Of a stretch of DNA of 64,000 nucleotides, positions 1 to 64,000 are shown piece by piece. The notes beneath the pieces are model-generated. The model was not told the origin of the DNA and did not search any database. It was given only the letters and a program-made list of their open reading frames with translations. The stretch comes from Actinopolyspora mzabensis. GTDB taxonomy: Bacteria; Actinomycetota; Actinomycetes; Mycobacteriales; Pseudonocardiaceae. The first letter of the stretch is position 1; every line of letters starts with the position of its first letter. Both the position numbers and the translations under genes were made by a program. The stretch is from contig NZ_FNFM01000006.1 of NCBI RefSeq assembly GCF_900101095.1, positions 252,101 through 316,100 on the forward strand. Reading direction: 5' to 3'.

Positions 1-2
1 CC

Positions 3-335
3 GGGATCCCGCTGATCGTCGCCGCCTTCCTGATCGCCGTGGTGATGCGCGTGGCGCAGGGCTCCGCGACCGTCGCGCTGACCACCTCCGCGGGCTTCAT
101 CGCTCCCGCCGTCTCGGCCGCTTCCGGGCTGACCTCCATCGACCTGTGCCTGATCGTCATCGCCATCGCCTCGGGTGCGACCGTGCTCTCGCACGTCAAC
201 GACTCCGGGTTCTGGCTGGTCGGCAGGCTGCTCGGCATGGACGTGCCGACCACGCTCAAGACGTGGACGGTGATGGAGACGCTGATCGGTGTGGTCGGGT
301 TCCTGATCGCATGGGCACTCTCCATCTTCCTGTAG
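3..335 (+). CDS. GntP-family gluconate permease, C-terminal part
   Basis: This is the 3' end of a gene that begins before the window; the frame is open from base 3 and ends at the TAG at 333-335. The 110 visible residues are strongly hydrophobic. They carry the stretch GSATVALTTSAG and the run SHVNDSGFWLV, both typical of the C-terminal half of GntP-type gluconate/organic-acid:H+ symporters, followed by a last membrane span (about residues 85-110). It would import gluconate or a related sugar acid across the inner membrane. Substrate cannot be decided from the fragment. A copy of the dispersed hairpin repeat starts about 26 bp after the stop, on the same strand. Confidence 0.85.
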   Translation, partial: GIPLIVAAFLIAVVMRVAQGSATVALTTSAGFIAPAVSAASGLTSIDLCLIVIAIASGATVLSHVNDSGFWLVGRLLGMDVPTTLKTWTVMETLIGVVGFLIAWALSIFL

Positions 336-360
336 GACTCTCCGCTGTCGGCCCGGTTTT

Positions 361-549
361 CGTAGCGGGTCGTGTAGCGGAACCTCTCGCACGGCTCTCG
401 CTGTGGGGAGGCCCGACATCGGGTAGTTACTACACAACGTCGGGCCTTCCTCGCGAGAGCCGCACGGGAGAACCCGCCGCCGTGCCGACTGCGAGGGTGG
501 TCGGAGTTCGCCCTGCGTCGAAGCTGCGCGGCGATTTCGCGAGAAATTG
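361..549 (+). repeat. Composite intergenic repeat, copy 1
   Basis: First of six related copies. The core hairpin pairs CGGCTCTCGC (392-401) with GCGAGAGCCG (453-462) and, further in, GGCCCGAC (410-417) with GTCGGGCC (439-446). The apex is a small palindrome GTAGTTACTAC (423-433). After a GC-rich link the copy ends in a short hairpin CGATTTC-GCGA-GAAATTG (532-549). A second hairpin of the same kind lies at 585-604 with one mismatch. No coding potential is seen in the whole 336-832 gap, apart from the furA promoter at its end. The copy is in sense with, and just downstream of, the permease gene. Confidence 0.85.
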
Positions 550-792
550 ATGGCCACCCCAGGCCGGACCGCCGTACCGGGGTGTCAATTTCGCGAGAAA
601 TCGAGGCCGCCCGATCGGGGGGTAGGCCCCCACCACCGGGGAGCCGGGACCAAGGACGAGTGCCCGGCCCCCGAGGAAGCACCGAGACCGTCCCAGTGCC
701 GGAATCAGACACAGCTGGCGCCCGTGAACCGTGGCGGGTGTCGCCCTCGTCACGGTTCTCGCACGATCGGTGGCAGTTCTCCGAGTGTTTTC

Positions 793-823
793 TTGACTTA
801 TTCCAATCTGCGCGTGGCATACT
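793..823 (+). promoter_or_regulatory. Promoter of the Fur-type regulator, leaderless
   Basis: TTGACT (793-798) and CATACT (818-823) make a sigma-A-like -35/-10 pair with a long 19-bp spacer. The A/T-rich TTATTCCAATC between them resembles, from memory, the operator region of mycobacterial furA promoters. The -10 ends nine bases before the ATG at 833 and there is no Shine-Dalgarno sequence, so a leaderless or nearly leaderless transcript is likely (inference). Confidence 0.5.
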
Positions 824-832
824 GATGTCGCT

Positions 833-1285
833 ATGACATCCAGTACGACATCCGGCGGGCAGGCGGCGGACAGTACGCGGGAACGGTTGCGCGCCGCGGG
901 GCTGCGCGCGACGAGCCCGCGAGTGGCCGTGCTCGGTTGGCTGTCCGACAATCCGCATTCCACCGCGGATCAGGTGGCGGGTGCCGTACGGCGGACTCTC
1001 GGCTCCGTCTCCACCCAGGCCGTCTACGACGTGCTGCACGCGTGCACTTCGGCCGGGCTGTTACGCAGGATCGAACCCGCCGGTCACCCGGCCAGGTTCG
1101 AATGCCGTACCGCCGACAACCATCATCATCTGGTGTGTCGGGCATGCGGCCGCGCCGAGGACGTGGACTGCGTCCACGGTTCGGCTCCGTGCCTGGTCCC
1201 CTCGTCGACCGCTGGCTACAGCATCGACGAGGCGGAAATCGTCTTCTGGGGTCTCTGCCCCGACTGCGCGTCCGCGACCGAATAG
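833..1285 (+). CDS. Fur-family regulator (FurA/CatR type) of catalase
   Basis: A 150-residue metal-dependent repressor of the Fur superfamily. Residues 15-80 form the winged helix, with the family phrase SVSTQAVYDVLHACTSAGLLRRI. Residues 85-150 are the dimerisation/metal domain, with HHH near 97-99 and two CxxC pairs (C102/C105 and C142/C145) expected to hold structural zinc. It lies 39 bp upstream of a catalase gene on the same strand. This is the arrangement of actinobacterial furA-katG and catR-catA pairs, in which the regulator is a peroxide or iron sensor controlling itself and the catalase. ATG at 833 is chosen because the N-terminus fits and the promoter lies directly upstream. Which metal or oxidant it senses is not visible. 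Confidence 0.88.
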   Translation: MTSSTTSGGQAADSTRERLRAAGLRATSPRVAVLGWLSDNPHSTADQVAGAVRRTLGSVSTQAVYDVLHACTSAGLLRRIEPAGHPARFECRTADNHHHLVCRACGRAEDVDCVHGSAPCLVPSSTAGYSIDEAEIVFWGLCPDCASATE

Positions 1286-1324
1286 TCGACGGACACCGTA
1301 ATCACCACACAAGGAGGGACGCTC

Positions 1325-2770
1325 GTGAGTTCGCCACGGCCCACGACGACCAACGCCGGTATCCCGGTGGCAAGCGACGACCACTCGCTGACGGCGGGCA
1401 CCAACGGTCCCACGCTGCTGCAGGACCACTACCTGATCGAGAAGAACGCCCAGTTCAACCGCGAGCGGGTGCCCGAGCGCGTGGTGCACGCCAAGGGCGG
1501 CGGCGCGTTCGGTTTCTTCGAGACAACCGAGGACGTCAGCCAGTACACCAAGGCCGCGCTGTTCCAGCCGGGCGTGAAGACCGAGACCCTGATCCGGTTC
1601 TCCTCGGTCGCGGGTGAGCTGGGGTCCCCCGACACCTGGCGTGACCCGCGCGGGACCGCGATCAAGTTCTACACCTCCGAGGGCAACTACGACCTCGTCG
1701 GCAACAACACCCCGGTGTTCTTCATCAGGGACGCCATCAAGTTCCCGGACTTCATCCACTCCCAGAAGCGCCGGGCCGACAACCACCTGCGTGACCACGA
1801 CATGCAGTGGGACTTCTGGAGCCAGTGCCCCGAATCGGCACACCAGGTGACCTGGCTGATGGGTGACCGGGGCATCCCGAAGACCTGGCGGAACATGAAC
1901 CTCTACGGTTCGCACACCTACCTGTGGGAGAACGCCAAGGGCGAGAAGTTCTGGGTCAAGTACCACTTCAAGACCGACCAGGGGCACGACTTCCTCACCC
2001 AGGAGGAGGCCGACCGGCTGGCCGGTGAGGACAGTGACGCCCACATCCGCGACCTGTGGACCAGCATCAAGTCGGGCAACAACCCGAGCTGGACGCTGTA
2101 CGTGCAGGTCATGCCGTACGAGGAGGCCGCGGACTACCGGTTCAACCCGTTCGACCTCACCAAGGTGTGGCCGCACGGCGACTACCCGCTGATCAAGGTC
2201 GGCCGGTTCGTGCTCGATCGCAACCCGGACAACTACTTCGCGCAGATCGAGCAGTCCGCCTTCGAGCCGGCGAACACGGTGCCGGGCATCGGCCTTTCCC
2301 CGGACAAGATGCTGCAGGGCCGGTCGTTCGCCTACCCGGACGCCCACCGGTACCGGATCGGTCCGAACTACATGGAACTGCCGGTCAACCGTCCGGTCTC
2401 GGAGGTGAACTCCTACTCCAAGGACGGCCCGATGCGGTTCAGCTACGGACAGGACCCGGTGTACGCGCCGAACTCCTACGGCGGCCCGCACGCCGACACC
2501 CGCAACGGCAGCGAGGACACCGCCAGCGGGATCGAGCAGGAGGTCGTCCGCTCGGCGTACCAGCTGCACTCGGAGGACGACGACTTCGGCCAGGCCGGCA
2601 CCATGGTCCGCGAGGTCTTCAGCGACGAGGAGCGGCAGCGCTTCGTGAACAACGTGGCGGGGCACCTGTCCAAGGGAGTCAGCCAGCCGATCCTGGAGCG
2701 TGCGCTGCAGTACTGGCGCAACGTGGACAAGGACACCGGCGACAAGATCGCCGAGAAGGTCCAGGGCTGA
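1325..2770 (+). CDS. katA: Monofunctional haem catalase
   Basis: Decomposes hydrogen peroxide to water and oxygen in the cytoplasm. At 481 residues it matches small-subunit (clade 3) catalases. Visible active-site elements are the distal His55 in [12 protein letters not shown], the distal Asn in [10 protein letters not shown] (127/128), and the proximal haem-ligand Tyr337 in [12 protein letters not shown]. The C-terminal helical part follows without a flavodoxin extension. GTG at 1325 is preceded by a perfect AAGGAGGG (1311-1318). The Fur-type regulator directly upstream probably represses it until peroxide or metal stress. A strong hairpin terminator follows at 2852-2891. Confidence 0.95.
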
Positions 2771-2851
2771 GCTCCCCCTCGGTAGTCCGGTGACGCTCGC
2801 CCGTCCGCCGGGCGACGTCCACCCTGACCGCTGACTGCGGCTACCACCACC

Positions 2852-2891
2852 GAACCGGGCCCGGCGACCACCGCGTCGCCGGGCCCGGTTC
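2852..2891 (+). terminator. Hairpin terminator after katA
   Basis: GAACCGGGCCCGGCGA (2852-2867) pairs perfectly with its reverse complement at 2876-2891 around an 8-base loop. There is no clear U-run, as is common in actinobacteria. Confidence 0.7.
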
Positions 2892-2971
2892 TCGTGCGGA
2901 AACCCTTTTCGCGCGAGGATTTCTCGGAAGCGCCCCTGGAGCGGACCGAGTTTGGGGTAGGTTGTCGCTCG

Positions 2972-4285
2972 ATGCGGATTGATCGTACTGTTGTCGAGCG
3001 CGGATCCCCGAGTTTCCCGGCCTCTCCGAAAGATGTGAGAACGAACACAAAACGGGGAAATTCTCGGTTGATTGTCCCGCTCGGGATCATCGCGTTGTCC
3101 GTTATCGCCCTCGGATGGGAATTCTGGGCGTGGATCTCGACCCAGGACCACTGGCCGGATCACGCGGTCTACCGCTGGGCGGTGGAATCCTGGCTCAACG
3201 GCTGGGACGTGATGCCCTCCGAAGCCACCGTGACCAATGAGGACCCCCTGCCCTGGGTGTATCCTCCGTTCGCGCTGTTACCCCTGACCCCGCTGGCCGT
3301 GCTCCCGCTCAAGGCCGACATCGCGCTGCTCTACGTGTTGAACGCGGTGGCCATGGTCACCACCTTCTACCTCGTGTTCCGACGGACCTGGCCCCGCGGC
3401 GCTCCGCTGCTGTGTTTCGCCCTTTCCGTGGCGCTGGCCAGGTTCTCGCTATTTCTCGAACCTGTTTTCGGGTGTTTCGCGCAGGGGCAGATCAATATCC
3501 TGCTCATGGGGGTTGTCGTGGCGGATTGTCTCGTGCGTAATCCGCGTTGGCCGCGGGGAATGCTGGTGGGAATAGCCGCCGCGATCAAACTCGTTCCCGG
3601 TGCTTTTCTGTTGTTCTTTCTGCTGCGCAAGAATTTTCGGGCGGCGGGCACGGTGGTGCTTACCGCGTTCCTGGCGACACTGCTCGGTTTCCTGGTGGAC
3701 TTCGAGGCCTCGGTCAAGTACTGGTTCACACAGGGGCCCGCGGCCGCGGCCTTCGGTTCGCCACTGCGCAGCAACCAGAGTGTACTGGCGGTGCTGAGCC
3801 GGACCGATCTCTCCGGGGCCGCGCAGGTGGTGTTGTGGGTGCTGATCTGTGCGGTGCTGATGGCCGCGACCGTCTACTGCGTCCGGAGGGCGTCCGACGC
3901 GTTGGCCGTGGCGATGATCGGGCTGTTGGCGTTGCTGGTATCGCCCACTTCCTGGTCCAATCACTGGGGCTGGCTCGCACCCGCACTGCTGTTCATGGCG
4001 CTGTACGGGCTGCGCAGCCGTAGCAAGCTCTGGTTGGGCACGGCGGTGGTCTCGATCGCCGTGACCCACTGGGCGCCGTTCGTGGGGTTGCCGCTGAACC
4101 GGCACCTGATGCTGCATCTTCCGCCGGTGGACCAGGTCCGCGCCGCCTCGTTCGTGCTCCTGGGCGTTTCGCTACTCGTGCTGACGGCCTTCTCACTGCT
4201 GCGGTCGTCCCGGGGCACGCCGGAACGCGAACCGAGCGGTCGCTACCTCGCTTCGCTGGTTCGTACCGGAGAACAAGCCGGCTGA
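2972..4285 (+). CDS. GT87-family polyprenol-phosphate-mannose alpha-mannosyltransferase (DUF2029)
   Basis: An integral membrane GT-C glycosyltransferase with about ten hydrophobic segments. Early loops carry acidic and aromatic motifs (WPDHAVYRWAVESWLNG, PLPWVYPPFALL) typical of the GT87/DUF2029 family. That family adds mannose from polyprenyl-phosphate-mannose to phosphatidylinositol mannosides or lipoarabinomannan outside the membrane. The start is uncertain. The frame opens at 2894, but ATG 2972 has GGGGTAGG upstream, and a GTG at 3035 would start closer to the first membrane segment. Any of the three leaves the family domain intact. It is convergent with iniC and may be a single-gene unit. 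Confidence 0.75.
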   Translation: MRIDRTVVERGSPSFPASPKDVRTNTKRGNSRLIVPLGIIALSVIALGWEFWAWISTQDHWPDHAVYRWAVESWLNGWDVMPSEATVTNEDPLPWVYPPFALLPLTPLAVLPLKADIALLYVLNAVAMVTTFYLVFRRTWPRGAPLLCFALSVALARFSLFLEPVFGCFAQGQINILLMGVVVADCLVRNPRWPRGMLVGIAAAIKLVPGAFLLFFLLRKNFRAAGTVVLTAFLATLLGFLVDFEASVKYWFTQGPAAAAFGSPLRSNQSVLAVLSRTDLSGAAQVVLWVLICAVLMAATVYCVRRASDALAVAMIGLLALLVSPTSWSNHWGWLAPALLFMALYGLRSRSKLWLGTAVVSIAVTHWAPFVGLPLNRHLMLHLPPVDQVRAASFVLLGVSLLVLTAFSLLRSSRGTPEREPSGRYLASLVRTGEQAG

Positions 4286-4300
4286 TCCCCGGATCCCGTG

Positions 4301-4321
4301 AGCCCGGCGGGGCGCCGGGCT
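4301..4321. terminator. Shared hairpin between convergent genes
   Basis: AGCCCGGC and GCCGGGCT form a stem with a short G-rich loop between the GT87 gene and iniC. It overlaps the iniC stop codon. It could act on both strands but lacks a U-run. Confidence 0.45.
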
Positions 4322-5804
4322 AATGCCCGAAGTTCGCCGCCAGCAAACGTTCACAACTGCGCAGCACCGTCCGTACCGCCTCCCGGTGGTCCCGGTCGCG
4401 CAGCGGATCGGCGGCCAGCACCCGCCACCGTCGAGCGGCCTCGCCCGCACGCTCGGCGAGATCCCGCGCGCCTGCCCCGGCCGGGGCCGCCAGCCTCGCT
4501 ACCGGCTGGTCACCGTGCGCCCCGAGCAGTCGTTCCGCCTCCTCGCGGAGCCTGCCGGGCAGGGACAACTGACCGGACCACAGGCCGGACAGCACCCGTA
4601 GCTCGTCCCACTCGTACGCGTTGCTCAGCAGGCGATCCAGTTCGCCCTGCAACTGCCTGTCGCCGGAACGGGGGTTGGCGCGCAGTGCCATGTCCACCGC
4701 GAGCAGGGTCGACCGCGCCCGCAGTGCCTCCTGGCGTTCCACGAACTGCAGGTGAACCGCTTCCTGCAGCTCGCCGATCCTGCTCTCGGCGAGCAGCTGC
4801 CGTCGCAGTCTGCCGTGGTCGAGCCCACCCGCCGCGAGCGCGGTCAGCGCACTGTGCAGCCCGAACAGCCCGAAACGGCGCAGCAGTTCCCGCCGGGTGC
4901 CGGGGTCGACGGACTCCGGCGTCTCGGAACCCGCGAACCGGTCGGCGGACAGCAGCAGCTCGTCCAGCTGCTCGCGGGGCAGCGCGGCCAGTCGGGACAG
5001 CGCCTCGAACTCGGACTGCCCGAGGGTGCTGCCGCCCTGCGCCAGCAGCCCGGCCACCGGCAGCACGTACTGCACGAAACTACGGATCTTGGGGTCGTCC
5101 CGGCACGCGTTCGCCACTCTTCCGGCCGCTTCGACGGATTCGTGGTCACCGCCCGCCACCTCGTCCGCCCGCGACAACGCGAGGATCGTGTTGATCGGCG
5201 CGCGCCGCGCCACCCGCAGTTCGTGCACCGATTCGAGGAACTGCAAGTCGATCTGCTGCGGCTGTCTGGTCAGGTAGAGCACCGAGTCCGCCTCGGAAAG
5301 TATCTGTGCCAACGCCGACCTGCCGGTCTCCTTGACCGCGGTGGAGGCCACTCCCGGCGTCTCGATCAGGGTGATCGCCTGCAGTCCGGGGGAGGGGGAC
5401 TCGATGACCAGGCGCGCCACCTCGTCCGGACGCCAGCGTTGCAGGTCCCGGATGGTGGCGGGGTCGAGCTCGTCGACCGGCATGTTCCGCTGCGCTCCGT
5501 GCGGGGTGTGCACCGTGATCCTGGGTTCGGGACCGTAGCGGAACACCGTGTTGACCTGGGTGCGTTCCTCCGGGTCGCTGGGAGCGAGTTCGGCCCCGAC
5601 CAGCGCGTTGATCAGCGTGGACTTGCCGGATTTCACTCGCCCGGTCACCGCCATGCGCAGCGGTTCGGAGAGTCGCTCCAGCCGGGCTCGTAGCCACCCC
5701 GCCGTGCGTGGGTCGTCCCGGTAGAAGGTCATGGTCCGCAGCAGCAGTTCCCTGGCCTGGGAGAGCAGCGCGGTGCTCGGGCCGGTTTCGTGTGACGTGG
5801 TCAT
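4320..5804 (-). CDS. iniC: Dynamin-like GTPase IniC
   Basis: A 494-residue dynamin-superfamily GTPase. The P-loop GRVKSGKS is at 55-62, a switch-I region follows (EERTQVNTVF, 80-88), and the G3-like ETPGVAS is near 145-150. Long helical regions rich in Leu, Arg and Glu make up the rest. No membrane span is apparent, unlike the partner IniA. Its ATG at 5804 overlaps the iniA stop by four bases (ATGA), so the two are translationally coupled. In mycobacteria iniBAC is induced by cell-wall inhibitors such as isoniazid and ethambutol, and IniA/IniC are thought to remodel or repair membranes. Here the same order and strand are kept (iniB-iniA-iniC). Confidence 0.85.
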   Translation of the reverse strand: MTTSHETGPSTALLSQARELLLRTMTFYRDDPRTAGWLRARLERLSEPLRMAVTGRVKSGKSTLINALVGAELAPSDPEERTQVNTVFRYGPEPRITVHTPHGAQRNMPVDELDPATIRDLQRWRPDEVARLVIESPSPGLQAITLIETPGVASTAVKETGRSALAQILSEADSVLYLTRQPQQIDLQFLESVHELRVARRAPINTILALSRADEVAGGDHESVEAAGRVANACRDDPKIRSFVQYVLPVAGLLAQGGSTLGQSEFEALSRLAALPREQLDELLLSADRFAGSETPESVDPGTRRELLRRFGLFGLHSALTALAAGGLDHGRLRRQLLAESRIGELQEAVHLQFVERQEALRARSTLLAVDMALRANPRSGDRQLQGELDRLLSNAYEWDELRVLSGLWSGQLSLPGRLREEAERLLGAHGDQPVARLAAPAGAGARDLAERAGEAARRWRVLAADPLRDRDHREAVRTVLRSCERLLAANFGH

Positions 5805-7657
5805 GCGGCCGCTATCCGGTTGGACGTCAACGCTCCCGCCCGTTTGCGCAGCGCGCCGAGCTCTTCCAACTTCTTCTTGATCTCCCTGGCACGAGCGTCG
5901 CGATCCACCGCGCTCTGTTCGGCCATCCGTTTGGTCTCCTGGATAGAGCGGCTGATCCGGATCTGTGCCTGTTCGGTGATCCGGTTGCAGTGATCGTGCA
6001 GCGTCTGGTGCGTGTTCCGAATGGCGTCGCGGGCCTCCTTGTTCACCTGGAAGACCACGTGCTCGACATAGCGCTGCACCGCTGCGCGTGCCTCGGTCTG
6101 CCTGCGTTTGAGCCGCGTGTCCTTCTCCTCGTTGAGGCTTTTGCTGCCCAGCAGCAGCCCGGCGGAGATGGAGATCACGTTCATCAGCGGTAGCCCGGCC
6201 ATGCTCGTCATCAAACCGAACATCAGCACCCCGCCGTAAGAACCGCGCAGTCCGGTCAGCATCTGGTCCCTGCGCGGGTAGCCCGCGTTCTGCGGTGCCT
6301 TCGGGGCGGGTACTCGCGACAGCGGGTCCGGAACGGGGATGGGGTCGCTACTGGGCAGCGTTCGTACCTGTTCCCGCAGCAGTTCGTCGGCCACCTGCTC
6401 GGTGATCCGCTCCCGCCGCCGGTCCAGCCAGTCGAAGGTCTCGGCGATCGCCGTGTTCAGGCTGTCGCGGAGCCATTCCGCGAACTCGTCCCAGTGGGTG
6501 TTCGGGTCGGCCTCGTCCAGCGTCTCGTTCGCCTGGTGCAGTACCGCCCAGCTTCGTTCCCGAAAATCGTACTCGATGTCGGAGTAGAGCTCCTGTATCC
6601 CGTCTGACAGGGTTTTCTGCCAGCGCCCGGACAGGCGTTTGAGGTCCTCGGCACGCCGTTGTGCCGTTTCCAGTTCCAGCAGCGTCTCGGTCGCGGTGCG
6701 CGGACTCTGGTTGCCGAGTTCCTCCCGTAGCTCGCCGGTGATCGTGTCGATCGAGTCCGCGACGTTGTGGGCGACCAGCTTGCGGGTCAGTTGTTCGTGC
6801 GCCCCGGCCATCTCCTTGCGCAGGTAGTCCAGCAGCGCGGGAAACCCGGACTCGGTGTTGAGGTCCTTGTTCTTGTCGCGGGTGGCCAGCGCGCGGATGC
6901 GGGCCGACACGGGGAAGATCCTGCCCGCGATGCCCGCGTTGGACAGGTGCTTGCGGTTGAGTTCGACGATGTGTCGCCACTCCGGCACCACGTCGGTCTT
7001 GGGCTGGACCAGCGCCACGTTGGGGCATATCGCGGTGGCGCGTCGCAGAAAGTTCAACTCGTTGGTGGTCAGTTCCTGGGTGGCGTCGGACACCATGAGC
7101 AGCGCGTCCGCTTCGGCGACCGCTTCCTCGGTTACCGAGCCCAACGAGTTGGTGACTCCGCCCACCGCGGGCGTGTCCATCAGGGCGAGGCCGTTCTCCA
7201 GCAGGGCGCGGGGGATGCCGATCTCGGTCCGGTCCACGCGGTGTCCCGCCGCCAGTGCGCGCTCCAGTTCCTCGCTCACCGACTCGATGGGCACTCGGGA
7301 GCGGTTACCGCCCACCGGGCTCCGCGTCGTCTCCTGCTCGACGAGCTGTGCCGTGGGTTCCTCCGAGTGTCTCACCAGGCTGGGCACGCTCGTGCTGACG
7401 TTCTCGCCGCTGCCGCACACCGGGGCGCTGACCAGGGAGTTGACCAGTTCACTCTTGCCCTGGTCGGGCTCGCCCACCACAAGGACGAGCTGGTCGGGAT
7501 CGAGCACCCGGTTGCGGATCCGTCGTAGTCGGTTTCCCAGATCCGTTCGTCCGGCTTCGGCGCATTCCGCTTCCGCGCTGTCGAGGAGTTCCACGAGTGC
7601 CGTTTCGATCACGATGGGATTGTGCACGTGCACACGCTCGGTGGTGAAGGCGGACAA
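5801..7657 (-). CDS. iniA: Dynamin-like membrane GTPase IniA
   Basis: A 618-residue bacterial dynamin-like protein. The P-loop GEPDQGKS is at 62-69, MDTPAVGG is near 166-173 (G3), and QPKTDV supplies a G4-like site. A helical stalk leads to a hydrophobic paddle about two thirds along (LMFGLMTSMAGLPLMNV and the following residues), and a long charged coiled coil ends the protein. The expected role is GTP-driven membrane binding, fission or repair under envelope stress, as shown for mycobacterial IniA. The TTG at 7657 is the longest start; GTG codons at 7633 and 7627 are alternatives, and none has a good Shine-Dalgarno. It is separated from iniB by 195 bp containing a strong stem-loop and overlaps iniC by ATGA. 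Confidence 0.85.
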   Translation of the reverse strand: MSAFTTERVHVHNPIVIETALVELLDSAEAECAEAGRTDLGNRLRRIRNRVLDPDQLVLVVGEPDQGKSELVNSLVSAPVCGSGENVSTSVPSLVRHSEEPTAQLVEQETTRSPVGGNRSRVPIESVSEELERALAAGHRVDRTEIGIPRALLENGLALMDTPAVGGVTNSLGSVTEEAVAEADALLMVSDATQELTTNELNFLRRATAICPNVALVQPKTDVVPEWRHIVELNRKHLSNAGIAGRIFPVSARIRALATRDKNKDLNTESGFPALLDYLRKEMAGAHEQLTRKLVAHNVADSIDTITGELREELGNQSPRTATETLLELETAQRRAEDLKRLSGRWQKTLSDGIQELYSDIEYDFRERSWAVLHQANETLDEADPNTHWDEFAEWLRDSLNTAIAETFDWLDRRRERITEQVADELLREQVRTLPSSDPIPVPDPLSRVPAPKAPQNAGYPRRDQMLTGLRGSYGGVLMFGLMTSMAGLPLMNVISISAGLLLGSKSLNEEKDTRLKRRQTEARAAVQRYVEHVVFQVNKEARDAIRNTHQTLHDHCNRITEQAQIRISRSIQETKRMAEQSAVDRDARAREIKKKLEELGALRKRAGALTSNRIAAA

Positions 7658-7731
7658 CGTAATCGCGTCGGCCGGTAGGGATGTGCGTGCGGAATCACCG
7701 TCGCGAAGCGCGGCCGCGACGGCGATCGAGC

Positions 7732-7771
7732 CGCCGGGATCCGTGGAGAGAGGGGCATACGGATCCCGGCG
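7732..7771 (-). promoter_or_regulatory. 13-bp inverted repeat between iniB and iniA
   Basis: CGCCGGGATCCGT (7732-7744) and its exact complement ACGGATCCCGGCG (7759-7771) enclose 14 bases. The stem lies in the 195-bp iniB-iniA gap and would form in the operon mRNA. With no U-run it looks like an attenuator or an mRNA-stability hairpin that lets iniB outnumber iniAC, rather than a full terminator (inference). The rest of the gap shows nothing else. Confidence 0.6.
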
Positions 7772-7852
7772 TGTCCGCCCGCTCAGCTAAGAGCACGTTC
7801 AACGGCAGTGCCGTCGTGTCACACGGGCGCCGTGGTCAGCGGCGCCGGCGTG

Positions 7853-8815
7853 TCACAGCAGGTCGAGCGGCAGGTCCGAGGTGACGCCCCCGACGACGTC
7901 CTCGGCCTGGCCCACGGTGCCGCCGACGGCACCGGTCGCGCCGTCCAGGGTGCCCGCGGCGTCCTCGGCGCCGGTGGCGCCACCGGCCACGCCCTCGACC
8001 GTGCTCGTCACGTCGTCGACCGGGAGGTCGCCCGCGGTGCCCACCGCGGTGTCGGCGGCGCCCACGGCCACGTCGACACCGGTGTCCACGGTGCCGTCCA
8101 CTGTGTCGGTCACCTCGCCGACCGCGCCGTTGGCGGTGCCGCCCACGGTGTCCACCGTGTTGTCGACGGTGTTGTTCACGCCGCCGACCGTGTTGCCGAC
8201 CGCGCCGACGGTGTTACCCACGGCGCCGACCGCGTTGCCCGCGACCTCGTTGCCGCTGGCTACGTCGTTGCCGCTGACGACATCGTGCACGTTGACCAGG
8301 TTCTGCGAGTCCTGGTTGTCGATGTCGACGTTGGTCTCGTTGTTCTGCTCCATCTCCCTGTCGGCGTCGCCGCCGGAGGAGTAGTTCGGGCTCGCGGAGT
8401 TGTCGTTGTCCAACAGGCTCATGTTCGTATCCGTCGCTTCCTGCGGCTCTGGAACTTGTGCGGGATCGAGTTGGTTGATCGCGACGTGCTGCGTGCTCGC
8501 GGCGAACGTGTCGATGCCGGGTTGCACCGTGCGTCCGTAGTCGGTCACGAGCTCGGCGGGTGCGTAGTCCAGCACCAACGACGAGGCTTGCAGCACCTGT
8601 TTCGCGTTCAGTTCTCCGAGGCCGGCGCTCTCCATCGCGCCACGCGGATCGGCTTCGAAAGCCGAACGCGCTTCCGGATTGCCGACCAGACGTGTCAGGA
8701 ATTCCTGCAGTGTCGGTTGTTCCGGCGTGGCCGTTGTTCGAGCGTCCGTCCCCGATGTGGATAACCGGGCACCGTCTCGCCCGTCGGCCTGCTCCGGCTG
8801 TGCGTTCGGCATCAC
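7853..8815 (-). CDS. iniB: IniB-like protein with low-complexity Gly/Val/Asp/Asn tail
   Basis: A 320-residue first gene of the iniBAC operon. Residues about 33-110 are a folded helical domain (LQEFLTRLVGNPEARSAF, ending near the phrase VTDYGRTVQPGID) recognisable as the IniB N-terminal domain. From about 160 the chain is a degenerate repeat of units such as VGNTVGAV, VDNTVDTV and TGVDVAVGA. These are probably extended or disordered and have no signal peptide. GTG 8815 or ATG 8812 follow AGGAG at a normal distance. Function is unknown even in mycobacteria; it is the most strongly induced member of the operon there. The identification rests on the N-domain plus position before iniA and iniC. 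Confidence 0.75.
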   Translation of the reverse strand: MMPNAQPEQADGRDGARLSTSGTDARTTATPEQPTLQEFLTRLVGNPEARSAFEADPRGAMESAGLGELNAKQVLQASSLVLDYAPAELVTDYGRTVQPGIDTFAASTQHVAINQLDPAQVPEPQEATDTNMSLLDNDNSASPNYSSGGDADREMEQNNETNVDIDNQDSQNLVNVHDVVSGNDVASGNEVAGNAVGAVGNTVGAVGNTVGGVNNTVDNTVDTVGGTANGAVGEVTDTVDGTVDTGVDVAVGAADTAVGTAGDLPVDDVTSTVEGVAGGATGAEDAAGTLDGATGAVGGTVGQAEDVVGGVTSDLPLDLL

Positions 8816-8950
8816 TGGCGTTCTCCTGAACTCAAGCCGTAGGTCTTCTCAAGCCGGGCGAGGGAATCGGTGTCCCCGCTCCTGATTGAAGAAGTTACGC
8901 GGCTGACGGCCCCCACCCATCGGGAGCCACTCCTAGTTATTGATGAACCT

Positions 8951-8984
8951 GTTAGGGGGACTTTGATGTGTCACCCGTTAGGGG
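8951..8984. promoter_or_regulatory. Direct repeats in the iniB / hsp70-like divergent promoter region
   Basis: GTTAGGGG occurs twice (8951-8958 and 8977-8984), 26 bp apart start to start, inside an A/T-rich island flanked by TTGAT and ATCAA. It sits between the divergent iniB and Hsp70-like genes. This is a plausible binding site for the LuxR-type ATPase regulator encoded nearby (inference). The remainder of 8816-9114 shows no gene. Confidence 0.45.
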
Positions 8985-9114
8985 ATCAATGGAGCGGGTC
9001 ACATCTTTGCGTGATCGAGTCCGCGCTAAGTTGGACCGGCGGGCTTACCTGACGAACCCCGCTCGATCGCCCTGTGGCAAAGCAAGTCCAACCAGGTAGG
9101 CCGGAAGGGATGGC

Positions 9115-10587
9115 ATGCCTTACGTTCTCGGGGTTCACCTGGGCGCGACCAGTACCTCGGCGGCAGTCGTCGCGCGTGACGGGGGACAGTGGGCACCCGC
9201 CGCGCCGTTCCCGTTGGGTCACTCCCGTGCGGTGGTCCCCACCGCACTGGGTCGGTTGCCGGACGGCTCCCGGCTGGCGGGCGAGGCCGCCGCGAGCAGA
9301 GCAGCCGAATATCCCGAATGGGTGAGTACCGAGTTCGTCGCGGAACTCGGTGAGGACACCCCGCTGCCGCTCGGAGGTGAACTCGTGGCCGCCCATCGCC
9401 TGGCCGCGGGCATGGTGGAGTGGGTGGCCGACCAAGTGGCGAGCAAGCACGGTGGCCCCGCCGAGCACATCGCCGTGTCGCACAGCGCCACCTGGGGAAC
9501 GCACCGGACCCACCTGCTGCGCCGTGCGCTGGCCGAACTCGGCCTCACCGATGTGACCCTGCTGTCGGAACCGCTCGCGGTGGCCACCGACTACATCGCC
9601 AGACAGCCGGTAGCCGCGGGCGCGTCGATAGTCGTCGGAAACGTGGGCGGCAGCGGTGCCGATGCCACTGTGCTGCGCAGACGCGAATCACACCGGAAGG
9701 ACGAGGGGGTGGGTGAGCACGGTGCCGAGCTGGAACTTCGCGGCGTCACGGTGCACGGCCCCCGCCCCGCGGGCCGTGATCTCGACGACCTGATCGTCGG
9801 GCAGCTACGCGACGAACTGGGCGGAGCGCTGTCCGAACTGGACCCCACCGATCCCCGCAACCGCGCGGCAGCCGCTCGGATACGGGAGGAATGCACCCGC
9901 GCCAGGGAGGAACTGTCCACCAGGGACACTGCTGGGGTGAGCGTGGTACTGCCCCGGTTCTCCCGGGAGATCCTGCTCGCGCGGGTACGCTACGAGCAGC
10001 TCGCCCGGCCGCACCTGGAGCTGCTTCCCGAGAAGCTCTCGCAGGCGGTGCAGTCCGCCTCCCTCAGCCCGGGAGAGCCGGAAGCGGTGGTGCTGGCCGG
10101 TGGTCCGGCACGCACCCCGCTGCTGCGCGAGCTGGTGCAACAGCGCCTCCGGGAGCAACTGTCGGGCAAGGACGCCGAAGCGGTCCCGGTCCGCGTCGAC
10201 GGTTTCCCCGAGCTGGTGGCGGCACGCGGAGCGGCGTGCCGTGCGGCCGAGGTGCTCTCCGCGGTCACCGACCTCGCCGCCGCGCGAGCCGAGACCAGTG
10301 TGCTGCTGCGCGTGGACGACTCCATCGAGGAGGAGGCCGTCGAGTACGGCTACGACCTGCTGGACGAGCGAGAAGGGGACGGGGCCGAGTCCGCTCCGGA
10401 CCGTTCGGCCCGGCCGCTCCGGCCGCCGGTGGAAGTCGAACCGATGCACATCGAACCTCCCCCGAAACGGAAAGTGTTTAAAATCGTCAAATTGTCGCTC
10501 GCGGCAATTTTGATCATTCTCGGGTTGGTAATGACCTTCGTACAGGGATTCGGCGGGCAACAGCCCGCGTTACTCGGCTCGCCGTGA
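9115..10587 (+). CDS. Membrane-anchored Hsp70-like protein
   Basis: A 490-residue protein with an actin/Hsp70-type ATPase fold. Phosphate-1 is GVHLGATSTSAAVV (6-19), a phosphate-2-like IVVGNVGGSGADATVL lies near 171-186, and an adenosine motif VVLAGGPARTPLLREL is near 325-340. The usual Hsp70 substrate-binding domain is missing. After an acidic, proline-rich linker there is one C-terminal membrane span (about residues 462-482) and a very short tail, so the ATPase faces the cytoplasm. ATG 9115 follows GGAAGGGA. It is divergent from iniB and 33 bp upstream of the LuxR-type regulator, suggesting a partner of the envelope-stress locus. Its biochemical role is unknown. Confidence 0.75.
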   Translation: MPYVLGVHLGATSTSAAVVARDGGQWAPAAPFPLGHSRAVVPTALGRLPDGSRLAGEAAASRAAEYPEWVSTEFVAELGEDTPLPLGGELVAAHRLAAGMVEWVADQVASKHGGPAEHIAVSHSATWGTHRTHLLRRALAELGLTDVTLLSEPLAVATDYIARQPVAAGASIVVGNVGGSGADATVLRRRESHRKDEGVGEHGAELELRGVTVHGPRPAGRDLDDLIVGQLRDELGGALSELDPTDPRNRAAAARIREECTRAREELSTRDTAGVSVVLPRFSREILLARVRYEQLARPHLELLPEKLSQAVQSASLSPGEPEAVVLAGGPARTPLLRELVQQRLREQLSGKDAEAVPVRVDGFPELVAARGAACRAAEVLSAVTDLAAARAETSVLLRVDDSIEEEAVEYGYDLLDEREGDGAESAPDRSARPLRPPVEVEPMHIEPPPKRKVFKIVKLSLAAILIILGLVMTFVQGFGGQQPALLGSP

Positions 10588-10620
10588 GGGGCCGAAATCC
10601 GGCCTGCCCAGGGCGAACCC

Positions 10621-13254
10621 GTGCCGCCGCGCCCACCGAACACCGCTCACCGATTGGGACCGCTCGTGAATCACCCCAGCGCCACACGGCCCGCGCCGGA
10701 CACCGGTTCAGCAGCCCGGTTACGGGAGGTCGCACCGCACCGCGAGGCCACGCGCCTGCGGCAGGAGATAGCCGCCAACCCGAACAAACCCCTCACCGCG
10801 GTGGTGCGCGCTCCCGGCGGCTACGGTAAGACGAGCCTGCTGAACCTGCTCGCCCACACCTACCGCGAAGCGGGTACCGCGGTGCGCGAGTCCGCCGAGT
10901 TCGACCCGGCGGAAATCCGTTCCGGCGCCGCCGCGCTGCTGCTCGACGACGCCCACCTGCTGTCCGCCGCCACGCTGCGGGAAGTGGAGGCCCTGGCCGC
11001 CGCGGGGCCGGTACGCGTGATCCTGGCCTGCCGCCCCTGGCCCTTCCCGGAGGAACTGGCGCGGCTCTGCGCACGCTTCGCCACTGGCAGGCCGCTCGTG
11101 GAGCTGTCCGAGCTCGGCGTCCCCGAGATCTCCGAAGCGCTCCGCGGGGTCTCCACGGCCCCGGGCGACACCGAGACGGCACAGCGGCTGCGGATGTTCA
11201 CCGGCGGCGTCCCGGCCCTGGTGGGGCGCGCGATGGAAACGCTGGAACCGCGCGAACTCGCCGCTGGTGGTACCGAGCGCCTGCCCCGGACCGCCCTGGA
11301 CAGATTCGACCACGAACTGTCCGCGCTGGATCGAACCGCGCGTGGCTGCCTCACCGCGCTCGCAATCGGCGCCGAACCACATCCCGCGCTGCTGGCCACC
11401 GTGCTCGACGCGGAATCCCCCGAGATCACCACCGCCTTGGCGGCACTGCGTTCCGCGGGTCTGCTGGACGACACCGACACACCCCCGCCCATGGTCGCCC
11501 GTGCCGTGCTGGCGCTGACCGACTGGCAACAACGACTGGCGGTGCTGCGCGTGCTGCTGCGGGTCCGGCTGGACCGCGGCGGGCCGGTGCTGCCGTTACT
11601 GCGGCCGCTGCTGGGAACCGAGTCCGTGCTGCCGTGCGATGACACGCTGGCAGCCGCCTTCGACGCGGCGGGCGGCCAGGCGCTGAGCCGGTCCTCGGAA
11701 GTGGGCGAGTCCCCGGAAGTGGCGGTGCGGATGTTCGACGCGGCCGTGAGCACCGGTCTGCCCGCGTCCTCGGTCACCGCCCGCAAGGCGTGGGCGGTCG
11801 CGCTGGCCGGACGATTCGACGAGGCGCTGCGCCTCGCAGACCGGGTGATAGCCGACGAGACCGCTTCCGACCGGGCGACCGCGATCCAGGTGGCGGCGGC
11901 GGTACTGACACACCGCGGGCTGCCCGAACGAGCCGCGGAGCTGTGCCGCTGGTCCGCCCGCCACGTCCGCTGGCCGGGGGACAGTTCCTGCGCCGTGCTC
12001 GGACTCCTCTGCACGGGCAGACTCGACGAAGCCGTCGAACTGCTGCGTACCGGGGTCGAGGAACCACCCACCTCGGTGGCCGGGGCGAGCACCCAGCTCG
12101 CCTCCGGCCTGCACGAGTCGGTCGACGGCGCGGCTTCGGAAGCACTGAACACACTGGTGCGAGCCGCCTCGCTCGCCGAACCCGTCGGGGCGTCCCTGCT
12201 CACCCCGGACACCCCGGCAGCCGTCGCGGCCACGGTCGCGCTGCACGGCGGGGAACCCGATCTCGCCGACTCGGTGCTGCGGCGGGCCGTCACGGCCGAC
12301 AGCGGCGGGCCGCTGTTCCGCACCAGGCATCGCTTGCTCGCCATCTGGTTGCCGCTGTTGCGGGGCGACACCACGGTGGCCAAGCGTGAGCTCGCGGCAC
12401 TGCTGTCCGAGGTGGAGGAACTCAGCCCGCGTGATCGGCTGCACGCGGTGGCGATCGAGGCGGGTATCGCGAGCCGCGACAACGACATGGCGGCGTTGGG
12501 GGAGGCACGCACCAGGGCACGCCGGGCGACGGCCGAACACCCGGTGGACCTGTTCGCACTGCTTCCGCTGGGCGAACTCGCCGTGGCCACCGCGCGGTTG
12601 CGGGACGGCGACTGGCTGCTGCCGCAGCTGCGCCAGGCACACGAGCTGCTGGCGGCGCTCGGCGAACCCCCACTGTGGGCGGCTCCGCTGCGCTGGCGCG
12701 AGATGCAGGCCGCCATCGTGGTCGAGGAGTACGACCGGGCGGCCGAACACGCCGCCGTTCTCGACCGGATGGCGCGGCACAACCAGCTCGCCGCCGCGCT
12801 GGCAGCGGCGGGAGGGGTGTGGCTGCGCGTGCTCGAGAACGAGGTGGACCCGACCGAGGTGGAAGGCGCGGCACGGACGTTGCACGCGGTGGGACTCGCC
12901 TGGGACGGCGCCGGACTGGCCGGACAGGCGGCGATCCGCACCACCGACCGGAACGCGATGCCCGCCCTGCTGGAATGCGCGCGTGGGCTGAGCGGCAAGG
13001 GGAACCGTTCGCAGCGGCAGTCGAGCGGAACCGGTGGGGACCTCGGCGCGGCGGCCGATGAGACGCAACTGCTCAGCGACAGGGAACGAGAAGTGGCCGA
13101 ACTGGTGCTCGGCGGGATGACCTACAAGCAGGTCGGCCAGCGGCTGTTCATCTCGGCGAAAACGGTGGAACACCACATCGGCCGGATCAAGCAGCGGCTG
13201 GACTGCGCCGACAGGCAGCAACTCCTGGAGAAGCTCCGCTCCTTGCTGAGGTGA
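10621..13254 (+). CDS. Large ATPase-LuxR regulator, resembling the iniBAC activator IniR
   Basis: An 877-residue STAND/MalT-like transcription factor. Walker A APGGYGKTS is at 64-72 and Walker B ALLLDDAHLL is near 105-114. A long helical repeat region follows (about 300-780). A C-terminal LuxR helix-turn-helix has the family phrases LSDREREVAELVLGG and YKQVGQRLFISAKTVEHHI (815-877). Mycobacterial iniBAC is activated by a protein of this architecture encoded close by, so this is its likely counterpart; that is inferred from architecture and position. GTG 10621 has AGGGCGA upstream, but GTG 10666 is also possible. It probably switches on iniBAC in response to an envelope signal bound by the ATPase or repeat region. 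Confidence 0.75.
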   Translation: MPPRPPNTAHRLGPLVNHPSATRPAPDTGSAARLREVAPHREATRLRQEIAANPNKPLTAVVRAPGGYGKTSLLNLLAHTYREAGTAVRESAEFDPAEIRSGAAALLLDDAHLLSAATLREVEALAAAGPVRVILACRPWPFPEELARLCARFATGRPLVELSELGVPEISEALRGVSTAPGDTETAQRLRMFTGGVPALVGRAMETLEPRELAAGGTERLPRTALDRFDHELSALDRTARGCLTALAIGAEPHPALLATVLDAESPEITTALAALRSAGLLDDTDTPPPMVARAVLALTDWQQRLAVLRVLLRVRLDRGGPVLPLLRPLLGTESVLPCDDTLAAAFDAAGGQALSRSSEVGESPEVAVRMFDAAVSTGLPASSVTARKAWAVALAGRFDEALRLADRVIADETASDRATAIQVAAAVLTHRGLPERAAELCRWSARHVRWPGDSSCAVLGLLCTGRLDEAVELLRTGVEEPPTSVAGASTQLASGLHESVDGAASEALNTLVRAASLAEPVGASLLTPDTPAAVAATVALHGGEPDLADSVLRRAVTADSGGPLFRTRHRLLAIWLPLLRGDTTVAKRELAALLSEVEELSPRDRLHAVAIEAGIASRDNDMAALGEARTRARRATAEHPVDLFALLPLGELAVATARLRDGDWLLPQLRQAHELLAALGEPPLWAAPLRWREMQAAIVVEEYDRAAEHAAVLDRMARHNQLAAALAAAGGVWLRVLENEVDPTEVEGAARTLHAVGLAWDGAGLAGQAAIRTTDRNAMPALLECARGLSGKGNRSQRQSSGTGGDLGAAADETQLLSDREREVAELVLGGMTYKQVGQRLFISAKTVEHHIGRIKQRLDCADRQQLLEKLRSLLR

Positions 13255-13269
13255 TTGGTCTCCCGGGTG

Positions 13270-13395
13270 GCGTAGTCGGTCGCTTGGCGGAACCTCGCGC
13301 ACGGCTCTCGCTCCGGGAGGCCCGACATCGGGTAGTTACTACACAACGTCGGGCCTTCCTCGCGAGAGCCGCACGGGAGAACCCGCGGCGGTGCC
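13270..13395 (+). repeat. Composite intergenic repeat, copy 2
   Basis: Starts 16 bp after the LuxR-gene stop, in sense. It is nearly identical to copy 1 through the core hairpin (GGCCCGAC / GTCGGGCC, apex GTAGTTACTAC) and the trailing GAGAACCCGCGGCGGTGCCG. It lacks the following GATTTC hairpin. Together with copy 3 on the opposite strand it fills the gap between two convergent genes. The 222 bp between the two copies show no gene. Confidence 0.85.
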
Positions 13396-13617
13396 GGTGG
13401 GCGGGCGTGGTGGCGAGCGGCTCCCGCCGCTCGCACGTGCTTTTCGTTCTTCGGCCCGGTGGGATTCATCCCTCACGGCACCACGAGCGACCTGCGCGCG
13501 GGATCCCGGTGCGCCGCACACTGTCCCGCAACCGACGATCCCGGCCGGACCGAGAGCCCCGGCTGCGCCAACAAGCGGCGCGAGCCGCTTGCGGCCACGC
13601 ACGCAGCCCGACCAACA

Positions 13618-13738
13618 GCGGGTTCTCTCGTGGTGCTCTCGCGAGGACGCCGGAGACGTGGCGTAGTACCTACTCGATGTCTCCGGACCCGCAGCGAGAG
13701 TCCGCGAGAGGTTCCGCCAAGCGACTAGCTACGCTGCC
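13618..13738 (-). repeat. Composite intergenic repeat, copy 3, diverged with compensatory changes
   Basis: Inverted relative to copy 2 and ending 10 bp from the stop of the esterase gene, in sense with it. The flank GCTTGGCGGAACCTC matches copy 2. The inner stem differs in sequence yet pairs fully: CCGGAGAC (13650-13657) with GTCTCCGG (13679-13686), instead of GGCCCGAC with GTCGGGCC. The apex remains a small palindrome. Confidence 0.8.
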
Positions 13739-13747
13739 CTCGGGCAT

Positions 13748-14830
13748 CTACCTTCCAGAGTGGAGGGAGAGGCCGGCTCGCAGCTCTCCTACGATCTCGA
13801 ACATCGCCTCCCGCAGCCGGGCGCTGGCTCCGAACAGGTTCGCGAAACCGTGGATGAGGTCGGGGAACCTACGGGCGATGACCGGCACACCGGCCTCGGA
13901 CAGCCGCCTGCCGTACTCCTCGCCCTCGTCCCGCAGCGGATCGAAGCCCGCCGTGATCAGCACCGTGGGTGCCAGCCCGGTGAGATCCTCGTTGCGCAGC
14001 ACCGAGAGCCGCTGGTCGCTCCGCGCGGAGACTTCGGGCTGGTACATGTCCATGAACCAGTCCATGTCCCCGTCGGTGAGCAGGAAGCCGTTCCCGAACA
14101 GCTCGCGGGAGCGGCGCCGGGTGCTCGCGTCCGTGGCCGGATACAGCAGCAGTTGCAGCACGGGGCTCTTGAGTCCGTTCGCGGTGGCGTGCTGCGAGAC
14201 CACGGCCGCGAGATTGCCTCCCGCGCTGTCCCCGCCCACCGCGATCGAGTCGGCGCTGGAACCGAGGTCCTCGGCGTTATCCAGCACGTACTGGTACGCG
14301 TCGATCGCGTCCTCGGCCGCCGCGGGGAAGGGGTGCTCGGGCGCCAGTCGGTAGTCCACCGAGAGCACCCTGATGTCGGCGTGCTTGGCGAGGAACCGGC
14401 ACAGCTCGTCGTGGGTGTCGAGATCGCCAACCACCCAACCGCCGCCGTGGTAGAAGACGAGCAACGTGCTCGGCTCGGTGCGGCCCTCCGGGCGGTACAG
14501 CCTGGCGGGCAGTTCTCCCGAGCCCGCGGACACGGTGCGTTTGCTCACCTGCACCCCGGTAACCCCCGCGCCGCGTACGACCTCGATGCCCTGCGCCATC
14601 CCCGCGCGGGCCTTCTCCGGGGTGTCGGCGGCCATGCGCTCCTGGCCGGCCAGGGCCTGCAGCCGCAGCAGTGCTTGTACCTCCAGCGCCAGCTCCTGGC
14701 CGTCGACCCGCGTGGGCGGCCCGGCGATCCGCCGCAGCAGCGGGCGCGGCAGTCGGAGCAGGCTCAGCAGCACGGCTGACTGGGCACGGCGTTGTGCCGA
14801 GGCGGGGATGGCTTCGAGAACCTTGGACAC
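13748..14830 (-). CDS. HSL-type alpha/beta-hydrolase (esterase/lipase)
   Basis: A 360-residue carboxylesterase of the hormone-sensitive-lipase (bacterial family IV) group. The oxyanion-hole motif HGGG is at 128-131. The nucleophile elbow GDSAGG (200-205) has Ser202. The acid is in the FDPLRDEG region near 308 and the base His is in LIHGFANL near 338. A helical cap of about 90 residues precedes the core. No signal peptide is evident, so it is probably cytoplasmic or membrane-associated. GTG 14830 is chosen because GGAAAGG lies nine bases upstream. It is related to actinobacterial LipI/LipH-type esterases; the natural ester substrate cannot be told. Confidence 0.85.
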   Translation of the reverse strand: MSKVLEAIPASAQRRAQSAVLLSLLRLPRPLLRRIAGPPTRVDGQELALEVQALLRLQALAGQERMAADTPEKARAGMAQGIEVVRGAGVTGVQVSKRTVSAGSGELPARLYRPEGRTEPSTLLVFYHGGGWVVGDLDTHDELCRFLAKHADIRVLSVDYRLAPEHPFPAAAEDAIDAYQYVLDNAEDLGSSADSIAVGGDSAGGNLAAVVSQHATANGLKSPVLQLLLYPATDASTRRRSRELFGNGFLLTDGDMDWFMDMYQPEVSARSDQRLSVLRNEDLTGLAPTVLITAGFDPLRDEGEEYGRRLSEAGVPVIARRFPDLIHGFANLFGASARLREAMFEIVGELRAGLSLHSGR

Positions 14831-14985
14831 GGCTGGACCTTTCCACGGGACCGTTACTGTGTGACGTGCACTACGCGGAGGCTACCGATGGGTAGTGCGT
14901 GGTGCGAGACACGCGGTGGACAATTGACCTCGAGCGGACTTCAACTTTTACCGTTGCGGGGCTGGTCGCTCCCTGGAGGGGCGAC

Positions 14986-15039
14986 CGATCGTGTGAGGCT
15001 GCTTGCCAATGTGGTGACATCAGGTAATCGATCGTGTGA
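14986..15039. promoter_or_regulatory. 11-bp direct repeats before the FMN reductase gene
   Basis: CGATCGTGTGA occurs at 14986-14996 and 15029-15039, 43 bp (about four helical turns) apart, in the gap between the divergent esterase and FMN-reductase genes. It may be an operator pair. A hairpin (GGTCGC ... GCGACC) lies just before the first copy. Confidence 0.35.
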
Positions 15040-15088
15040 TTCACGGGGGCGGGCTGTGCACCCGTGCGGGTGAGGAAGGATTGTGTCG

Positions 15089-15655
15089 ATGGCTGTGACC
15101 GTAGTGGGGATCGGTGGTTCGGTCCGAGCCGACTCGCAATCCGAACGTGCCCTGCAGGCCGTGTTGGCGGGCGCCAGGGACAGTGGTGCCAAGGTGCAGG
15201 TCATAACCGGCGACGAGCTGATCATGCCGTTCTTCGACACCTCGGTGTCGGAACGGACCGCCAACGCCCGGACGCTGGTGCGAGCTCTCCGCGGTGCCGA
15301 CGGGGTGGTGCTCGCTTCTCCCGGCTATCACGGCACCGTTTCCGGGCTGGTGAAGAACGCACTCGACTACGCGGAGGACCTGCGCGAGGACGAGCGCCCG
15401 TATCTGCAGGGACGTGCCGTCGGCTGCGTCGGTATCGCGCACGGCTGGCAGGCGACCGTGACCACGTTGCAGGCGTTACGTTCGGTGGCCCACGCGCTGC
15501 GGGGGTGGCCGACCCCGTTGGGGGCGGCCGTGAACTCCGCCGAGACCGGGCTCGGGCCCGGTGGGGAGTGTGCCGATGCCAAGGTCGCCTCGACACTGCA
15601 CACCATCGGAGTGCAGGTGGCGGAGTTCGCGCTGGGAAACTGGCACGGGCACTGA
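15089..15655 (+). CDS. NADPH-dependent FMN reductase family protein
   Basis: A flavodoxin-fold oxidoreductase of about 188 residues. The phosphate-binding loop GIGGSVRADSQSERAL opens the chain, and SPGYHGTVSGLVKNALDY near 70-90 is the flavin-binding hallmark of the NADPH-FMN reductase/azoreductase family. It likely reduces FMN or quinones with NAD(P)H in the cytoplasm. ATG 15089 is preferred over GTG 15083 because AGGAAGGA (15073-15080) is then correctly spaced. It is followed by Dps on the same strand, a possible oxidative-stress pairing (inference). Confidence 0.85.
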   Translation: MAVTVVGIGGSVRADSQSERALQAVLAGARDSGAKVQVITGDELIMPFFDTSVSERTANARTLVRALRGADGVVLASPGYHGTVSGLVKNALDYAEDLREDERPYLQGRAVGCVGIAHGWQATVTTLQALRSVAHALRGWPTPLGAAVNSAETGLGPGGECADAKVASTLHTIGVQVAEFALGNWHGH

Positions 15656-15808
15656 TTCCAGGGGCACTGGCTCACGCCGGTCCACGGTTCCGTGCGCCGA
15701 TCCCGCCGAAGGCTTCACGAGCCGTTTCGGAGCGGGAACCTGCGGGTATGCCTTCCACAGCCCCCCACATCCGATGTCGCACCGGGGGCTAAGAGGAGGT
15801 ACGACGAA

Positions 15809-16294
15809 ATGGCCGAGAAGGGTCCGATCACCAGTCCGTTGGCCGATTCCGAGCGCGATATCACCGCCAAGTCTCTCCAGGCCACCCTGGTTGACCTCGT
15901 CGACCTGCATCTGGTTGCCAAACAGGCGCATTGGAACGTGGTGGGCAGCGATTTCCGCAGTGTTCACCTGCAGCTGGACGAGCTGGTCAGCAACGCCAGG
16001 GACTTCGCCGACAGCGTCGCCGAACGCGCGGCGACGATCGGGGTCCCACCCGACGCGCGGGCGGGCACCGTGGCCGAGAGCTCGGGTGTGCCCGAGTTCG
16101 ACTCGGGGTGGCGCCAGGATCGCGACGTGATCGTGGCGACCGTCGAGATCCTCGGGAAGCTGATCAGGCGGTTGCGCGCGCGGATCGACGAGACCGACAA
16201 GACCGATCAGGTCACCCAGGATCTGCTGATCTCGATCGCCGCCAAGTTGGAGGAGGCCCACTGGATGTGGCAGGCCAAGCTCTCGGATAGTTGA
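15809..16294 (+). CDS. dps: Dps-family ferritin-like protein
   Basis: A 161-residue iron-storing, DNA-protecting mini-ferritin. The inter-subunit ferroxidase residues line up exactly in spacing with E. coli Dps: His41, His53, Asp57, Asp68 and Glu72, within QAHWNVVGSDFR and the following helix. The length is typical. ATG 15809 follows AGAGGAGGT eight bases upstream; the frame is open further 5' but without a ribosome site. It would oxidise and store Fe(II) using peroxide. The short N-terminal tail has few lysines, so direct DNA binding is uncertain. A DUF1059 gene follows 31 bp downstream. Confidence 0.92.
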   Translation: MAEKGPITSPLADSERDITAKSLQATLVDLVDLHLVAKQAHWNVVGSDFRSVHLQLDELVSNARDFADSVAERAATIGVPPDARAGTVAESSGVPEFDSGWRQDRDVIVATVEILGKLIRRLRARIDETDKTDQVTQDLLISIAAKLEEAHWMWQAKLSDS

Positions 16295-16325
16295 TTTCCG
16301 TTACACATCGTGCGTGGAGGCGATG

Positions 16326-16526
16326 ATGGTGCGAAAGATCGCCGACTGCAGGGAAACCCCCAGCGTCGCGAACTGCACGCTGACGATCACCGGTGAGGAG
16401 CACGAGGTGGTGCGGGCCGCGGCCGAGCACGCGGTCTCGGTACACGGCCACGAGGACACCGAGGATCTCCGCGAGATGATTCGCGGTTCGCTCAAGGACG
16501 AGCGGAGTTCCACCGCTACCGGCTGA
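16326..16526 (+). CDS. DUF1059 family small protein
   Basis: A protein of about 66 residues. KIADCRETPSVANCTLTITG followed by VSVHGHEDTEDLREMIR matches the DUF1059 family, small soluble proteins of unknown function with two conserved cysteines and a His-rich turn. The start is uncertain. ATG 16323 or 16326 and GTG 16329 cluster right behind GGAGG (16316-16320), and the last has the best spacing. It lies 31 bp after dps and may be cotranscribed with it. Confidence 0.7.
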   Translation: MVRKIADCRETPSVANCTLTITGEEHEVVRAAAEHAVSVHGHEDTEDLREMIRGSLKDERSSTATG

Positions 16527-16663
16527 GGTTCGGAGCGGTGCCGTGCCCGCGAACACCCCTGGGGAGGGGCCGGAATCCCGCACGGGTCCGGTAGGGGACG
16601 GGCGGTGGCGTGGCCGTGCGGAGCTCCCGCGCCCGCGACGCCACCACCCGGTTCCACGTGGCT

Positions 16664-16699
16664 CCGCCGTGTACATTTCGCGCGAAATGTACACGGCGG
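16664..16699. repeat. 36-bp perfect palindrome
   Basis: The two 18-base arms starting CCGCCGTGTACATTTCGC are exact reverse complements with no loop; the centre lies between 16681 and 16682. The core TTTCGCGCGAAA resembles the dispersed GATTTC/GAAATC hairpins. It lies downstream of the DUF1059 gene and just outside the left direct repeat of the islet, so it could be a bidirectional terminator, a protein-binding site or a recombination substrate. The rest of 16527-16768 shows no gene. Confidence 0.75.
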
Positions 16700-16738
16700 C
16701 GTCCGGCATCGTGCCGGTGTCCGGTCGGTGGGGTGGGC

Positions 16739-16759
16739 GTCAGCGCGCCGCCCGCTCGT
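16739..16759. repeat. Left 21-bp direct repeat bounding the ABC islet
   Basis: Identical over 21 bases to 20482-20502, which contains the stop and last six codons of the Old Yellow Enzyme gene. A further GTGGGCG lies just left of both copies, offset by three bases. This looks like the duplicated gene end left by site-specific insertion of the segment between (inference). No integrase gene is present. Confidence 0.65.
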
Positions 16760-16768
16760 GATGCCCAC

Positions 16769-17403
16769 TTACGCTCCGCTGTTGCGCTCGAGTCGGTATG
16801 CCCAGGAGCTGAGCCCTCGGGTTACGAAGTGCGCGACCAACGCGACGGGGACCAGACACAGCACTGGAACCCACTTTCCGTGCTGCGCCGGGTACATCGC
16901 CAGGGGAAGATATGGTTCGACGTCGGTGAACAGATTGTCGGTGAGCGCCAGGCCGAAGTATCCGGCGATACTCACAGCCCCGCCGAGCGGAGGTCCCAGC
17001 AACGCCGACAGCAACAGCGTGAACCCGCCCATCGTGAGCGTGTTCGGCAGTATCCACCAGAGGTCGACTCCGGTGGGCATCGTGTGCTTTCCGACAAGTG
17101 CGGGTAGCACCGGCAGCGCGATGGCCGTCGCGGCCAGTACGACGGCGAGCAGTCTGACCCTGATTCCCCCAGCCGCTCCCACTCCCAACAGCGTGGTCGC
17201 AGTATCGCGCTCGCCAGTACGCCTGTGACCACGGCGATCAGTTCAGGAGTGGGGATCTTGTGCGGGCGGGCGAACGGATTCACACCGAGATCGACATTGA
17301 TGGCAGTGCGGTAGAACGCATACGACACGCCTGTTACGGCGACGACGAGCAGCAGGAGCATAGGTATCCGTCGCGCGAGCAGAACAAGCCGTAATGTCGT
17401 CAT
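16769..17403 (-). pseudogene. ABC-transporter-associated membrane protein, frameshifted
   Basis: Two overlapping frames together make one membrane protein of about 210 residues. The 5' part (from ATG 17403, MTTLRLVLLARRIPMLLLL) carries the first span and runs to ...ASAILRP. The 3' part resumes one frame over at about 17196 (TLLGVGAAGGIRVRLL) and supplies four more spans, ending ...YRLERNSGA at 16769. One missing C in the run on the minus strand near 17194-17197 restores a continuous reading frame. The start overlaps the preceding permease stop by ATGA. It is either a true pseudogene or a sequencing error. Its role is probably the second membrane subunit of the adjacent ABC system. Confidence 0.65.
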
Positions 17404-18722
17404 GGTCTGCTGTCCAGTGCGCATTCGGTGATTCGCCGTTCGTGAGTGGCGAGCCAGGTTCGGACCTCCTGCTTCGAGGCAGTGTCGAAAGCCGGAATGT
17501 CGGAGATCCTCGGGCGCAAGCCGCTCGTCCGTTCGGCCCGGCCCGCCAGCCAGTAGGACAGCTCAGTGGCGATGTCCGCCGGGTGTCGGGATTCGAGCAC
17601 GGTACGAACCATGCCGGGCTGGGAACGTTCGGGGAACCGAGCCGCGCAGGCGGGGGAACCGGCCAGCCCGTAACCGACCTGCCGTTGCAGGGTTCTCGTA
17701 GAGCCGGTCATATCAGTGCGGACTCGGATTCCGACACCGACGATGCCATCGGGTCTCGAATCAGCCTGCGAGCCGCCCAACAGCGCACTGTCCCAGACTT
17801 GTTCACCGTGCGTGGGTACGCTGCCGTAGGCCTGATAGACCGGTTCAGCGGCAGCGATCAATTCGTCGAGCTCCGGCTGATGAGCCTGATGCACGCAGAA
17901 GCGGACCCCCGCCTCGGTCCGGCAGGTTCGTGGTGGTTCGGAAGCGGCTTCGGCGAGCCGGGGATCAGTACCGAGCGGCGCCAGCAACATCGCGAGCAGC
18001 AGCACGATCATTCCCCCGGTGCTCCAGGACGGGATCTTCCATCGTCGTGAGCGTGCCAGGGCGCGGGAGGCCATGAGGCTTGTTGCGGTCGTGACCAACA
18101 ACATGAACGCCACACGGTAGCCGACGACGGACAGGTTGGGCGTCTGTCCCACTCCCGCCCCGTCGTAAGTGACCGGAACGATCGCGCGGAAATTACCCGA
18201 GCTGGCCATGTTGAGCTGGATCGCCAGAAAACCGAGCACCAATATCAACGGGCTGACCCACGCTGTGGTCGCCAGCACTCCGGCGAAGTACCCGACCGCT
18301 GTGGCGGTGAACACGCTCAACAGGCCGGTGAGTACTGGGAGCGGGCCAGGACCTCCCGCATGAGCTGTCAGGATCGTCAGCACCACGAGCGGGAACATGC
18401 CCAATGCGTAGCTGCCGGTGAAAACACCACCGAGCAAACCGAGCTGGCGGATCGCGATCGGTGAGCCGCTGCGGAGCGAGCTCGCCAGATTGGTGATCCG
18501 ATCCGGTCCGGTCAGACGTCCCGCGGCGTAGGCCGCGGCAGCGGCGCTGAGCGGTACCGCGAAGATCAACGGTTCGGAGACGAATTGCTGCGAGGTGCGC
18601 GCCCACACCTGGTAAGGCCAGGAGAACATTTCCAATGTTTGTGAGAACACCGCCAGGGTGATCGATATCGCAGGCAGCAGTAGCGGCAGCGAACCCAGTG
18701 GCCAGCGGGAGGGGCGGATCAT
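17400..18722 (-). CDS. ABC-2-type transporter membrane protein
   Basis: A 440-residue membrane protein. About seven hydrophobic segments lie in residues 1-245, followed by a roughly 190-residue extracytoplasmic or soluble domain containing two cysteines (CRTEAGVRFC) and a late C-terminal pair. I do not recognise a named family beyond ABC-2-like permeases. The assignment rests on four-base overlaps with the upstream ATPase gene and the downstream membrane gene, which make one operon. The C-terminal domain is unusual for a permease and might bind a substrate. Cargo is unknown; a small secreted protein encoded next door is one candidate. Confidence 0.65.
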   Translation of the reverse strand: MIRPSRWPLGSLPLLLPAISITLAVFSQTLEMFSWPYQVWARTSQQFVSEPLIFAVPLSAAAAAYAAGRLTGPDRITNLASSLRSGSPIAIRQLGLLGGVFTGSYALGMFPLVVLTILTAHAGGPGPLPVLTGLLSVFTATAVGYFAGVLATTAWVSPLILVLGFLAIQLNMASSGNFRAIVPVTYDGAGVGQTPNLSVVGYRVAFMLLVTTATSLMASRALARSRRWKIPSWSTGGMIVLLLAMLLAPLGTDPRLAEAASEPPRTCRTEAGVRFCVHQAHQPELDELIAAAEPVYQAYGSVPTHGEQVWDSALLGGSQADSRPDGIVGVGIRVRTDMTGSTRTLQRQVGYGLAGSPACAARFPERSQPGMVRTVLESRHPADIATELSYWLAGRAERTSGLRPRISDIPAFDTASKQEVRTWLATHERRITECALDSRP

Positions 18723-19486
18723 TCGGCCACCCCCAGGCTGTTCACCAGTGTGTCGTAGGCCCGTTCGAACGGGGAACCCAATGCCGACGAGGTCGACTCC
18801 GGGGCGTTGGCTTCCAGGAGTCCGTGGAACTCCTCGTTACCGCCCGCGAACGCGAGGCGTCCCGCGGCGAGAACCGCGACGGTCCCGCACAGTTGCGCGA
18901 TGTCCTCGAGCAGATGGCTGGACAGCAGGACGGTTCGTTGCTCGCCGAGTTCGCCGAGCAGTTCCCGCAGACGTAGTCGCTGCCCTGGATCCAGGCCCAC
19001 TGTGGGTTCGTCCAGCACCAGGACGGATGGATCGTGTACCAGAGCGGCCGCGAGACCGAGGCGTTGCCGTTGGCCGCCGGAGAGCTTTCGTACCCGTAGG
19101 CGCGCGTATTCGGACAGCGATACCGATTCCAGAGCGCGTTCTGCGGCGGGCAGACATTCCGCGTCGGACAGACCGTTGATCCATCCCGCGTAGGCGACCG
19201 TGTCACGGGTCCGCATCTCGGAGGCGAGCGAGAACCGCTGGGGAACGTAACCGAGCAGTTTTCGTGCTGCCCTGCGGCCCTGCGAGGTGCCCAAGTCGTT
19301 CCCGCTCAGCAGTATTCGTCCCTCGGAGGGAAGGGAAACGGTGGTGAGCAGCGAGAGCAAAGTTGTTTTACCGGCGCCGTTCGGCCCCAGTAAGCCGTTG
19401 ACTCCCTTCCCGAAGGTCCACGAGACGTCGTGCAACGCGGTGTGCCGTCCGTACCGGAAAGTCACCCGGTCCAGCTCCACGTCCAA
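18719..19486 (-). CDS. ABC transporter ATP-binding protein
   Basis: A 255-residue ABC ATPase. Walker A GPNGAGKTT is at 34-42, the Q-loop is in GYVPQRF (79-85), the signature LSGGQRQRL is near 134-142, Walker B VLVLDEPTVGLDP is near 154-166, and the switch His is in SSHLLEDI near 189. The class is the one that serves ABC-2 exporters. It overlaps the permease gene by four bases (ATGA). TTG 19486 is the longest start; GTG 19480 is possible. It energises the membrane subunits encoded downstream. Confidence 0.9.
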   Translation of the reverse strand: MDVELDRVTFRYGRHTALHDVSWTFGKGVNGLLGPNGAGKTTLLSLLTTVSLPSEGRILLSGNDLGTSQGRRAARKLLGYVPQRFSLASEMRTRDTVAYAGWINGLSDAECLPAAERALESVSLSEYARLRVRKLSGGQRQRLGLAAALVHDPSVLVLDEPTVGLDPGQRLRLRELLGELGEQRTVLLSSHLLEDIAQLCGTVAVLAAGRLAFAGGNEEFHGLLEANAPESTSSALGSPFERAYDTLVNSLGVAE

Positions 19487-19674
19487 GCGGTACAGCCCCT
19501 TTGAATCCGTTGATCACCCCGGCGGTCCGAGTCTGCCACGAGGACAGCAATCATATCCGCCGGGGTGTTTCCCCAGTACTCACGAATAATTTCTTATTTC
19601 ATGGATACCTGGATTGTTTTCTGTTGAGTTTTGATGGTTACACGTTTCGTCTGATCGATATTGAAACGGGCAGG

Positions 19675-20067
19675 TCAGCAGACTGCCTTGTGGGTTCCTT
19701 CGGTTTCCTGTCCGCTATTCGTGAAGGTGTACGAATAGTAGGACATATCGGACTCCTCGCACACGCCGTGTGCTCTTAATCCGGCAGTGTTCGTCAAACG
19801 CTGCGTTTTTTCGGCGAGTGTGTTGTCGGGCCACAGAGGAACGTCCTTGTTTAACCTGATGGTTACGTTTACGGCCCTCGGGCAACTCGGTCCCCGCCTG
19901 GCTTGCGCGAAAAGCCCTATGTTGTCGAAGCTGGGAACGTCAGCGGCCAGTCCGCAGGCCGCCCTCTGGCTGGAAGAGGTATCTGACCAGGCGGGAGCGG
20001 CGAGTGCTGCTCCTCCTGCGGCTACGCTTGCCGTAATGCAGGCGACGGCTGCGATTTTCCTGAGCAT
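19675..20067 (-). CDS. Small secreted protein of unknown function
   Basis: A 130-residue protein with a clear Sec signal peptide (MLRKIAAVACITASVAAGGAALAAPA, cleavage near 26-30). The mature part of about 100 residues has four cysteines (AACG, PSCP, GVCE and the C-terminal KAVC), suggesting two disulphides. The strand-like phrases VNVTIRLNKDVPLW and SYYSYTFTNSG do not match any family I recognise. ATG 20067 follows TTAGGAGAA. It lies 188 bp upstream of the ABC operon on the same strand in a visibly A/T-richer stretch, and could be the transporter's cargo or an exported effector (inference). The 188-bp gap shows no gene. Confidence 0.7.
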   Translation of the reverse strand: MLRKIAAVACITASVAAGGAALAAPAWSDTSSSQRAACGLAADVPSFDNIGLFAQARRGPSCPRAVNVTIRLNKDVPLWPDNTLAEKTQRLTNTAGLRAHGVCEESDMSYYSYTFTNSGQETEGTHKAVC

Positions 20068-20481
20068 TGTTCTCCTAAAGCCCTGTTCTTCTCGATGTGA
20101 CCAGAAGAAAAGTAAACCCCAAGGTTACAGTTTTCTTCGTTTGGTCGATATATTTGTATCAACTCTGGCTTTGGAGATCAACAAAATTAAGAAAAATTAC
20201 TGATAATTACTCTTATTGGATCAATAAATAAGTGATTTTCGTCATTTTTTGCGGGGAAATGAGGATGTGTGTACATGGTGGTTTTTCGCTGCTCGTGGTG
20301 TGAGCAGTGGGGTAGGGCGATAGTTGACATGCCGTGTTCACTTCGCCCGAAGTCACTATATTCAGGGCGAGGGCGTGATCGCGTCCCCGACAGCATGGGG
20401 TGAGGCCGTATTGCGGGGCATTCAGCGCGCTCCCTGCGAGGAACGCGCCGAATGTATGAGATCTCCGTTCAGTGGGCGACG
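20068..20481. other. A/T-rich gene-free stretch
   Basis: A 410-bp region with long A/T runs, quite unlike the rest of the window. It holds the upstream region of the secreted-protein gene and a CTTCGCCCGAAG palindrome near 20341. TTGACA at 20324 and TATATT at 20357 are too far apart for a normal promoter. No coding frame is convincing. The composition supports foreign origin of the islet. Confidence 0.6.
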
Positions 20482-20502
20482 GTCAGCGCGCCGCCCGCTC
20501 GT
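20482..20502. repeat. Right 21-bp direct repeat, in the 3' end of the OYE gene
   Basis: Same 21 bases as 16739-16759. It covers the TGA stop and the last six codons (YERAAR) of the Old Yellow Enzyme gene on the minus strand, so the gene end would be intact before and after an insertion here. Confidence 0.65.
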
Positions 20503-21544
20503 ACTGCTTCGGCCAGGGCGAGGCGGCCCGCAACCGGTCGGCCGCGTGCAGCGGCCAGTGCGGGTTGCGCAGTAGCTCGCGAGCCAGCAGCACCGCGTCG
20601 GCCGAGCCGGAGGCCACGATCTCCTCGGCCTGCTCCGGGGAAGTGATCATCCCCACAGCCCCGGTGGAGATCTCCGCCTCCTGCCGTATCCGGCGCGCGT
20701 AAGGCACCTGGAAGCCGGGACCGACCGGGATGGACACCCCGGGTTCGATTCCGCCGGAGGACGCGTCGATCAGGTCCACGCCGTGCTCGGCCAGCAGCTC
20801 GGCCAGCCGCACCGAGTCGTCGCCGGTCCAGCCGCCCTCGACCCAGTCGGTCGCCGAGAGCCGCACGAACAGTGGCTTGCCCGCGGGCCACACCGCGCGC
20901 ACCGCCTCGGCGATCTCCAGCGCCAGTCGCGTCCTGCCCTCGAAGTCGCCGCCGTACTCGTCGGTGCGGTCGTTGGCCAGCGGGGAGCAGAACTGGTGCA
21001 CCAGGTAGCCGTGCGCGAAGTGCAGCTCGACCACGTCGAAGCCCGCCTCGTCGGCCCGCCGGGCCGCGGCGGCGAAGTCGGCGGGCAACGCCGCGACCTC
21101 CTCGGTGCGCAGCGCGCGCGGCGCGGCCAGCTCCCCGAACGCCCGGCCGGTGGAACTCACCGTCGGCCAGCCGCCCTCGGTTTCGGGGACGGCGTCGTCG
21201 CCGTTCCAGGGAGCGTTCGCCGAGGCCTTGCGGCCCGCGTGGGCCAGCTGCACGCCCGGCGTGGCGCCCTGCGCACGCAGGAAGTCGGTGATCCTGCGCC
21301 ACGCGGCGACCTGTTCGTCGTTGTACAGCCCGGTGTCGGCGGGGCTGATCCTGCCTTCCGGGACCACGGCCGTGGCCTCGCTCAGCACCAGCCCGGCCCC
21401 TCCGGTGGCGAACTGCCCCAGATGGACCAGGTGCCAGTCGTCCGGGACGCCTTCGGTGGCCGAGTACTGACACATGGGGGCGACCCAGGCGCGGTTCCTG
21501 ATGTCGATGTCGCGGAACTTGATCGGTTCGAACAGCATGCTCAC
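20483..21544 (-). CDS. namA: Old Yellow Enzyme, YqjM/NamA-type ene-reductase
   Basis: A 353-residue FMN-dependent TIM-barrel oxidoreductase that reduces activated C=C bonds with NADPH. YqjM-type features are Cys25 and Tyr27 in APMCQYSA, HLGQFATGGAGL near 41-52, HAGRKAS near 101-107, and the substrate-binding pair in HFAHGYLVHQF. SPEQAEEIV and LLARELLRNPHWPL form the FMN-phosphate end. Length is normal for the thermophilic-like OYE class. GTG 21544 and ATG 21538 are both possible. Physiological substrate is unknown. The stop lies inside a 21-bp direct repeat that bounds the islet downstream. Confidence 0.9.
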   Translation of the reverse strand: MSMLFEPIKFRDIDIRNRAWVAPMCQYSATEGVPDDWHLVHLGQFATGGAGLVLSEATAVVPEGRISPADTGLYNDEQVAAWRRITDFLRAQGATPGVQLAHAGRKASANAPWNGDDAVPETEGGWPTVSSTGRAFGELAAPRALRTEEVAALPADFAAAARRADEAGFDVVELHFAHGYLVHQFCSPLANDRTDEYGGDFEGRTRLALEIAEAVRAVWPAGKPLFVRLSATDWVEGGWTGDDSVRLAELLAEHGVDLIDASSGGIEPGVSIPVGPGFQVPYARRIRQEAEISTGAVGMITSPEQAEEIVASGSADAVLLARELLRNPHWPLHAADRLRAASPWPKQYERAAR

Positions 21545-21632
21545 GACTGTTGGGACACCGTGGCGGAACGGAGTATTCCGCTACGTCGCCCTCGTCACTC
21601 CCGAACCGCGCCGGGCTCAGGCCGTTCCGGCC

Positions 21633-22559
21633 TCACGGCATCGAGCTCGCCACGCGTTCGAAGGCCTCGGTGAGCAGGTCCCAGAAGGCACGCTGCTGGA
21701 GCGCGGTGGCCACCAGCGCGTTGTGCTCGGCCTCCGGGGCGAAGTCGGTGACCGTCATTCCCGAGGTGAACCGACCGGAGGTCTCCACGTCCACCCGGGC
21801 CCGCACCGTGGTGAACAGTTCCGGCGCGATCACGTGCGCCACCGCGCACGCGTCGTGGATGGCCGGTCCCTCGTCCCGGTACTGCCGATTGCTGCCGTAG
21901 AAGTCCAGACAGGGGGAGAGCAGTTCCTCCTGCAACTTCCCCAGCCCGACGAAGCGCTGCCTGACCTCGGACGTCGCCCTCGCCTGGTGCGTCAGGTCGA
22001 GCCCGAACATCACCGGCTCCCACGGCGCGTCGAAGACCACGCCCGCCGCCTCCGGGTCGGCCCCGATGTTGAACTCGGCCGCCGGGGTGAGGTTGCCACG
22101 CGTGTAGGAACCACCCATCACGACGAACTCTCGCACCCACTCGGCCAGCCGGGGTTCCTTGCGCAGCGCGAGTGCGACGTTGGTCAGCGGCCCCACCGCC
22201 ACCAGGCTGATCTCCCCGGGGGAGGCCGCGACCGTGTCGATGATGAAGTCCACCGCGTGCCGCGTATCCGGCTCGGCCTTCGCCGTGGGCAGCACCACGT
22301 CGCCCAGACCGGTGGCGCCGTGCACGGTGGAGGCCGTGTCCGGAGCGCGCAGCAGTGGGCGGTCGGCGCCGCGAGCCACCGGCACGTCCATGCCGTAGAA
22401 CTCGGTCAGGCTCAGCGCGTTCGGCGTGGTTCGCTCCAGCCCCACGTTGCCCGCCACCGTGGTTATCCCCACGACCTCCAGCTCGGGCGAACCGTGCGCC
22501 AGCGCTATGGCCAGCGCGTCGTCGATGCCGGGATCGCAGTCCAGCAGGATCCGTTTCAA
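21633..22559 (-). CDS. Inosine-uridine-type nucleoside hydrolase
   Basis: A 308-residue ribonucleoside hydrolase. The N-terminal Asp cluster DCDPGIDDALAIALA (7-21) binds the catalytic calcium. The phrases TVAGNVGLERTTPNAL, EFNIGADPEAAGVV and the later FYGSNRQYRDEGPAIHD are family landmarks. It cleaves the N-glycosidic bond of nucleosides for purine/pyrimidine salvage in the cytoplasm. The TTG at 22559 fits the family N-terminus; upstream GCGAGG is a modest ribosome site. It lies 43 bp downstream of a Fic-like gene on the same strand, so the two may be cotranscribed. Confidence 0.9.
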   Translation of the reverse strand: MKRILLDCDPGIDDALAIALAHGSPELEVVGITTVAGNVGLERTTPNALSLTEFYGMDVPVARGADRPLLRAPDTASTVHGATGLGDVVLPTAKAEPDTRHAVDFIIDTVAASPGEISLVAVGPLTNVALALRKEPRLAEWVREFVVMGGSYTRGNLTPAAEFNIGADPEAAGVVFDAPWEPVMFGLDLTHQARATSEVRQRFVGLGKLQEELLSPCLDFYGSNRQYRDEGPAIHDACAVAHVIAPELFTTVRARVDVETSGRFTSGMTVTDFAPEAEHNALVATALQQRAFWDLLTEAFERVASSMP

Positions 22560-22602
22560 CCTCGCAACCCTTCGTCTCCTGGTACGACTTCGTCACCGCG
22601 GT

Positions 22603-23361
22603 TCACCCGACGGAGTCGGCGATCGACTTCGCCTCCTTGGAGCCGGTCTCCAACGAGCGGCAGCAGTACACGATCCAGGCCGCCACACCATCGCTCTCGC
22701 CCGAAGTGAATCCCGCCGCGGCCGAAGCGTACTCCTGCTGCCTGCGGAAATGGGTCACTTCCGGGACGACGAGCCCCTTCGGATCCAGGCCGCTGCCGAT
22801 CACGGTCAGGCGTGCCGCCGCTCGCGCGATCACCCCGTCGACCTCACCGAAGGGGGCCAGTGCCAGCAGTTCCCCGTGCACCACGGCGGCCTGCACCGGG
22901 CCGGGCACGGTGCCCTGCGCCTGCCCGCCGAGCTCGGTGATCATCCTGGCCAGCAGATCGAGTCGGCTCGACACCTCCGGGTCGGCGCGCGGACGTCCGA
23001 GGCGTTCCTGCTCGTCCGCCCCCACGAGATCGGCCGCGGCCAGCACGTGCAGCCGGGCCAACGCCTGCAGCGGGGCGCGTTGCCAGGTCGACAACAGCGG
23101 CCCCAGGGCTTCCGCCACCCGCAGTGAGCCCGCCAGCAGCGGATCGGTGACCTCGCCGCCTTCCGGGATCTCGGTGGCTCCCCCGGCCACCGCCGCCGAG
23201 GCACGTGCCGCACGTACCGAGGCCTCCGCAGCCGTGGTCGCCCAGCCCCGACGGTTCGTCGGGTGTTCGTGGACCTCGTCGATCGCGGCCCTCGCCGCGT
23301 CGACCGCCTCCGACACACCGGGGAGCCCCACCAGCGGGCGTAGCGATTCCTGCGCGTTCAC
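22603..23361 (-). CDS. Degenerate Fic-like protein
   Basis: A 252-residue, mostly helical, Ala-rich protein. LLALAPFGEVDGVIARAAARL (166-186) follows the spacing of the Fic core (HPFxxGNGRxxR), but the catalytic His is Ala169, the Asn is Asp175 and the first Arg is Val177. The final Arg180 is kept. It should therefore not AMPylate by the usual mechanism. GTG 23361 is chosen because the longer frame upstream overlaps the next gene and has no homologous look. It sits between DUF1697 and nucleoside-hydrolase genes on the same strand. The Fic link is by motif only; another helical fold is possible. Confidence 0.55.
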   Translation of the reverse strand: MNAQESLRPLVGLPGVSEAVDAARAAIDEVHEHPTNRRGWATTAAEASVRAARASAAVAGGATEIPEGGEVTDPLLAGSLRVAEALGPLLSTWQRAPLQALARLHVLAAADLVGADEQERLGRPRADPEVSSRLDLLARMITELGGQAQGTVPGPVQAAVVHGELLALAPFGEVDGVIARAAARLTVIGSGLDPKGLVVPEVTHFRRQQEYASAAAGFTSGESDGVAAWIVYCCRSLETGSKEAKSIADSVG

Positions 23362-23495
23362 GGGTCCAGACGCTACCCGTCCGTTCGGATGAAGCCGTAC
23401 CCCTCCGTGCCGCTGCTCACCAGCGGCCGCTCGCCGCGAGGACTTCCTCCCCGGCACGGGTTTCCCCGACGAACGGGTCCGTGCACTGTCGCGCG

Positions 23496-24059
23496 CTACG
23501 AGCCCACCAGTTCGAGCAGCTTCGACACCGTGTTCCAGTTCCGGGTGGTCGCGACGGTGTCCCCCAGCACGGCCGGCCGGCTCAGGGCGGCGGCGAGTCC
23601 GGATCTGCCGATGCCGTCCGGCAGGTACATGTAGATCACCCGGTCGCCGAGTCGGAACCGCTCGGGGTGGAATCCCGCCGGGTCGAGCGTGGTGGTCCGC
23701 TCCTCCGGAAGTCGCCGGGACAGGAAGCTCGCGTGCAGCAGCTTGCCGTGACCCGCGGCCTCGGGGAAGGGATTGCCCGCCGCGACTTCCCGCAGATAGC
23801 CCGCTTCGCGAACCAGGCACGACACGTTGATGCCGAACCGCCGTTCGATGCCGTGCTCCAGCAGTTCGCCCAGGGCCGATTCGTCGCCCGAGTCGTGGCT
23901 GAACACGAGATTGCCGCTGTTGAGGTGGCTGCGTACTTCCGCCAAGCCCAGTTCCCGGGCGAGCTCCCGCAGCCCCGCCATGTCCACCCTGGTCCGCCCG
24001 CCGACGTTCACCCCGCGAAACAGGGCGACGTAGCGGGCTTCCGTTCCGTTGGTGCTCAT
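23496..24059 (-). CDS. DUF1697 family protein
   Basis: A 187-residue soluble protein. The start YVALFRGVNVGGRTRVDMAGLRELARELG and the end TVATTRNWNTVSKLLELV are diagnostic of DUF1697 proteins, widespread in actinobacteria and of unknown function. ATG 24059 gives the standard N-terminus. The 134-bp gap to the Fic-like gene shows nothing notable. Confidence 0.85.
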   Translation of the reverse strand: MSTNGTEARYVALFRGVNVGGRTRVDMAGLRELARELGLAEVRSHLNSGNLVFSHDSGDESALGELLEHGIERRFGINVSCLVREAGYLREVAAGNPFPEAAGHGKLLHASFLSRRLPEERTTTLDPAGFHPERFRLGDRVIYMYLPDGIGRSGLAAALSRPAVLGDTVATTRNWNTVSKLLELVGS

Positions 24060-24300
24060 GTTCGTAACGTATCCCGCGGGGCCGACTTGGGCGGGGGTTC
24101 GAGCTCCGCGGAGCCATCGGACTTCGGCCCCGGGAGTCGGAGCGGAAAAGTTCGAACAGGGCGCGAGAGCAGTGCACGAGCAGTGTTTTCTTGCTGCTCT
24201 CTTCCGGGCATACTCGCCTGAACGTGGGTAATTGTTTCGGGTGATCATGTAGCGCTCGGTGATGTCCGTTTCGCGGCGTTCCGGTTCGCCGCGCGTGGCT

Positions 24301-24328
24301 CGCCCGAGCGAGATCACGCGCTCGGGCG
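24301..24328. promoter_or_regulatory. 10-bp inverted repeat upstream of acs
   Basis: CGCCCGAGCG and its complement CGCTCGGGCG are separated by eight bases. It lies in the 563-bp gap (24060-24622) between the divergent DUF1697 and acs genes, about 295 bp before the acs start. It could be an operator or a hairpin. The gap otherwise holds no convincing gene. Confidence 0.35.
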
Positions 24329-24622
24329 CTACTCGTGCGGGGTATTCACAGCTGCCGGCAGAGCGGCCAGAATCGTGGCGACAGCGGAGGATCGATGCCG
24401 TTCACGTGCGAATAGGTAGTGCGTTTCGCATTCGCGCGGCTTAGCATCGACTCGCGGAAGCGATGCCGCCCCGATCTTTCGAGGCACGTCTCCGGGGAGA
24501 CTGGATCCCCCGGGCAAATTGGTCTCAACCTTTGCGAGATTCCCTCTATCGAAGTAAGCCGAATCCCACTACGGTTCGGTTACAGACAGAGCTGTAGCAG
24601 CAGCCACGGAGGTTCGACACCG

Positions 24623-26605
<1,983 letters not shown>

Positions 26606-26639
26606 CAGCGGGACCGCATCCGCTCGGTCCGCGGGGCGG

Positions 26640-26869
26640 TGCTGGTGGCGGAACCTCTGGCACGGCTCTCGTTGCGGGGAGGCCCGACATGGGGTGGGTA
26701 CTACACCACGTCGGGCCTTCCTCGCGAGAGTCGCACCGGAGAACCCGCGGCGGTGCCGCCTGCGAGGGCGGCTGGAGTTCGGCCTGGGTGAGTGGTTGGA
26801 GCTTGCGCCGCGGAAGTGGTGGGAGTTCGGCCCCACGTCGTAGCGGCCCGGCGATTTCGCGAGAAATCG
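26640..26869 (+). repeat. Composite intergenic repeat, copy 4, with downstream short hairpin
   Basis: In sense 34 bp after acs. GGCCCGAC and GTCGGGCC form the inner stem, with a slightly altered apex (GTGGGTACTAC). About 90 bp on is the perfect short hairpin CGATTTC-GCGA-GAAATCG (26852-26869). A further degenerate copy, CGATTGC-GTTG-GAAATCG, lies at 26904-26921. The remaining part of the 26606-27264 gap is gene-free. Confidence 0.85.
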
Positions 26870-27081
26870 ACGCCCGGAGGGGTGCCCAGCCGCAGTGGAG
26901 CGGCGATTGCGTTGGAAATCGACGCCGCCGCTGCCGCGCCGGCAGCTGAGCGCGGCGAGCGGGCTCCCGGATGTCGCTCGATTTTTCTCACATCCCGGAT
27001 GTGTACCCGCCTGCCCCCGAACGGGTGATCCCGGGGAGCGCGGCCGAGTGAGCCACCGAAACCCCAGTTCACAGCGGTTTC

Positions 27082-27104
27082 AGTTGTGGATTAACAACTT
27101 TTTC
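27082..27104 (+). terminator. Terminator-like hairpin with T-run
   Basis: AGTTGT (82-87 of the 27 kb block) pairs with ACAACT around a six-base loop and runs straight into TTTTTCCCC. It is about 480 bp past acs and 160 bp before nhaA, so it does not obviously end a known gene. Confidence 0.45.
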
Positions 27105-27264
27105 CCCGATTGACAACCCCCACGTCCCGCGCCGCCCCGTCGGCGTCGCCATGCCGCTCTCGACGGGGCGGGGCGGACGTTCTCCCGTGTTAAGCTCAGC
27201 CGCGGGGCGAGCCGGAAAACGGTCATTGTGGAGTACGTGACGTAACAATCTCAGGAGCACCTCC

Positions 27265-28488
27265 GTGGCGAAATCGCAGCGCAACCGATCACAACGGTCC
27301 GGCGCCCCGGAGGCTCGGGGATTCGACTTCGGTTCGTACCTGCGAAACGAAACCGTCGGTGGCATGTTCATGCTCGCCGCCACGGTGATCGCGCTGATAG
27401 CCGCCAACTCCCCCGTATCGCACCTTTACGCGGCGGTTCGCGACTTCACGATCGGTCCGCACTCCCTGCACCTGGATCTCACCGTGGGGGAGTGGGCCAA
27501 GGACGGTCTGCTGGCGATCTTCTTCTTCGTGGCGGGGCTGGAGCTCAAGCGCGAGTTGGTCCTGGGGGATCTGGCCGACCGCAAGAAGGCAACGCTTCCG
27601 GTACTCGCCGCGCTCGGCGGCATGATCGTGCCCGCCGTGCTGGCCGTCGCCATCGGATACGGTGCGCCCGGCGCCGCCCAGGCTTGGGCGATCCCGGTGG
27701 CCACCGACATCGCTTTCGCGCTCGGGGTGCTCTCGCTGACCGCCTCGGCCATGCCCACCACCGCCCGCGTCTTCCTGCTCAGCCTCGCCGTGGTGGACGA
27801 CCTGGGCGCCATCATCGTCATCGCGGTGCTGTTCACCAGCGGGATGAATCTGATCGCGCTGCTGGTGGCGGTGCTGCTCTGCGTCGGTTACTGGTACGCC
27901 CAGCACCGCCGTATCCGGACCTCGTGGCTCTACGTGCCGCTGGCGGTGGGCACCTGGGTCGCGGTGCACAGCAGCGGAGTGCACGCCACCATCGCCGGTG
28001 TGGCGCTCGGCCTGCTCACCAGGGTTCGCCCCGATCCCTACGAACAGGCCTCGCCCTCGATGCGGCTGGAACACCGGTTGCAGCCGTGGTCGGCCGCCCT
28101 GGTGGTGCCCGTGTTCGCGCTGTTCGCCGCCGGTGTTCCGGTGGGGCTGGACGCGCTCGGCAACGTCTTCCAGGACCGGATCGCGATCGCGGTCATGGTC
28201 GGTCTGGTGGTCGGCAAGCTGCTCGGGATCTTCGGTACCTCGTTCGTCGCCATCAAGCTCGGGTTCGGCAGTCCACCGCAGGGAGTCACCTGGAGTGACC
28301 TGTTCGCACTGGCGATGCTGGGTGGTGTCGGTTTCACCGTCAGCCTGCTGATCGCCGATCTCTCGCTGACGGGGGACGCGGCCGACCGGGCCAAGGCCGC
28401 CGTGCTGATCGCCTCGGCGGTCGCCTCGATCGTCGCCACGTTGATGCTGGTGTTCCGCAAGCAGCACAGCTCCACGCACACGACCTGA
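27265..28488 (+). CDS. nhaA: Na+/H+ antiporter NhaA
   Basis: A 407-residue inner-membrane electrogenic sodium/proton antiporter with 11-12 hydrophobic segments. The transport-site aspartates lie in VATDIAFALGVL and in LAVVDDLGAI, the latter matching the essential Asp pair of E. coli NhaA. HSSGVHATIAGVALGL and the C-terminal GGVGFTVSLLIADL are also conserved. It expels Na+ and regulates internal pH, which fits a salt-exposed lifestyle. GTG 27265 follows CAGGAG with normal spacing. It looks monocistronic; a short palindromic hairpin lies 43 bp downstream. Confidence 0.95.
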   Translation: MAKSQRNRSQRSGAPEARGFDFGSYLRNETVGGMFMLAATVIALIAANSPVSHLYAAVRDFTIGPHSLHLDLTVGEWAKDGLLAIFFFVAGLELKRELVLGDLADRKKATLPVLAALGGMIVPAVLAVAIGYGAPGAAQAWAIPVATDIAFALGVLSLTASAMPTTARVFLLSLAVVDDLGAIIVIAVLFTSGMNLIALLVAVLLCVGYWYAQHRRIRTSWLYVPLAVGTWVAVHSSGVHATIAGVALGLLTRVRPDPYEQASPSMRLEHRLQPWSAALVVPVFALFAAGVPVGLDALGNVFQDRIAIAVMVGLVVGKLLGIFGTSFVAIKLGFGSPPQGVTWSDLFALAMLGGVGFTVSLLIADLSLTGDAADRAKAAVLIASAVASIVATLMLVFRKQHSSTHTT

Positions 28489-28531
28489 GCCTCTGGTTTC
28501 TCCCAGTCGTTTCGCGTGGCGGTGCTGGTGT

Positions 28532-28549
28532 CGATTTCTCGCGAAATCG
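28532..28549. repeat. Short CGATTTC hairpin after nhaA
   Basis: CGATTTC-TCGC-GAAATCG, a perfect 7-bp stem with a four-base loop (GCGA on the minus strand). It is a solitary copy of the hairpin that trails the composite repeats. The rest of the 28489-28796 gap shows no gene. Confidence 0.75.
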
Positions 28550-28796
28550 CCGCGCCCCGGAGACCGCCGTCGGGAAGTGACCGTGCGGGTCGCAGCGTGC
28601 GTGTCTCCGGTGCGTGAGTCGGATGCATCGCAAGGCCGGGCCGCTCGCCGCGTAGGTCGCTACTCAAGAGTGGCCCAACACAGCAAGGCGCCGACTCACG
28701 TGACGGCTACGCAACCGCCCGGGCAAAGTACCGCTGTGGATCCGGCAGGGGCGCGTCACTGCGTGGGTGTTGGTCGCTCGTGGCACGATAACGAGC

Positions 28797-29303
28797 GTGA
28801 ACAGCTCCCAGAACAAACAACACGACGGGGCCGGCACCACCGACGAGTCGGCCGTGACCTCGATTCCACTGTCCGAAGAGGGCACCGGTTCCGGAGGCGA
28901 GCAGTCCATCGGTGCCCTGGGGCGGGACGTCGCCACGCACTTGTCCTCGTTGGTGCGTGGTGAGCTGGAGCTGGCCAAGGCCGAGATCTCGAGTGAGGCC
29001 CGCAAGGCCCTCAAGGGCAGTGTCTACTTCGTCCTGGCGCTGACGGTGCTGGCCTTCAGCAGCTTTTTCCTGTTCTTCACGCTCGCCGAGGGGCTCCACG
29101 CGCTCGGACTGTGGCGCTGGGCCTCCTTCGGCATCGTGTTCCTGGTGATGCTGCTGGTGGCCATCGTGCTGGCCCTGTTCGGCTACCGGCGGGTGCGCAA
29201 GATATCGGCCCCCAAGCGGACCATGGACTCGTTGCGCGAGAGCGCGCAGCTGCGCCACCGGCACCCGCAGGACTCCGCCGAGCGGGCCCGGCCTTCCGAG
29301 TGA
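28797..29303 (+). CDS. Phage-holin-like (Holin-X/DUF1469) membrane protein
   Basis: A protein of about 168 residues. A charged, disordered N-terminus leads to an amphipathic helix (LSSLVRGELELAKAEISSEARKALKG). Two strong membrane spans follow (VYFVLALTVLAFSSFFLFF and FGIVFLVMLLVAIVLALFGY), then a basic tail. This is the actinobacterial phage-holin superfamily III (Holin-X) pattern, chromosomal proteins of unknown role and not true phage holins. GTG 28797 is chosen over the upstream 28767 because the family start fits; no ribosome site is visible for either. It is convergent with marP. Confidence 0.75.
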   Translation: MNSSQNKQHDGAGTTDESAVTSIPLSEEGTGSGGEQSIGALGRDVATHLSSLVRGELELAKAEISSEARKALKGSVYFVLALTVLAFSSFFLFFTLAEGLHALGLWRWASFGIVFLVMLLVAIVLALFGYRRVRKISAPKRTMDSLRESAQLRHRHPQDSAERARPSE

Positions 29304-29387
29304 GGTCCGCCGCGCGTGGCCCGTGCCCGTCCGGACGCGAGCACACACGTGGGGCGACCCTCCTCCCGGCCCGGAGCGGCCTTCGGA

Positions 29388-30575
29388 TCACTCGGTGCAA
29401 ACACCCGTCGTCACCTCCGACGACAGGGTGGGCGCCGCTGCCACCTCGTCGGCTACCTCGGACGCGGTCAGCGCGAACCCGGTATTCGGGTCGTCGACCG
29501 CGGCGCCGAACACCAGACCGACCACTTCACCGTCCGGGTTGATGAGTGGACCTCCGGAGTTGCCGCTCTGCACCTGGGCACGAACGGTGTACACATCGCG
29601 TGTCACCGTGTCGTCGCCGTAGATGTTCGGTCCGCGCAGGTCGATCCGTTCCCGGACCCTGCCCGCCGCGGCGGTGTAGGGGCCGTCCAGCGGGTAACCG
29701 AGCACGATCACGTTCGTACCGGAGTCCGCGGGCTGTGAGACGAACTCCATCGGCTCCGCGTTCAGGTCGGGAACGGACAGCACGGCCACGTCCTCCTCCT
29801 CGTCGAAGAGCACCACGTTGGCCGCGAAGCGCCCCCGACCGATCTCCACGAACACGCTGTCGGTCCCCGCGACCACGTGGGCGTTGGTCACCACTCTGTT
29901 CGGGGCCACCACGAAGCCGGTTCCCTCCAGTGCGCGTCCGCAGTCCGGGGCCCTGCCGCGTATCTTGACGATGCTGGGGCGTACCTCCCGCACCACCTCG
30001 CTGCGCGCCAGCGCCGGATCCGGGGCCTCGATGCGTGCGACCGGTGTGCGGGAGAACGGTTGTACCGCGTCCGGGAACCCGCTGACCCCCAGCACCTCCC
30101 GCAGTTCGGACGGCAGTGCGCGCGCGGCCTCCGGCATCATCGAGTCCACGGTGCGCAGCACGCTCGACCTGCTGACGCTGCCCGCGAGCCCCGGCAGCGC
30201 AGAGGCCGAGGTCAGTGGCAGCGCCACCAGCCAGGCGACCACGAACACCGCCACCCCCTGCAGCAGGGCACCCAGCGTGTTGTCGACGCCGATCAGTCTC
30301 CGGTGTCCGGTGATCCGCTCCCGAAGCTGGTGGCCCGCCCACATGCCCGCTGTCTCGCCCAGTGCCACGAGCAGCACGACGATGCCGATCCCGAATCCGA
30401 TTCGGGCAGCCGCGCTGTCGAGCTGTTCCAACAGCAGCGGAGCCGAGCGCACCCCGACGATCGCACCGGCGAGTACTCCGAGGAACGACAGTGCCGCGGT
30501 GACCATGCCGTGGCGCGCGCCGGACGCGGCGGCCAGCACCGCCAGCGCCACCACGAGCAAGTCGACCCAGTTCAC
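29388..30575 (-). CDS. marP: MarP-type membrane serine protease
   Basis: A 395-residue periplasmic protease tethered by four N-terminal membrane spans (residues 1-130, CvpA-like). A chymotrypsin-fold domain follows with His233 (VVTNAHVV), Asp262 (EDVAVL) and Ser340 (QSGNSGGP). Cys212 and Cys393 match the disulphide that stabilises the M. tuberculosis enzyme, and the catalytic numbering is within three residues of it. MarP is required there for acid and oxidant resistance and activates a peptidoglycan hydrolase. Here it begins the block syntenic with Rv3671c onward: Nudix, TlpA-like and nth genes lie upstream on the same strand, though a 217-bp gap suggests it has its own promoter. Confidence 0.92.
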   Translation of the reverse strand: MNWVDLLVVALAVLAAASGARHGMVTAALSFLGVLAGAIVGVRSAPLLLEQLDSAAARIGFGIGIVVLLVALGETAGMWAGHQLRERITGHRRLIGVDNTLGALLQGVAVFVVAWLVALPLTSASALPGLAGSVSRSSVLRTVDSMMPEAARALPSELREVLGVSGFPDAVQPFSRTPVARIEAPDPALARSEVVREVRPSIVKIRGRAPDCGRALEGTGFVVAPNRVVTNAHVVAGTDSVFVEIGRGRFAANVVLFDEEEDVAVLSVPDLNAEPMEFVSQPADSGTNVIVLGYPLDGPYTAAAGRVRERIDLRGPNIYGDDTVTRDVYTVRAQVQSGNSGGPLINPDGEVVGLVFGAAVDDPNTGFALTASEVADEVAAAPTLSSEVTTGVCTE

Positions 30576-30792
30576 CGGTCACCTCGGCTTTCGTTCCTCG
30601 GAAGCTGGCTGTGATTTCGTGTCCCGTTCGCGTGCCCGGTCCGGTTGGGCCGGTCCCGGTGGCCGTCTCGGGCGCGGCGGGACGGGGAGGCACGGGAGCG
30701 CTATGCGAAGTGCTCTCCACCGTCGGTGACGCGCCGAATCGGCCGCCGGTTCGGCGTGCGGAGGAACCAAGGTTCCCAGACCGGCACCGGGA

Positions 30793-31503
30793 TCATTGTC
30801 CGAACCCGGGATCGTCGATGTCGACAGCGGCCTGCCAGGCTTCGCTCAGTTCCCGCACGTCGCCACGGTTCCACTCCCGCGACCACCCCGCGAGGTCGAG
30901 CACCCCGTCCAGCAGCCCGCCGGTGAATCCCCAGACCAGCATGCCGGGCACGAGGAAAGCCGGGGTGGTCCTGCCGCCGATGCGGACGTTGAGCCGGTTG
31001 TTCGGTCGGGTCAGCATCGAGATCGGCACGCGTGCCACGGCCGCCGTTTCCGCGGGGTCCACCGCTTCGACCGGACCCGGATCGTGCCAGTGGGCCAGTA
31101 CCGGAGTCACCCGGAAGTCGCTGTGCGCCAGATAGAGCTCGGGCAGCGTCGCTACCGGGGTGATCCCCGAGGGCAGCACGCCTACCTCCTCGATCGCTTC
31201 CCGCAGTGCGGTGTCCACCGGACCCTCGTCCCCGTCGTCGGTGGCCCCACCGGGAAAGGCCACCTGCCCGGGGTGCGAGTTCAGGTTCTCCGCGCGGCGC
31301 AGCAGCAGCACGTCGGGACCGTCGTCCCGCCCGGGTTCCTCGCCGAACAGGATCAGCACCGCGGCGGGGCGGACGGCCTCGCGATCGGGTGGACGCAGCC
31401 ACCCCAGGGAGTTCGCGTCCACCTCGGCGGTGCGTTCCACCAGTGGTCGCAGCCAGGCGGGTAACTCGTTCGAGTCGATCAGCGGTCCGTGTTCCTCGTT
31501 CAC
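30793..31503 (-). CDS. CoA-diphosphatase-type Nudix hydrolase
   Basis: A 236-residue Nudix enzyme. The CoA-specific signature LLLRRAENLNSHPGQVAFPGG (66-86) runs directly into the Nudix box, whose end REAIEEVGV (101-109) carries the metal-binding glutamates. It is expected to split coenzyme A or acyl-CoA to phosphopantetheine and 3',5'-ADP. GTG 31503 overlaps the TlpA-like gene's stop (GTGA), so the two are coupled. It corresponds to Rv3672c by position and motif. Confidence 0.88.
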   Translation of the reverse strand: MNEEHGPLIDSNELPAWLRPLVERTAEVDANSLGWLRPPDREAVRPAAVLILFGEEPGRDDGPDVLLLRRAENLNSHPGQVAFPGGATDDGDEGPVDTALREAIEEVGVLPSGITPVATLPELYLAHSDFRVTPVLAHWHDPGPVEAVDPAETAAVARVPISMLTRPNNRLNVRIGGRTTPAFLVPGMLVWGFTGGLLDGVLDLAGWSREWNRGDVRELSEAWQAAVDIDDPGFGQ

Positions 31504-32153
31504 CGAGCCTCCAGTTTCTGCTGTACCGCCGAGGCGACCTCGTCCGCGGACTCGAACACTTCGACGGGCATTCGCTCGACCTCTCCCGAAGGTGTGACGA
31601 GGTAGCTGGCGGGAAGCGGTTTCGGCACCCGCAGGCCACGGGAGAGCTCTCCCCGCGCGTCGTGGATCATCGGCAGTCGCACGTCGAGCTCGCGCAGCAG
31701 CCGCAGTCCGCTCTCGGGAGTGCTGCGTACCTGCACACCGACCACACCCACTTCGTCCTGCCGCTCGGCGTAGTCCCGCAGCGCGGGCAGTTCCTCGCGG
31801 CACGGGGCGCACCAGCTCGCCCAGACGTTGATCAGGGTGGTTCCCGAAGCCGTCAGCTCACCCAGGTCGGTCCGGGAACCGTCGCCCAGGCAGCTACCCG
31901 TGGCCCCTCGCAGCCGCGAAGGCGGTTCGCCGCCCTCGGTGGATTCGCAACCGGGGAGCCCGGCGGCCGCGCGCAGGGCCGCGAGGTCACCTGTGGTTCG
32001 GTTCGTGCCGGTGGGTGCCGGGCTCTCCGGCCGGGTCGGATCCCGGTCGCGGGGCCACAGCGCGACCACGGCCAGCGTCGCCACCGTCAGCACGATCAGG
32101 GTCCACCTGAGCTCGCTGCCGAACCGGAACCGTTTCGAGCGCTCCGGACTCAT
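31500..32153 (-). CDS. TlpA/ResA-like thioredoxin, membrane-anchored
   Basis: A 217-residue protein. It has one N-terminal membrane anchor (about 17-33) and a linker with Cys69 and Cys88. A thioredoxin-fold domain carries the redox site WCAPC (Cys115, Cys118), facing the outside of the membrane, and a cis-Pro region lies in KPLPASYLV. It probably reduces or isomerises disulphides of exported proteins. It is coupled on both sides by four-base overlaps (with nth upstream and the Nudix gene downstream), matching Rv3673c in the same order. Confidence 0.88.
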
Positions 32154-33001
32154 CCCGCCGACTCCCGTGTGGCCGGTTCGTCGGTCCGATCATCGGTGGT
32201 GGGCTCGGCCGGGGAACCGGTGGTCACCCCTGCGAGCTCCAGCAACCGATCGGCTTCCGAACCGCTCACGAGTTCGGCGGCCGTCCCCGGATCGGTGGGG
32301 CCCGTGCCGTACGAGGGGCAGTCCTTGGCCAGCAGGCAGGCGCCGCAGGCCGGTTTGCGCGAGTGGCACACCCGTCGACCGTGGAAGATCACCCGGTGCG
32401 AGAGCATCGTCCACTCCGACCGCGGGATGAGCTCGCCGACCGCGCTCTCCACCTTGACCGGGTCCTCCTCCGTGGTCCAACCCCAGCGGCGAACCAGCCT
32501 GCCGAAGTGCGTGTCCACCGTCAGCCCGGGGACGTCGAAGGCGTTGCCCAGGATCACGTTCGCGGTCTTGCGGCCGATCCCCGGCAGTTTGACCAGCTCG
32601 GGCAACGTGGCGGGCACCTCGCCGTCGTGCCGCTCAACCAGTGCGGCCCCCAGGCCCAGCAGCGAGTTGGCCTTGTTGCGGTAGAAGCCGGTGGGGCGGA
32701 TCAGCTCCTCCAGCTCGGTGCGGTCGGCCCCGGCGTAGTCGGCGGCGGTCGGGTAGCGGGTGAACAGCCCGGGGGTGACTTCGTTGACGCGTTTGTCGGT
32801 GCACTGCGCCGACAGGATGGTGGCCACCGTCAGCTGCAGCGGCGTCTCGAAGTTCAGCTCGCAGTGCGCGTCCGGATAGGCGTCGGCGAGCGCACGCATG
32901 ATTCTGCGTGCCCGTCGCACCAGGCCGAGCCGGGTCTCGCCGCTACGCCTCCGCTTCGGTTCGGTGTCGTGCTCTGAGCGATCTGGAACTGGTTCGGACA
33001 C
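32150..33001 (-). CDS. nth: Endonuclease III
   Basis: A 283-residue DNA glycosylase/AP lyase for oxidised pyrimidines in base-excision repair. The helix-hairpin-helix LPGIGRKTA (139-147) carries the catalytic Lys145, and VDTHFGRL carries Asp163; their 18-residue spacing equals that of E. coli Nth. Cys212, Cys219, Cys222 and Cys228 have the C-x6-C-x2-C-x5-C spacing of the [4Fe-4S] loop. A 30-residue basic N-terminus and an acidic C-terminal tail of about 50 residues are extensions. GTG 33001 is the longest start; the true start may lie slightly downstream. First gene of a coupled nth-tlpA-nudix unit. Confidence 0.95.
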
Positions 33002-33180
33002 CCCACTAGCTTACGGATCGTGAGTCCCGCAGAGCCTCCAACCGGTTGGTGGAGGGGAGCGTCCGGTGATGCCGGGGCCCGATAGATTCGGGTGGGTCCG
33101 GATGGATTCGGGTGTGCCCGGGGGCTGTCCCCCCGACGGGGGCCGCTGTCAAGTACCCCGGTTGCGGATCGCACCGACGT

Positions 33181-33456
33181 ATGAGCGAAGATTGGGTCAC
33201 AATGACTGCCTGGTTCGTGATCGTCGTACCGCTTGTGATCATGTTTTTCACGCTCTTCATGGAGCGTGTCGAAGCCCGGCTTCGGCATGTCGCGGTGCAG
33301 GAGAACGAGGTGGAGGAGCTGCTGGAGAACGCCCGGCCCGACGAGGTTCGGGCGCTGTTCCGGCAGGGAATTGGACGTGCGCTGGAGCTGTTCCAGCTTC
33401 GCAGGGTGGGACGCGCCGGCAGACTACGAACCCGCCGTTCGCGTGACCGGTCGTAG
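33181..33456 (+). CDS. Small membrane protein (Rv3675-like position)
   Basis: A protein of about 91 residues with one membrane span (MTAWFVIVVPLVIMFFTLF) followed by a charged amphipathic helix (ERVEARLRHVAVQENEVEELL) and a basic tail. It lies between nth and crp, as Rv3675 does in M. tuberculosis. Function is unknown. ATG 33181 is chosen over the longer frame; ATG 33202 is also possible. It is followed by crp 96 bp downstream on the same strand. Confidence 0.6.
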   Translation: MSEDWVTMTAWFVIVVPLVIMFFTLFMERVEARLRHVAVQENEVEELLENARPDEVRALFRQGIGRALELFQLRRVGRAGRLRTRRSRDRS

Positions 33457-33552
33457 ACTGGTCGGTGGTGATAGGCGGCACACATCGGTACCGCTTCGAG
33501 TGACGGTGCCGGTGTCGAGAGCAGCCGCCGCGTCTCAACATGGAGGGACGAG

Positions 33553-34227
33553 GTGGACGAGACCCTGTCGCGGGCCGGTATCTTCCAGGGTGTGGAGCCG
33601 GCCGCCGCGGAGGCACTTACGCAATCGCTGGAACCGGTGGAGTTCTCGCGGGGACACGTGATTTTCGCCGAGGGGGAGCCGGGGGATCGCCTCTACATCC
33701 TCCAGTCCGGCAAGGTCAAGCTGGGCAGGAAATCCCCGGACGGCCGGGAGAACCTGCTCGCGATCATGGGGCCCTCGGACATGTTCGGGGAGCTGTCCAT
33801 CTTCGATCCGGGGCCGCGGACATCGACCGCCACGACGGTGACCGATGTGCGGGCGCTGACCATGGACCGCAGTGCGCTGCGGCAGTGGATCGGAACTCGG
33901 CCGGAGATCGCCGAACAGCTGCTCCGAGTCGTGGCCCGTAGGCTGCGCCGGACGAACGGTATGCTCGCGGATCTGATCTTCACGGACGTACCCGGCCGGG
34001 TCGCCAAGGCGTTGTTGCAGCTCGCGCAACGTTTCGGCAGCCAGGAATCCGGTCTGCTGCGGGTCACGCACGACCTGACCCAGGAGGAGATCGCGCAGTA
34101 CGTCGGGGCTTCCAGGGAAACCGTCAACAAGGCGTTGGCGGACTTCGCGCATCGCGGATGGCTGCGGCTCGAGGGCAAGAGCGTGCTGATCCTCGACCCC
34201 GAGCGGCTGGCGCGCCGTGCCCGCTGA
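33553..34227 (+). CDS. crp: CRP/GlxR-type cAMP receptor regulator
   Basis: A 224-residue CRP/FNR-family global regulator. The cyclic-nucleotide-binding beta roll spans about 10-120 ([17 protein letters not shown] and the phosphate-binding cassette [17 protein letters not shown] with the Glu-Leu-Ser signature). A dimer helix (120-145) leads to a winged helix with recognition sequence [17 protein letters not shown]. It is the orthologue by position and motif of Rv3676/GlxR, which control many carbon and stress genes with cAMP. GTG 33553 follows GGAGGGACGAGG. Confidence 0.93.
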
Positions 34228-34489
34228 TTCCGTCAGCGGAGAGCGGGACCTCGCATAACCGACGCCGCCCTCGGCGTCCGCGACACACCGACCGCCCACT
34301 GCTTCGTGCCGGACAGGCACGGTTGGAGCGGCCGGTGCTTTTCAGCATGTCCGCACGCCTTCGGCGTAAGCGGTAGCGCACGTGGGACGGCCGGCCCCGC
34401 ACGGGCCGGCCCCGCGTGTCCGGAGTGCTTTCGCTGCTCCCAGCATTCGGGAACCCGGTTTCGGCGCAGGCCGCAAGGGCCGGTGCGCA

Positions 34490-34577
34490 CAAAAAGAAGG
34501 AACCGGGCGCCACCCCCGACGCGGCGCTCCGGTTCCCTCTCCTCGCGTGGTCCGTCCCCCGACCAACCACGCTTTTT
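34490..34577 (+). ncRNA. Candidate 6C-like small RNA
   Basis: Two adjacent hairpins with C-rich loops end in a T-run. The first pairs GGAACCGG (34499-34506) with CCGGTTCC (34529-34536), extended by GCGCC/GGCGC, around a loop with CCCCC. The second pairs GTGGT (34547-34551) with ACCAC (34566-34570), or GGTC with GACC inside, again around CCCCC, and is followed by GCTTTTT. Two C-rich hairpin loops plus a terminator is the layout of the actinobacterial 6C RNA, which in mycobacteria and corynebacteria maps not far from crp. On the minus strand the first hairpin is followed by TTCTTTTT, so it could also stop leftward transcripts. The rest of the 34228-34947 gap holds only small hairpins (for example GACGCCG/CGGCGTC at 34261-34278). 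Confidence 0.5.
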
Positions 34578-34924
34578 CCCCGATCCCTCGATGGTCGGCC
34601 CCGAACCAACGCATCGAAGGCTTGTTTTTCGGTTCTCCCGCCGCCGAGTCGGCCGCGGCGCGGCTCGGACGACCGGTCCCCGATGGCTACGCCGAGTGTT
34701 TTCACGATCACTCGTACGTTGCACACTCTCAGCTTGCGCCATTCGAGCCGCCTTGCCAAGCCCTTTCACTCATGAAGACGTATCGGAAGCGCCCGGGGTT
34801 GCGTGTCGGCCCCGATTTTTTCGGCTCTTTTTCATCGCGAGCGCTTGATCGGGCTGACCTGCGAATTCGTTTCGCGTGTTGTTCGGGTGCCCGGTCGGAG
34901 GGTGAGTGGGATAACGCGAAAATC

Positions 34925-34944
34925 AGTGGTACTGGCGTACCACT
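34925..34944. promoter_or_regulatory. Operator-like inverted repeat at the MFS gene start
   Basis: AGTGGTAC and GTACCACT are exact complements separated by TGGC, ending three bases before the GTG of the MFS gene. A bound repressor would cover the transcription or translation start. No regulator gene is adjacent. Confidence 0.6.
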
Positions 34945-34947
34945 TTC

Positions 34948-36207
34948 GTGATACTGGCACGCGTGTCCCACTCCGTCTCACTGACCGACTACCGCGCGGC
35001 GCTGCGTACCCGAGGTGCCGCGGCTCCCGTACTGACCTCGTTGCTCGCCAGGCTGCCCGTGGCGATGATCGGGCTGGCTCTGTTGCTCTACGTGCAACGA
35101 GTGACCGGATCCTTCGGTGTTGCCGGGCTGGTTTCGGCGGGCAACCTCGTGGGAGTGGCCGTCGGGTCGGTGGTGCAGGGGCGGATCATGGACCGGCTGG
35201 GGCCCACCCGGCCGCTGCTCGTGGTATCGGCGGTGTTCAGCGGGTTCGTCACCGCCGAGATCGTGGCGATCGAGTCGGGTGGGGCAGCGGTACCGATGAT
35301 CGTGCTCGCCGTGGCCGTCGGGCTGACCGAGCCGATGACGGGCCCGGCGTCGCGGGCGCTCTGGACCCGACTGCTCCCGCCGGGCCGCACCAGGGACGCC
35401 GCCTACTCGTACGAGGCCATCAGCATGGAGGTGTTCTTCATCCTGGGGCCGGGCATAGCCGGTCTGCTGGTGAACATGCCCTGGGCCGGTACCGGACTCC
35501 TCGTCGGGGCCTGCTGCATGGTCACGGGAAGCGCCGGATTCGCGCTGACCCCGGCGGCCAGGCGACACCGGCCGGCGGACCGTGCCGACGCCGTCGGCTC
35601 GCTGCTGGGGGCGCTCGCCGCCCCCGGGATGCGCACCGTCGCGCTGGCGGCCTTCGGTTTCGGAGCGCTGCTGGGCATGGTGGAGGTCGCGGTTCCGGCC
35701 GCCGCCGAACGCGCGGGCCACGCCGCCCTGGGCGGCTTGCTGCTCAGCGTGCTGTCCGTGAGTTCGGTCGTGGTCGGCGTGCTCTACGGGATGCGTCCCT
35801 GGCCGCGCCCCATGTACCTGCGACTCCCCGCCCTGCTTTCGGTGTTCGCGGTGCTCATATCGCTGCTGGCGTTGCCGACCACCCTCCTCGGGCTGACGGT
35901 GGCCCTCCTGGTTGCGGGCACGCTGATAACTCCGCAGTCCACCGCTCACTCCGTGGCGCTGGAGGGGGCCGCGCCTCCCGGAACGGCCACCGAGGCGTTC
36001 AGCTGGGTCATCACGGCGGTGACGCTGGGTTCGGCCTTCGGGCAGTCCGTGAGCGGACAGCTCGTGGAGGCGGCCGCGCCGCCAGCGGCCTTCCTGGTGG
36101 CCAGTGGTATCGGGCTGGTACTCGGAACGGTGCTCTGGTTCCGCCGCCGCACCCTGCTCACCGAGGACGACGTGCGCGCGGTCCAGAGCTTCGCCGAAAC
36201 CCGCTGA
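34948..36207 (+). CDS. MFS transporter
   Basis: A 419-residue major-facilitator protein with 12 predicted hydrophobic segments. The loop-2/3 motif appears as GRIMDRLGPTRPLL, and the two halves are joined by a short basic loop (TPAARRHRPADRADAV). This resembles actinobacterial drug-efflux-type MFS carriers; substrate unknown. GTG 34948 or 34963 may be the start; neither has a ribosome site, and a perfect inverted repeat lies just upstream, suggesting tight repression and possibly a leaderless transcript. The gene interrupts the mycobacterial-like order between crp and the MBL gene. Confidence 0.8.
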   Translation: MILARVSHSVSLTDYRAALRTRGAAAPVLTSLLARLPVAMIGLALLLYVQRVTGSFGVAGLVSAGNLVGVAVGSVVQGRIMDRLGPTRPLLVVSAVFSGFVTAEIVAIESGGAAVPMIVLAVAVGLTEPMTGPASRALWTRLLPPGRTRDAAYSYEAISMEVFFILGPGIAGLLVNMPWAGTGLLVGACCMVTGSAGFALTPAARRHRPADRADAVGSLLGALAAPGMRTVALAAFGFGALLGMVEVAVPAAAERAGHAALGGLLLSVLSVSSVVVGVLYGMRPWPRPMYLRLPALLSVFAVLISLLALPTTLLGLTVALLVAGTLITPQSTAHSVALEGAAPPGTATEAFSWVITAVTLGSAFGQSVSGQLVEAAAPPAAFLVASGIGLVLGTVLWFRRRTLLTEDDVRAVQSFAETR

Positions 36208-36291
36208 CCGGAACGCTCCGGCGGGAAGCCTCCGCTCGGGAGGGCCGGCCGGAGCGAACCGGTCAGCGGAGATGCTCCGCGGTGGCGTGGT

Positions 36292-36768
36292 TCACTGGAT
36301 CTCGACGCGGTGCGGCTTGGTCTGCTCGCTCTTCTTCACCCGCACGGTCAACACCCCGTTGTCGAGTTTGGCCTCGACGTTCTGGCTGTCCACTCCCGCG
36401 GGCAACGAACTCCGGTACGAGAAGCTGCCGGTGCGCCTGGTCTGGCGATGCATCACACCGGACCGTTCCCGTTCCCTCATCTCGCCGGTGATCCAGAGTT
36501 CGTGGTCGCGGACCTCGACGCTGACGTCCTCCCGGTTCACCCCGGGCAGCTCGACCTCGAACTCGTAGGCATCCTCCGTCTCCGCGACGTCCACCAGCGG
36601 TTGCCACATGCCACCGGCCCTGGTGGTGCTCCACCCCGGATCGAACATGCGCTCCATGCGATCCCAGATGTCCTCCAGCTCCCGGAAAGGCTCCTGCCAG
36701 AAGCTCGGCATCGCCCTGCTGCTCATCGGACTACGTTCCCCACGACGTACTGGTACCGGTTCGGCCAT
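36292..36768 (-). CDS. Hsp20/alpha-crystallin small heat-shock protein
   Basis: A 158-residue ATP-independent chaperone that holds unfolding proteins. The N-terminal arm (about 1-55, with FWQEPFRELEDIWDRM) is followed by the alpha-crystallin domain from PLVDVAETEDAYEFEVELPG to the closing NVEAKLDNGVLTVRVKK. ATG 36768 is chosen because AGGGGAGGGAG lies just upstream; the frame extends 36 bases further 5' without a site. No HAIR or CIRCE element was seen in the 216-bp upstream gap, so its heat control is unclear. Confidence 0.9.
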   Translation of the reverse strand: MAEPVPVRRGERSPMSSRAMPSFWQEPFRELEDIWDRMERMFDPGWSTTRAGGMWQPLVDVAETEDAYEFEVELPGVNREDVSVEVRDHELWITGEMRERERSGVMHRQTRRTGSFSYRSSLPAGVDSQNVEAKLDNGVLTVRVKKSEQTKPHRVEIQ

Positions 36769-36984
36769 GATCAGCTCCCTCCCCTGGAGTTCCGACTGCC
36801 GCACTACCGCAATACCCCGAACTCGCGTGGGGATAAACAGCGGCCGATCGGGACTTCCCCGCAGCCTCGGCTCTTCACGGGGAGAGTGCGGGGGAGATGT
36901 GGCCCCGAGTTCGGGACGTCGGAGTGGGGAACAACCGGTGGGATCCGCCGGTGTCTCTCCGAGGCCCGAACCGGGGAGACCCGC

Positions 36985-37839
36985 TCAGCCGAGCTCTCCG
37001 AGTTCGCGCAGGTGGTTCAGCTGCGCCCGCACGGTGCTCTCGGCGGCGGGCCGAACGGTCGGATCCACGTCCGCGTAGACGATGTCCACCACCTCGCCGG
37101 GGTCCACCACCTCGCCCGGCTCGCCGCCGCCGAGCTTGCGCAGCGCCGCCCGCACCTGGTCCAGCCGCTGTCGCCGATGTTCCAGGTAGGTCGCGGCGGT
37201 CTGCCGCGCGTCCGGTTGCTCCGGACCGTGCCCGGGAAGCAACCAGGTGCTCCCGGCGAGTTCGGTCAACCTGCGCAGCGATTCCAGGTACGAGCCCAGG
37301 TCACCGTCCTCGGCCGCTACCACCGTGGTCCCCCGACCGAGGATGCTGTCCCCCGAGAACAGCGCCGCCACGCCGTCGTGCTCGGTGTGCAGGCACAGCG
37401 AGTCCGCGGTGTGGCCGGGCGTCGCCATGACCCGCAGCCGCACGCCCGCGGCGTCGATCGTCTCGCCCTCGCGCAGCGGGCCCGAGCCGAATCCCGGTTT
37501 CCGCGCGGTGCCGTCCACGCACAGCTCCGGGTCCAGCGCCCGTACCGGTGCGCCGGTGAGCTCGGCGAACTCCGCCACGCCCTCGGTGTGGTCGGGATGG
37601 TGGTGGGTGAGCAGCACCCCGGTGATCCGGGCCTGCTCCCGTAACTTCCGCAGGTGCTCCCGCTCCGAGGGACCGGGGTCGATCACGATCCGTTCGTCGA
37701 ATTCGGGCGCGCCCACCAGCCAGGTGTTCGTGCCGTCCAGCGTCATCGCGTTCGGGTTCCGCGCCAGCAGCACGGTCGCGAAGTCGAGCACCCGACGCGG
37801 GGTGCCGGGGGCGGGGTGCTCCAACGTCGACGAGGTCAA
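36985..37839 (-). CDS. Metallo-beta-lactamase-fold hydrolase (Rv3677c-like)
   Basis: A 284-residue MBL-fold enzyme. The metal motif is THHHPDHTEG (near 88-97), further ligands lie in ATPGHTADSL and FSGDSILGRGT, and LLPGHGP comes late. A C-terminal helical domain (about 215-284) resembles the LACTB2/glyoxalase-II-like group. By family it could be a ribonuclease or thioester/lactone hydrolase; the substrate is unknown. TTG 37839 follows AGGAAAGGA at good spacing. Position and motif match Rv3677c. The Nudix gene upstream ends 64 bp before it on the same strand. Confidence 0.85.
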   Translation of the reverse strand: MTSSTLEHPAPGTPRRVLDFATVLLARNPNAMTLDGTNTWLVGAPEFDERIVIDPGPSEREHLRKLREQARITGVLLTHHHPDHTEGVAEFAELTGAPVRALDPELCVDGTARKPGFGSGPLREGETIDAAGVRLRVMATPGHTADSLCLHTEHDGVAALFSGDSILGRGTTVVAAEDGDLGSYLESLRRLTELAGSTWLLPGHGPEQPDARQTAATYLEHRRQRLDQVRAALRKLGGGEPGEVVDPGEVVDIVYADVDPTVRPAAESTVRAQLNHLRELGELG

Positions 37840-37903
37840 CTCGTGTCCTTTCCTGCTCGTCCGAGGTCGGGGTCGGGCCGACCGGGGTGCCCTCCGGCGG
37901 GTC

Positions 37904-38725
37904 TCACGACTCCCGGTCGGGCGGTTCCGGTAGCACCACCCGCCATGCTCCGTCCTGCCGCACGATCTTGGGAACGACCTTGTCGATACTCCGTTCGGCG
38001 CGCAGCGCACCCGCGACGTCCTCGTGCTCCGCGAGTTCGGACAGCGTCACCCACGTGGGCGGCAACAGCCCGTTGTGCCCGGCGCGCCAGTCCGCCAGCG
38101 CGTCCTCGGGGGTGCGCCAGTAGGCCTCGGCGGCCTCCCCGGTGCGGGCGTCCGCCCGCTGCCCTTCGGGAACGGTGGTCACGAAGAAGCGCGTGTCGTA
38201 CCGCCGTGGCTCCATCTCGGGAGTGACCCAGTTCGACCACGGGACCAGCAGGTCGGCACGCAGCACCAGCCCGTGGCTCCGCAGCATCCCCGCCAGCGAC
38301 AGTTCCTTGCTGACCAGGGCGTGCCGTTCGGCGTCGTAGCGCTCGGTGTCGGTGACCACGTGATCGGGGCTCTCGCCCGCCAGCAGGACCCCGGCCTCCT
38401 CGAACGTCTCCCGCACGGCGGCGCAGACCAGCGCGCGCGCCAGGTCCGTCCCACAGCCCAGCCGCCGCGCCCAGTGCTCCGGCTCCGGGCCGTTCCAGGC
38501 GATCGACGCCTCCTCGTCGCGGGGGTCCACCCCGCCACCCGGGAACGCCGTCATGCCGCCCGCGAACGGCATGCCGCGCACCCGGCGTTGCAGGAACGCC
38601 TCCGGACCCGTCGGTCCGTCCCGCAGCAGCACCACGGTGGCCGCGTCGCGCGGGGTGACCGGTGGATCGGTCGTCTCCTCCGGGATCATGCCGTCCGGCA
38701 GGGTCAGTTCTTCCGGCAGTCGCAT
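37904..38725 (-). CDS. NUDT19-like Nudix hydrolase
   Basis: A 273-residue Nudix protein in which the box is split. FAGGMTAFPGGGVDPRDEE is followed by an insertion of about 30 residues before VCAAVRETFEEAGVLLAGE carries the REx2EExG end. This arrangement is seen in RP2p/NUDT18-19-type proteins, some of which act on CoA. The C-terminal half has PWSNWVTPEMEPRRYDTRFFV, typical of that group. It is cytoplasmic. It probably forms a two-gene unit with the MBL gene 64 bp downstream. Confidence 0.82.
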   Translation of the reverse strand: MRLPEELTLPDGMIPEETTDPPVTPRDAATVVLLRDGPTGPEAFLQRRVRGMPFAGGMTAFPGGGVDPRDEEASIAWNGPEPEHWARRLGCGTDLARALVCAAVRETFEEAGVLLAGESPDHVVTDTERYDAERHALVSKELSLAGMLRSHGLVLRADLLVPWSNWVTPEMEPRRYDTRFFVTTVPEGQRADARTGEAAEAYWRTPEDALADWRAGHNGLLPPTWVTLSELAEHEDVAGALRAERSIDKVVPKIVRQDGAWRVVLPEPPDRES

Positions 38726-38803
38726 GACAGCGACTCTAGAGGTCCGATGCCGGTGCGGTCTGCGGTAACGGCCCGATCGGCGGTAGAGCGCTCCCGTGCC
38801 CGG

Positions 38804-38821
38804 CGATTTCGTGGGAAATCG
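38804..38821. repeat. Short CGATTTC hairpin, variant loop
   Basis: CGATTTC-GTGG-GAAATCG, upstream of the Nudix gene. The stem matches the other copies while the loop differs. Confidence 0.65.
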
Positions 38822-38844
38822 ACGGCGGACCAGGGAGTGCGCAA

Positions 38845-38891
38845 AGCGCCCTCGGGGAACGCGTCGCTCTGAATCGCTCCCCGAGGGCGCT
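38845..38891. terminator. Strong 14-bp hairpin terminator after DUF397 gene
   Basis: AGCGCCCTCGGGGA (38845-38858) pairs perfectly with 38878-38891 around a 19-base loop. It lies 42 bp after the DUF397 stop on the minus strand and separates it from the Nudix gene. Confidence 0.75.
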
Positions 38892-38932
38892 GTGCTGTTT
38901 CGGGCTGAGGCTTTCCGGTCTCAGCTCCGGTC

Positions 38933-39121
38933 TCAGTCGAACCGGTTGGACTTCACGGCGTCGATGAACGTGGTCCACTGGGGGCCGGTAGTGGTGAAGT
39001 ACCCGGCGGAGCGGTCCTTGGTGTCACGCACCGCCGCGCCGTCGGCCACGCGGCCGACCTCGACGCAGCTGGTTTTCGAGGAGCGACTCGACTTGCGCCA
39101 GCCCTCGGGGGATACAGTCAT
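38933..39121 (-). CDS. DUF397 small regulator-associated protein
   Basis: A 62-residue protein. GWRKSSRSSKTSCVEVG and VRDTKDRSAGYFTTTGPQW are diagnostic of DUF397. In streptomycetes and relatives these small proteins pair with an XRE/DUF5753 regulator encoded immediately upstream and modulate development or secondary metabolism. Here the upstream partner is reduced to a short remnant whose stop overlaps this ATG. It is followed by a strong terminator. Confidence 0.85.
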   Translation of the reverse strand: MTVSPEGWRKSSRSSKTSCVEVGRVADGAAVRDTKDRSAGYFTTTGPQWTTFIDAVKSNRFD

Positions 39122-39186
39122 TCGTGGTTGTCCTCCATTTCAGCCGCACACTGAGCGATGAACTCGATGGACTCGGTCGGGTTCAT
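39118..39186 (-). pseudogene. Possible C-terminal remnant of an XRE/DUF5753 regulator
   Basis: A 22-codon frame from ATG 39186 (MNPTESIEFIAQCAAEMEDNHE is its product, shown here only as a fragment description: start MNPTESIEF, end MEDNHE). It ends in TGA overlapping the DUF397 ATG (ATGA). The frame is open 15 codons further 5' (VNLREAA) to an in-frame stop. The ending resembles the last helix of XRE/DUF5753 proteins that normally precede DUF397, so most of the regulator gene seems deleted. A short independent leader peptide is the alternative. Confidence 0.45.
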
Positions 39187-39262
39187 CGCTGCCTCACGGA
39201 GGTTAACCGTCGCGTCGCGGTGAACACGGAGTCAGCGGCACCGGGCGATTCCCGCATGCCGC

Positions 39263-40687
39263 TCACCGCGACTGGTTGGGGCCGGTCGAACCGATGGGCG
39301 GGAAGTTCCCGGTCCCGGGAACGGTCGTGGTGCGGGGATCCTGCTGTGGCTCCGCTCCGACCGCTTCGTGGGAGTTGCCGGTATCGCCGGGCGACTTGTC
39401 CTGCTCCCGATGCGCCAGCTCCTCGTGCAGCTTCTGCAGCAGGTTCCGCTCCCGATCGGTCAGTTTGGCGTCCACGGCGGCCGGAACCGCGGGATTGGAG
39501 TTGCCGTCCTCACGGGACTCGGAGTGCTGTTCGGCGGGGTGGTCGTTCTCGACCGGAGCGGGCTCGAACGTCGCGATCTCCGGGGGAGACGGGAAGTCGC
39601 CGGACTCGGAGTACTCAGCGGGTTCCGGAAAGCCGAACGAATCCGCGTGGTTCGTGCTCGGGGCGGGCTCGGGCAGGATGAAACCGGTCTCCTCCGGATC
39701 GGGCTCCGGCGGCAGGGAGCGTTCCTGCCGATGGCCGGAATCCCCGTGGTTGGAGTCCCGATAGCTGGACTCCCGATAGCTGGACTCCCGACCGGATTCC
39801 CGATAGCCGGCCTCGGGGAAGCCGACCCCGAGCGGGTCCCTGTCGTCCGACAGGTCCGCGTTCAGCGAGCTGCCGAATTCCGTGGCGGGCCACTCCGTGG
39901 TCATCTCCACCGAGGGCAGGTCCGGTTCCGGAGCGGGGGAGTCGGCGAGCACACCGGCCTCGCTCGGCTCCACGCGCGACGGTTCGCCCAGCGGGTCGTG
40001 GTAGGAGAGCGGATCGGTGAAACCCTCGATCCCCTCCTTGTGCCTGGTGCCGCCCCGGGCGGACTCAATGCTGCCGAGTGCGCGGTCCAGCCGCACCTCG
40101 TGTGCCACGGCCAGTGCTTCGCGGTGGTAGTCGGGGAGCTCCTCGCCGGTACCGAACGCCTCCACCGAGCACTGGATCCCGTGGCGGTGCAGCGCCCGCA
40201 GCAGTTGGTAGTCGGTGGGGCCGATCGCCGTAGATCCGTCCACCTCGGCCAGCAGCACCCGGCGCGGCACCGCTCCCGCCGCTACTCCCGCCGCCGTGGT
40301 ACGTGCGGCGCACCACAGCGAGCGCAGGTTCGGCAGTCGTGCGGTGATCTCCCGAAGCGCCTCGGATACGTCCTCGACCCGTTCCGGTTCGGTGAACCGG
40401 TGCTTCTCGGAACCGTCGGTCTCGTCCACGGTGAGCCGCTCGGCGAGGCCACTGCGGGAATTGGTCCGCCCCAGGATCGAGGACAGCTCGCGCTGTTCGT
40501 CCCGCGTCACCGCGATCCCGCCGGCCAGCAGCGCTCCGGTGACGAACTCGGCGGCGCTGTCCGGCTCCCCCGCACCCGCCAACTCGCGTGCCGTGTTGAC
40601 CGCGTCGTCGTCGAGTCGGCCGCTCAGCGCCAGCAGCAGTTGGTGCAGCCGGTCGATCGGGCCGGTGCTGTTCGCCACGTCCACCAC
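39263..40687 (-). CDS. Uncharacterised protein with acidic disordered repeats (paralogue A)
   Basis: A 474-residue protein in no family I recognise. Residues 1-75 are helical (IDRLHQLLLALSGRLDDD). Residues 95-200 form a compact domain with VLLAEVDGSTAIGPTDYQLLRALHRHGI and PDYHREALAVAHEV. From about 225 to 474 the chain is acidic, proline/serine/glutamate-rich and probably disordered, with tandem five-residue units (YRESS, YRESS, YRDSN) near 300-315. A short helical segment (KLTDRERNLLQKLHEELAHRE) lies near 420-440. It has no signal peptide or membrane span. It shares its N-terminal and PDYHxxA regions with the next gene upstream, 98 bp away on the same strand. Confidence 0.65.
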   Translation of the reverse strand: MVDVANSTGPIDRLHQLLLALSGRLDDDAVNTARELAGAGEPDSAAEFVTGALLAGGIAVTRDEQRELSSILGRTNSRSGLAERLTVDETDGSEKHRFTEPERVEDVSEALREITARLPNLRSLWCAARTTAAGVAAGAVPRRVLLAEVDGSTAIGPTDYQLLRALHRHGIQCSVEAFGTGEELPDYHREALAVAHEVRLDRALGSIESARGGTRHKEGIEGFTDPLSYHDPLGEPSRVEPSEAGVLADSPAPEPDLPSVEMTTEWPATEFGSSLNADLSDDRDPLGVGFPEAGYRESGRESSYRESSYRDSNHGDSGHRQERSLPPEPDPEETGFILPEPAPSTNHADSFGFPEPAEYSESGDFPSPPEIATFEPAPVENDHPAEQHSESREDGNSNPAVPAAVDAKLTDRERNLLQKLHEELAHREQDKSPGDTGNSHEAVGAEPQQDPRTTTVPGTGNFPPIGSTGPNQSR

Positions 40688-40785
40688 GGGGTTCTCCTTG
40701 GGTGCCTGTTCGAGATGCGGGGCAGTGGGATCTGTTCGGAACTCGTCACGAGACGTCGAAATGTGGTGCGTCCGGCCACCGGTGC

Positions 40786-41418
40786 TCAGTTCGACCCCAC
40801 GAGTTCGCCACTACCGGTGCAGATCAGATTCGAGGCCGTTCGGGCGCGCTCGTGGTAATCGGGGGGATCGATGTTCGCCGGAAGCACCTCCACCATGGGG
40901 GTGTGGTTGCCGAGCGCGCGCAGGATTCGCTGGATCTCACCGGCCAGCTCCACGGGAGCTCCGCCGGTGTGGACCAGTATCACGCGCTGCTCCGGCTCCG
41001 AGCTCGACGCGGCGGTGTCGCGGCGCCAACTGTCGCGGACTTCGCCCACGTCGGACCGTCCGCGCAGCGTCGCTCCCAGTACGAGCGCTGCGGAGTCGCC
41101 CTTGTCGTCGCCGGGAGCCGCCGCCGTGAACGTGTGACGTCGTCGCGGCGTGCTCTCCTCCGGAAGTATCGCGCCCACCGCGGCCGGATCGGCCCCCATC
41201 GGCAGCAGGGCTTCGGAGAGCAGCCGGTGGTCGCCGTCGGTCAGACCGATGCGCTCCCGGACCAGCTGCTTCGGCAGCGAAACGGCCACAACGTCCCCGG
41301 CGTCGCCTGCCAGCCAGTCCCGGTAGCGCCACAGTGACTCGTCCGGGATACGGCCCGCGAGTCGGAGCAACAGCTCGTGACACAACAGGCTGGTGTCTCG
41401 GTCGGCCACGTCAGTCAT
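40786..41418 (-). CDS. Uncharacterised protein (paralogue B)
   Basis: A 210-residue protein. Its start (CHELLLRLAGRIPDESLWRYRDWLAGDA) aligns with the start of paralogue A (HQLLLALSGRLDDDAVNTARELAGAGE). Its end (LRALGNHTPMVEVL then PPDYHERARTASNLI) aligns with A's LRALHRHGIQCSVEAF and PDYHREALAVAHEV. The acidic tail of A is absent. RVILVHTGGAPVELAGEI in the middle resembles a beta strand-loop-helix. No known function. The pair is probably cotranscribed from the region with GTGAGTAAC repeats. Confidence 0.65.
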   Translation of the reverse strand: MTDVADRDTSLLCHELLLRLAGRIPDESLWRYRDWLAGDAGDVVAVSLPKQLVRERIGLTDGDHRLLSEALLPMGADPAAVGAILPEESTPRRRHTFTAAAPGDDKGDSAALVLGATLRGRSDVGEVRDSWRRDTAASSSEPEQRVILVHTGGAPVELAGEIQRILRALGNHTPMVEVLPANIDPPDYHERARTASNLICTGSGELVGSN

Positions 41419-41534
41419 CCCCTCCGGGGCGAGGCCCCAGCACGCTGCGTCGGACAGTCATCGGCGTTTTCATCCCTATGGGTGATTTTCCCGCGGAAAT
41501 GTCTGCGATCAACCCGCAGCACGCATCCGGCCTT

Positions 41535-41558
41535 GTTACTCACAGCTCAGTTACTCAC
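41535..41558 (-). promoter_or_regulatory. GTGAGTAAC direct repeats upstream of the paralogue pair
   Basis: On the minus strand GTGAGTAAC occurs twice, 15 bp apart, about 115 bp before the start of paralogue B, with an A/T-rich TTTATAGTGAA just upstream. It is a candidate activator or repressor site. The gap 41419-41702 holds no gene. Confidence 0.4.
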
Positions 41559-41702
41559 GGTTCACTATAAACAGCCCTCCCCCAGATGGGTGAGTGCGCG
41601 TTGTGGTTCGGAGCCGAGGCGCGGTGCGATGGCCGCACGAGGTGTGAGTGGTCGAGCGAACGCGGCCGGGAACAGTTGTCCTCCCACACGGGGTTCACGG
41701 GC

Positions 41703-42182
41703 TCAGTGCCCGTCGGCGATCTCGGCGATCAGTTCCACTTCGACCGGAGCGCCCATCGGAAGTTCGGCCACCCCCACCGCCGAACGCGCGTGCGCACCGG
41801 ATTCGCCGAATATCTCCCCGAGCAGCTCCGAGGCGCCGTTGAGCACCGAGGGCTGGCCGGTGAATCCCTCCGCCGAAGCGACGAAACCGACCACTTTGAC
41901 CACCCCGGCCAACGAGTCCAGCTCGACCACGCTGGTGACAGCCGCCAGGGCGTTCAGCGTGCAGATACGTGCCATCCGTCGGGCCGTGTCCGGGTCGACG
42001 TCGCCACCCACCTTCCCCGCGGCCGACAACGTGCCCGACACCAGGGGTAGCTGTCCCGCGGTGTGGACGTGGTTCCCGCTTCGCACCGCGGGCACGTAAG
42101 AGGCGAGGGGGTTCGCCACCTCGGGAAGCTCCACTCCGAGCTCGGTCAAGCGGGCGGTCCAGTTGCCCATCGCGGACACCAA
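41703..42182 (-). CDS. RidA/YjgF-family protein (Rv3678c-like)
   Basis: A 159-residue Rid-superfamily protein. NPLASYVPAVRSGNHVHTAGQLPLVSG carries the family core, and CTLNALAAV and the C-terminal PMGAPVEVELIAEI complete the fold. The catalytic Arg of true RidA deaminases (usually near residue 105) is not obvious, so it may belong to a Rid1-7 subgroup with other roles. It matches Rv3678c by order. GTG 42182 (GGAAAGA upstream) or ATG 42170 may be the start. A 51-codon gene lies just upstream on the same strand. Confidence 0.85.
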   Translation of the reverse strand: MVSAMGNWTARLTELGVELPEVANPLASYVPAVRSGNHVHTAGQLPLVSGTLSAAGKVGGDVDPDTARRMARICTLNALAAVTSVVELDSLAGVVKVVGFVASAEGFTGQPSVLNGASELLGEIFGESGAHARSAVGVAELPMGAPVEVELIAEIADGH

Positions 42183-42280
42183 TCTTTCCGGGACTCGCCA
42201 AACGGCCCCGCTGCGTTACGGATCCGGGCGTTCCCATCCTCGCGGACGGGAACGGCCCCGGGAAATCACTCGATCCGTCG

Positions 42281-42436
42281 TTACTCCTTCGGGCGCTTCA
42301 TGTAGGCGACCATCTGCTCGCCGGTAGGTCCCGGCAGAACGGCGACCAGCTCCCAGCCGTCATCGCCCCACTGGTCGAGGATCTGCTTGGTCGCGTGGCT
42401 GAGCAGCGGCACTGTCGAGTACTCCCACTTGGTCAT
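42281..42436 (-). CDS. DUF4177 microprotein (Rv3678A-like)
   Basis: A 51-residue protein read from ATG 42436 to TAA 42281. It starts MTKWEYSTVPLLSHATKQIL and ends VAYMKRPKE, with GDDGWELVAVLPGPTG between. The WEY...GWELV pattern is the DUF4177 signature. Its place between RidA-like and Get3-like genes equals that of the small Rv3678A gene. Function is unknown; it is well conserved for its size. Confidence 0.85.
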   Translation of the reverse strand: MTKWEYSTVPLLSHATKQILDQWGDDGWELVAVLPGPTGEQMVAYMKRPKE

Positions 42437-42623
42437 GCCGCAACCCTAAGTGCCGGCTCCGAGAGGTTGTTCCTCGGCTCGGAAACCCCGCCGGTCGGGC
42501 CGCGGCGCACTCGCCGGTGAGTCCTCACCGCTCCCGTGTGACGCCCCGCGGCCTCGAGGAGCTGACGGCACGAGCGGACAGTACGAGCGGACAGGGACCC
42601 CCGAAGGAGCTTAGGCTGATCGT

Positions 42624-43628
42624 GTGAGCTCTGAATGGGACCGCGAACTCGACGGGGCGAGGCTGCACTTCGTCAGTGGTAAGGGCGGTGCTGGTAAGAC
42701 CACAGCCGCCGCCTCGCTGGCCCTCGCCCTGGCTACCGGTGGGCGCCGGGTGCTGCTCGCCGAGGTCGAAGGCAGGCAGGGGCTGGCCCAGCTGTTCGAC
42801 ACACCGCCGCTGGAGTACTCCGAACGCAGGCTGGCCGCGGCTCCCGGCGGAGGCGAGGTCCGCGCCCTGGCCGTCGAGGCGGAAGCCGCCCTGTTGGAGT
42901 ACCTGGCCATGTACTACAGCCTCGGTGTCGCGGGGCGCACGCTGCGCAGGATGGGGGCGATCGAATTCGCCACCACGCTCGCCCCCGGCCTGCGCGACGT
43001 GCTGTTCACCGGGAAGCTCAAGGAGTGCGTGCGCCGGACCGACCCCAACGGGCGACACACCTACGACGCGGTGGTCGTGGACGCACCACCCACCGGCCGG
43101 ATCGTCCGGTTCCTCGACGTCACGCGCGCCATGGCCGACCTGGCCAGGATGGGACCCATCCACGGTCAGAGCGAGGAGGTGGCGGGCCTGCTGCACTCCT
43201 CCGACACCGTGGTTCACCTGGTCACCCTGCCGGAACAGCTGCCGGTGCGGGAAACCCTGGAAACGGTGGAGGAACTCGACGCGGCCGAACTGCGCCCGGG
43301 GGCGGTGCTGTTGAACCGGGTACGCCCCTCCCGGCTGGCCACCCGTTCGGTGCTGGCCGCGGCCGGAGGGAGGGTCGACGCGACCAGGATCCGCGAGGGG
43401 CTGCGCTCGGCCGGGCTGGACTGGGACACCGAGGTGCTCGACGGTCTGGTGGCCGAGACCATCGAACACGCGGGTCGAGCCAGTGCCGAACTGGCGGCCC
43501 GGGAACAACTGGACAACACCGCCCTGCCGTTCCTCGAACTGCCAGACTACGTCGAGGGGATCGACGTCGCGGCGCTCTACGAACTGGCGGAGGGGCTCGT
43601 CGCGCGCGGTGTCGGAGGAAGCCGATGA
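42624..43628 (+). CDS. bagA: Get3/ArsA-like ATPase A (Rv3679-like)
   Basis: A 334-residue SIMIBI-class ATPase. The deviant P-loop [10 protein letters not shown] (18-27) has the extra Lys typical of ArsA/Get3. Switch-II is [16 protein letters not shown] near 152-167. In M. tuberculosis the Rv3679/Rv3680 pair (BagA/BagB) are Get3-like proteins affecting envelope lipids and chemical tolerance; here the pair is coupled by an ATGA overlap. GTG 42624 starts six bases after the -10 hexamer TAGGCT (42612-42617), so the message is probably leaderless. Confidence 0.88.
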
Positions 43629-44761
43629 ACACACCCCCGGGCCCGGAACGGCTCGACATCGACCGGTTGCTCGAGGACCCCGACAATCGCGTCCTCGTCT
43701 GCTGCGGTTCCGGCGGAGTCGGCAAGACGACCACCGCGGCCGCCCTGGGCATCCGGGCGGCCGCCCGCGGCCGCAAGACCGTGGTGCTGACCATCGACCC
43801 CGCCCGCAGACTGGCGCAGGCGCTCGGGCTGGCCGAACTGGACAACACTCCCCGGAAGGTCGATCTCGAGCAGGGCGAGTCCGGTGAGCTGCACGCCATG
43901 ATGCTCGACATGCGCAGGACGTTCGACGACATGGTCCTGGCGCACGCCGGTCGTGACCGGGCACGCCAGATCCTGGACAACCCCTTCTACCAAACCGTGT
44001 CGAGCTCGTTCTCCGGGACGCAGGAGTACATGGCGATGGAGAAGCTCGGGCAGCTGGCCGCCGAGGACACCTGGGACCTGATCGTGGTGGACACCCCACC
44101 GAGTCGCTCCGCGCTGGACTTCCTCGACGCCCCCCAGCGACTGTCCACCATCCTGGACGGCAGGCTCATCCGGATGCTGGCCAGCCCCGCCAAGGCGGGC
44201 GGTAAGGGGCTCCGCAGAATCGTCGGAGCCGGGTTCGGGATGTTCGCCAAGGCGGTCGCCACGATCGTCGGACGCCAGCTGCTCGCCGACGCCGCCGCCT
44301 TCGTGCAGGCGTTCGATTCCACGTTCGGTGGCTTCCGGGAGCGGGCGGACCGGACCTACCGGCTGTTGCGCTCCAGCGGCACCCGGTTCCTGGTGGTGGC
44401 ATCCCCGGAAGCGGACGCGCTGCGGGAGGCCTCCTACTTCGTGGAACGGCTGTCCACGGAGCACATGCCGCTGGCGGGCATGGTCGCCAACCGCACGCAT
44501 CCGATACTGGCCGATCTGGCGGCCGCGCGTGCGTTGTCGGCCGCCGAGGAACTGGAAACAGCCGGGTCCGCCCCGCTGGCAGCCTCGGTTCTCCGGTTGC
44601 ACGCCGACCGGGTGGCGGTCGCGGAGCGGGAGAAACGTCTGCTGGCCCGGTTCACCAGGGCGCATCCGGAAGTCGAGCTCGGCAGCGTTCCCGCGCTGGC
44701 GGACGAGGTGCACGACCAGTACGGCCTGCGCGAGATCGGCCGCCGACTCGCCCGGGAGTGA
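43625..44761 (+). CDS. bagB: Get3/ArsA-like ATPase B (Rv3680-like)
   Basis: A 378-residue partner of BagA. The P-loop [14 protein letters not shown] (27-40) lacks the signature Lys of the A subunit. [15 protein letters not shown] near 157-171 is switch-II, followed by a helical, membrane-tail-binding-like region ([20 protein letters not shown] and on to [11 protein letters not shown]). ATG 43625 overlaps the bagA stop and has CGGAGGAAG upstream. The two probably act as a heteromer, as shown for the mycobacterial pair. An inverted composite repeat lies between this gene and whiB4. Confidence 0.88.
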
Positions 44762-44785
44762 GCCCGCCCCGCCCTGCAACGGCCT

Positions 44786-44975
44786 CGATTTCTCGCGAAA
44801 TCGGGGGCCCCGACCGCAGGCCGAGCTCCGACCATCCTCGCCACCGGCACCGCCGCGGGGTCTCGCGTGCGGCTCTCGCGAGGAAGGCCCGACGTTGGGT
44901 AGTTCGCTACCCGATGTCGGGCCTCCCCGGAGCGAGGGCAGTGCGAGAGGTTCCGCCACGCAACAAGCTACGCAA
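44786..44975 (-). repeat. Composite intergenic repeat, copy 5
   Basis: Runs on the minus strand, beginning 27 bp after the whiB4 stop and in sense with it. The inner stem GGCCCGAC (44887-44894)/GTCGGGCC is kept. The apex forms a six-pair stem GGGTAG-TTCG-CTACCC on the plus strand, where other copies have GTAGTTACTAC. The trailing short hairpin is at 44786-44803 (CGATTTC-TCGC-GAAATCG on the plus strand), 25 bp past the bagB stop. Confidence 0.85.
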
Positions 44976-45001
44976 CCCGTGTGGCCGACGGCTCTCCGCT
45001 C

Positions 45002-45304
45002 TCACCCCAGTTGGTAGGCGTCGATGTCCTGGGTGTAATCCTCCCGCGCGGCTTCCAGCAGCTCACGCCAGTTGCGCACATCAGGGCGTCTGCGCAGCAG
45101 CGCCCGTCGTTCCCGCTCGGTCATGCCGCCCCAGACACCGAACTCGATCCGCTTGTCCAGCGCCTCCGCGAGGCACTCGGTGCGGACCGGACATCCGAAG
45201 CAGATGGTGCGTGCCTTGCGCTGCTCCGCACCTCGTACGAAAAGCTGGTCGGGGTTCTTGTCGCGGCATGCCGCGTTCACCCGCCAGTCCCCCTGTTCCA
45301 ACAT
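45002..45304 (-). CDS. whiB4: WhiB4-type iron-sulphur redox regulator
   Basis: A 100-residue Wbl protein. Cys13, Cys35, Cys38 and Cys44 (NAACRD; TICFGCPVRTEC) ligate a [4Fe-4S] cluster, and GVWGGMTERERRALLRR is the turn and basic helix. WhiB4 in M. tuberculosis is an oxygen/redox-sensitive DNA-binding regulator, and the gene lies between the ATPase pair and ponA2 there as here. ATG 45304 is chosen; the frame is open another 29 codons upstream. It is divergent from ponA2 over about 240 bp. Confidence 0.92.
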   Translation of the reverse strand: MLEQGDWRVNAACRDKNPDQLFVRGAEQRKARTICFGCPVRTECLAEALDKRIEFGVWGGMTERERRALLRRRPDVRNWRELLEAAREDYTQDIDAYQLG

Positions 45305-45547
45305 CAAAGCCCCCAGCTCCTCACTGGATTGTCGGCGACCATGCAACCTCCGGTCCCCCGGCACCGGCCGTCGTGGCGTGCCCGCGGGCACGCCACGAAA
45401 CCTGTCGCTAGACGTGGACGCACACTAGAAGATCTCGGTTCCGTAGCCAACCGACTTTCGTGGGAATTTTCTTTCACGCTCATCACATCGGGGGTTATTG
45501 ACCGTGACAGCGAGTCGCGTAGCGCGGCTCGACTTACCGTTTACCTC

Positions 45548-48004
45548 GTGCGGCTACGTAACGGCGTGCTCAAGCTGTTCGGTCTTTGTGTGCTGGCCGG
45601 CGTCCTGATCGCCGGCATGATGTTCCCCGCTGCGGGAGCGCTCGGAGTGATATCGAATCGTGCCGGCGACGCGGTGAACCGGATCTCCACCGAACTGCTC
45701 ACCGAACAACCACCCCTGGTCTCGACGGTGACGGATCGAAATGGCGATCCGATCGCGTACCTGTACGAGCAGTACCGGACACCGGCCACCTCCGACCAGA
45801 TCGCCGACACGATGAAGGCGGCGATGGTGGCCATCGAGGACCAGCGGTATTACGAACACGAAGGTGTGGACTGGCCGGGCACGGTGCGTGCTTTCGTCAG
45901 CAACCAGGTGGCAGGCAGGATCACCCAGGGCGCTTCCACGATCACCCAGCAGTATGTCAAGAACTACCTGGTGCATGTCACCGCCGCGGGAGATCCCGTC
46001 AAACAGGCCGAGGCAACCGAGCAGACCGTGGCGCGCAAACTGCGTGAGATCCGGGTAGCCCTCCAGCTGGAGAAGCGGTTGAGCAAGGAAGAGATACTCA
46101 CCCGCTATCTCAACGTCGTGCCCTACGGCAACCGCGTCTACGGCATCGCCGCCGCCTCCCACGCCTACTTCGGAACCACCCCTGGCGAACTCACGATCGC
46201 GCAGGCCGCGTTGTTGGCCGGTGTGGTCAACCGCCCGGGCTCGTTGAACCCGGTCACCCAGCCCAAGGAGGCGATGTTCCGGCGCGGGCTGGTTATCGAC
46301 GCGATGGCCCGGCAGGGCAGGATCACCCAGCAGGCCGCTCGGGAGGCCAAGGAGTCCCCGCTGGGGATCGAACAACCACTCGCCAAACTGCCCAACGGCT
46401 GCGTCGGTGCCGGCGCGCAGAACGGCTTCTTCTGCAAGTACGTGGAAAACTACCTGCAACGCGCGGGGTTCTCCATGGACCAGCTGCGCCGTGGCGGCTA
46501 CACGATCCGGACCACGTTGGACCAGGGAATCACGGCCGCGGCAAAGGAATCGGCCGAGCAGGGCGTGCCCAAGGACAGCGACCAGATCGCCAACGTCATG
46601 TCCGTGGTGGAGCCCGGCGAGGACAAACATCAGGTCCGCGCGCTGGTGGCCAACCGCGACTTCGGTTTCGACAAGGAGCAGGGTGAGAGCGCGTACGCGC
46701 TGCCCAGCTCCATGGCACCACCCGGCGCGGGTTCGGTGTACAAGACCTTCACCGCCGCGGCCGCGCTGGAAGCGGGGATGGGGATCCAGGACGTCGTCCC
46801 GGCACCGGGCTCCTACACCTCGGTCAAGTTCAGCAACGGGAGCAACCCCTACACCGTCGGTAACGCCGAGGGAGTCGGCGCCGGTTCCCGCTCGATCCAG
46901 AGTGCGCTGGCGACCTCGCCGAACACGGCGTTCGTCATCCTGGAGGAGCGTGCCGGACTGGACAACACCGTGGAGATGGCCTCCCGGCTGGGGATGCGCC
47001 GGACGCTCAACCACCACGATCTGGCGGGCGTGCCGATGGTCGCCGACCGCGCTCGGGAACGTACCCAGGCCGAAGAGATCAAACAGCGCAAGATCGGCGC
47101 GTTCACCCTGGGATTCAGCCCCACCAGCCCCCTGGAACTGGCCAACGCCTCCGCGACGATCACCAGCGGTGGTGTCTGGTGTCCACCGACGCCCGTCAAG
47201 AGCATCCGCGACCGCCACGGCAACCGGGTCTCGATCACCGAGAAACCCTGTGAACAGGCCGTGGACCGGGAGCTGGCGGACGCGATGGCCGTCGGAATGT
47301 CCGACGACACCATTTCCGGTACCGCCGCGCGTGCGGCCAGCGCCGCGGGGTGGAGCCGTCCCACCGCGGCCAAGACCGGTACCACCGAAACCTTCGGCTC
47401 CGCCGCCTTCATCGGTGCCACCCCGCAGCTGGCGGGTGCCGTACTCACCTACATCGACCGCCCCGAGTCCCCCGGCATGGGGATTTGTCTGGGGAGCCCT
47501 CCCACGGTCTGCGGCAGCGGCAACATCTACGGTGGCACCGTTCCCGCCAAGACCTGGATGCGTGCCATGAAGACCGCGCACGAGGGACTGCCCGTGGCGG
47601 AGTTGCCGTCGACCACCGACCGCTACCGCCACGGCGGTTCCGGGAAGCAGGTTCCCGAAGTCGTGGACATGTCCGCCGACGAGGCCGCGAAGAAACTGCG
47701 CGAGGCGGGTTACGAGGTGGAACGGCGCACCGTCAGCAGCAGCGAGTCCGAGGGGACGGTGATCAGCCAGTCGCCGCGCGGTATCGCCCAGAGCGGCACC
47801 TCGGTGCTGCTCTCGGTCAGCAGCGGCTACATTCCGCCACCCCGCACCGTCGCCGCGCAACCGCCTTCCCAGGGGGAGAACTCCGGTGGAAGCGGGGGAA
47901 CCGGCGGAGGTGAGCGCGGCGGCAACGGTTCCGGCGGTGGTTCCGGCGGCGGCGGTGGTGGTGAGCAGCCCTCGCCGCAGCAGCAGGAGGACTCCGGTGG
48001 CTGA
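45548..48004 (+). CDS. ponA2: Bifunctional class A penicillin-binding protein PonA2
   Basis: An 818-residue membrane enzyme that polymerises and cross-links peptidoglycan. One N-terminal span (8-35) precedes the GT51 transglycosylase domain, with Glu97 in AIEDQRYYEHEGVDW, GASTITQQYVKN (128-139) and RKLREIRVALQLEKRLSKEE. The transpeptidase has SVYK (Ser396-Lys399), SPN and KTGTTE. A cysteine-bearing insertion (NGCVGAG ... FFCKYV) is typical of mycobacterial PonA2. A PASTA domain (about 705-770) and a Gly/Ser-rich tail end it. GTG 45548 begins just before the span; the frame is open far upstream but unlike the family. Matches Rv3682 in order. Confidence 0.93.
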   Translation: MRLRNGVLKLFGLCVLAGVLIAGMMFPAAGALGVISNRAGDAVNRISTELLTEQPPLVSTVTDRNGDPIAYLYEQYRTPATSDQIADTMKAAMVAIEDQRYYEHEGVDWPGTVRAFVSNQVAGRITQGASTITQQYVKNYLVHVTAAGDPVKQAEATEQTVARKLREIRVALQLEKRLSKEEILTRYLNVVPYGNRVYGIAAASHAYFGTTPGELTIAQAALLAGVVNRPGSLNPVTQPKEAMFRRGLVIDAMARQGRITQQAAREAKESPLGIEQPLAKLPNGCVGAGAQNGFFCKYVENYLQRAGFSMDQLRRGGYTIRTTLDQGITAAAKESAEQGVPKDSDQIANVMSVVEPGEDKHQVRALVANRDFGFDKEQGESAYALPSSMAPPGAGSVYKTFTAAAALEAGMGIQDVVPAPGSYTSVKFSNGSNPYTVGNAEGVGAGSRSIQSALATSPNTAFVILEERAGLDNTVEMASRLGMRRTLNHHDLAGVPMVADRARERTQAEEIKQRKIGAFTLGFSPTSPLELANASATITSGGVWCPPTPVKSIRDRHGNRVSITEKPCEQAVDRELADAMAVGMSDDTISGTAARAASAAGWSRPTAAKTGTTETFGSAAFIGATPQLAGAVLTYIDRPESPGMGICLGSPPTVCGSGNIYGGTVPAKTWMRAMKTAHEGLPVAELPSTTDRYRHGGSGKQVPEVVDMSADEAAKKLREAGYEVERRTVSSSESEGTVISQSPRGIAQSGTSVLLSVSSGYIPPPRTVAAQPPSQGENSGGSGGTGGGERGGNGSGGGSGGGGGGEQPSPQQQEDSGG

Positions 48005-48080
48005 GCGGAGTTCTCCGCTCCGGCCCCGGTTCTGCGCTCGGGCCCGGTGCTGCGGTAGAGCCCTGGTTCTCCGGTAGGGC

Positions 48081-48123
48081 TCCGGAGGACACTCGGGTGG
48101 TTCCGCCACCCGAGTGCTCCGGA
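48081..48123. terminator. Bidirectional terminator between ponA2 and yqeY
   Basis: CACTCGGGTGG (48090-48100) pairs with CCACCCGAGTG (48106-48116). After a two-base bulge TCCGGAG pairs with CTCCGGA outside it. It lies between convergent genes. Confidence 0.75.
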
Positions 48124-48154
48124 GAGGGCGGGCGGAAAACTTCGGTGGCGGGGG

Positions 48155-48625
48155 TCAGCCGTTGAGCTCCGCTTTCACCGCGGCCGCGACCCTGCCCCCT
48201 TCGGCCTGGCCCGCGGCCTTGGCGTTCGCGATCTTCATGACCTGACCCATCTGCTTCGGACCCGGCGTCTCGCCGATCTCGGCCGCGACCTCGCTCACCG
48301 CCTCCTTCGCCAACCGGGTGAGTTCCTCGTCGTCGAGCTGCGCGGGCAGGTACTCCCGGAGGATGTCGCCCTCGGCGCGCTCAGCCGCCGCCTGTTCGGC
48401 ACGCCCCGCCGACTCGAAGGCCGCGGCGGATTCGTCCCGCTTCTTGACCTCCTTGGAAAGAACCCCCCGAACCTCCTCGTCGGAGAGCTCGCGTGCCTGT
48501 TGCCCGGAAACCTCCTCGGTTCCGATCGCGGACAGCGCCATCCGGAGCACCCCGGTGCGGGTGGTTTCCCGTTCCTTCATCGCCGCGGTCATGTCGGCCC
48601 GCAGGCGTTCCTTCAACTCGGACAT
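48155..48625 (-). CDS. GatB/YqeY-domain protein
   Basis: A 156-residue helical protein. MSELKERLRADMTAAMKER and the C-terminal GPKQMGQVMKIANAKAAGQAEGGRV are landmarks of the YqeY family, related to the tail domain of the amidotransferase subunit GatB. It may act in tRNA-dependent amidation or tRNA recognition; the role is unproven. ATG 48625 gives the family start. A composite repeat copy lies directly upstream. Confidence 0.88.
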   Translation of the reverse strand: MSELKERLRADMTAAMKERETTRTGVLRMALSAIGTEEVSGQQARELSDEEVRGVLSKEVKKRDESAAAFESAGRAEQAAAERAEGDILREYLPAQLDDEELTRLAKEAVSEVAAEIGETPGPKQMGQVMKIANAKAAGQAEGGRVAAAVKAELNG

Positions 48626-48669
48626 GGCCCAATTATCCCGGAGAGATGGAGTGCGGGGCCGCTCGGTTT

Positions 48670-48855
48670 TCGTAGTTGGTGCAGTGGCGGAACCTCTCAC
48701 ACGGCTCTCGCCCCGGGGAGGTTCGACATCGGGTAGTTACTACACAACGTCGGGCCTTCCTCGCGAGAGCCGCACGCGAGAACCCGCGGTCGGTACCGCT
48801 GCGAGGGTGGTGGGAGCCCGGCCTTCGTCGGCGACAGCGGCGCGGCGATTTCGCG
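48670..48855 (+). repeat. Composite intergenic repeat, copy 6, with truncated short hairpin
   Basis: Lies in the divergent gap between yqeY and the metallophosphoesterase, so it is the one copy not behind a stop codon. The outer stem and apex are intact; the first arm of the inner stem is GGTTCGAC against GTCGGGCC, which costs one pair and adds one G-T pair. The trailing hairpin keeps only its first half (CGATTTCGCG, 48846-48855), after which the sequence changes. Confidence 0.8.
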
Positions 48856-48958
48856 CCTGGCTTCAAGGGGACGGTGCAACGCGGAGTCCCCGCGGAGGAT
48901 CCGAGAACACGTGACCGCCACGCGGCTCGGGTCTGTGCGTTCTCGTAGGCTGGGTGCC

Positions 48959-49921
48959 GTGAACACCTTCGGTCGTACTCTGCTCGCCACCGGTGCTCTC
49001 GGGGCCTCGGCGCTCGGTTACGCGGCGGGAATCGAGCGCACGCACTGGACACTGCGCAAGGCCACACTGCCGGTACTCGGGGAATCGAGTCCGCGGCTTC
49101 GGGTGCTGCACATCTCGGACCTGCACATGACCCCGAACCAGACCTCCAAACAGCGCTGGGTCGCCGCGCTCGACGAGCTCGAACCCGACCTGGTCGTAAA
49201 CACCGGCGACAATCTGGCGCATCCGCAGGCCGTCCCGGCGGTGTTGCGGGCGCTGGGGCCGTTGTTGGACCGCCCGGGGATGTTCGTGTTCGGCAGCAAT
49301 GACTACTACGCCCCGAAACCCAAGAACCCGGCACGGTACCTGTTGCCCTCCGGCAAGAAGAAGCGCATCAGGGGAAGGCCGTTGCCGTGGCGGGATCTGC
49401 GTGCCGCCATGACGGAACGCGGCTGGCTGGATCTGACCCATCGGCGGCGGCAGCTGACGGTGGGCGGGGTCACCATGCACACCGCCGGGCTGGATGATCC
49501 GCATCTCAAGCGGGACCGCTATACGGAGATCGAGGGTAAGCCGCCCGCCGAGGTGGGGCTGAGTCTGGGTGTCACCCACTCGCCGGAACCCAGGGTGCTG
49601 GACGCCTTCGACGGCGATGGTTACGACCTGGTGCTCGCGGGGCACACCCACGGGGGACAGCTCTGCGTCCCGGGCTTCGGCGCGATCGTGACCAACTGCG
49701 AGCTGGACCGGGGGCGCGCCAAGGGAGCCTCCGAGTGGGGTGAGCACATGCGGCTGCACGTTTCGGCCGGACTCGGGACCTCGCCCTACGCGCCCGTGCG
49801 GTTCGCCTGTCCACCCGAGGCGACGCTGTTGACGCTGGTACCGCGTTCGCAGCGGCCGGAGGAGGGCCTCGCTCACTCCGTTACGGGGACCCCTGTCGAA
49901 TCCGGCACGGGCGTGGGATAG
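48959..49921 (+). CDS. Calcineurin-like metallophosphoesterase (Rv3683-like)
   Basis: A 320-residue two-metal phosphoesterase of the YaeI/PhoD-like membrane group. Metal motifs are ISDLHMT, NTGDNL, GSNDYY (in place of GNHD/E) and LAGHTHGGQ. An N-terminal hydrophobic stretch (TLLATGALGASALGYAAG) may anchor it to the membrane. Substrate unknown; relatives cleave UDP-diacylglucosamine-like or phosphodiester lipids. GTG 48959 is seven bases after a TAGGCT -10 box, suggesting a leaderless transcript. Follows ponA2 as in M. tuberculosis, with yqeY between. Confidence 0.85.
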   Translation: MNTFGRTLLATGALGASALGYAAGIERTHWTLRKATLPVLGESSPRLRVLHISDLHMTPNQTSKQRWVAALDELEPDLVVNTGDNLAHPQAVPAVLRALGPLLDRPGMFVFGSNDYYAPKPKNPARYLLPSGKKKRIRGRPLPWRDLRAAMTERGWLDLTHRRRQLTVGGVTMHTAGLDDPHLKRDRYTEIEGKPPAEVGLSLGVTHSPEPRVLDAFDGDGYDLVLAGHTHGGQLCVPGFGAIVTNCELDRGRAKGASEWGEHMRLHVSAGLGTSPYAPVRFACPPEATLLTLVPRSQRPEEGLAHSVTGTPVESGTGVG

Positions 49922-50006
49922 ACTTTGTCGTGCCGTCACACGGAGATCCACCGCGTGGTCGGCACAACCAATGGGAACCGCCGATTCGATGGTTTCGGTG
50001 GGGTAC

Positions 50007-50080
50007 CGGGGTGTAGCGCAGTTTGGGAGCGCGCCTCGTTCGGGTCGAGGAGGTCGTGGGTTCAAATCCCGCCACCCCGA
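50007..50080 (+). tRNA. tRNA-Pro (anticodon CGG)
   Basis: A 74-nt cloverleaf. The acceptor stem is CGGGGTG (50007-50013) with CACCCCG (50073-50079), and the discriminator is A. The anticodon stem CCTCG/CGAGG (50034-50050) holds the loop TTCGGGT with anticodon CGG at 50041-50043. The T arm is GTGGG-TTCAAAT-CCCGC. CCA is not encoded. A perfect terminator follows. Confidence 0.95.
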
Positions 50081-50086
50081 CAACAA

Positions 50087-50131
50087 GATCCGGCTGTCGA
50101 CTCTCCTTCCGGAGTCGGCAGCCGGATTTTC
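50087..50131 (+). terminator. Intrinsic terminator of tRNA-Pro
   Basis: A 16-bp stem (ATCCGGCTGTCGACTC from 50088, paired with 50112-50127, one G-T pair) is followed by TTTT. Confidence 0.9.
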
Positions 50132-50252
50132 GTGTGTCCAGCCGAGTCGGGTGCCTACCCGAGCTCTGGGCTCCTCCACTACCGGGGCGCCCACGGTGAG
50201 GCGCCCCGGGGATGACGCCGGGGGAGTGGCTCAGCCACCCGAGCGGAAACCC

Positions 50253-51290
50253 TCAGTTGTCGCTCCGGGGGGCCTCGAGCTGCTGATACGGCACCGCCGC
50301 GCTCAGCCGCGCCGTAACGGCGTCGACCACGTCCTCGTGCCGCGGATCGTCGGCTCCCAGTGAGGCCGTAACCGCCTCGGAGATCATCGTCCGCAGCGCT
50401 TGTTCGGCCGTCCCCTCCCGCGCTTCGTGCCCGTTACCGTCCTGCTCGTGCCCGTTACCGCCCTGCCGGGTCGCGACGGCGTCCTTGGCGTACCGCTGGT
50501 GCAGCCGGAAGGTGTGCTTGTCGATGGCCCTGATGAAATCGAGGGTGGTCAGGCTCACCTCGCTGTTCACTTGGGACTTCCAACCCGGGTACTGGCCGGG
50601 AACGCGGCTGCCGGTGAGCTGTTCCAGAATGCTGAAAATGGCGTTTCGTTCGTCGTCACGCATGTCTTCTCCCCGTGGATCGAGCAGTGCTTCCAGCTGT
50701 TGCCGGTTCCCCCGGTAGGCGTTGGCATCTACGGGGCGTTGGCCTGCGACGGTGGCGGAACTGGTGAACTGCAGCACGGCCACCCGGTTGTTGCCGTAGT
50801 CACTCCAGAAGTGTTCGGGTACGCGTTGGTAGATCTCGCTGGCGTAACCGCCGTTGTTGTCCGGGTAGCGGGATTTCCAGAGTGGTGGGAATCCGGACAG
50901 GTCCGGCCTTCCCAGGCGTTGCCAGTACCACTCGGGAAGGTAGAGCAACGGGGTTCCGAAGCCGCGGGCGTGCAGCTCACCCAGCAGCTCACCGGTCAGC
51001 CGGGTTCCACCGCCGCCCTCCTCCACGTCCAGGATCACCGGTACCTCGGGGGGCACCACCCGGGCGACGTGATCGGCCTGCGCCCTCGCCGAGTAGTCCT
51101 CCCGCTGGTAGTGGTAGGCGGCTACCAGCAGTCCGGCCGCACGTGCGGACGCCAGGTTGGCCTTGAACCTGGCGTCGACGAATCCGGTCCCCTCCGTGGC
51201 CTTGATGAACACGAACTCGAAATCCTCGGCCCGAGCCCGGTGCATGTCGAACGAGCCCTGATAGTGCGAAACGTCGATTCCGTAGATCAT
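50253..51290 (-). CDS. GH25 lysozyme, phage-endolysin-like
   Basis: A 345-residue muramidase. GIDVSHYQG (4-12) and PVILDVEEGG (near 84-93) hold the catalytic Asp/Glu set of GH25 enzymes, which cut the MurNAc-GlcNAc bond. The barrel ends near 205. A C-terminal part (DERNAIFSILEQLTGS, then GWKSQVN and TLDFIRAIDKHTFRLHQR) resembles tails of actinophage lysins. It is followed by a low-complexity GNGHEQDGNGHEAREG linker and a small helical end. No signal peptide is present, which is odd for a cell-wall enzyme unless released by a holin or lysis. ATG 51290 follows GGAGCAGGA. It is convergent with tRNA-Pro, a common phage-insertion neighbourhood, but no other phage gene is seen. Confidence 0.8.
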   Translation of the reverse strand: MIYGIDVSHYQGSFDMHRARAEDFEFVFIKATEGTGFVDARFKANLASARAAGLLVAAYHYQREDYSARAQADHVARVVPPEVPVILDVEEGGGGTRLTGELLGELHARGFGTPLLYLPEWYWQRLGRPDLSGFPPLWKSRYPDNNGGYASEIYQRVPEHFWSDYGNNRVAVLQFTSSATVAGQRPVDANAYRGNRQQLEALLDPRGEDMRDDERNAIFSILEQLTGSRVPGQYPGWKSQVNSEVSLTTLDFIRAIDKHTFRLHQRYAKDAVATRQGGNGHEQDGNGHEAREGTAEQALRTMISEAVTASLGADDPRHEDVVDAVTARLSAAVPYQQLEAPRSDN

Positions 51291-51564
51291 TCCTGCTCCA
51301 CATGAGCTCGCGGGAGATTTTGCGTGCTCGGGACCCGTCGTTCCCGGCGTTCCTCGTGGGACTCCGGGCACCCGGGTTCTTTCGGTGAGGTCTTGTTCTC
51401 GATGAGTTCCGGCAGAGCGAGACGTCTCGATCATCCTGACTCGTCGGCGAAGTGACAATCCTTCGACCGGCTTGTATCCCTCACTCTCTCGTGTGAAGCA
51501 CGCCGGCGAGGGACACCACATCCCCGTTGCCGGTGAGGTTGCCCGATCGGGCAGTATCGGTGTC

Positions 51565-53409
51565 GTGAGCACGTATCCCAGCGCCGAGATCCCAGCGACC
51601 CTGTTCGACGACGCGGACAAGGAGGACCGCTGGCGTGCGCGTTTCAGCGCCCCCCGCGTCTCGATGCCGGACTGGGCACGTGACGCTCCGGAACGGAGCC
51701 TGTACGTGTCGAACGTGAGCGGGACCTGGGAGCTCTACGCCTGGGACCGTGCCGACGACTCCCACCGGCAGGTCACCGACCGGCCGAACGGCACGTTCCA
51801 CGGCACGCTCGCCGCGGACGGCAAGCACATCTGGTGGTTCGACGACACCGACGGCGACGAGTTCGGCGTGTGGCGCAGCGAGCCGTTCGAGAAGCACGAC
51901 ACGGCAGCCGTCGAGGCGTTGCCCGGAACTCACGCCGGGTATCCGGCCGGGTTGGAGCTGGGATCGAGCGTGCTCGCGCTCGGGATGTCCACCGACGACG
52001 GGGTCACAGTCTGGATCTCCCGCGACGGTGCGGCCCCCACGGTGATCTACCAGCACGAGCAGGACGGCGGCCTGACGGGGATGTCCTGGGACGAGAGCCT
52101 GCTGGTGCTGTCCCACTCCGAGCACGGTGACAGCAGGCACCCCGCACTGCGCGTGCTGCGCAGTGCCGACGGGTCGAAGCTCGCCGAGAAGTGGGACGGC
52201 TCCGGTCTGGGGCTGGGCGCCCTGGACTTCGCGCCGGTCTCCGGTGACACCAGGCTGCTCGTCTCGCACGAGCGTTACGGCCGCGAGGAACTGCTCATCT
52301 GGGACGTGGCCACCGACACCGAGACCGAACTCGACCTCGGCCTGCCCGGTGAGGTCGCGGCCGACTGGTACCCGGACGGTTCGGCACTGCTGATCGCGCA
52401 CACGCATCAGGCACGCACGACGCTGTACCGCTACGAGATCGCGACCGGCACGCTCGTGCGGCTGCCCACCTCGAAGGGCACCGTGGGGGCGGCTTCCGTG
52501 CGGCCGGACGGTGCCGTGGAGTACACCTGGTCCTCGGCCGCCGTGCCCGGTCGGGTGCGAGTGCTCTCGCGGGAGGGCGAGGACAGCGTGCTGTTGACCC
52601 CCGGCGGGGTCCGGCCCCCCGAGTCGCAACCGGTCGAGGACGTGTTCGTGCCGGTTCCGCACGGTCCCAACGACACGGTGCACGCGTTGCTCGCGCGGCC
52701 GGAGGATGCGGGTGACGAGCCGCTTCCCACGGTGTTCAGTCTGCACGGTGGTCCGCACGCGGCCGATGAGGACCGGTTCTCGTCCTACCGAGCCGCCTGG
52801 CTGGAAGCCGGGTTCGCCGTGGTGGAGGTGAACTACCGGGGCTCCACCGGTTACGGCTCGGCGTGGCGCGACGCCATCGAGGGACGCCCCGGCCTCACCG
52901 AACTGGAGGACGTGGCGCTGGTGCAGGACTGGGCGATCGACAACGGGCTGACGACCCCGGAGCTCAGCGTGGTCGCCGGTGCCTCCTGGGGTGGTTATCT
53001 CACGCTGCTCGCGTTGGGGACCCAGCCGGACCGCTGGGCCTGCGGAGTGGCCGGTGTCCCCGTGGCGGACTACGTCTCGGCCTTCGCCGACGAGATGGAA
53101 CCGCTGCGTGCCTACGACCGGGCGCTGTTCGGTGGTTCGCCCGAGGAGCTCCCGGAGGTCTACCGGGAGTGCTCCCCCATCACCCACGTCGATCGGGTGC
53201 GGGCCCCGGTCCTGGTCCTCGCGGGCGACAACGATCCCCGGTGCCCCATCCAGCAGGTGTTGAACTACCTCGACCGGCTGGGGGAACGGGAGTTGCCGTT
53301 CGAGTTCTACCGCTACGACGCCGGGCACGGTTCACTGGTCATCGCCGAGACCCTCAAGCAGGTGGCCACCGAGATCCATTTCGCCAGGCGGACGGTGGGG
53401 AACCACTGA
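51565..53409 (+). CDS. Prolyl-oligopeptidase-family serine peptidase (S9)
   Basis: A 614-residue peptidase. A beta-propeller (about 20-360, with repeated WELYAWDR and HIWWFDDTDGDEFGVW type strands) precedes an alpha/beta-hydrolase domain. The catalytic triad is Ser474 (GASWGGY), Asp557 (GDNDPRCP) and His588 (YDAGHGS). It is probably an acylaminoacyl- or dipeptidyl-type peptidase acting on short peptides in the cytoplasm; no signal peptide is seen. GTG 51565 is chosen over the longer frame from 51472, which runs into the divergent promoter region. Confidence 0.9.
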   Translation: MSTYPSAEIPATLFDDADKEDRWRARFSAPRVSMPDWARDAPERSLYVSNVSGTWELYAWDRADDSHRQVTDRPNGTFHGTLAADGKHIWWFDDTDGDEFGVWRSEPFEKHDTAAVEALPGTHAGYPAGLELGSSVLALGMSTDDGVTVWISRDGAAPTVIYQHEQDGGLTGMSWDESLLVLSHSEHGDSRHPALRVLRSADGSKLAEKWDGSGLGLGALDFAPVSGDTRLLVSHERYGREELLIWDVATDTETELDLGLPGEVAADWYPDGSALLIAHTHQARTTLYRYEIATGTLVRLPTSKGTVGAASVRPDGAVEYTWSSAAVPGRVRVLSREGEDSVLLTPGGVRPPESQPVEDVFVPVPHGPNDTVHALLARPEDAGDEPLPTVFSLHGGPHAADEDRFSSYRAAWLEAGFAVVEVNYRGSTGYGSAWRDAIEGRPGLTELEDVALVQDWAIDNGLTTPELSVVAGASWGGYLTLLALGTQPDRWACGVAGVPVADYVSAFADEMEPLRAYDRALFGGSPEELPEVYRECSPITHVDRVRAPVLVLAGDNDPRCPIQQVLNYLDRLGERELPFEFYRYDAGHGSLVIAETLKQVATEIHFARRTVGNH

Positions 53410-53481
53410 GCAGCCGCCGAGACGCGGTACGAGCCGGTCACGGTGGTGCGCCCGAGGCTGAGCGGCTCCTATGCTGCGGTA

Positions 53482-54390
53482 ATGGTCGATCCCCGCTACA
53501 TCGGCGTGTTTCACGAGGTGGTGCGCACCGGTTCCTACACGGCGGCGGCACGTAGTCTCGGCTACAGCCAGCCCGCCGTGAGCCAGCAGATGCGTGCTCT
53601 GGAGCGAGCGCTGGGGACTCCGCTGTTCCTGCGCGCGAGCGGGGGGCTGGAACTCACCGAAGCGGGCCGCATCCTGGCCGGACACGCCGACTCGGTGGTC
53701 GAGGACCTCACCGCGGCCGCGAACAAGATCACCGCGGTTCGCGAGCTGCGCCGTGGCAGCGTCCGGCTGTGTGCCTTCCCCAGCGCCAGCGCCACGCTGG
53801 TGCCCAGCGCGGTCGCGCGGATCACGGCAAGCCACCCTGAGCTGCGCATCCAGCTCAGCGAGGCCGAACCCCCCGACTCACTGGAGGCGCTGCGTCGGGG
53901 GGAGTGCGATGTCGCGCTGGCTTTCAGCTACCCCGACATCGAGGAGCCCGCCGGGAACGACATCACGGGGACCGACGTGCTGGACGACCCGATGGTGGCG
54001 GTGCTGCCGGTGGCGCACCCGCTGGCCGAGCGCGAGTCGGTGGCGCTGCGGGAATTGGCCGGACAACGCTGGATCGCGGGTTGTCCGAGATGCCGGGACC
54101 ACTTCCTGCGTTCCTGCGAGAGCGCGGGGTTCGAGCCGGACGTCGCCTTCACGACGGACGACAACCTGGCGGTGCAGGGGCTGGTGGCCGCGGGGGTGGG
54201 GATCGCGTTGATGCCCTCGCTGGTGCTTTCCTTCCTGCGGCACCCCGATGTGGTCGGCATACCGGTGGAAGGACTGCGTCCCCGCAGGGTGACGGCCTAC
54301 GCGTTGTGGGAGCAGCACCGGATACCGGCCACCGCGTTGTTGCTGGAGACGTTCGGCGGACTCGGTGCGGAGATCGTCGCCGAGGGGTGA
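53482..54390 (+). CDS. LysR-family transcriptional regulator
   Basis: A 302-residue LTTR. The N-terminal winged helix includes GSYTAAARSLGYSQPAVSQQMRALERALGTPLF (16-48). An effector domain follows, with DVALAFSYPD and GVGIALMPSLVL landmarks. CPRCRDHFLRSC in the effector domain offers three cysteines that could sense redox or metal (speculative). ATG 53482 lies six bases after a TATGCT -10 box and has no ribosome site, so it is probably leaderless. The cysteine-dioxygenase-like gene follows 222 bp downstream on the same strand and may be a target. Confidence 0.9.
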   Translation: MVDPRYIGVFHEVVRTGSYTAAARSLGYSQPAVSQQMRALERALGTPLFLRASGGLELTEAGRILAGHADSVVEDLTAAANKITAVRELRRGSVRLCAFPSASATLVPSAVARITASHPELRIQLSEAEPPDSLEALRRGECDVALAFSYPDIEEPAGNDITGTDVLDDPMVAVLPVAHPLAERESVALRELAGQRWIAGCPRCRDHFLRSCESAGFEPDVAFTTDDNLAVQGLVAAGVGIALMPSLVLSFLRHPDVVGIPVEGLRPRRVTAYALWEQHRIPATALLLETFGGLGAEIVAEG

Positions 54391-54612
54391 GCGGTGCGAC
54401 CGCGTTCACGCCGGTCCTCGGCGGTTCCCGTGGCGCCCGCCCTGTCCCCGGTCCCCGCCGCTCCTCGTGGGGTTCCCTCGGTTCTCGGTAGTGGTGTGGA
54501 TCATGCTTCCTTCCCGGCGCGGTGCCCGTTCCGTGCGGCTATAAGCCCGGTTAGCACCCGCCAAAGAATTCGGTGGTCGACCGGGGACCGGTCGGCTGTG
54601 CATGGTTTCGAC

Positions 54613-55164
54613 ATGACCACCATGCGGAGCGAGCTATCGAGCCCTCGGCTGACCGAGCTGACTGACGTGATCCGTGACCGCGTGCGCGCCGGAGTGAACC
54701 AGGCCCACACCGCCGACCTGGTAAAGGAGGCGCTGCGGCCGTTCCTCGACGTTCCCGGGCTGCTCACCGAGGAGCAGCGACGCGGCGACCCGGAGCGCTA
54801 TCTGCAGCACGTGCTGCACGTGGAACCGGACGCGAGTTTCTCCGTGGTGGCGCTGGTCTGGCTGCCCGGACAGCAGACCCCGGTACACGATCACGTCGCG
54901 TGGTGCGTCACCGGCGTCTACCAAGGGGCCGAGAGCGAACAGCACTACCGGGTGCGCGAATCCGAGCAGGGCGCCTGGCTGGTTCCGACGGAGCTGGTCA
55001 CCAACCAAGTGGGGGAGACCTGCGGATTCGCCCCTCCCGGGGACATTCACCGTGTCCGCAACTGCGGCACCGGAACGGCGATCTCGCTGCACGTCTACGG
55101 CGCCGACATCGGAGAGCTGGGCACCAGCGTGCGGCGGGTCTACGAGCTCCCGGTGCACGAGTGA
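54613..55164 (+). CDS. Cysteine-dioxygenase-like cupin
   Basis: A 183-residue protein of the CDO/thiol dioxygenase family. The non-haem iron triad is probably His92, His94 (TPVHDHVAWCVTGVYQG) and His146 (PPGDIHRVRN). Cys98, beside the site, is comparable to the cross-linking Cys of mammalian CDO. It would oxidise cysteine or a related thiol (for example 3-mercaptopropionate) to the sulphinate. ATG 54613 is preferred over the longer frame; ATG 54622 is nearby. No good ribosome site is seen. The upstream 222 bp shows no convincing riboswitch. Confidence 0.85.
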   Translation: MTTMRSELSSPRLTELTDVIRDRVRAGVNQAHTADLVKEALRPFLDVPGLLTEEQRRGDPERYLQHVLHVEPDASFSVVALVWLPGQQTPVHDHVAWCVTGVYQGAESEQHYRVRESEQGAWLVPTELVTNQVGETCGFAPPGDIHRVRNCGTGTAISLHVYGADIGELGTSVRRVYELPVHE

Positions 55165-55263
55165 TCGGAGTTTTCCGGTCGGGTTGTACGGCTGTTCGCA
55201 CGGCGAAACCTCCCGAGGTGGGGTGAGCGGAGGGCTGCTCCGGTGGCCCACCGGTCGCCGGCC

Positions 55264-56226
55264 TCAGGAGCGCAACGCGCGCAGTGCCTCCCGGACGTGC
55301 CCGGCTGCCTCGCGCAGCGCGTCCGAGGCGCTTTCGACGTCCACCTCGCCCAGCAGATGGACCAGGGCGGTCTTGAGGTCGCCTCCCGCTCGGTGCAGCG
55401 CGGGCTCGCAGGTTTCCGCGGGCGCCCCCGTGGCCTCGCACAGGATCCGTACGGTGCGTGCCCGCAACTTGGCGTTGGTGGCCACCATGCTGACCATCAG
55501 GTTGGAGTAGGTGCGTCCCAGCCGGATCATCACCGCGGTGGAGAACGAGGTCAGCACCAGCTTCTGGGCCGTTCCCGCCTTCATCCTGGTGGAGCCGGTG
55601 ATCGGCTCCGGTCCGGTGTCCACGGTGATCGCCGTGTCCACCGCTGCCGCGGCCCGCCCGTGCGGGTTGGAGGAGACCAGACCGGTTCCGGCGCCGAGCG
55701 TGCGCGCCGCTTCCAGCGCACCGAGCACGTAGGGCGTGTTCCCCGAGGCGGCCAGGCCGAGCACGAAGTCGTTCGCGGTGGCGTCGCGCTCGATCGTGCT
55801 CGCTCCGGCGGCGTCGTCGTCCTCGGCGTTCTCCACCGCCTCGCGCAGCGCGGCTTCGCCCCCGGCGAGATGAGCCACGAACCAGCCCTCCGGCACGTTG
55901 AACGTCGGGACGAGTTCGGCGGCGTCCAGCACGGCCAGCCTCCCGGAGGTGCCGGCGCCGACGTAGTGCACCCTGCCGCCGGATTCCAGCGCCTTCACCG
56001 CGAGGTCCACGGCGTGCGCCAACTCGGGCAGTGAGCTCCCGACGGCTTCCGGCACCGAGCGGTCCTCGGTGTTGAGCCGTTGCAGCAGGTCGAGCGTGTT
56101 GAGCAGGTCGATGTCCGTGGTGCGCGGATTGCTCCGTTCGGTCGGCGACTCCCCGGGCGTGGGGTGGCCACCGCGATCGGCGGACCACTCGGTTCGGGAG
56201 TCCCGGGGCGCACCGTTCCGGCTCAC
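55264..56226 (-). CDS. murQ: N-acetylmuramic acid 6-phosphate etherase
   Basis: A 320-residue SIS-domain lyase that removes lactate from MurNAc-6-phosphate to give GlcNAc-6-phosphate in cell-wall recycling. RVHYVGAGTSGRLAVLDAAELVPTF, ASGNTPYVLGAL, SSNPHG and the signature EPITGSTRMKAGTAQK are all present. A charged N-terminal extension of about 35 residues is not part of the usual enzyme, so the start could be further in. The stop of the regulator gene upstream overlaps its start by four bases, marking a regulator-murQ operon. Confidence 0.93.
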   Translation of the reverse strand: MSRNGAPRDSRTEWSADRGGHPTPGESPTERSNPRTTDIDLLNTLDLLQRLNTEDRSVPEAVGSSLPELAHAVDLAVKALESGGRVHYVGAGTSGRLAVLDAAELVPTFNVPEGWFVAHLAGGEAALREAVENAEDDDAAGASTIERDATANDFVLGLAASGNTPYVLGALEAARTLGAGTGLVSSNPHGRAAAAVDTAITVDTGPEPITGSTRMKAGTAQKLVLTSFSTAVMIRLGRTYSNLMVSMVATNAKLRARTVRILCEATGAPAETCEPALHRAGGDLKTALVHLLGEVDVESASDALREAAGHVREALRALRS

Positions 56227-57152
56227 GGGCTGTCCTCCCGGTGTCTGCGCTTGTCGGGCCGCACCCGCAGTCGGTGGTTGCCGACGGCCTGAGAAGTCGC
56301 CTGCAGCGCTGTCTTGGCGTCTTCGATGTGGCGCTGCGCCACCCCCACGAACAGGCAGTCGATCACGGTCAGCTGGGCGATCCTGCTGGCCATGGCGCCT
56401 GACCTGTAGGTGGTTTCGCGGGCGGCCGTGGTCAGTACCAGGTCGGCGATCTCGGTCACCGGGGAACGTTCGAAGTTCGTGATCGCGGCCGTGGTGGCGC
56501 CGTGGGTGCCCGCTTCGCGCAGCACCTCCACGGTTTCGGTGGTCGCGCCGGTGTGTGAGACCCCGAGGGCCACGTCGCCGGGCTCCAGGATGGCCGCCGA
56601 GGTCAGCGCGTTGTGCGTGTCCGGCCAGGCGAAGCAGGTCAGGCCGATCCGGTGCAGCTTCTGCTGCAGGTCCAGAGCCACGAACCCGCTCGCCCCGACT
56701 CCGTAGACGTCGATCCGGCGTGCCCGGGCCACCGCGTCCACCAGCGAACGCAGCGCGGTGACGTCGAGCTGCTCCGTCGTTTCCTCCACGGCACGCGCGT
56801 CCGCGTACCCGATCTTGTCGACGATCTGGCCGAGGTCGTCCGTTTCGGAGATCTCGCTGCCCAGGTCGCGGTCCCTGCTGGTCGTGCGCGCGGTCTCGGC
56901 GGCGAGCGCGATGCGGAGCTCGGGGTACCCGCTGACCCCCACGGCCTTGCAGAACCGGGTGACGGTGGTCTCGCTCGTCTCCGCCGCCTCGGCGACGTCG
57001 GTGATGCTGCGGTGCGCGATCGAGTAGGGGTCGGCCAGCACTATGCGGGCCACTCGCTGCTCGGCGCGCGCCAGGCCGGGCAGCAGCGAACGAATCCGGA
57101 CGAGCGGGCTGTGCTCACCGGATTCGATGCCGGATTCGTCTGGAGTGGCCAT
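56223..57152 (-). CDS. RpiR/MurR-family regulator of MurNAc use
   Basis: A 309-residue regulator. The N-terminal HTH (about 15-90, with TDVAEAAETSETTVTRFCKAVGVSGYPEL) is followed by a SIS sugar-phosphate-binding domain (VYGVGASGFVALDLQQKLHRIG; VSHTGATTETVEVLREA). By analogy with MurR it would sense MurNAc-6-phosphate and control murQ, to which it is coupled by a four-base overlap. ATG 57152 fits the family. Upstream, GTTACTAACATCACTGTTGC is a possible but imperfect operator. Confidence 0.88.
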   Translation of the reverse strand: MATPDESGIESGEHSPLVRIRSLLPGLARAEQRVARIVLADPYSIAHRSITDVAEAAETSETTVTRFCKAVGVSGYPELRIALAAETARTTSRDRDLGSEISETDDLGQIVDKIGYADARAVEETTEQLDVTALRSLVDAVARARRIDVYGVGASGFVALDLQQKLHRIGLTCFAWPDTHNALTSAAILEPGDVALGVSHTGATTETVEVLREAGTHGATTAAITNFERSPVTEIADLVLTTAARETTYRSGAMASRIAQLTVIDCLFVGVAQRHIEDAKTALQATSQAVGNHRLRVRPDKRRHREDSP

Positions 57153-57371
57153 GTGGGAAAGTTACTAACATCACTGTTGCTCGGTCAAACGGAGCGGTGG
57201 GCGGGAACCACGTACACCACCATCAGACTAGGCCACCGGGGGCGGTTTCCGCCGCCTTTTCGGGATGATTACCGGAAGCAGCGGCTACGGCGCGGTGAGG
57301 TTCTCCGAGTGTTCTCACACGACCGGGGCGGATGCTGGTCAACGCCGCGACGGCCGCTGCGGCTCGGGGAC

Positions 57372-57740
57372 TCACGCGGTGGCTTCCGGTGGGCACGGCG
57401 TTCCCTGGTGGTGGCGCAGGCGCCAGTCGTCGCCCTGCCTGAGCCACACCGAACTGCGAATGGTCTTCACTTCACCCCGGTGTGCCGTGTAGGTGAGCAG
57501 GATCGTGTCGGAGTCGATCCGCGCCGGTCGAAGTTCCGTGGCCGTGATCCGTTCCGAGCTGTCGGAGCCCGTGGCAGTGGTGATCGTATCCCGGTCCCAC
57601 ACCGCTCCGGAGGCGCCGAACTCGGTGAACTCCGGGTGCAGCAGCGCGCGAACGGTTTCCGGATCGTCGCGCACGCGGGGCTCGAGCAGTTCCAGTTCGT
57701 GCGCGACGACCTCGTCGAAATCCGTTCCGGGATCCACCAT
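57372..57740 (-). CDS. DUF4440/SnoaL-like protein
   Basis: A 122-residue protein of the NTF2-like superfamily. FDEVVAHELELLEPRVRDDPETVRALLHPEFTEFGASG and the closing VWLRQGDDWRLRHHQGTP are characteristic of DUF4440. Function unknown; such proteins bind small molecules or act as hydrolase-like enzymes. ATG 57740 is preferred to 57812 because a TACGCT -10 box ends six bases upstream (leaderless) and the extra residues are low-complexity. The gap to the RpiR gene (57153-57371) shows no gene. Confidence 0.8.
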   Translation of the reverse strand: MVDPGTDFDEVVAHELELLEPRVRDDPETVRALLHPEFTEFGASGAVWDRDTITTATGSDSSERITATELRPARIDSDTILLTYTAHRGEVKTIRSSVWLRQGDDWRLRHHQGTPCPPEATA

Positions 57741-57825
57741 GCGCGGAGCGTAGATGGCTCCGCCGTCGCCGGTCGAGCCGGTTCCACCGACGTGCGCCCG
57801 CTCCGCGCTCACATCCGATCAGTTC

Positions 57826-58218
57826 TCACATTCGGGTGGTGTGCTGCGGCTCCACGTAGACGATCACCCGGTGATCACCCGGCTGGTCGTAGGGGTACTC
57901 GTCGGCGTCCATGTACTTCTTCGCCATCCGGTTGATGAACGCACGGTCCGGGTCGTCCTCCACCCGGGCGACCCTGCCGCGAACCTCGATGTAGCGGTAG
58001 GGCTGTTCCGGGTCGAGTGCGGAAATCGCCAGTCGCGGCTCCCGCTGCAGGTTCCGGTACTTCTGGCGCGTGGTGGTCTGACTGAACTTGAGGTACTGCC
58101 CGTCCCAGTCGATCCACACCGGACTGGTGTGTGGTTCTCCCTTCGGTCCGATCGTGGCGATGTGCGCGAACGAGCGCTTGTTCAGGATGTCCTCTAGGTC
58201 CTCCGGAATCACGGACAA
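57826..58218 (-). CDS. PPOX-class (F420-dependent-type) oxidoreductase
   Basis: A 130-residue split-barrel flavin/deazaflavin protein. FAHIATIGPKGEPHTSPVWIDWDGQYLKFSQTTTRQKYRNL and the following RLAISALDPEQPYRYIEVRGRV are the core of the F420-dependent FDOR/PPOX group. It is likely cytoplasmic, reducing or binding F420 substrates; the exact reaction is unknown. The TTG at 58218 has AGGAGGG eight bases upstream, which decides the start. Confidence 0.87.
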   Translation of the reverse strand: MSVIPEDLEDILNKRSFAHIATIGPKGEPHTSPVWIDWDGQYLKFSQTTTRQKYRNLQREPRLAISALDPEQPYRYIEVRGRVARVEDDPDRAFINRMAKKYMDADEYPYDQPGDHRVIVYVEPQHTTRM

Positions 58219-58376
58219 GGCCTTTTCCCTCCTGCCGGGTGAACACGGTCGACATCGGGCACGCTATCGCGAAATCACGCCGGGTGCCCGCATCGAAAAG
58301 CTCCGTGTTCGACCCGTTCGAAGGACTCGGCCTTTCCCGGTGGATTCCCGCGACGAGGCGGCCGGCGGCCCCCGAC

Positions 58377-60131
58377 TCAGCGTTGTGCCACCAGGAACCC
58401 CGATCCGCGCAGCCTGCTCGCCTCGGCCTCGCCGTCGAGCACCGTCCGGCCCCCGGCCGAAAGCCTGATGCCGTCCAGATAGACCCCCCTGCCCACGTAC
58501 CGTTCGTCCGGCACGAAACGCCACCGCACCAGCGTTCGCCCGGAACGCCCCTCCGGAACGGTGCCGCGCACCCGCCACCAGGCGCGGTGACCGGAACCGG
58601 CCAGTTCGGTCACGGGATGCCTCGGGGATCCCGGACCTCTGGTGTGCAGCCGCACCGGGTGCCAGGAGGTCCCCTCGTCGTCGCTGTACTCCACCAGCAA
58701 CCGGTCGGCCCCGTCGGTGTCCCGCTGGGTGTCCACGAACGCCTCGAACGACACCCGCAGCCGCCCGCCGGTCGCCACGGAATCGGTGGTCAACGTGGTT
58801 TCCGCCTCCGAGGCTCCACCGCCCGTGAACCAGGCGGTCGGGCCGCGCCGTGGCTCCACGGCCATGGAGCGGGCCAGGCCCTGTGCCAGTGCCACCCGCG
58901 CCGGGTTGTTCGACCCCCACTCCCGCGAGGGGTGGACGCGGTTGGTCAACAGGATCGCCATCGAGCGTGACCGCGGATCGAGCACCATCGACGTCCCCGT
59001 GTACCCCGTGTGCCCCGCGCTGCGAGGACCGGTCAGCCCCGCCATGTACCAGCGCTGCGCCAGCTCGAAGCCGAGGCCGTGCGAGTGCTCCGGGAACTCG
59101 GTGTTGTAGTCGGTCAGCATCAACTCCACGCTGCGCTCGCGCAGGATGCGCTCGCCGTCGTAGCTTCCCCCGTTGAGGATCGCCTGCCCGAGCACGGCCA
59201 GGTCCTCCGCCGTGCCGAAAATTCCCGCGTGTCCTGCTATGCCTCCCAGTGACCAGGCGTTCTCGTCGTGCACCCCGCCACGCACCATGCCGCGGGGCGG
59301 ATCGCTCTGGAACTCCGTGGCCGCGATCCGGCGCAGCTTGGAAGACGGTGGCAGGTAGCCCGTGTCGGTCATGCCCAGCGGTTCGGTGATCCCCCGGGAG
59401 ATCACGCTGTCCAATCGCCGTCCGGTCACCCGTTGGAGCAGCTCACCGAGCACGATCATGTTCGGGTCGGAGTAGTTGTAGGTGCTGCCCGGCTCGGCGA
59501 CCGGTTCGAGGTTCATCACGTGCGGAATCCGCTGTCGTTCCGGCAGTTCCCACAGTTTCACCACCGACTGCAGTCCGGAGGTGTGGGTCAGCAGCTGGCG
59601 CACCGTGATCTCCGACTTGCCGTGGTTGCCGAACTCGGGCAGGTACCGCGCGACCGGTTCGGTCAGCTCGACGTGCCCGGCCTCGACCTGCTGCAACACC
59701 GCCACGGAGGTGAACAGCTTGGTCATCGAGGCGAGATCGAAGATCGTGTCCGGGGAGGTTCTCTCCTGGCGCCCCGCGGGAAGTTCGGTGCCCGCGCCGT
59801 CGGCGTAGCGCAGTTCGTATCCCACCGCCTCGTGGCTGACCACCATGCCGTCGTGGGCCAGCAGGCTCACCGCGCCCGCGTACATCGGTTTCTCCCGCTC
59901 CGGAGTGGATTCGCTCCACTCGGCCAGACGAGCGGTGGCTTCCCGGATCGGTGCGGGCGCCAGCCCGGCCCGGCGGGGGGTGGCGTCGCGCAGGCGCGTG
60001 TCCGCGGCGGAGAATCCCTCGTGCGGCAGATCGAAGCGTCCGCTCGACCGCACTCCGGGCGCGGGCGCGGAAGCGCAGGTCGTCACGGTCAGCATCGACA
60101 GCAGTGCCGTCACCAGCAGCGGGTTGCGCAT
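58377..60131 (-). CDS. Exported beta-lactamase-class-C-like serine hydrolase
   Basis: A 584-residue protein. The signal sequence MRNPLLVTALLSMLTVTTCASA may be a lipoprotein type with an unusual VTTC lipobox. The penicillin-recognising domain has SMTK (the SxxK site), YNYSDPN and HTGYTG in place of KTG. After about residue 405 a beta-sandwich-like domain follows (TLTTDSVATGGRLRVSFEAF and on). It corresponds to YbbE/AmiE, encoded in the B. subtilis MurNAc-recycling operon. It probably acts on peptidoglycan peptides outside the membrane. ATG 60131 (GTGAGGTGAGG upstream) is preferred over the open frame to 60254, which runs through tandem repeats. Confidence 0.82.
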   Translation of the reverse strand: MRNPLLVTALLSMLTVTTCASAPAPGVRSSGRFDLPHEGFSAADTRLRDATPRRAGLAPAPIREATARLAEWSESTPEREKPMYAGAVSLLAHDGMVVSHEAVGYELRYADGAGTELPAGRQERTSPDTIFDLASMTKLFTSVAVLQQVEAGHVELTEPVARYLPEFGNHGKSEITVRQLLTHTSGLQSVVKLWELPERQRIPHVMNLEPVAEPGSTYNYSDPNMIVLGELLQRVTGRRLDSVISRGITEPLGMTDTGYLPPSSKLRRIAATEFQSDPPRGMVRGGVHDENAWSLGGIAGHAGIFGTAEDLAVLGQAILNGGSYDGERILRERSVELMLTDYNTEFPEHSHGLGFELAQRWYMAGLTGPRSAGHTGYTGTSMVLDPRSRSMAILLTNRVHPSREWGSNNPARVALAQGLARSMAVEPRRGPTAWFTGGGASEAETTLTTDSVATGGRLRVSFEAFVDTQRDTDGADRLLVEYSDDEGTSWHPVRLHTRGPGSPRHPVTELAGSGHRAWWRVRGTVPEGRSGRTLVRWRFVPDERYVGRGVYLDGIRLSAGGRTVLDGEAEASRLRGSGFLVAQR

Positions 60132-60193
60132 CCTCACCTCACGGCGCTGGAACTTCATCGACTCGGTTCCCGTGTTCGGTCGGTGGTGTGTGG

Positions 60194-60250
60194 TCCCCTG
60201 TCCGGTGCTTGCTCCCCTGTCCGGTGCTTGTTCCCCTGCCGGTTCCTGCT
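60194..60250. repeat. 19-bp tandem repeat between namZ and the serine hydrolase gene
   Basis: TCCCCTGTCCGGTGCTTG plus one base occurs at 60194-60212 and again at 60213-60231, then a degenerate third unit (60232-60250). It lies in the 147-bp gap, where it could form transcript structure. Confidence 0.75.
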
Positions 60251-60278
60251 CCACTGCCGGGTCCCCCGTGATGCCGGT

Positions 60279-61586
60279 TCACCGGTAGAGCAGGTAGGGC
60301 CGGCGTCGCCGCCGGAAATCGGCCAGCTCTTCCTCCCAGGCCCCGACGACGTCGGCGGTGTCGGCGCCCGCGTCGATCATCTCGCGCAGCCGGGCGGATC
60401 CGGTGAGGTTGTCGATCCAGTGGTCCGAGCGCCACCCGAACGCGTCCGGATAGAGCCGTCGGGCCTGCACGAGCATCCGCACCGCGGTGCCGATCGCGTC
60501 GAACTCCGCCTCCCCGGTGCGGTAGAGCTGCACTCCGCCACAGGTCTTTCCCCGGTGCTTGGAGAAGGTCGGCACGAAGTGGGTCTCCCGGAAGTAGGCC
60601 CCGGTCGTGCCCTCCGAATTGAGTCGTTCCGCCCAGCGCCGGTCCACTCCGGGCGCGCCGATGATCTCGAAGGGTCTGGTGGTTCCTCTGCCCTCCGAGA
60701 ACACCGTGCCCTCGAACATCCCGGTACCGGGATAGACCAGGGCGGTGTCCGGTGTGGGCATGTTCGGGCTCGGCGGTATCCACGGCAACCCGGTTTCGGT
60801 GAACGAGTGTTCCCGGGACCAGCCGGACATCTCGACCACGTCCAGCCCGGGGAGTCGCTCCTTCTCCCGCTCGGGCAGGAACTCGGCGTCGAACATGCGT
60901 GCCAGCTCGCCGACGGTCATGCCGTGTTGCTGTGCGATCGGCAGCTCACCCACCCCGGAGGCGAACTCGGGATCGAGCACCGGCCCGGCCGCGCGCCCGC
61001 CCAGCGGGTTCGGCCGGTCCAGCACGGTCAGCGGCACCCCAACCCGCACTGCCGCCCGCATCGCGGTGTACATCGTCCAGACGTAGGTGTAGAAACGCGT
61101 TCCGACGTCGGCGATGTCGAACACCAGCCGGTCGACCGAGGCCTGCCGCAGCATCCCGGCGAGTTTCGCCGTGTCCGCCCCGTAGGTGTCGTAGACCGGT
61201 ATCCCGGTTCGGGGATCGGTGTAGTCACCTTCCGAACCGCCCGCCTGCGCGGTGCCCCGGAAGCCGTGTTCCGGGCCGAAAACGGCCACCACCTCGACGC
61301 CCTCGGCGGAGTGCATCTCGTCGACGATGTGTGGCAGCCCCGCCCGCGGCCGGGTTACCACGGAAGTCGGATTGGCGATCACGCCGAGCCGGGGGCCGCG
61401 GAGACGTTCCCATCCCGCGGCGGCGAGTTCGTCGGCTCCGGTCCGTACCGGTCGGCGGCCGGCTCCTCGCCCGGAGTCCCGTTCGGAGTCCTGTTCGGTA
61501 CTGGCGGCCGATGCCCCGGTGAGCCCGAGCATCGGAGCCGTCACTGCGGAGGAGAGCAGGAACCTCCTGCGGTCAAGTTCACCCAA
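60279..61586 (-). CDS. namZ: Exo-beta-N-acetylmuramidase NamZ (DUF1343)
   Basis: A 435-residue GH171/DUF1343 enzyme that removes terminal MurNAc from peptidoglycan chains. A Tat-type signal (DRRRFLLSSAVTAPMLGL) exports it. VIANPTSVV, FGPEHGFRGTAQAGG, FDIADVGTRFYTYVWTM and VLDRPNPLGG are DUF1343 landmarks, and PNMPTPDTALVYPGTGMFEGT follows. TTG 61586 has GGTGAGG seven bases upstream. It lies 9 bp after nagZ and before the serine hydrolase on the same strand, so the three form an operon. Confidence 0.9.
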   Translation of the reverse strand: MGELDRRRFLLSSAVTAPMLGLTGASAASTEQDSERDSGRGAGRRPVRTGADELAAAGWERLRGPRLGVIANPTSVVTRPRAGLPHIVDEMHSAEGVEVVAVFGPEHGFRGTAQAGGSEGDYTDPRTGIPVYDTYGADTAKLAGMLRQASVDRLVFDIADVGTRFYTYVWTMYTAMRAAVRVGVPLTVLDRPNPLGGRAAGPVLDPEFASGVGELPIAQQHGMTVGELARMFDAEFLPEREKERLPGLDVVEMSGWSREHSFTETGLPWIPPSPNMPTPDTALVYPGTGMFEGTVFSEGRGTTRPFEIIGAPGVDRRWAERLNSEGTTGAYFRETHFVPTFSKHRGKTCGGVQLYRTGEAEFDAIGTAVRMLVQARRLYPDAFGWRSDHWIDNLTGSARLREMIDAGADTADVVGAWEEELADFRRRRRPYLLYR

Positions 61587-61595
61587 CTCGCTACC

Positions 61596-63434
61596 TCACC
61601 AGGTGATTCCGTGGCCGAACGGATAACGCGGTGCGTCGGGGCGGTCCGGATCGGGGACCGGCACCGGCAACTTGCCCGAGGGGGACACCACACCGAACAG
61701 CACTCTTGTCAGGGATCGCATCGACACCTGCCGGTAGGAGTAGGTGGCCAGCCAGGTGCCGATTTCGTCGACGCAGGCGGCGTCGTAGGGGTCGCGCACC
61801 GCCACTGCGATCACGCGGTCGCCCGCCCGGCTCAACGAGCGGAGCAGCTCGCGTTGCGCACCGCCGGAGTCCCGCCAGGCACCGTTGGTCAGCACGATCG
61901 TCACGTCGTGTCGTTCGGCGCGGTCGGCCGCCTCGCCGATCAGTCGCTCTTCCGGGGATTCCCCGGTGTGCAGCGTTTCCGTCATCCGATGCTGCCGCCG
62001 GACCTCGGCGGCCAGTTCGGCGGTGGTTGTTTCGCCCCACCCCGTGACGAACACGCTTCCCACCGCTGTCCGCAGTGGCAGCAGGCCGGTGTCGTCGCGC
62101 AGCGCCGTCACGGAGTCGTCGGTGATCCGCAGCGCCTGCCGCCGGTGTGAGGCAGTGCCGACCGTCCGTTCCACCTCCGCCGGGTCCACCAGGGGGGTCG
62201 AGACCGTCCCACGGCGGTCCTTCATGCTCAGGATCCGCAGTACGCTGTTGTCTATGTCCCGTTCGGCCAGCCTGCCCGAACGCACGGCATCGGTCACCGC
62301 CCCGATCGCGGCGGAGAGGTCTCCCGGCATCAGCAGCTGATCGGCGCCAGCCTCCAGCGCCAGCACGGGAACGTCCTCGGCGGGGTGGAGCTCGTGCACT
62401 CCCGCCATCCGCAGCGAGTCGGTGACCACCACCCCCTGGAAACCGAGTTCCTCGCGCAGCAGCCCGGTGAGAATGCGGTGCGAAAGCGTCGCCGGTTCTC
62501 CGGAGGGGTCGAGTTCGGGGAACTTCAGGTGCCCCGTCATCACCGCGTCGGTGCCCTCGTCGATCGCGGCTCGGAACGGCGGCGCGTCCAGCCGTCGCCA
62601 CTGCCGTTCGTCGTGGTCGATGACTGGAAGGTCGGTGTGGCTGTCCACGCTGGTGTCGCCGTGACCGGGGAAGTGCTTGACGGTGGCCGAGACGGTGTTT
62701 CGCGCCGCTCCCGCGCGCTGGTAGCCGCGTATCTGGGAGCGGGTCAGTTCCGCGGCCAGTTCCGGTGAGGAGGCGAAGGAGCGCACCCCGATGACCGGGT
62801 TCTCCGGATTGACGTTGACGTCCCCGACCGGCGCGAAGTTCTGGGTGATGCCCATGGCGCGCAGCTCTCGGCCGGTGATGCGTGCCGCCCGCTCCGCCGC
62901 GCCCGTCTCGCGGGCCGCGCCCAGCGCCATGCTGCCGGGCAGTACCGTCGCGGGTTCGTCTATCCGGGTGATGGCGCCCTGTTCCTGGTCGGTGGCTATG
63001 GTCAGTGGAATCCCGGCCCCCGAATCCAGCGCGGCCCGCTGCAACCCGTTCGAGAGTTCGGCGATCTGCCGGGGCTCCCGCAGGCTGTCCGTCCAGGAGA
63101 AGTGGATGACGCCGCCGAGCCCGAACCGCCGTACCACCTCGGCGGGGGAGCCCACCCCGTACTCCGTGCGGTTGGTGGGGTGGTCGGTGTCGGCCGTGGC
63201 CCCGTACACCACCGTCACGAAGAGTTGCCCCACCTTCTGCGGTAGCGACATGTTCCGCACCGTGCGGCGGGCCCAGTCGGTCGTCCCCGTCAGCGGTGGC
63301 CGGTCGGTTCCTGCCGCATCGAACGTGCCCGGGGGGTGCTGTCCGTTTCTCCCGTCGGCGGCGGCCAGGGTGCCCAGCGTCGCCGTTCCCAGCGCGACAG
63401 TACCGAGCTGCCGCCTGCCGAATGTCGCTGCCAC
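61596..63434 (-). CDS. nagZ: Exported beta-N-acetylhexosaminidase NagZ (GH3)
   Basis: A 612-residue family-3 glycoside hydrolase that releases terminal GlcNAc from muropeptides. The GH3 barrel carries ATDQEQGAITRI, NFAPVGDVNVNPENPVIGVRSF and KHFPGHGDTSVDSH (253-266), the loop with the His-Asp acid/base dyad. VVTDSLRMAGV holds the nucleophile Asp. A C-terminal alpha/beta sandwich follows, like the long B. subtilis-type enzyme. GTG 63434 is chosen because GGGAG precedes it and the product then begins with a Tat signal (MAATFGRRQLGTVALG). The frame is open 35 codons further upstream. First gene of nagZ-namZ-serine hydrolase. Confidence 0.92.
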   Translation of the reverse strand: MAATFGRRQLGTVALGTATLGTLAAADGRNGQHPPGTFDAAGTDRPPLTGTTDWARRTVRNMSLPQKVGQLFVTVVYGATADTDHPTNRTEYGVGSPAEVVRRFGLGGVIHFSWTDSLREPRQIAELSNGLQRAALDSGAGIPLTIATDQEQGAITRIDEPATVLPGSMALGAARETGAAERAARITGRELRAMGITQNFAPVGDVNVNPENPVIGVRSFASSPELAAELTRSQIRGYQRAGAARNTVSATVKHFPGHGDTSVDSHTDLPVIDHDERQWRRLDAPPFRAAIDEGTDAVMTGHLKFPELDPSGEPATLSHRILTGLLREELGFQGVVVTDSLRMAGVHELHPAEDVPVLALEAGADQLLMPGDLSAAIGAVTDAVRSGRLAERDIDNSVLRILSMKDRRGTVSTPLVDPAEVERTVGTASHRRQALRITDDSVTALRDDTGLLPLRTAVGSVFVTGWGETTTAELAAEVRRQHRMTETLHTGESPEERLIGEAADRAERHDVTIVLTNGAWRDSGGAQRELLRSLSRAGDRVIAVAVRDPYDAACVDEIGTWLATYSYRQVSMRSLTRVLFGVVSPSGKLPVPVPDPDRPDAPRYPFGHGITW

Positions 63435-63757
63435 GAGGGAGCTCCCGTTCCACGGAACTTGGATTCGCCGGTGGCGGCCGTCGTTGGTTCTGGGACGCGG
63501 CGGAGAACCGAACGCATGGGAGAACCGTGAGTGTCCCACCGGATACCGGATCGGGGTGTAAGTTACCCACGGTGTGTGAGGCGGTCAACGCTACGCGCCG
63601 GGCTGGTGACTTTTCGGGTGAGTGGTTCCAGCCCGCACGACTCGGCCAGGGCAGGACTCGCCCGCGGCAGGACGTGCCAGGATTCGATCCCCGGACATGA
63701 TGGTGGCGCCCGCCAGTTCGACTGACGAGCGCCACTCTCCCGGCGCGAACCTGCGGG

Positions 63758-63871
63758 TTACCAAGCGTGTGCTAGTTGTCGTATCCTGCGGGCTCGGCGC
63801 CCGGCGTCCCGGTACGCAACCCTGAGAACGACTTTGCCTTTATTCAGCGGCTGCGCGTGGGTTCCCGCCAT
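63758..63871 (-). CDS. Possible 37-residue basic protein
   Basis: Read from ATG 63871 (MAGTHAQPLNKGKVVL) to TAA 63758, ending RIRQLAHAW. It is Arg-rich with fair GC3 in its first half. The same frame is open another 22 codons upstream to an in-frame stop. No family is recognised. It overlaps the tail of the partial frame entering from the right edge, so the two may be parts of one broken gene. Low confidence. Confidence 0.25.
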   Translation of the reverse strand: MAGTHAQPLNKGKVVLRVAYRDAGRRARRIRQLAHAW

Positions 63872-64000
63872 CGCGCCCGGAGCCCCGTCGGGAGGACGCT
63901 GCTTCTCCTCCGCAACGTCCCTGGCCAACCAGGGTTCCGTACTTCCTTTTTAGACCGCGCGGCGAGCTCTCGCAAGTCCCGGAGCGAGATCCTCTCCCGG
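63844..64000 (-). CDS. Partial reading frame at the right edge
   Basis: A 51-codon frame enters from beyond the window on the minus strand and ends at TGA 63844-63846. Its first visible residues (RERISLRDLRELAARSKKE) look like a coding helix with high GC3; the end (RARWREPTRSR) looks less so. The gene cannot be identified. The remainder of 63435-63757 shows no gene and should contain the nagZ promoter. Confidence 0.35.
   Translation of the reverse strand, partial: RERISLRDLRELAARSKKEVRNPGWPGTLRRRSSVLPTGLRARWREPTRSR

What the first reader, a model, noticed from the sequence alone, without database searches (positions are those of the whole stretch)
361..48855. Six-copy structured intergenic repeat family
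Copies at 361-549, 13270-13395, 13618-13738 (minus), 26640-26869, 44786-44975 (minus) and 48670-48855 share the flank GGCGGAACCTC, an outer stem CGGCTCTCGC/GCGAGAGCCG, an inner stem GGCCCGAC/GTCGGGCC, a palindromic apex near GTAGTTACTAC and a tail GAGAACCCGCGG. They contain no frame and no transposase. One copy per about 10 kb implies hundreds in a genome if the density holds (extrapolation). I know no named family with these motifs. It may be a non-autonomous mobile repeat, a terminator family or a structured RNA.
Basis: seen in the sequence. Interest (0 to 1): 0.85.

Follow-up and report, generated by a model that had tools for sequence, protein, structure and literature searches.

The report
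Dispersed folding repeats behind bacterial genes
The six look-alike stretches belong to a family of roughly a hundred or more copies per genome in one group of soil and salt-loving bacteria; most copies sit almost exactly at the end of a gene and fold into a conserved hairpin, most clearly on the strand opposite to that gene, and what they do is not yet known.

Summary
Confirmed and extended. The six copies are real. The genome (an Actinopolyspora) holds 89 by a strict pattern (reversed-pattern control 0), about 120 by extrapolation. A covariance model finds the family in 84 of 390 genomes of the same GTDB family (15 of 46 genera) and in none of 395 others from the phylum. Rfam, phage, plasmid and viral-contig searches gave nothing. 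New here: (1) Position: 49 of 67 strong copies begin 30-49 nt behind a stop codon, same strand (null mean 1.8, highest 8 in 2000 draws); 9 of 67 lie 50-65 nt from an opposite-strand start codon. (2) Strand: the conserved fold belongs to the strand antisense to the preceding gene. It is the more stable strand in 73 of 77 diverse copies, covaries more, and shows RNA-like G-U over A-C excess (75:17; 35:13) that the sense strand lacks (16:23; 8:17); SRP RNA control 17:0. (3) Dynamics: between sister species, copies at one site are exchanged or eroded; cores resemble paralogues more than orthologues (12 of 13 pairs). No transposase, integron integrase or reverse transcriptase tested tracks with the family. 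Nearest kind: ERIC/NEMIS/REP-type repeats. Function is inferred, not shown.

The parts
345..501 (+). Copy 1: leader 345-376, hairpin core 377-477, tail to about 501; preceding gene ends at 335 (41 nt before the core). The better-folding strand is -.
   Evidence: R1 119.4 bits; gene distance; fold -65.1 (+) and -73.5 (-) kcal/mol as RNA
13255..13410 (+). Copy 2: leader, core 13287-13386, tail; 32 nt behind the stop of gene 10801-13254 (LuxR-type C-terminal domain)
   Evidence: R1 119.6 bits
13594..13749 (-). Copy 3: tail, core 13618-13717, leader to the stop of gene 14773-13748 (alpha/beta hydrolase), 30 nt away; faces copy 2 between convergent genes
   Evidence: R1 105.9 bits
26616..26772 (+). 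Copy 4: leader, core 26648-26748, tail; 42 nt behind the stop of gene 24623-26605 (AMP-binding, acetyl-CoA synthetase N-terminal domain)
   Evidence: R1 111.6 bits
44831..44988 (-). Copy 5: tail, core 44855-44956, leader; 45 nt behind the stop of gene 45304-45002 (WhiB)
   Evidence: R1 102.5 bits; site also occupied in A. righensis, A. alba and G072
48655..48811 (+). Copy 6: leader, core 48687-48787, tail; the exception in the window: 61 nt from the start codon of the opposite-strand gene 48625-48155 (YqeY-like)
   Evidence: R1 105.0 bits
28607..28706 (-). Weak trace of a further copy; related species carry copies at about this place
   Evidence: R1 24.6 bits, E 0.057; L049:17985-18084, L061:10777-10878
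44786..44803 (.). Palindrome CGATTTCTCGCGAAATCG beyond the tail of copy 5; same motif at 532-549, 26852-26869 (behind copies 1 and 4) and alone at 586-603, 28532-28549, 38804-38821

Best explanation
A family of non-autonomous interspersed repeats, about 160 bp (leader about 32, hairpin core about 100, tail about 24), confined to one actinobacterial family. SHOWN: many copies, structure conserved by double changes across genera, the conserved fold belonging to the strand antisense to the preceding gene, leader ends abutting a coding edge (mostly a stop codon, sometimes a start), exchange and erosion of copies at fixed sites. INFERRED: the family spread as a mobile repeat in the past and is now kept alike by gene conversion between copies; the folded strand acts as RNA. 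Because in 58 of 67 strong copies the folded strand points into a coding sequence at a fixed short distance, the likeliest effect is at gene edges: a hairpin in a transcript that runs from the spacer towards the gene (antisense into a gene end, or read-through towards a start) that stops, stalls or marks it for processing. The mobilising enzyme and the RNA have not been seen.
For: 89 strict copies, control 0; 84 of 390 family genomes, 1 of 396 phylum genomes, the one being this genome. Covariation, 77 diverse copies: antisense 369 both-side changes against 120.6 shuffled, score 0.429 against 0.119; sense 263 against 63.8, 0.341 against 0.094. Consensus fold -47.4 kcal/mol with 30 pairs antisense, -30.8 with 24 pairs sense. 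Antisense more stable in 42 of 43, 73 of 77, 82 of 88, 90 of 92 copies; SRP control 11 of 28. G-U:A-C in columns where Watson-Crick pairs dominate: antisense 75:17 and 35:13, sense 16:23 and 8:17, SRP right strand 17:0, wrong strand 0:9. Position: 49 of 67 at 30-49 nt behind a stop, null mean 1.8, highest 8; placed at random within the same gaps 3.1, highest 9; 9 of 67 at 50-65 nt from a start, null 1.7, highest 8; other genera 46 of 70 sense copies at 30-49 nt. Exchange.
Against: No transcript data. The folded strand is antisense to both neighbours in 40 of 87 copies, so it would need its own promoter; none was found in the one 600 bp region scanned. Losses are common among sister species and G117 of the same genus keeps very few copies (1 strict), so no copy need be essential. 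No clean new insertion was seen among the close species. With DNA parameters the two strands of the two copies tried fold about equally. Position counts include orthologous copies and use my own simple gene caller.
Confidence: 0.45

Rival explanations
1. Purely selfish DNA: the antisense (bottom) strand folds as single-stranded DNA and is the substrate of a recombinase or transposase that inserts it next to coding edges, in the manner of REP or attC hairpins; no host function.
For: Patchy presence (15 of 46 genera); within-genome likeness greater than orthologue likeness; conserved mismatches and bulges; attC sites too lie just behind stop codons and use the bottom strand (recalled, not tested here).
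Against: Y1 transposase (PF01797) absent from copy-rich G038, G328, G013; integron integrase TIGR02249 above cut-off in 0 of 18 genomes; reverse transcriptase PF00078 absent from G000, G038, G072, G097, G134, G013; no copies found in phages, plasmids or viral contigs; G-U excess is what RNA would give.
Confidence: 0.3
2. A 3'-UTR element of the preceding gene read in the sense strand: mRNA stabiliser, processing site or unusual terminator.
For: 70 of 87 copies are sense to the gene before them; stable stem-loops in bacteria are generally enriched within 50 bp behind stop codons (PMC1590033, passage); in Saccharopolyspora copies a GC hairpin follows the tail.
Against: The sense strand is the less stable one and lacks the G-U excess; no T run; 17 of 87 copies are not behind a sense gene.
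Confidence: 0.13
3. Covariation is made by a DNA process (template switching at a quasi-palindrome, gene conversion between subtypes) and not by selection on a fold.
For: One A. alba copy (L060:3194-3296) has become a near-perfect palindrome, 89.8 and 82.5 bits on the two strands; hybrid arms of two subtypes occur.
Against: Such correction would remove the mismatches, yet they are kept across genera and are strand-asymmetric.
Confidence: 0.08

Closest known systems
ERIC/IRU repeats of enterobacteria
   Same: About 127 bp, intergenic, many copies, long hairpin, orientation-dependent effect on the mRNA of the upstream gene in Yersinia (PMC2229807, passages)
   Different: Other bacteria and other sequence; TIR, TSD and TA ends not found here; fixed 30-49 nt distance behind stop codons; better fold on the antisense strand
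REP/BIME and RAYT-linked REPINs
   Same: Palindromic intergenic repeats, often in facing pairs, over 100 copies (PMC2817692, abstract start in listing); the apex holds GTAG..CTAC
   Different: REPs are 20-40 bp with an unpaired GTAG or CGTC tag at one end (PMC3733652, abstract and passages); here the core is about 100 bp, GTAG is inside the apical stem and only in some genera, and no RAYT link
NEMIS/Correia and RUP elements
   Same: About 107-155 bp non-coding repeats that fold (PMC2229807, passages)
   Different: No TIR, TSD or TA ends shown here; not inserted in genes in 87 plus 85 copies
Integron attC sites
   Same: Hairpin behind a stop codon, bottom strand folds (recalled)
   Different: No cassette arrays, no integron integrase above cut-off; GTT on both arms of the folded strand instead of GTT and AAC (attC boxes recalled)

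Membership tests
Any Rfam 15 family | Covariance-model score at or above gathering | tested here: not met
   Only a tRNA in the window; region 13240-13790 at E up to 10 gives five miRNA-type matches far below gathering, best 29 against 268 bits
REP / RAYT | RAYT (Y1) transposase in the genomes that carry the repeat | tested here: not met
   PF01797 absent from G038, G328, G013; present in 8 of 18 genomes, copy-free ones among them
REP / RAYT | 20-40 bp palindrome tagged by unpaired GTAG or CGTC | tested here: not met
   Core about 100 bp; GTAG paired in the apex
MITE (ERIC, RUP, NEMIS type) | Target-site duplication at filled against empty sites | tested here: inconclusive
   No clean empty site among aligned polymorphic sites; they keep leader, half a core, tail or another repeat
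MITE (ERIC, RUP, NEMIS type) | Terminal inverted repeats | tested here: inconclusive
   Pairing of leader with own tail is hardly above shuffled tails: 4.40 against 4.26, sd 0.08, highest 4.45
Integron attC | Integron integrase in the genome | tested here: not met
   TIGR02249 above cut-off in 0 of 18 genomes; weak tyrosine-recombinase matches in all 18
Retro-inserted element | Resident reverse transcriptase | tested here: not met
   PF00078 in 5 of 18 genomes, absent from six copy-rich ones including this one
Intrinsic terminator | Hairpin followed by a T run | tested here: not met
   Tail begins GGCGGTGC; the one hit in 13200-13800 is another hairpin, 13413-13434; only this region scanned
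Structured RNA | Covariation with G-U preferred over A-C on one strand | tested here: met
   Antisense strand, with SRP RNA as control
Structured RNA | A transcript | not testable with these tools
   No RNA data held

The most novel reading that the evidence does not exclude
A dispersed class of bacterial RNA hairpins that guard coding edges: about a hundred per genome, each placed so that the folded strand faces a coding sequence at a fixed distance, stopping or marking transcripts that enter genes from the spacer, and shared out between sites by recombination. It could bear on reports of antisense RNA at gene ends in Saccharopolyspora erythraea (PMC3610266, passage; whether that strain carries the repeat was not tested).
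Probability: 0.18. Interest if true: 0.85.

Novelty: new variant of a known kind. Interest (0 to 1): 0.62.

Why it matters
Industrial actinomycetes (Saccharopolyspora, Amycolatopsis) carry copies, so the repeats could affect transcript ends and antisense RNA in producers of antibiotics and insecticides. The sharp placement behind stop codons makes a long-standing question testable: do such repeats pick gene edges, or do gene edges keep them? The strand test (G-U against A-C with a known RNA as control) shows a cheap way to tell which strand of a repeat folds.

Tried and rejected
Rejected: chance or a window-only feature; known Rfam family; carriage on phages, plasmids or viral contigs, searched with two blastn queries and one exact pattern; RAYT, integron integrase and reverse transcriptase as common mobilisers. 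Led nowhere: an outer leader/tail stem; clean empty sites among close species; papers. Changed on the way: a first G-U/A-C count on sense-fitted alignments (16:19 and 22:34) and the SRP control made me think of DNA-level structure; folding both strands and fresh alignments showed that the asymmetry points to the antisense strand.

Selections made: alignment A2 used 44 of 45 extracted copies (truncated L016 left out); A3 and A6 used 77 of 120 candidate copies chosen by hand for diversity, a few with large indels left out. One search used 87 places, one per place, out of 153 rows (the weaker opposite-strand rows dropped). The position test used the 67 of 87 above 75 bits. One of 30 SRP loci (L288) gave no sequence; 28 distinct rows remained.
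Full report
OBSERVATION. They are not identical: subtypes differ in stem sequence, in part with matching changes on both arms. A strict gapped pattern finds 89 places in the 5.0 Mb genome and none when the pattern is reversed. The contig with the window is denser than average; scaling the strict count by strict against model copies on that contig (14 against 19) gives about 120 per genome, not several hundred.

ORGANISM AND SPREAD. NCBI puts righensis in Actinopolysporaceae and Saccharopolyspora in Pseudonocardiaceae; the GTDB-based tool puts all carriers in one family. With model R1, 16 of 298 genomes of the order have matches; with the broader model R2, 84 of 390 genomes of the family (15 of 46 genera) and, in an even draw from the phylum, 1 of 396, this genome itself. 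Large scans use stricter filters and score few candidates per genome. No match in phages, plasmids (two queries each) or viral contigs (one exact pattern).

ANATOMY. In sense orientation: a leader conserved for about 32 nt, core GCGG-AAC-CTC ... GAG-AAC-CCGC of about 100 nt, tail GGCGGTGC.RG.TGCG. Stems vary with double changes; TCCTCGC, GGAACC and GAACCC hardly vary. In Saccharopolyspora copies a GC hairpin follows the tail; in Actinopolyspora further short repeats follow, among them the palindrome CGATTTCGCGAGAAATCG.

WHICH STRAND FOLDS. As RNA, the strand antisense to the preceding gene is more stable in 42 of 43, 73 of 77, 82 of 88 and 90 of 92 copies of four overlapping sets, by 8-12 kcal/mol on average; for SRP RNA of the same bacterial family the antisense strand is more stable in 11 of 28. 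The consensus of the same 77 copies is -47.4 kcal/mol with 30 pairs antisense and -30.8 with 24 pairs sense. In freshly made alignments, columns where Watson-Crick pairs dominate hold G-U:A-C 75:17 and 35:13 antisense, 16:23 and 8:17 sense; SRP RNA gives 17:0 on its true strand and 0:9 on the other. On CM-fitted sense alignments the count was 16:19 and 22:34. Covariation exceeds all 500 shuffles on both strands and is stronger antisense (0.429 against 0.341), though the two structures were chosen differently. With DNA parameters the two strands of the two copies tried are about equal. One G-T pair (GGG/TCC) is constant on the sense strand and so counts against a wholly antisense reading.

POSITION. 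Of 87 copies in 1.34 Mb from four Actinopolyspora genomes, 70 have a gene ending before them on the same strand, 17 do not; none lies inside a predicted gene. Of the 67 above 75 bits, 49 begin 30-49 nt behind the stop codon; random placement gives 1.8 (highest 8 of 2000) and random placement inside the same gaps 3.1 (highest 9). Nine more lie 50-65 nt from an opposite-strand start codon (null 1.7, highest 8). In this genome's contig alone 15 of 19 strong copies are in the 30-49 window. Orthologous copies are counted more than once in the 67. In 85 exact copies of named genomes, 70 follow a sense gene, 46 of these at 30-49 nt, none inside a gene. A Saccharopolyspora subfamily with a fixed extension GCGATTTCARTGAGGTTTTTCC lies at larger, variable distances. 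So in 58 of 67 the folded strand runs towards a coding sequence a fixed short way ahead.

DYNAMICS. Sister species share most sites. At shared sites the flanking gene is about 96% identical between A. alba and A. righensis but the core 90%, and the core is closer to another copy of its own genome than to its orthologue in 12 of 13 (G000-G134), 4 of 6 (G134-G097) and 5 of 7 (G000-G097) pairs; one of the 13 has a rearranged flank. Leaders are either nearly identical or clearly replaced, and with the replaced leader the stop codon can change between TGA and TAG. Where a close relative lacks a copy, the aligned sites keep a leader, half a core, a tail or another repeat; none was a clean empty site. 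Against the distant G072 some sites are empty, for instance 117584, where the others have a spacer of about ten bases. One A. alba copy has become a near-perfect palindrome.

MOBILISER. Y1 transposase, integron integrase (above cut-off) and reverse transcriptase are each missing from copy-rich genomes. None of the three can be the common mobiliser now; others were not searched.

MECHANISM. I favour a repeat that once spread as a mobile element and is now exchanged by gene conversion, whose antisense strand acts as an RNA hairpin at coding edges. Shown: copies, fold, strand, position, exchange. Inferred: transcription, effect, past mobility. The selfish DNA-hairpin reading is the main rival, because patchiness, losses and likeness within genomes fit it, and because no transcript was seen.

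KNOWN KINDS. I saw passages of PMC2229807 (ERIC, NEMIS, RUP), PMC3733652 (tagged REPs), PMC1590033 (stem-loops enriched behind stop codons in bacteria generally) and PMC3610266 (antisense RNA enriched at gene 3' ends in S. erythraea); other papers only as listings. Seven searches of an open-access library turned up no description of this family in the listings I saw; subscription papers are not held there. The enrichment behind stop codons is thus a known general tendency; the narrow distance, the strand and the breadth of conservation are what is unusual here.

Noticed in passing
G000:C13, eight places, e.g. L139-L153 region 280713-280802 of the contig (window about 28613-28702): A second repeat family, CACGTGAGTCGGCGCCT ... 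TTGAGTAGCGACCTACGC ... GCGATGCATCCGACTCACG, 7-8 copies per motif in 376 kb; it shares the apex GAGTAGNNNCTACGC with the first family and sometimes sits where sister species have a first-family copy.
   Followed up: partly
window 532-549, 586-603, 26852-26869, 28532-28549, 38804-38821, 44786-44803: Palindrome CGATTTCGCGAGAAATCG, alone or behind the repeats; 53 hits of a 25-base version with up to 5 mismatches in 376 kb, both strands counted.
   Followed up: no
L060:3194-3296: A. alba copy orthologous to copy 1 whose inner arms have become a near-perfect palindrome, as if corrected from its own other arm.
   Followed up: partly
Stop codons before replaced leaders, e.g. window 333-335 and orthologues: TGA and TAG alternate between sister species together with the leader, which needs two changes in the codon.
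   Followed up: no
window 13413-13434: Terminator-like hairpin with TTTT between the facing copies 2 and 3.
   Followed up: no
L034/L071 (G117) and L005 (G000): One site keeps its copy in G117, which has almost no others, and in this genome at the same gene; possibly an old, conserved site.
   Followed up: partly
L166, L177, L184, L197, L198, L203, L214, L217, L220, L236, L240: Saccharopolyspora subfamily with a fixed 5' extension TTCARTGAGGTTTTTCCAACCTCG, found away from stop codons.
   Followed up: no
window 50007-50081: tRNA-Pro (CGG).
   Followed up: no
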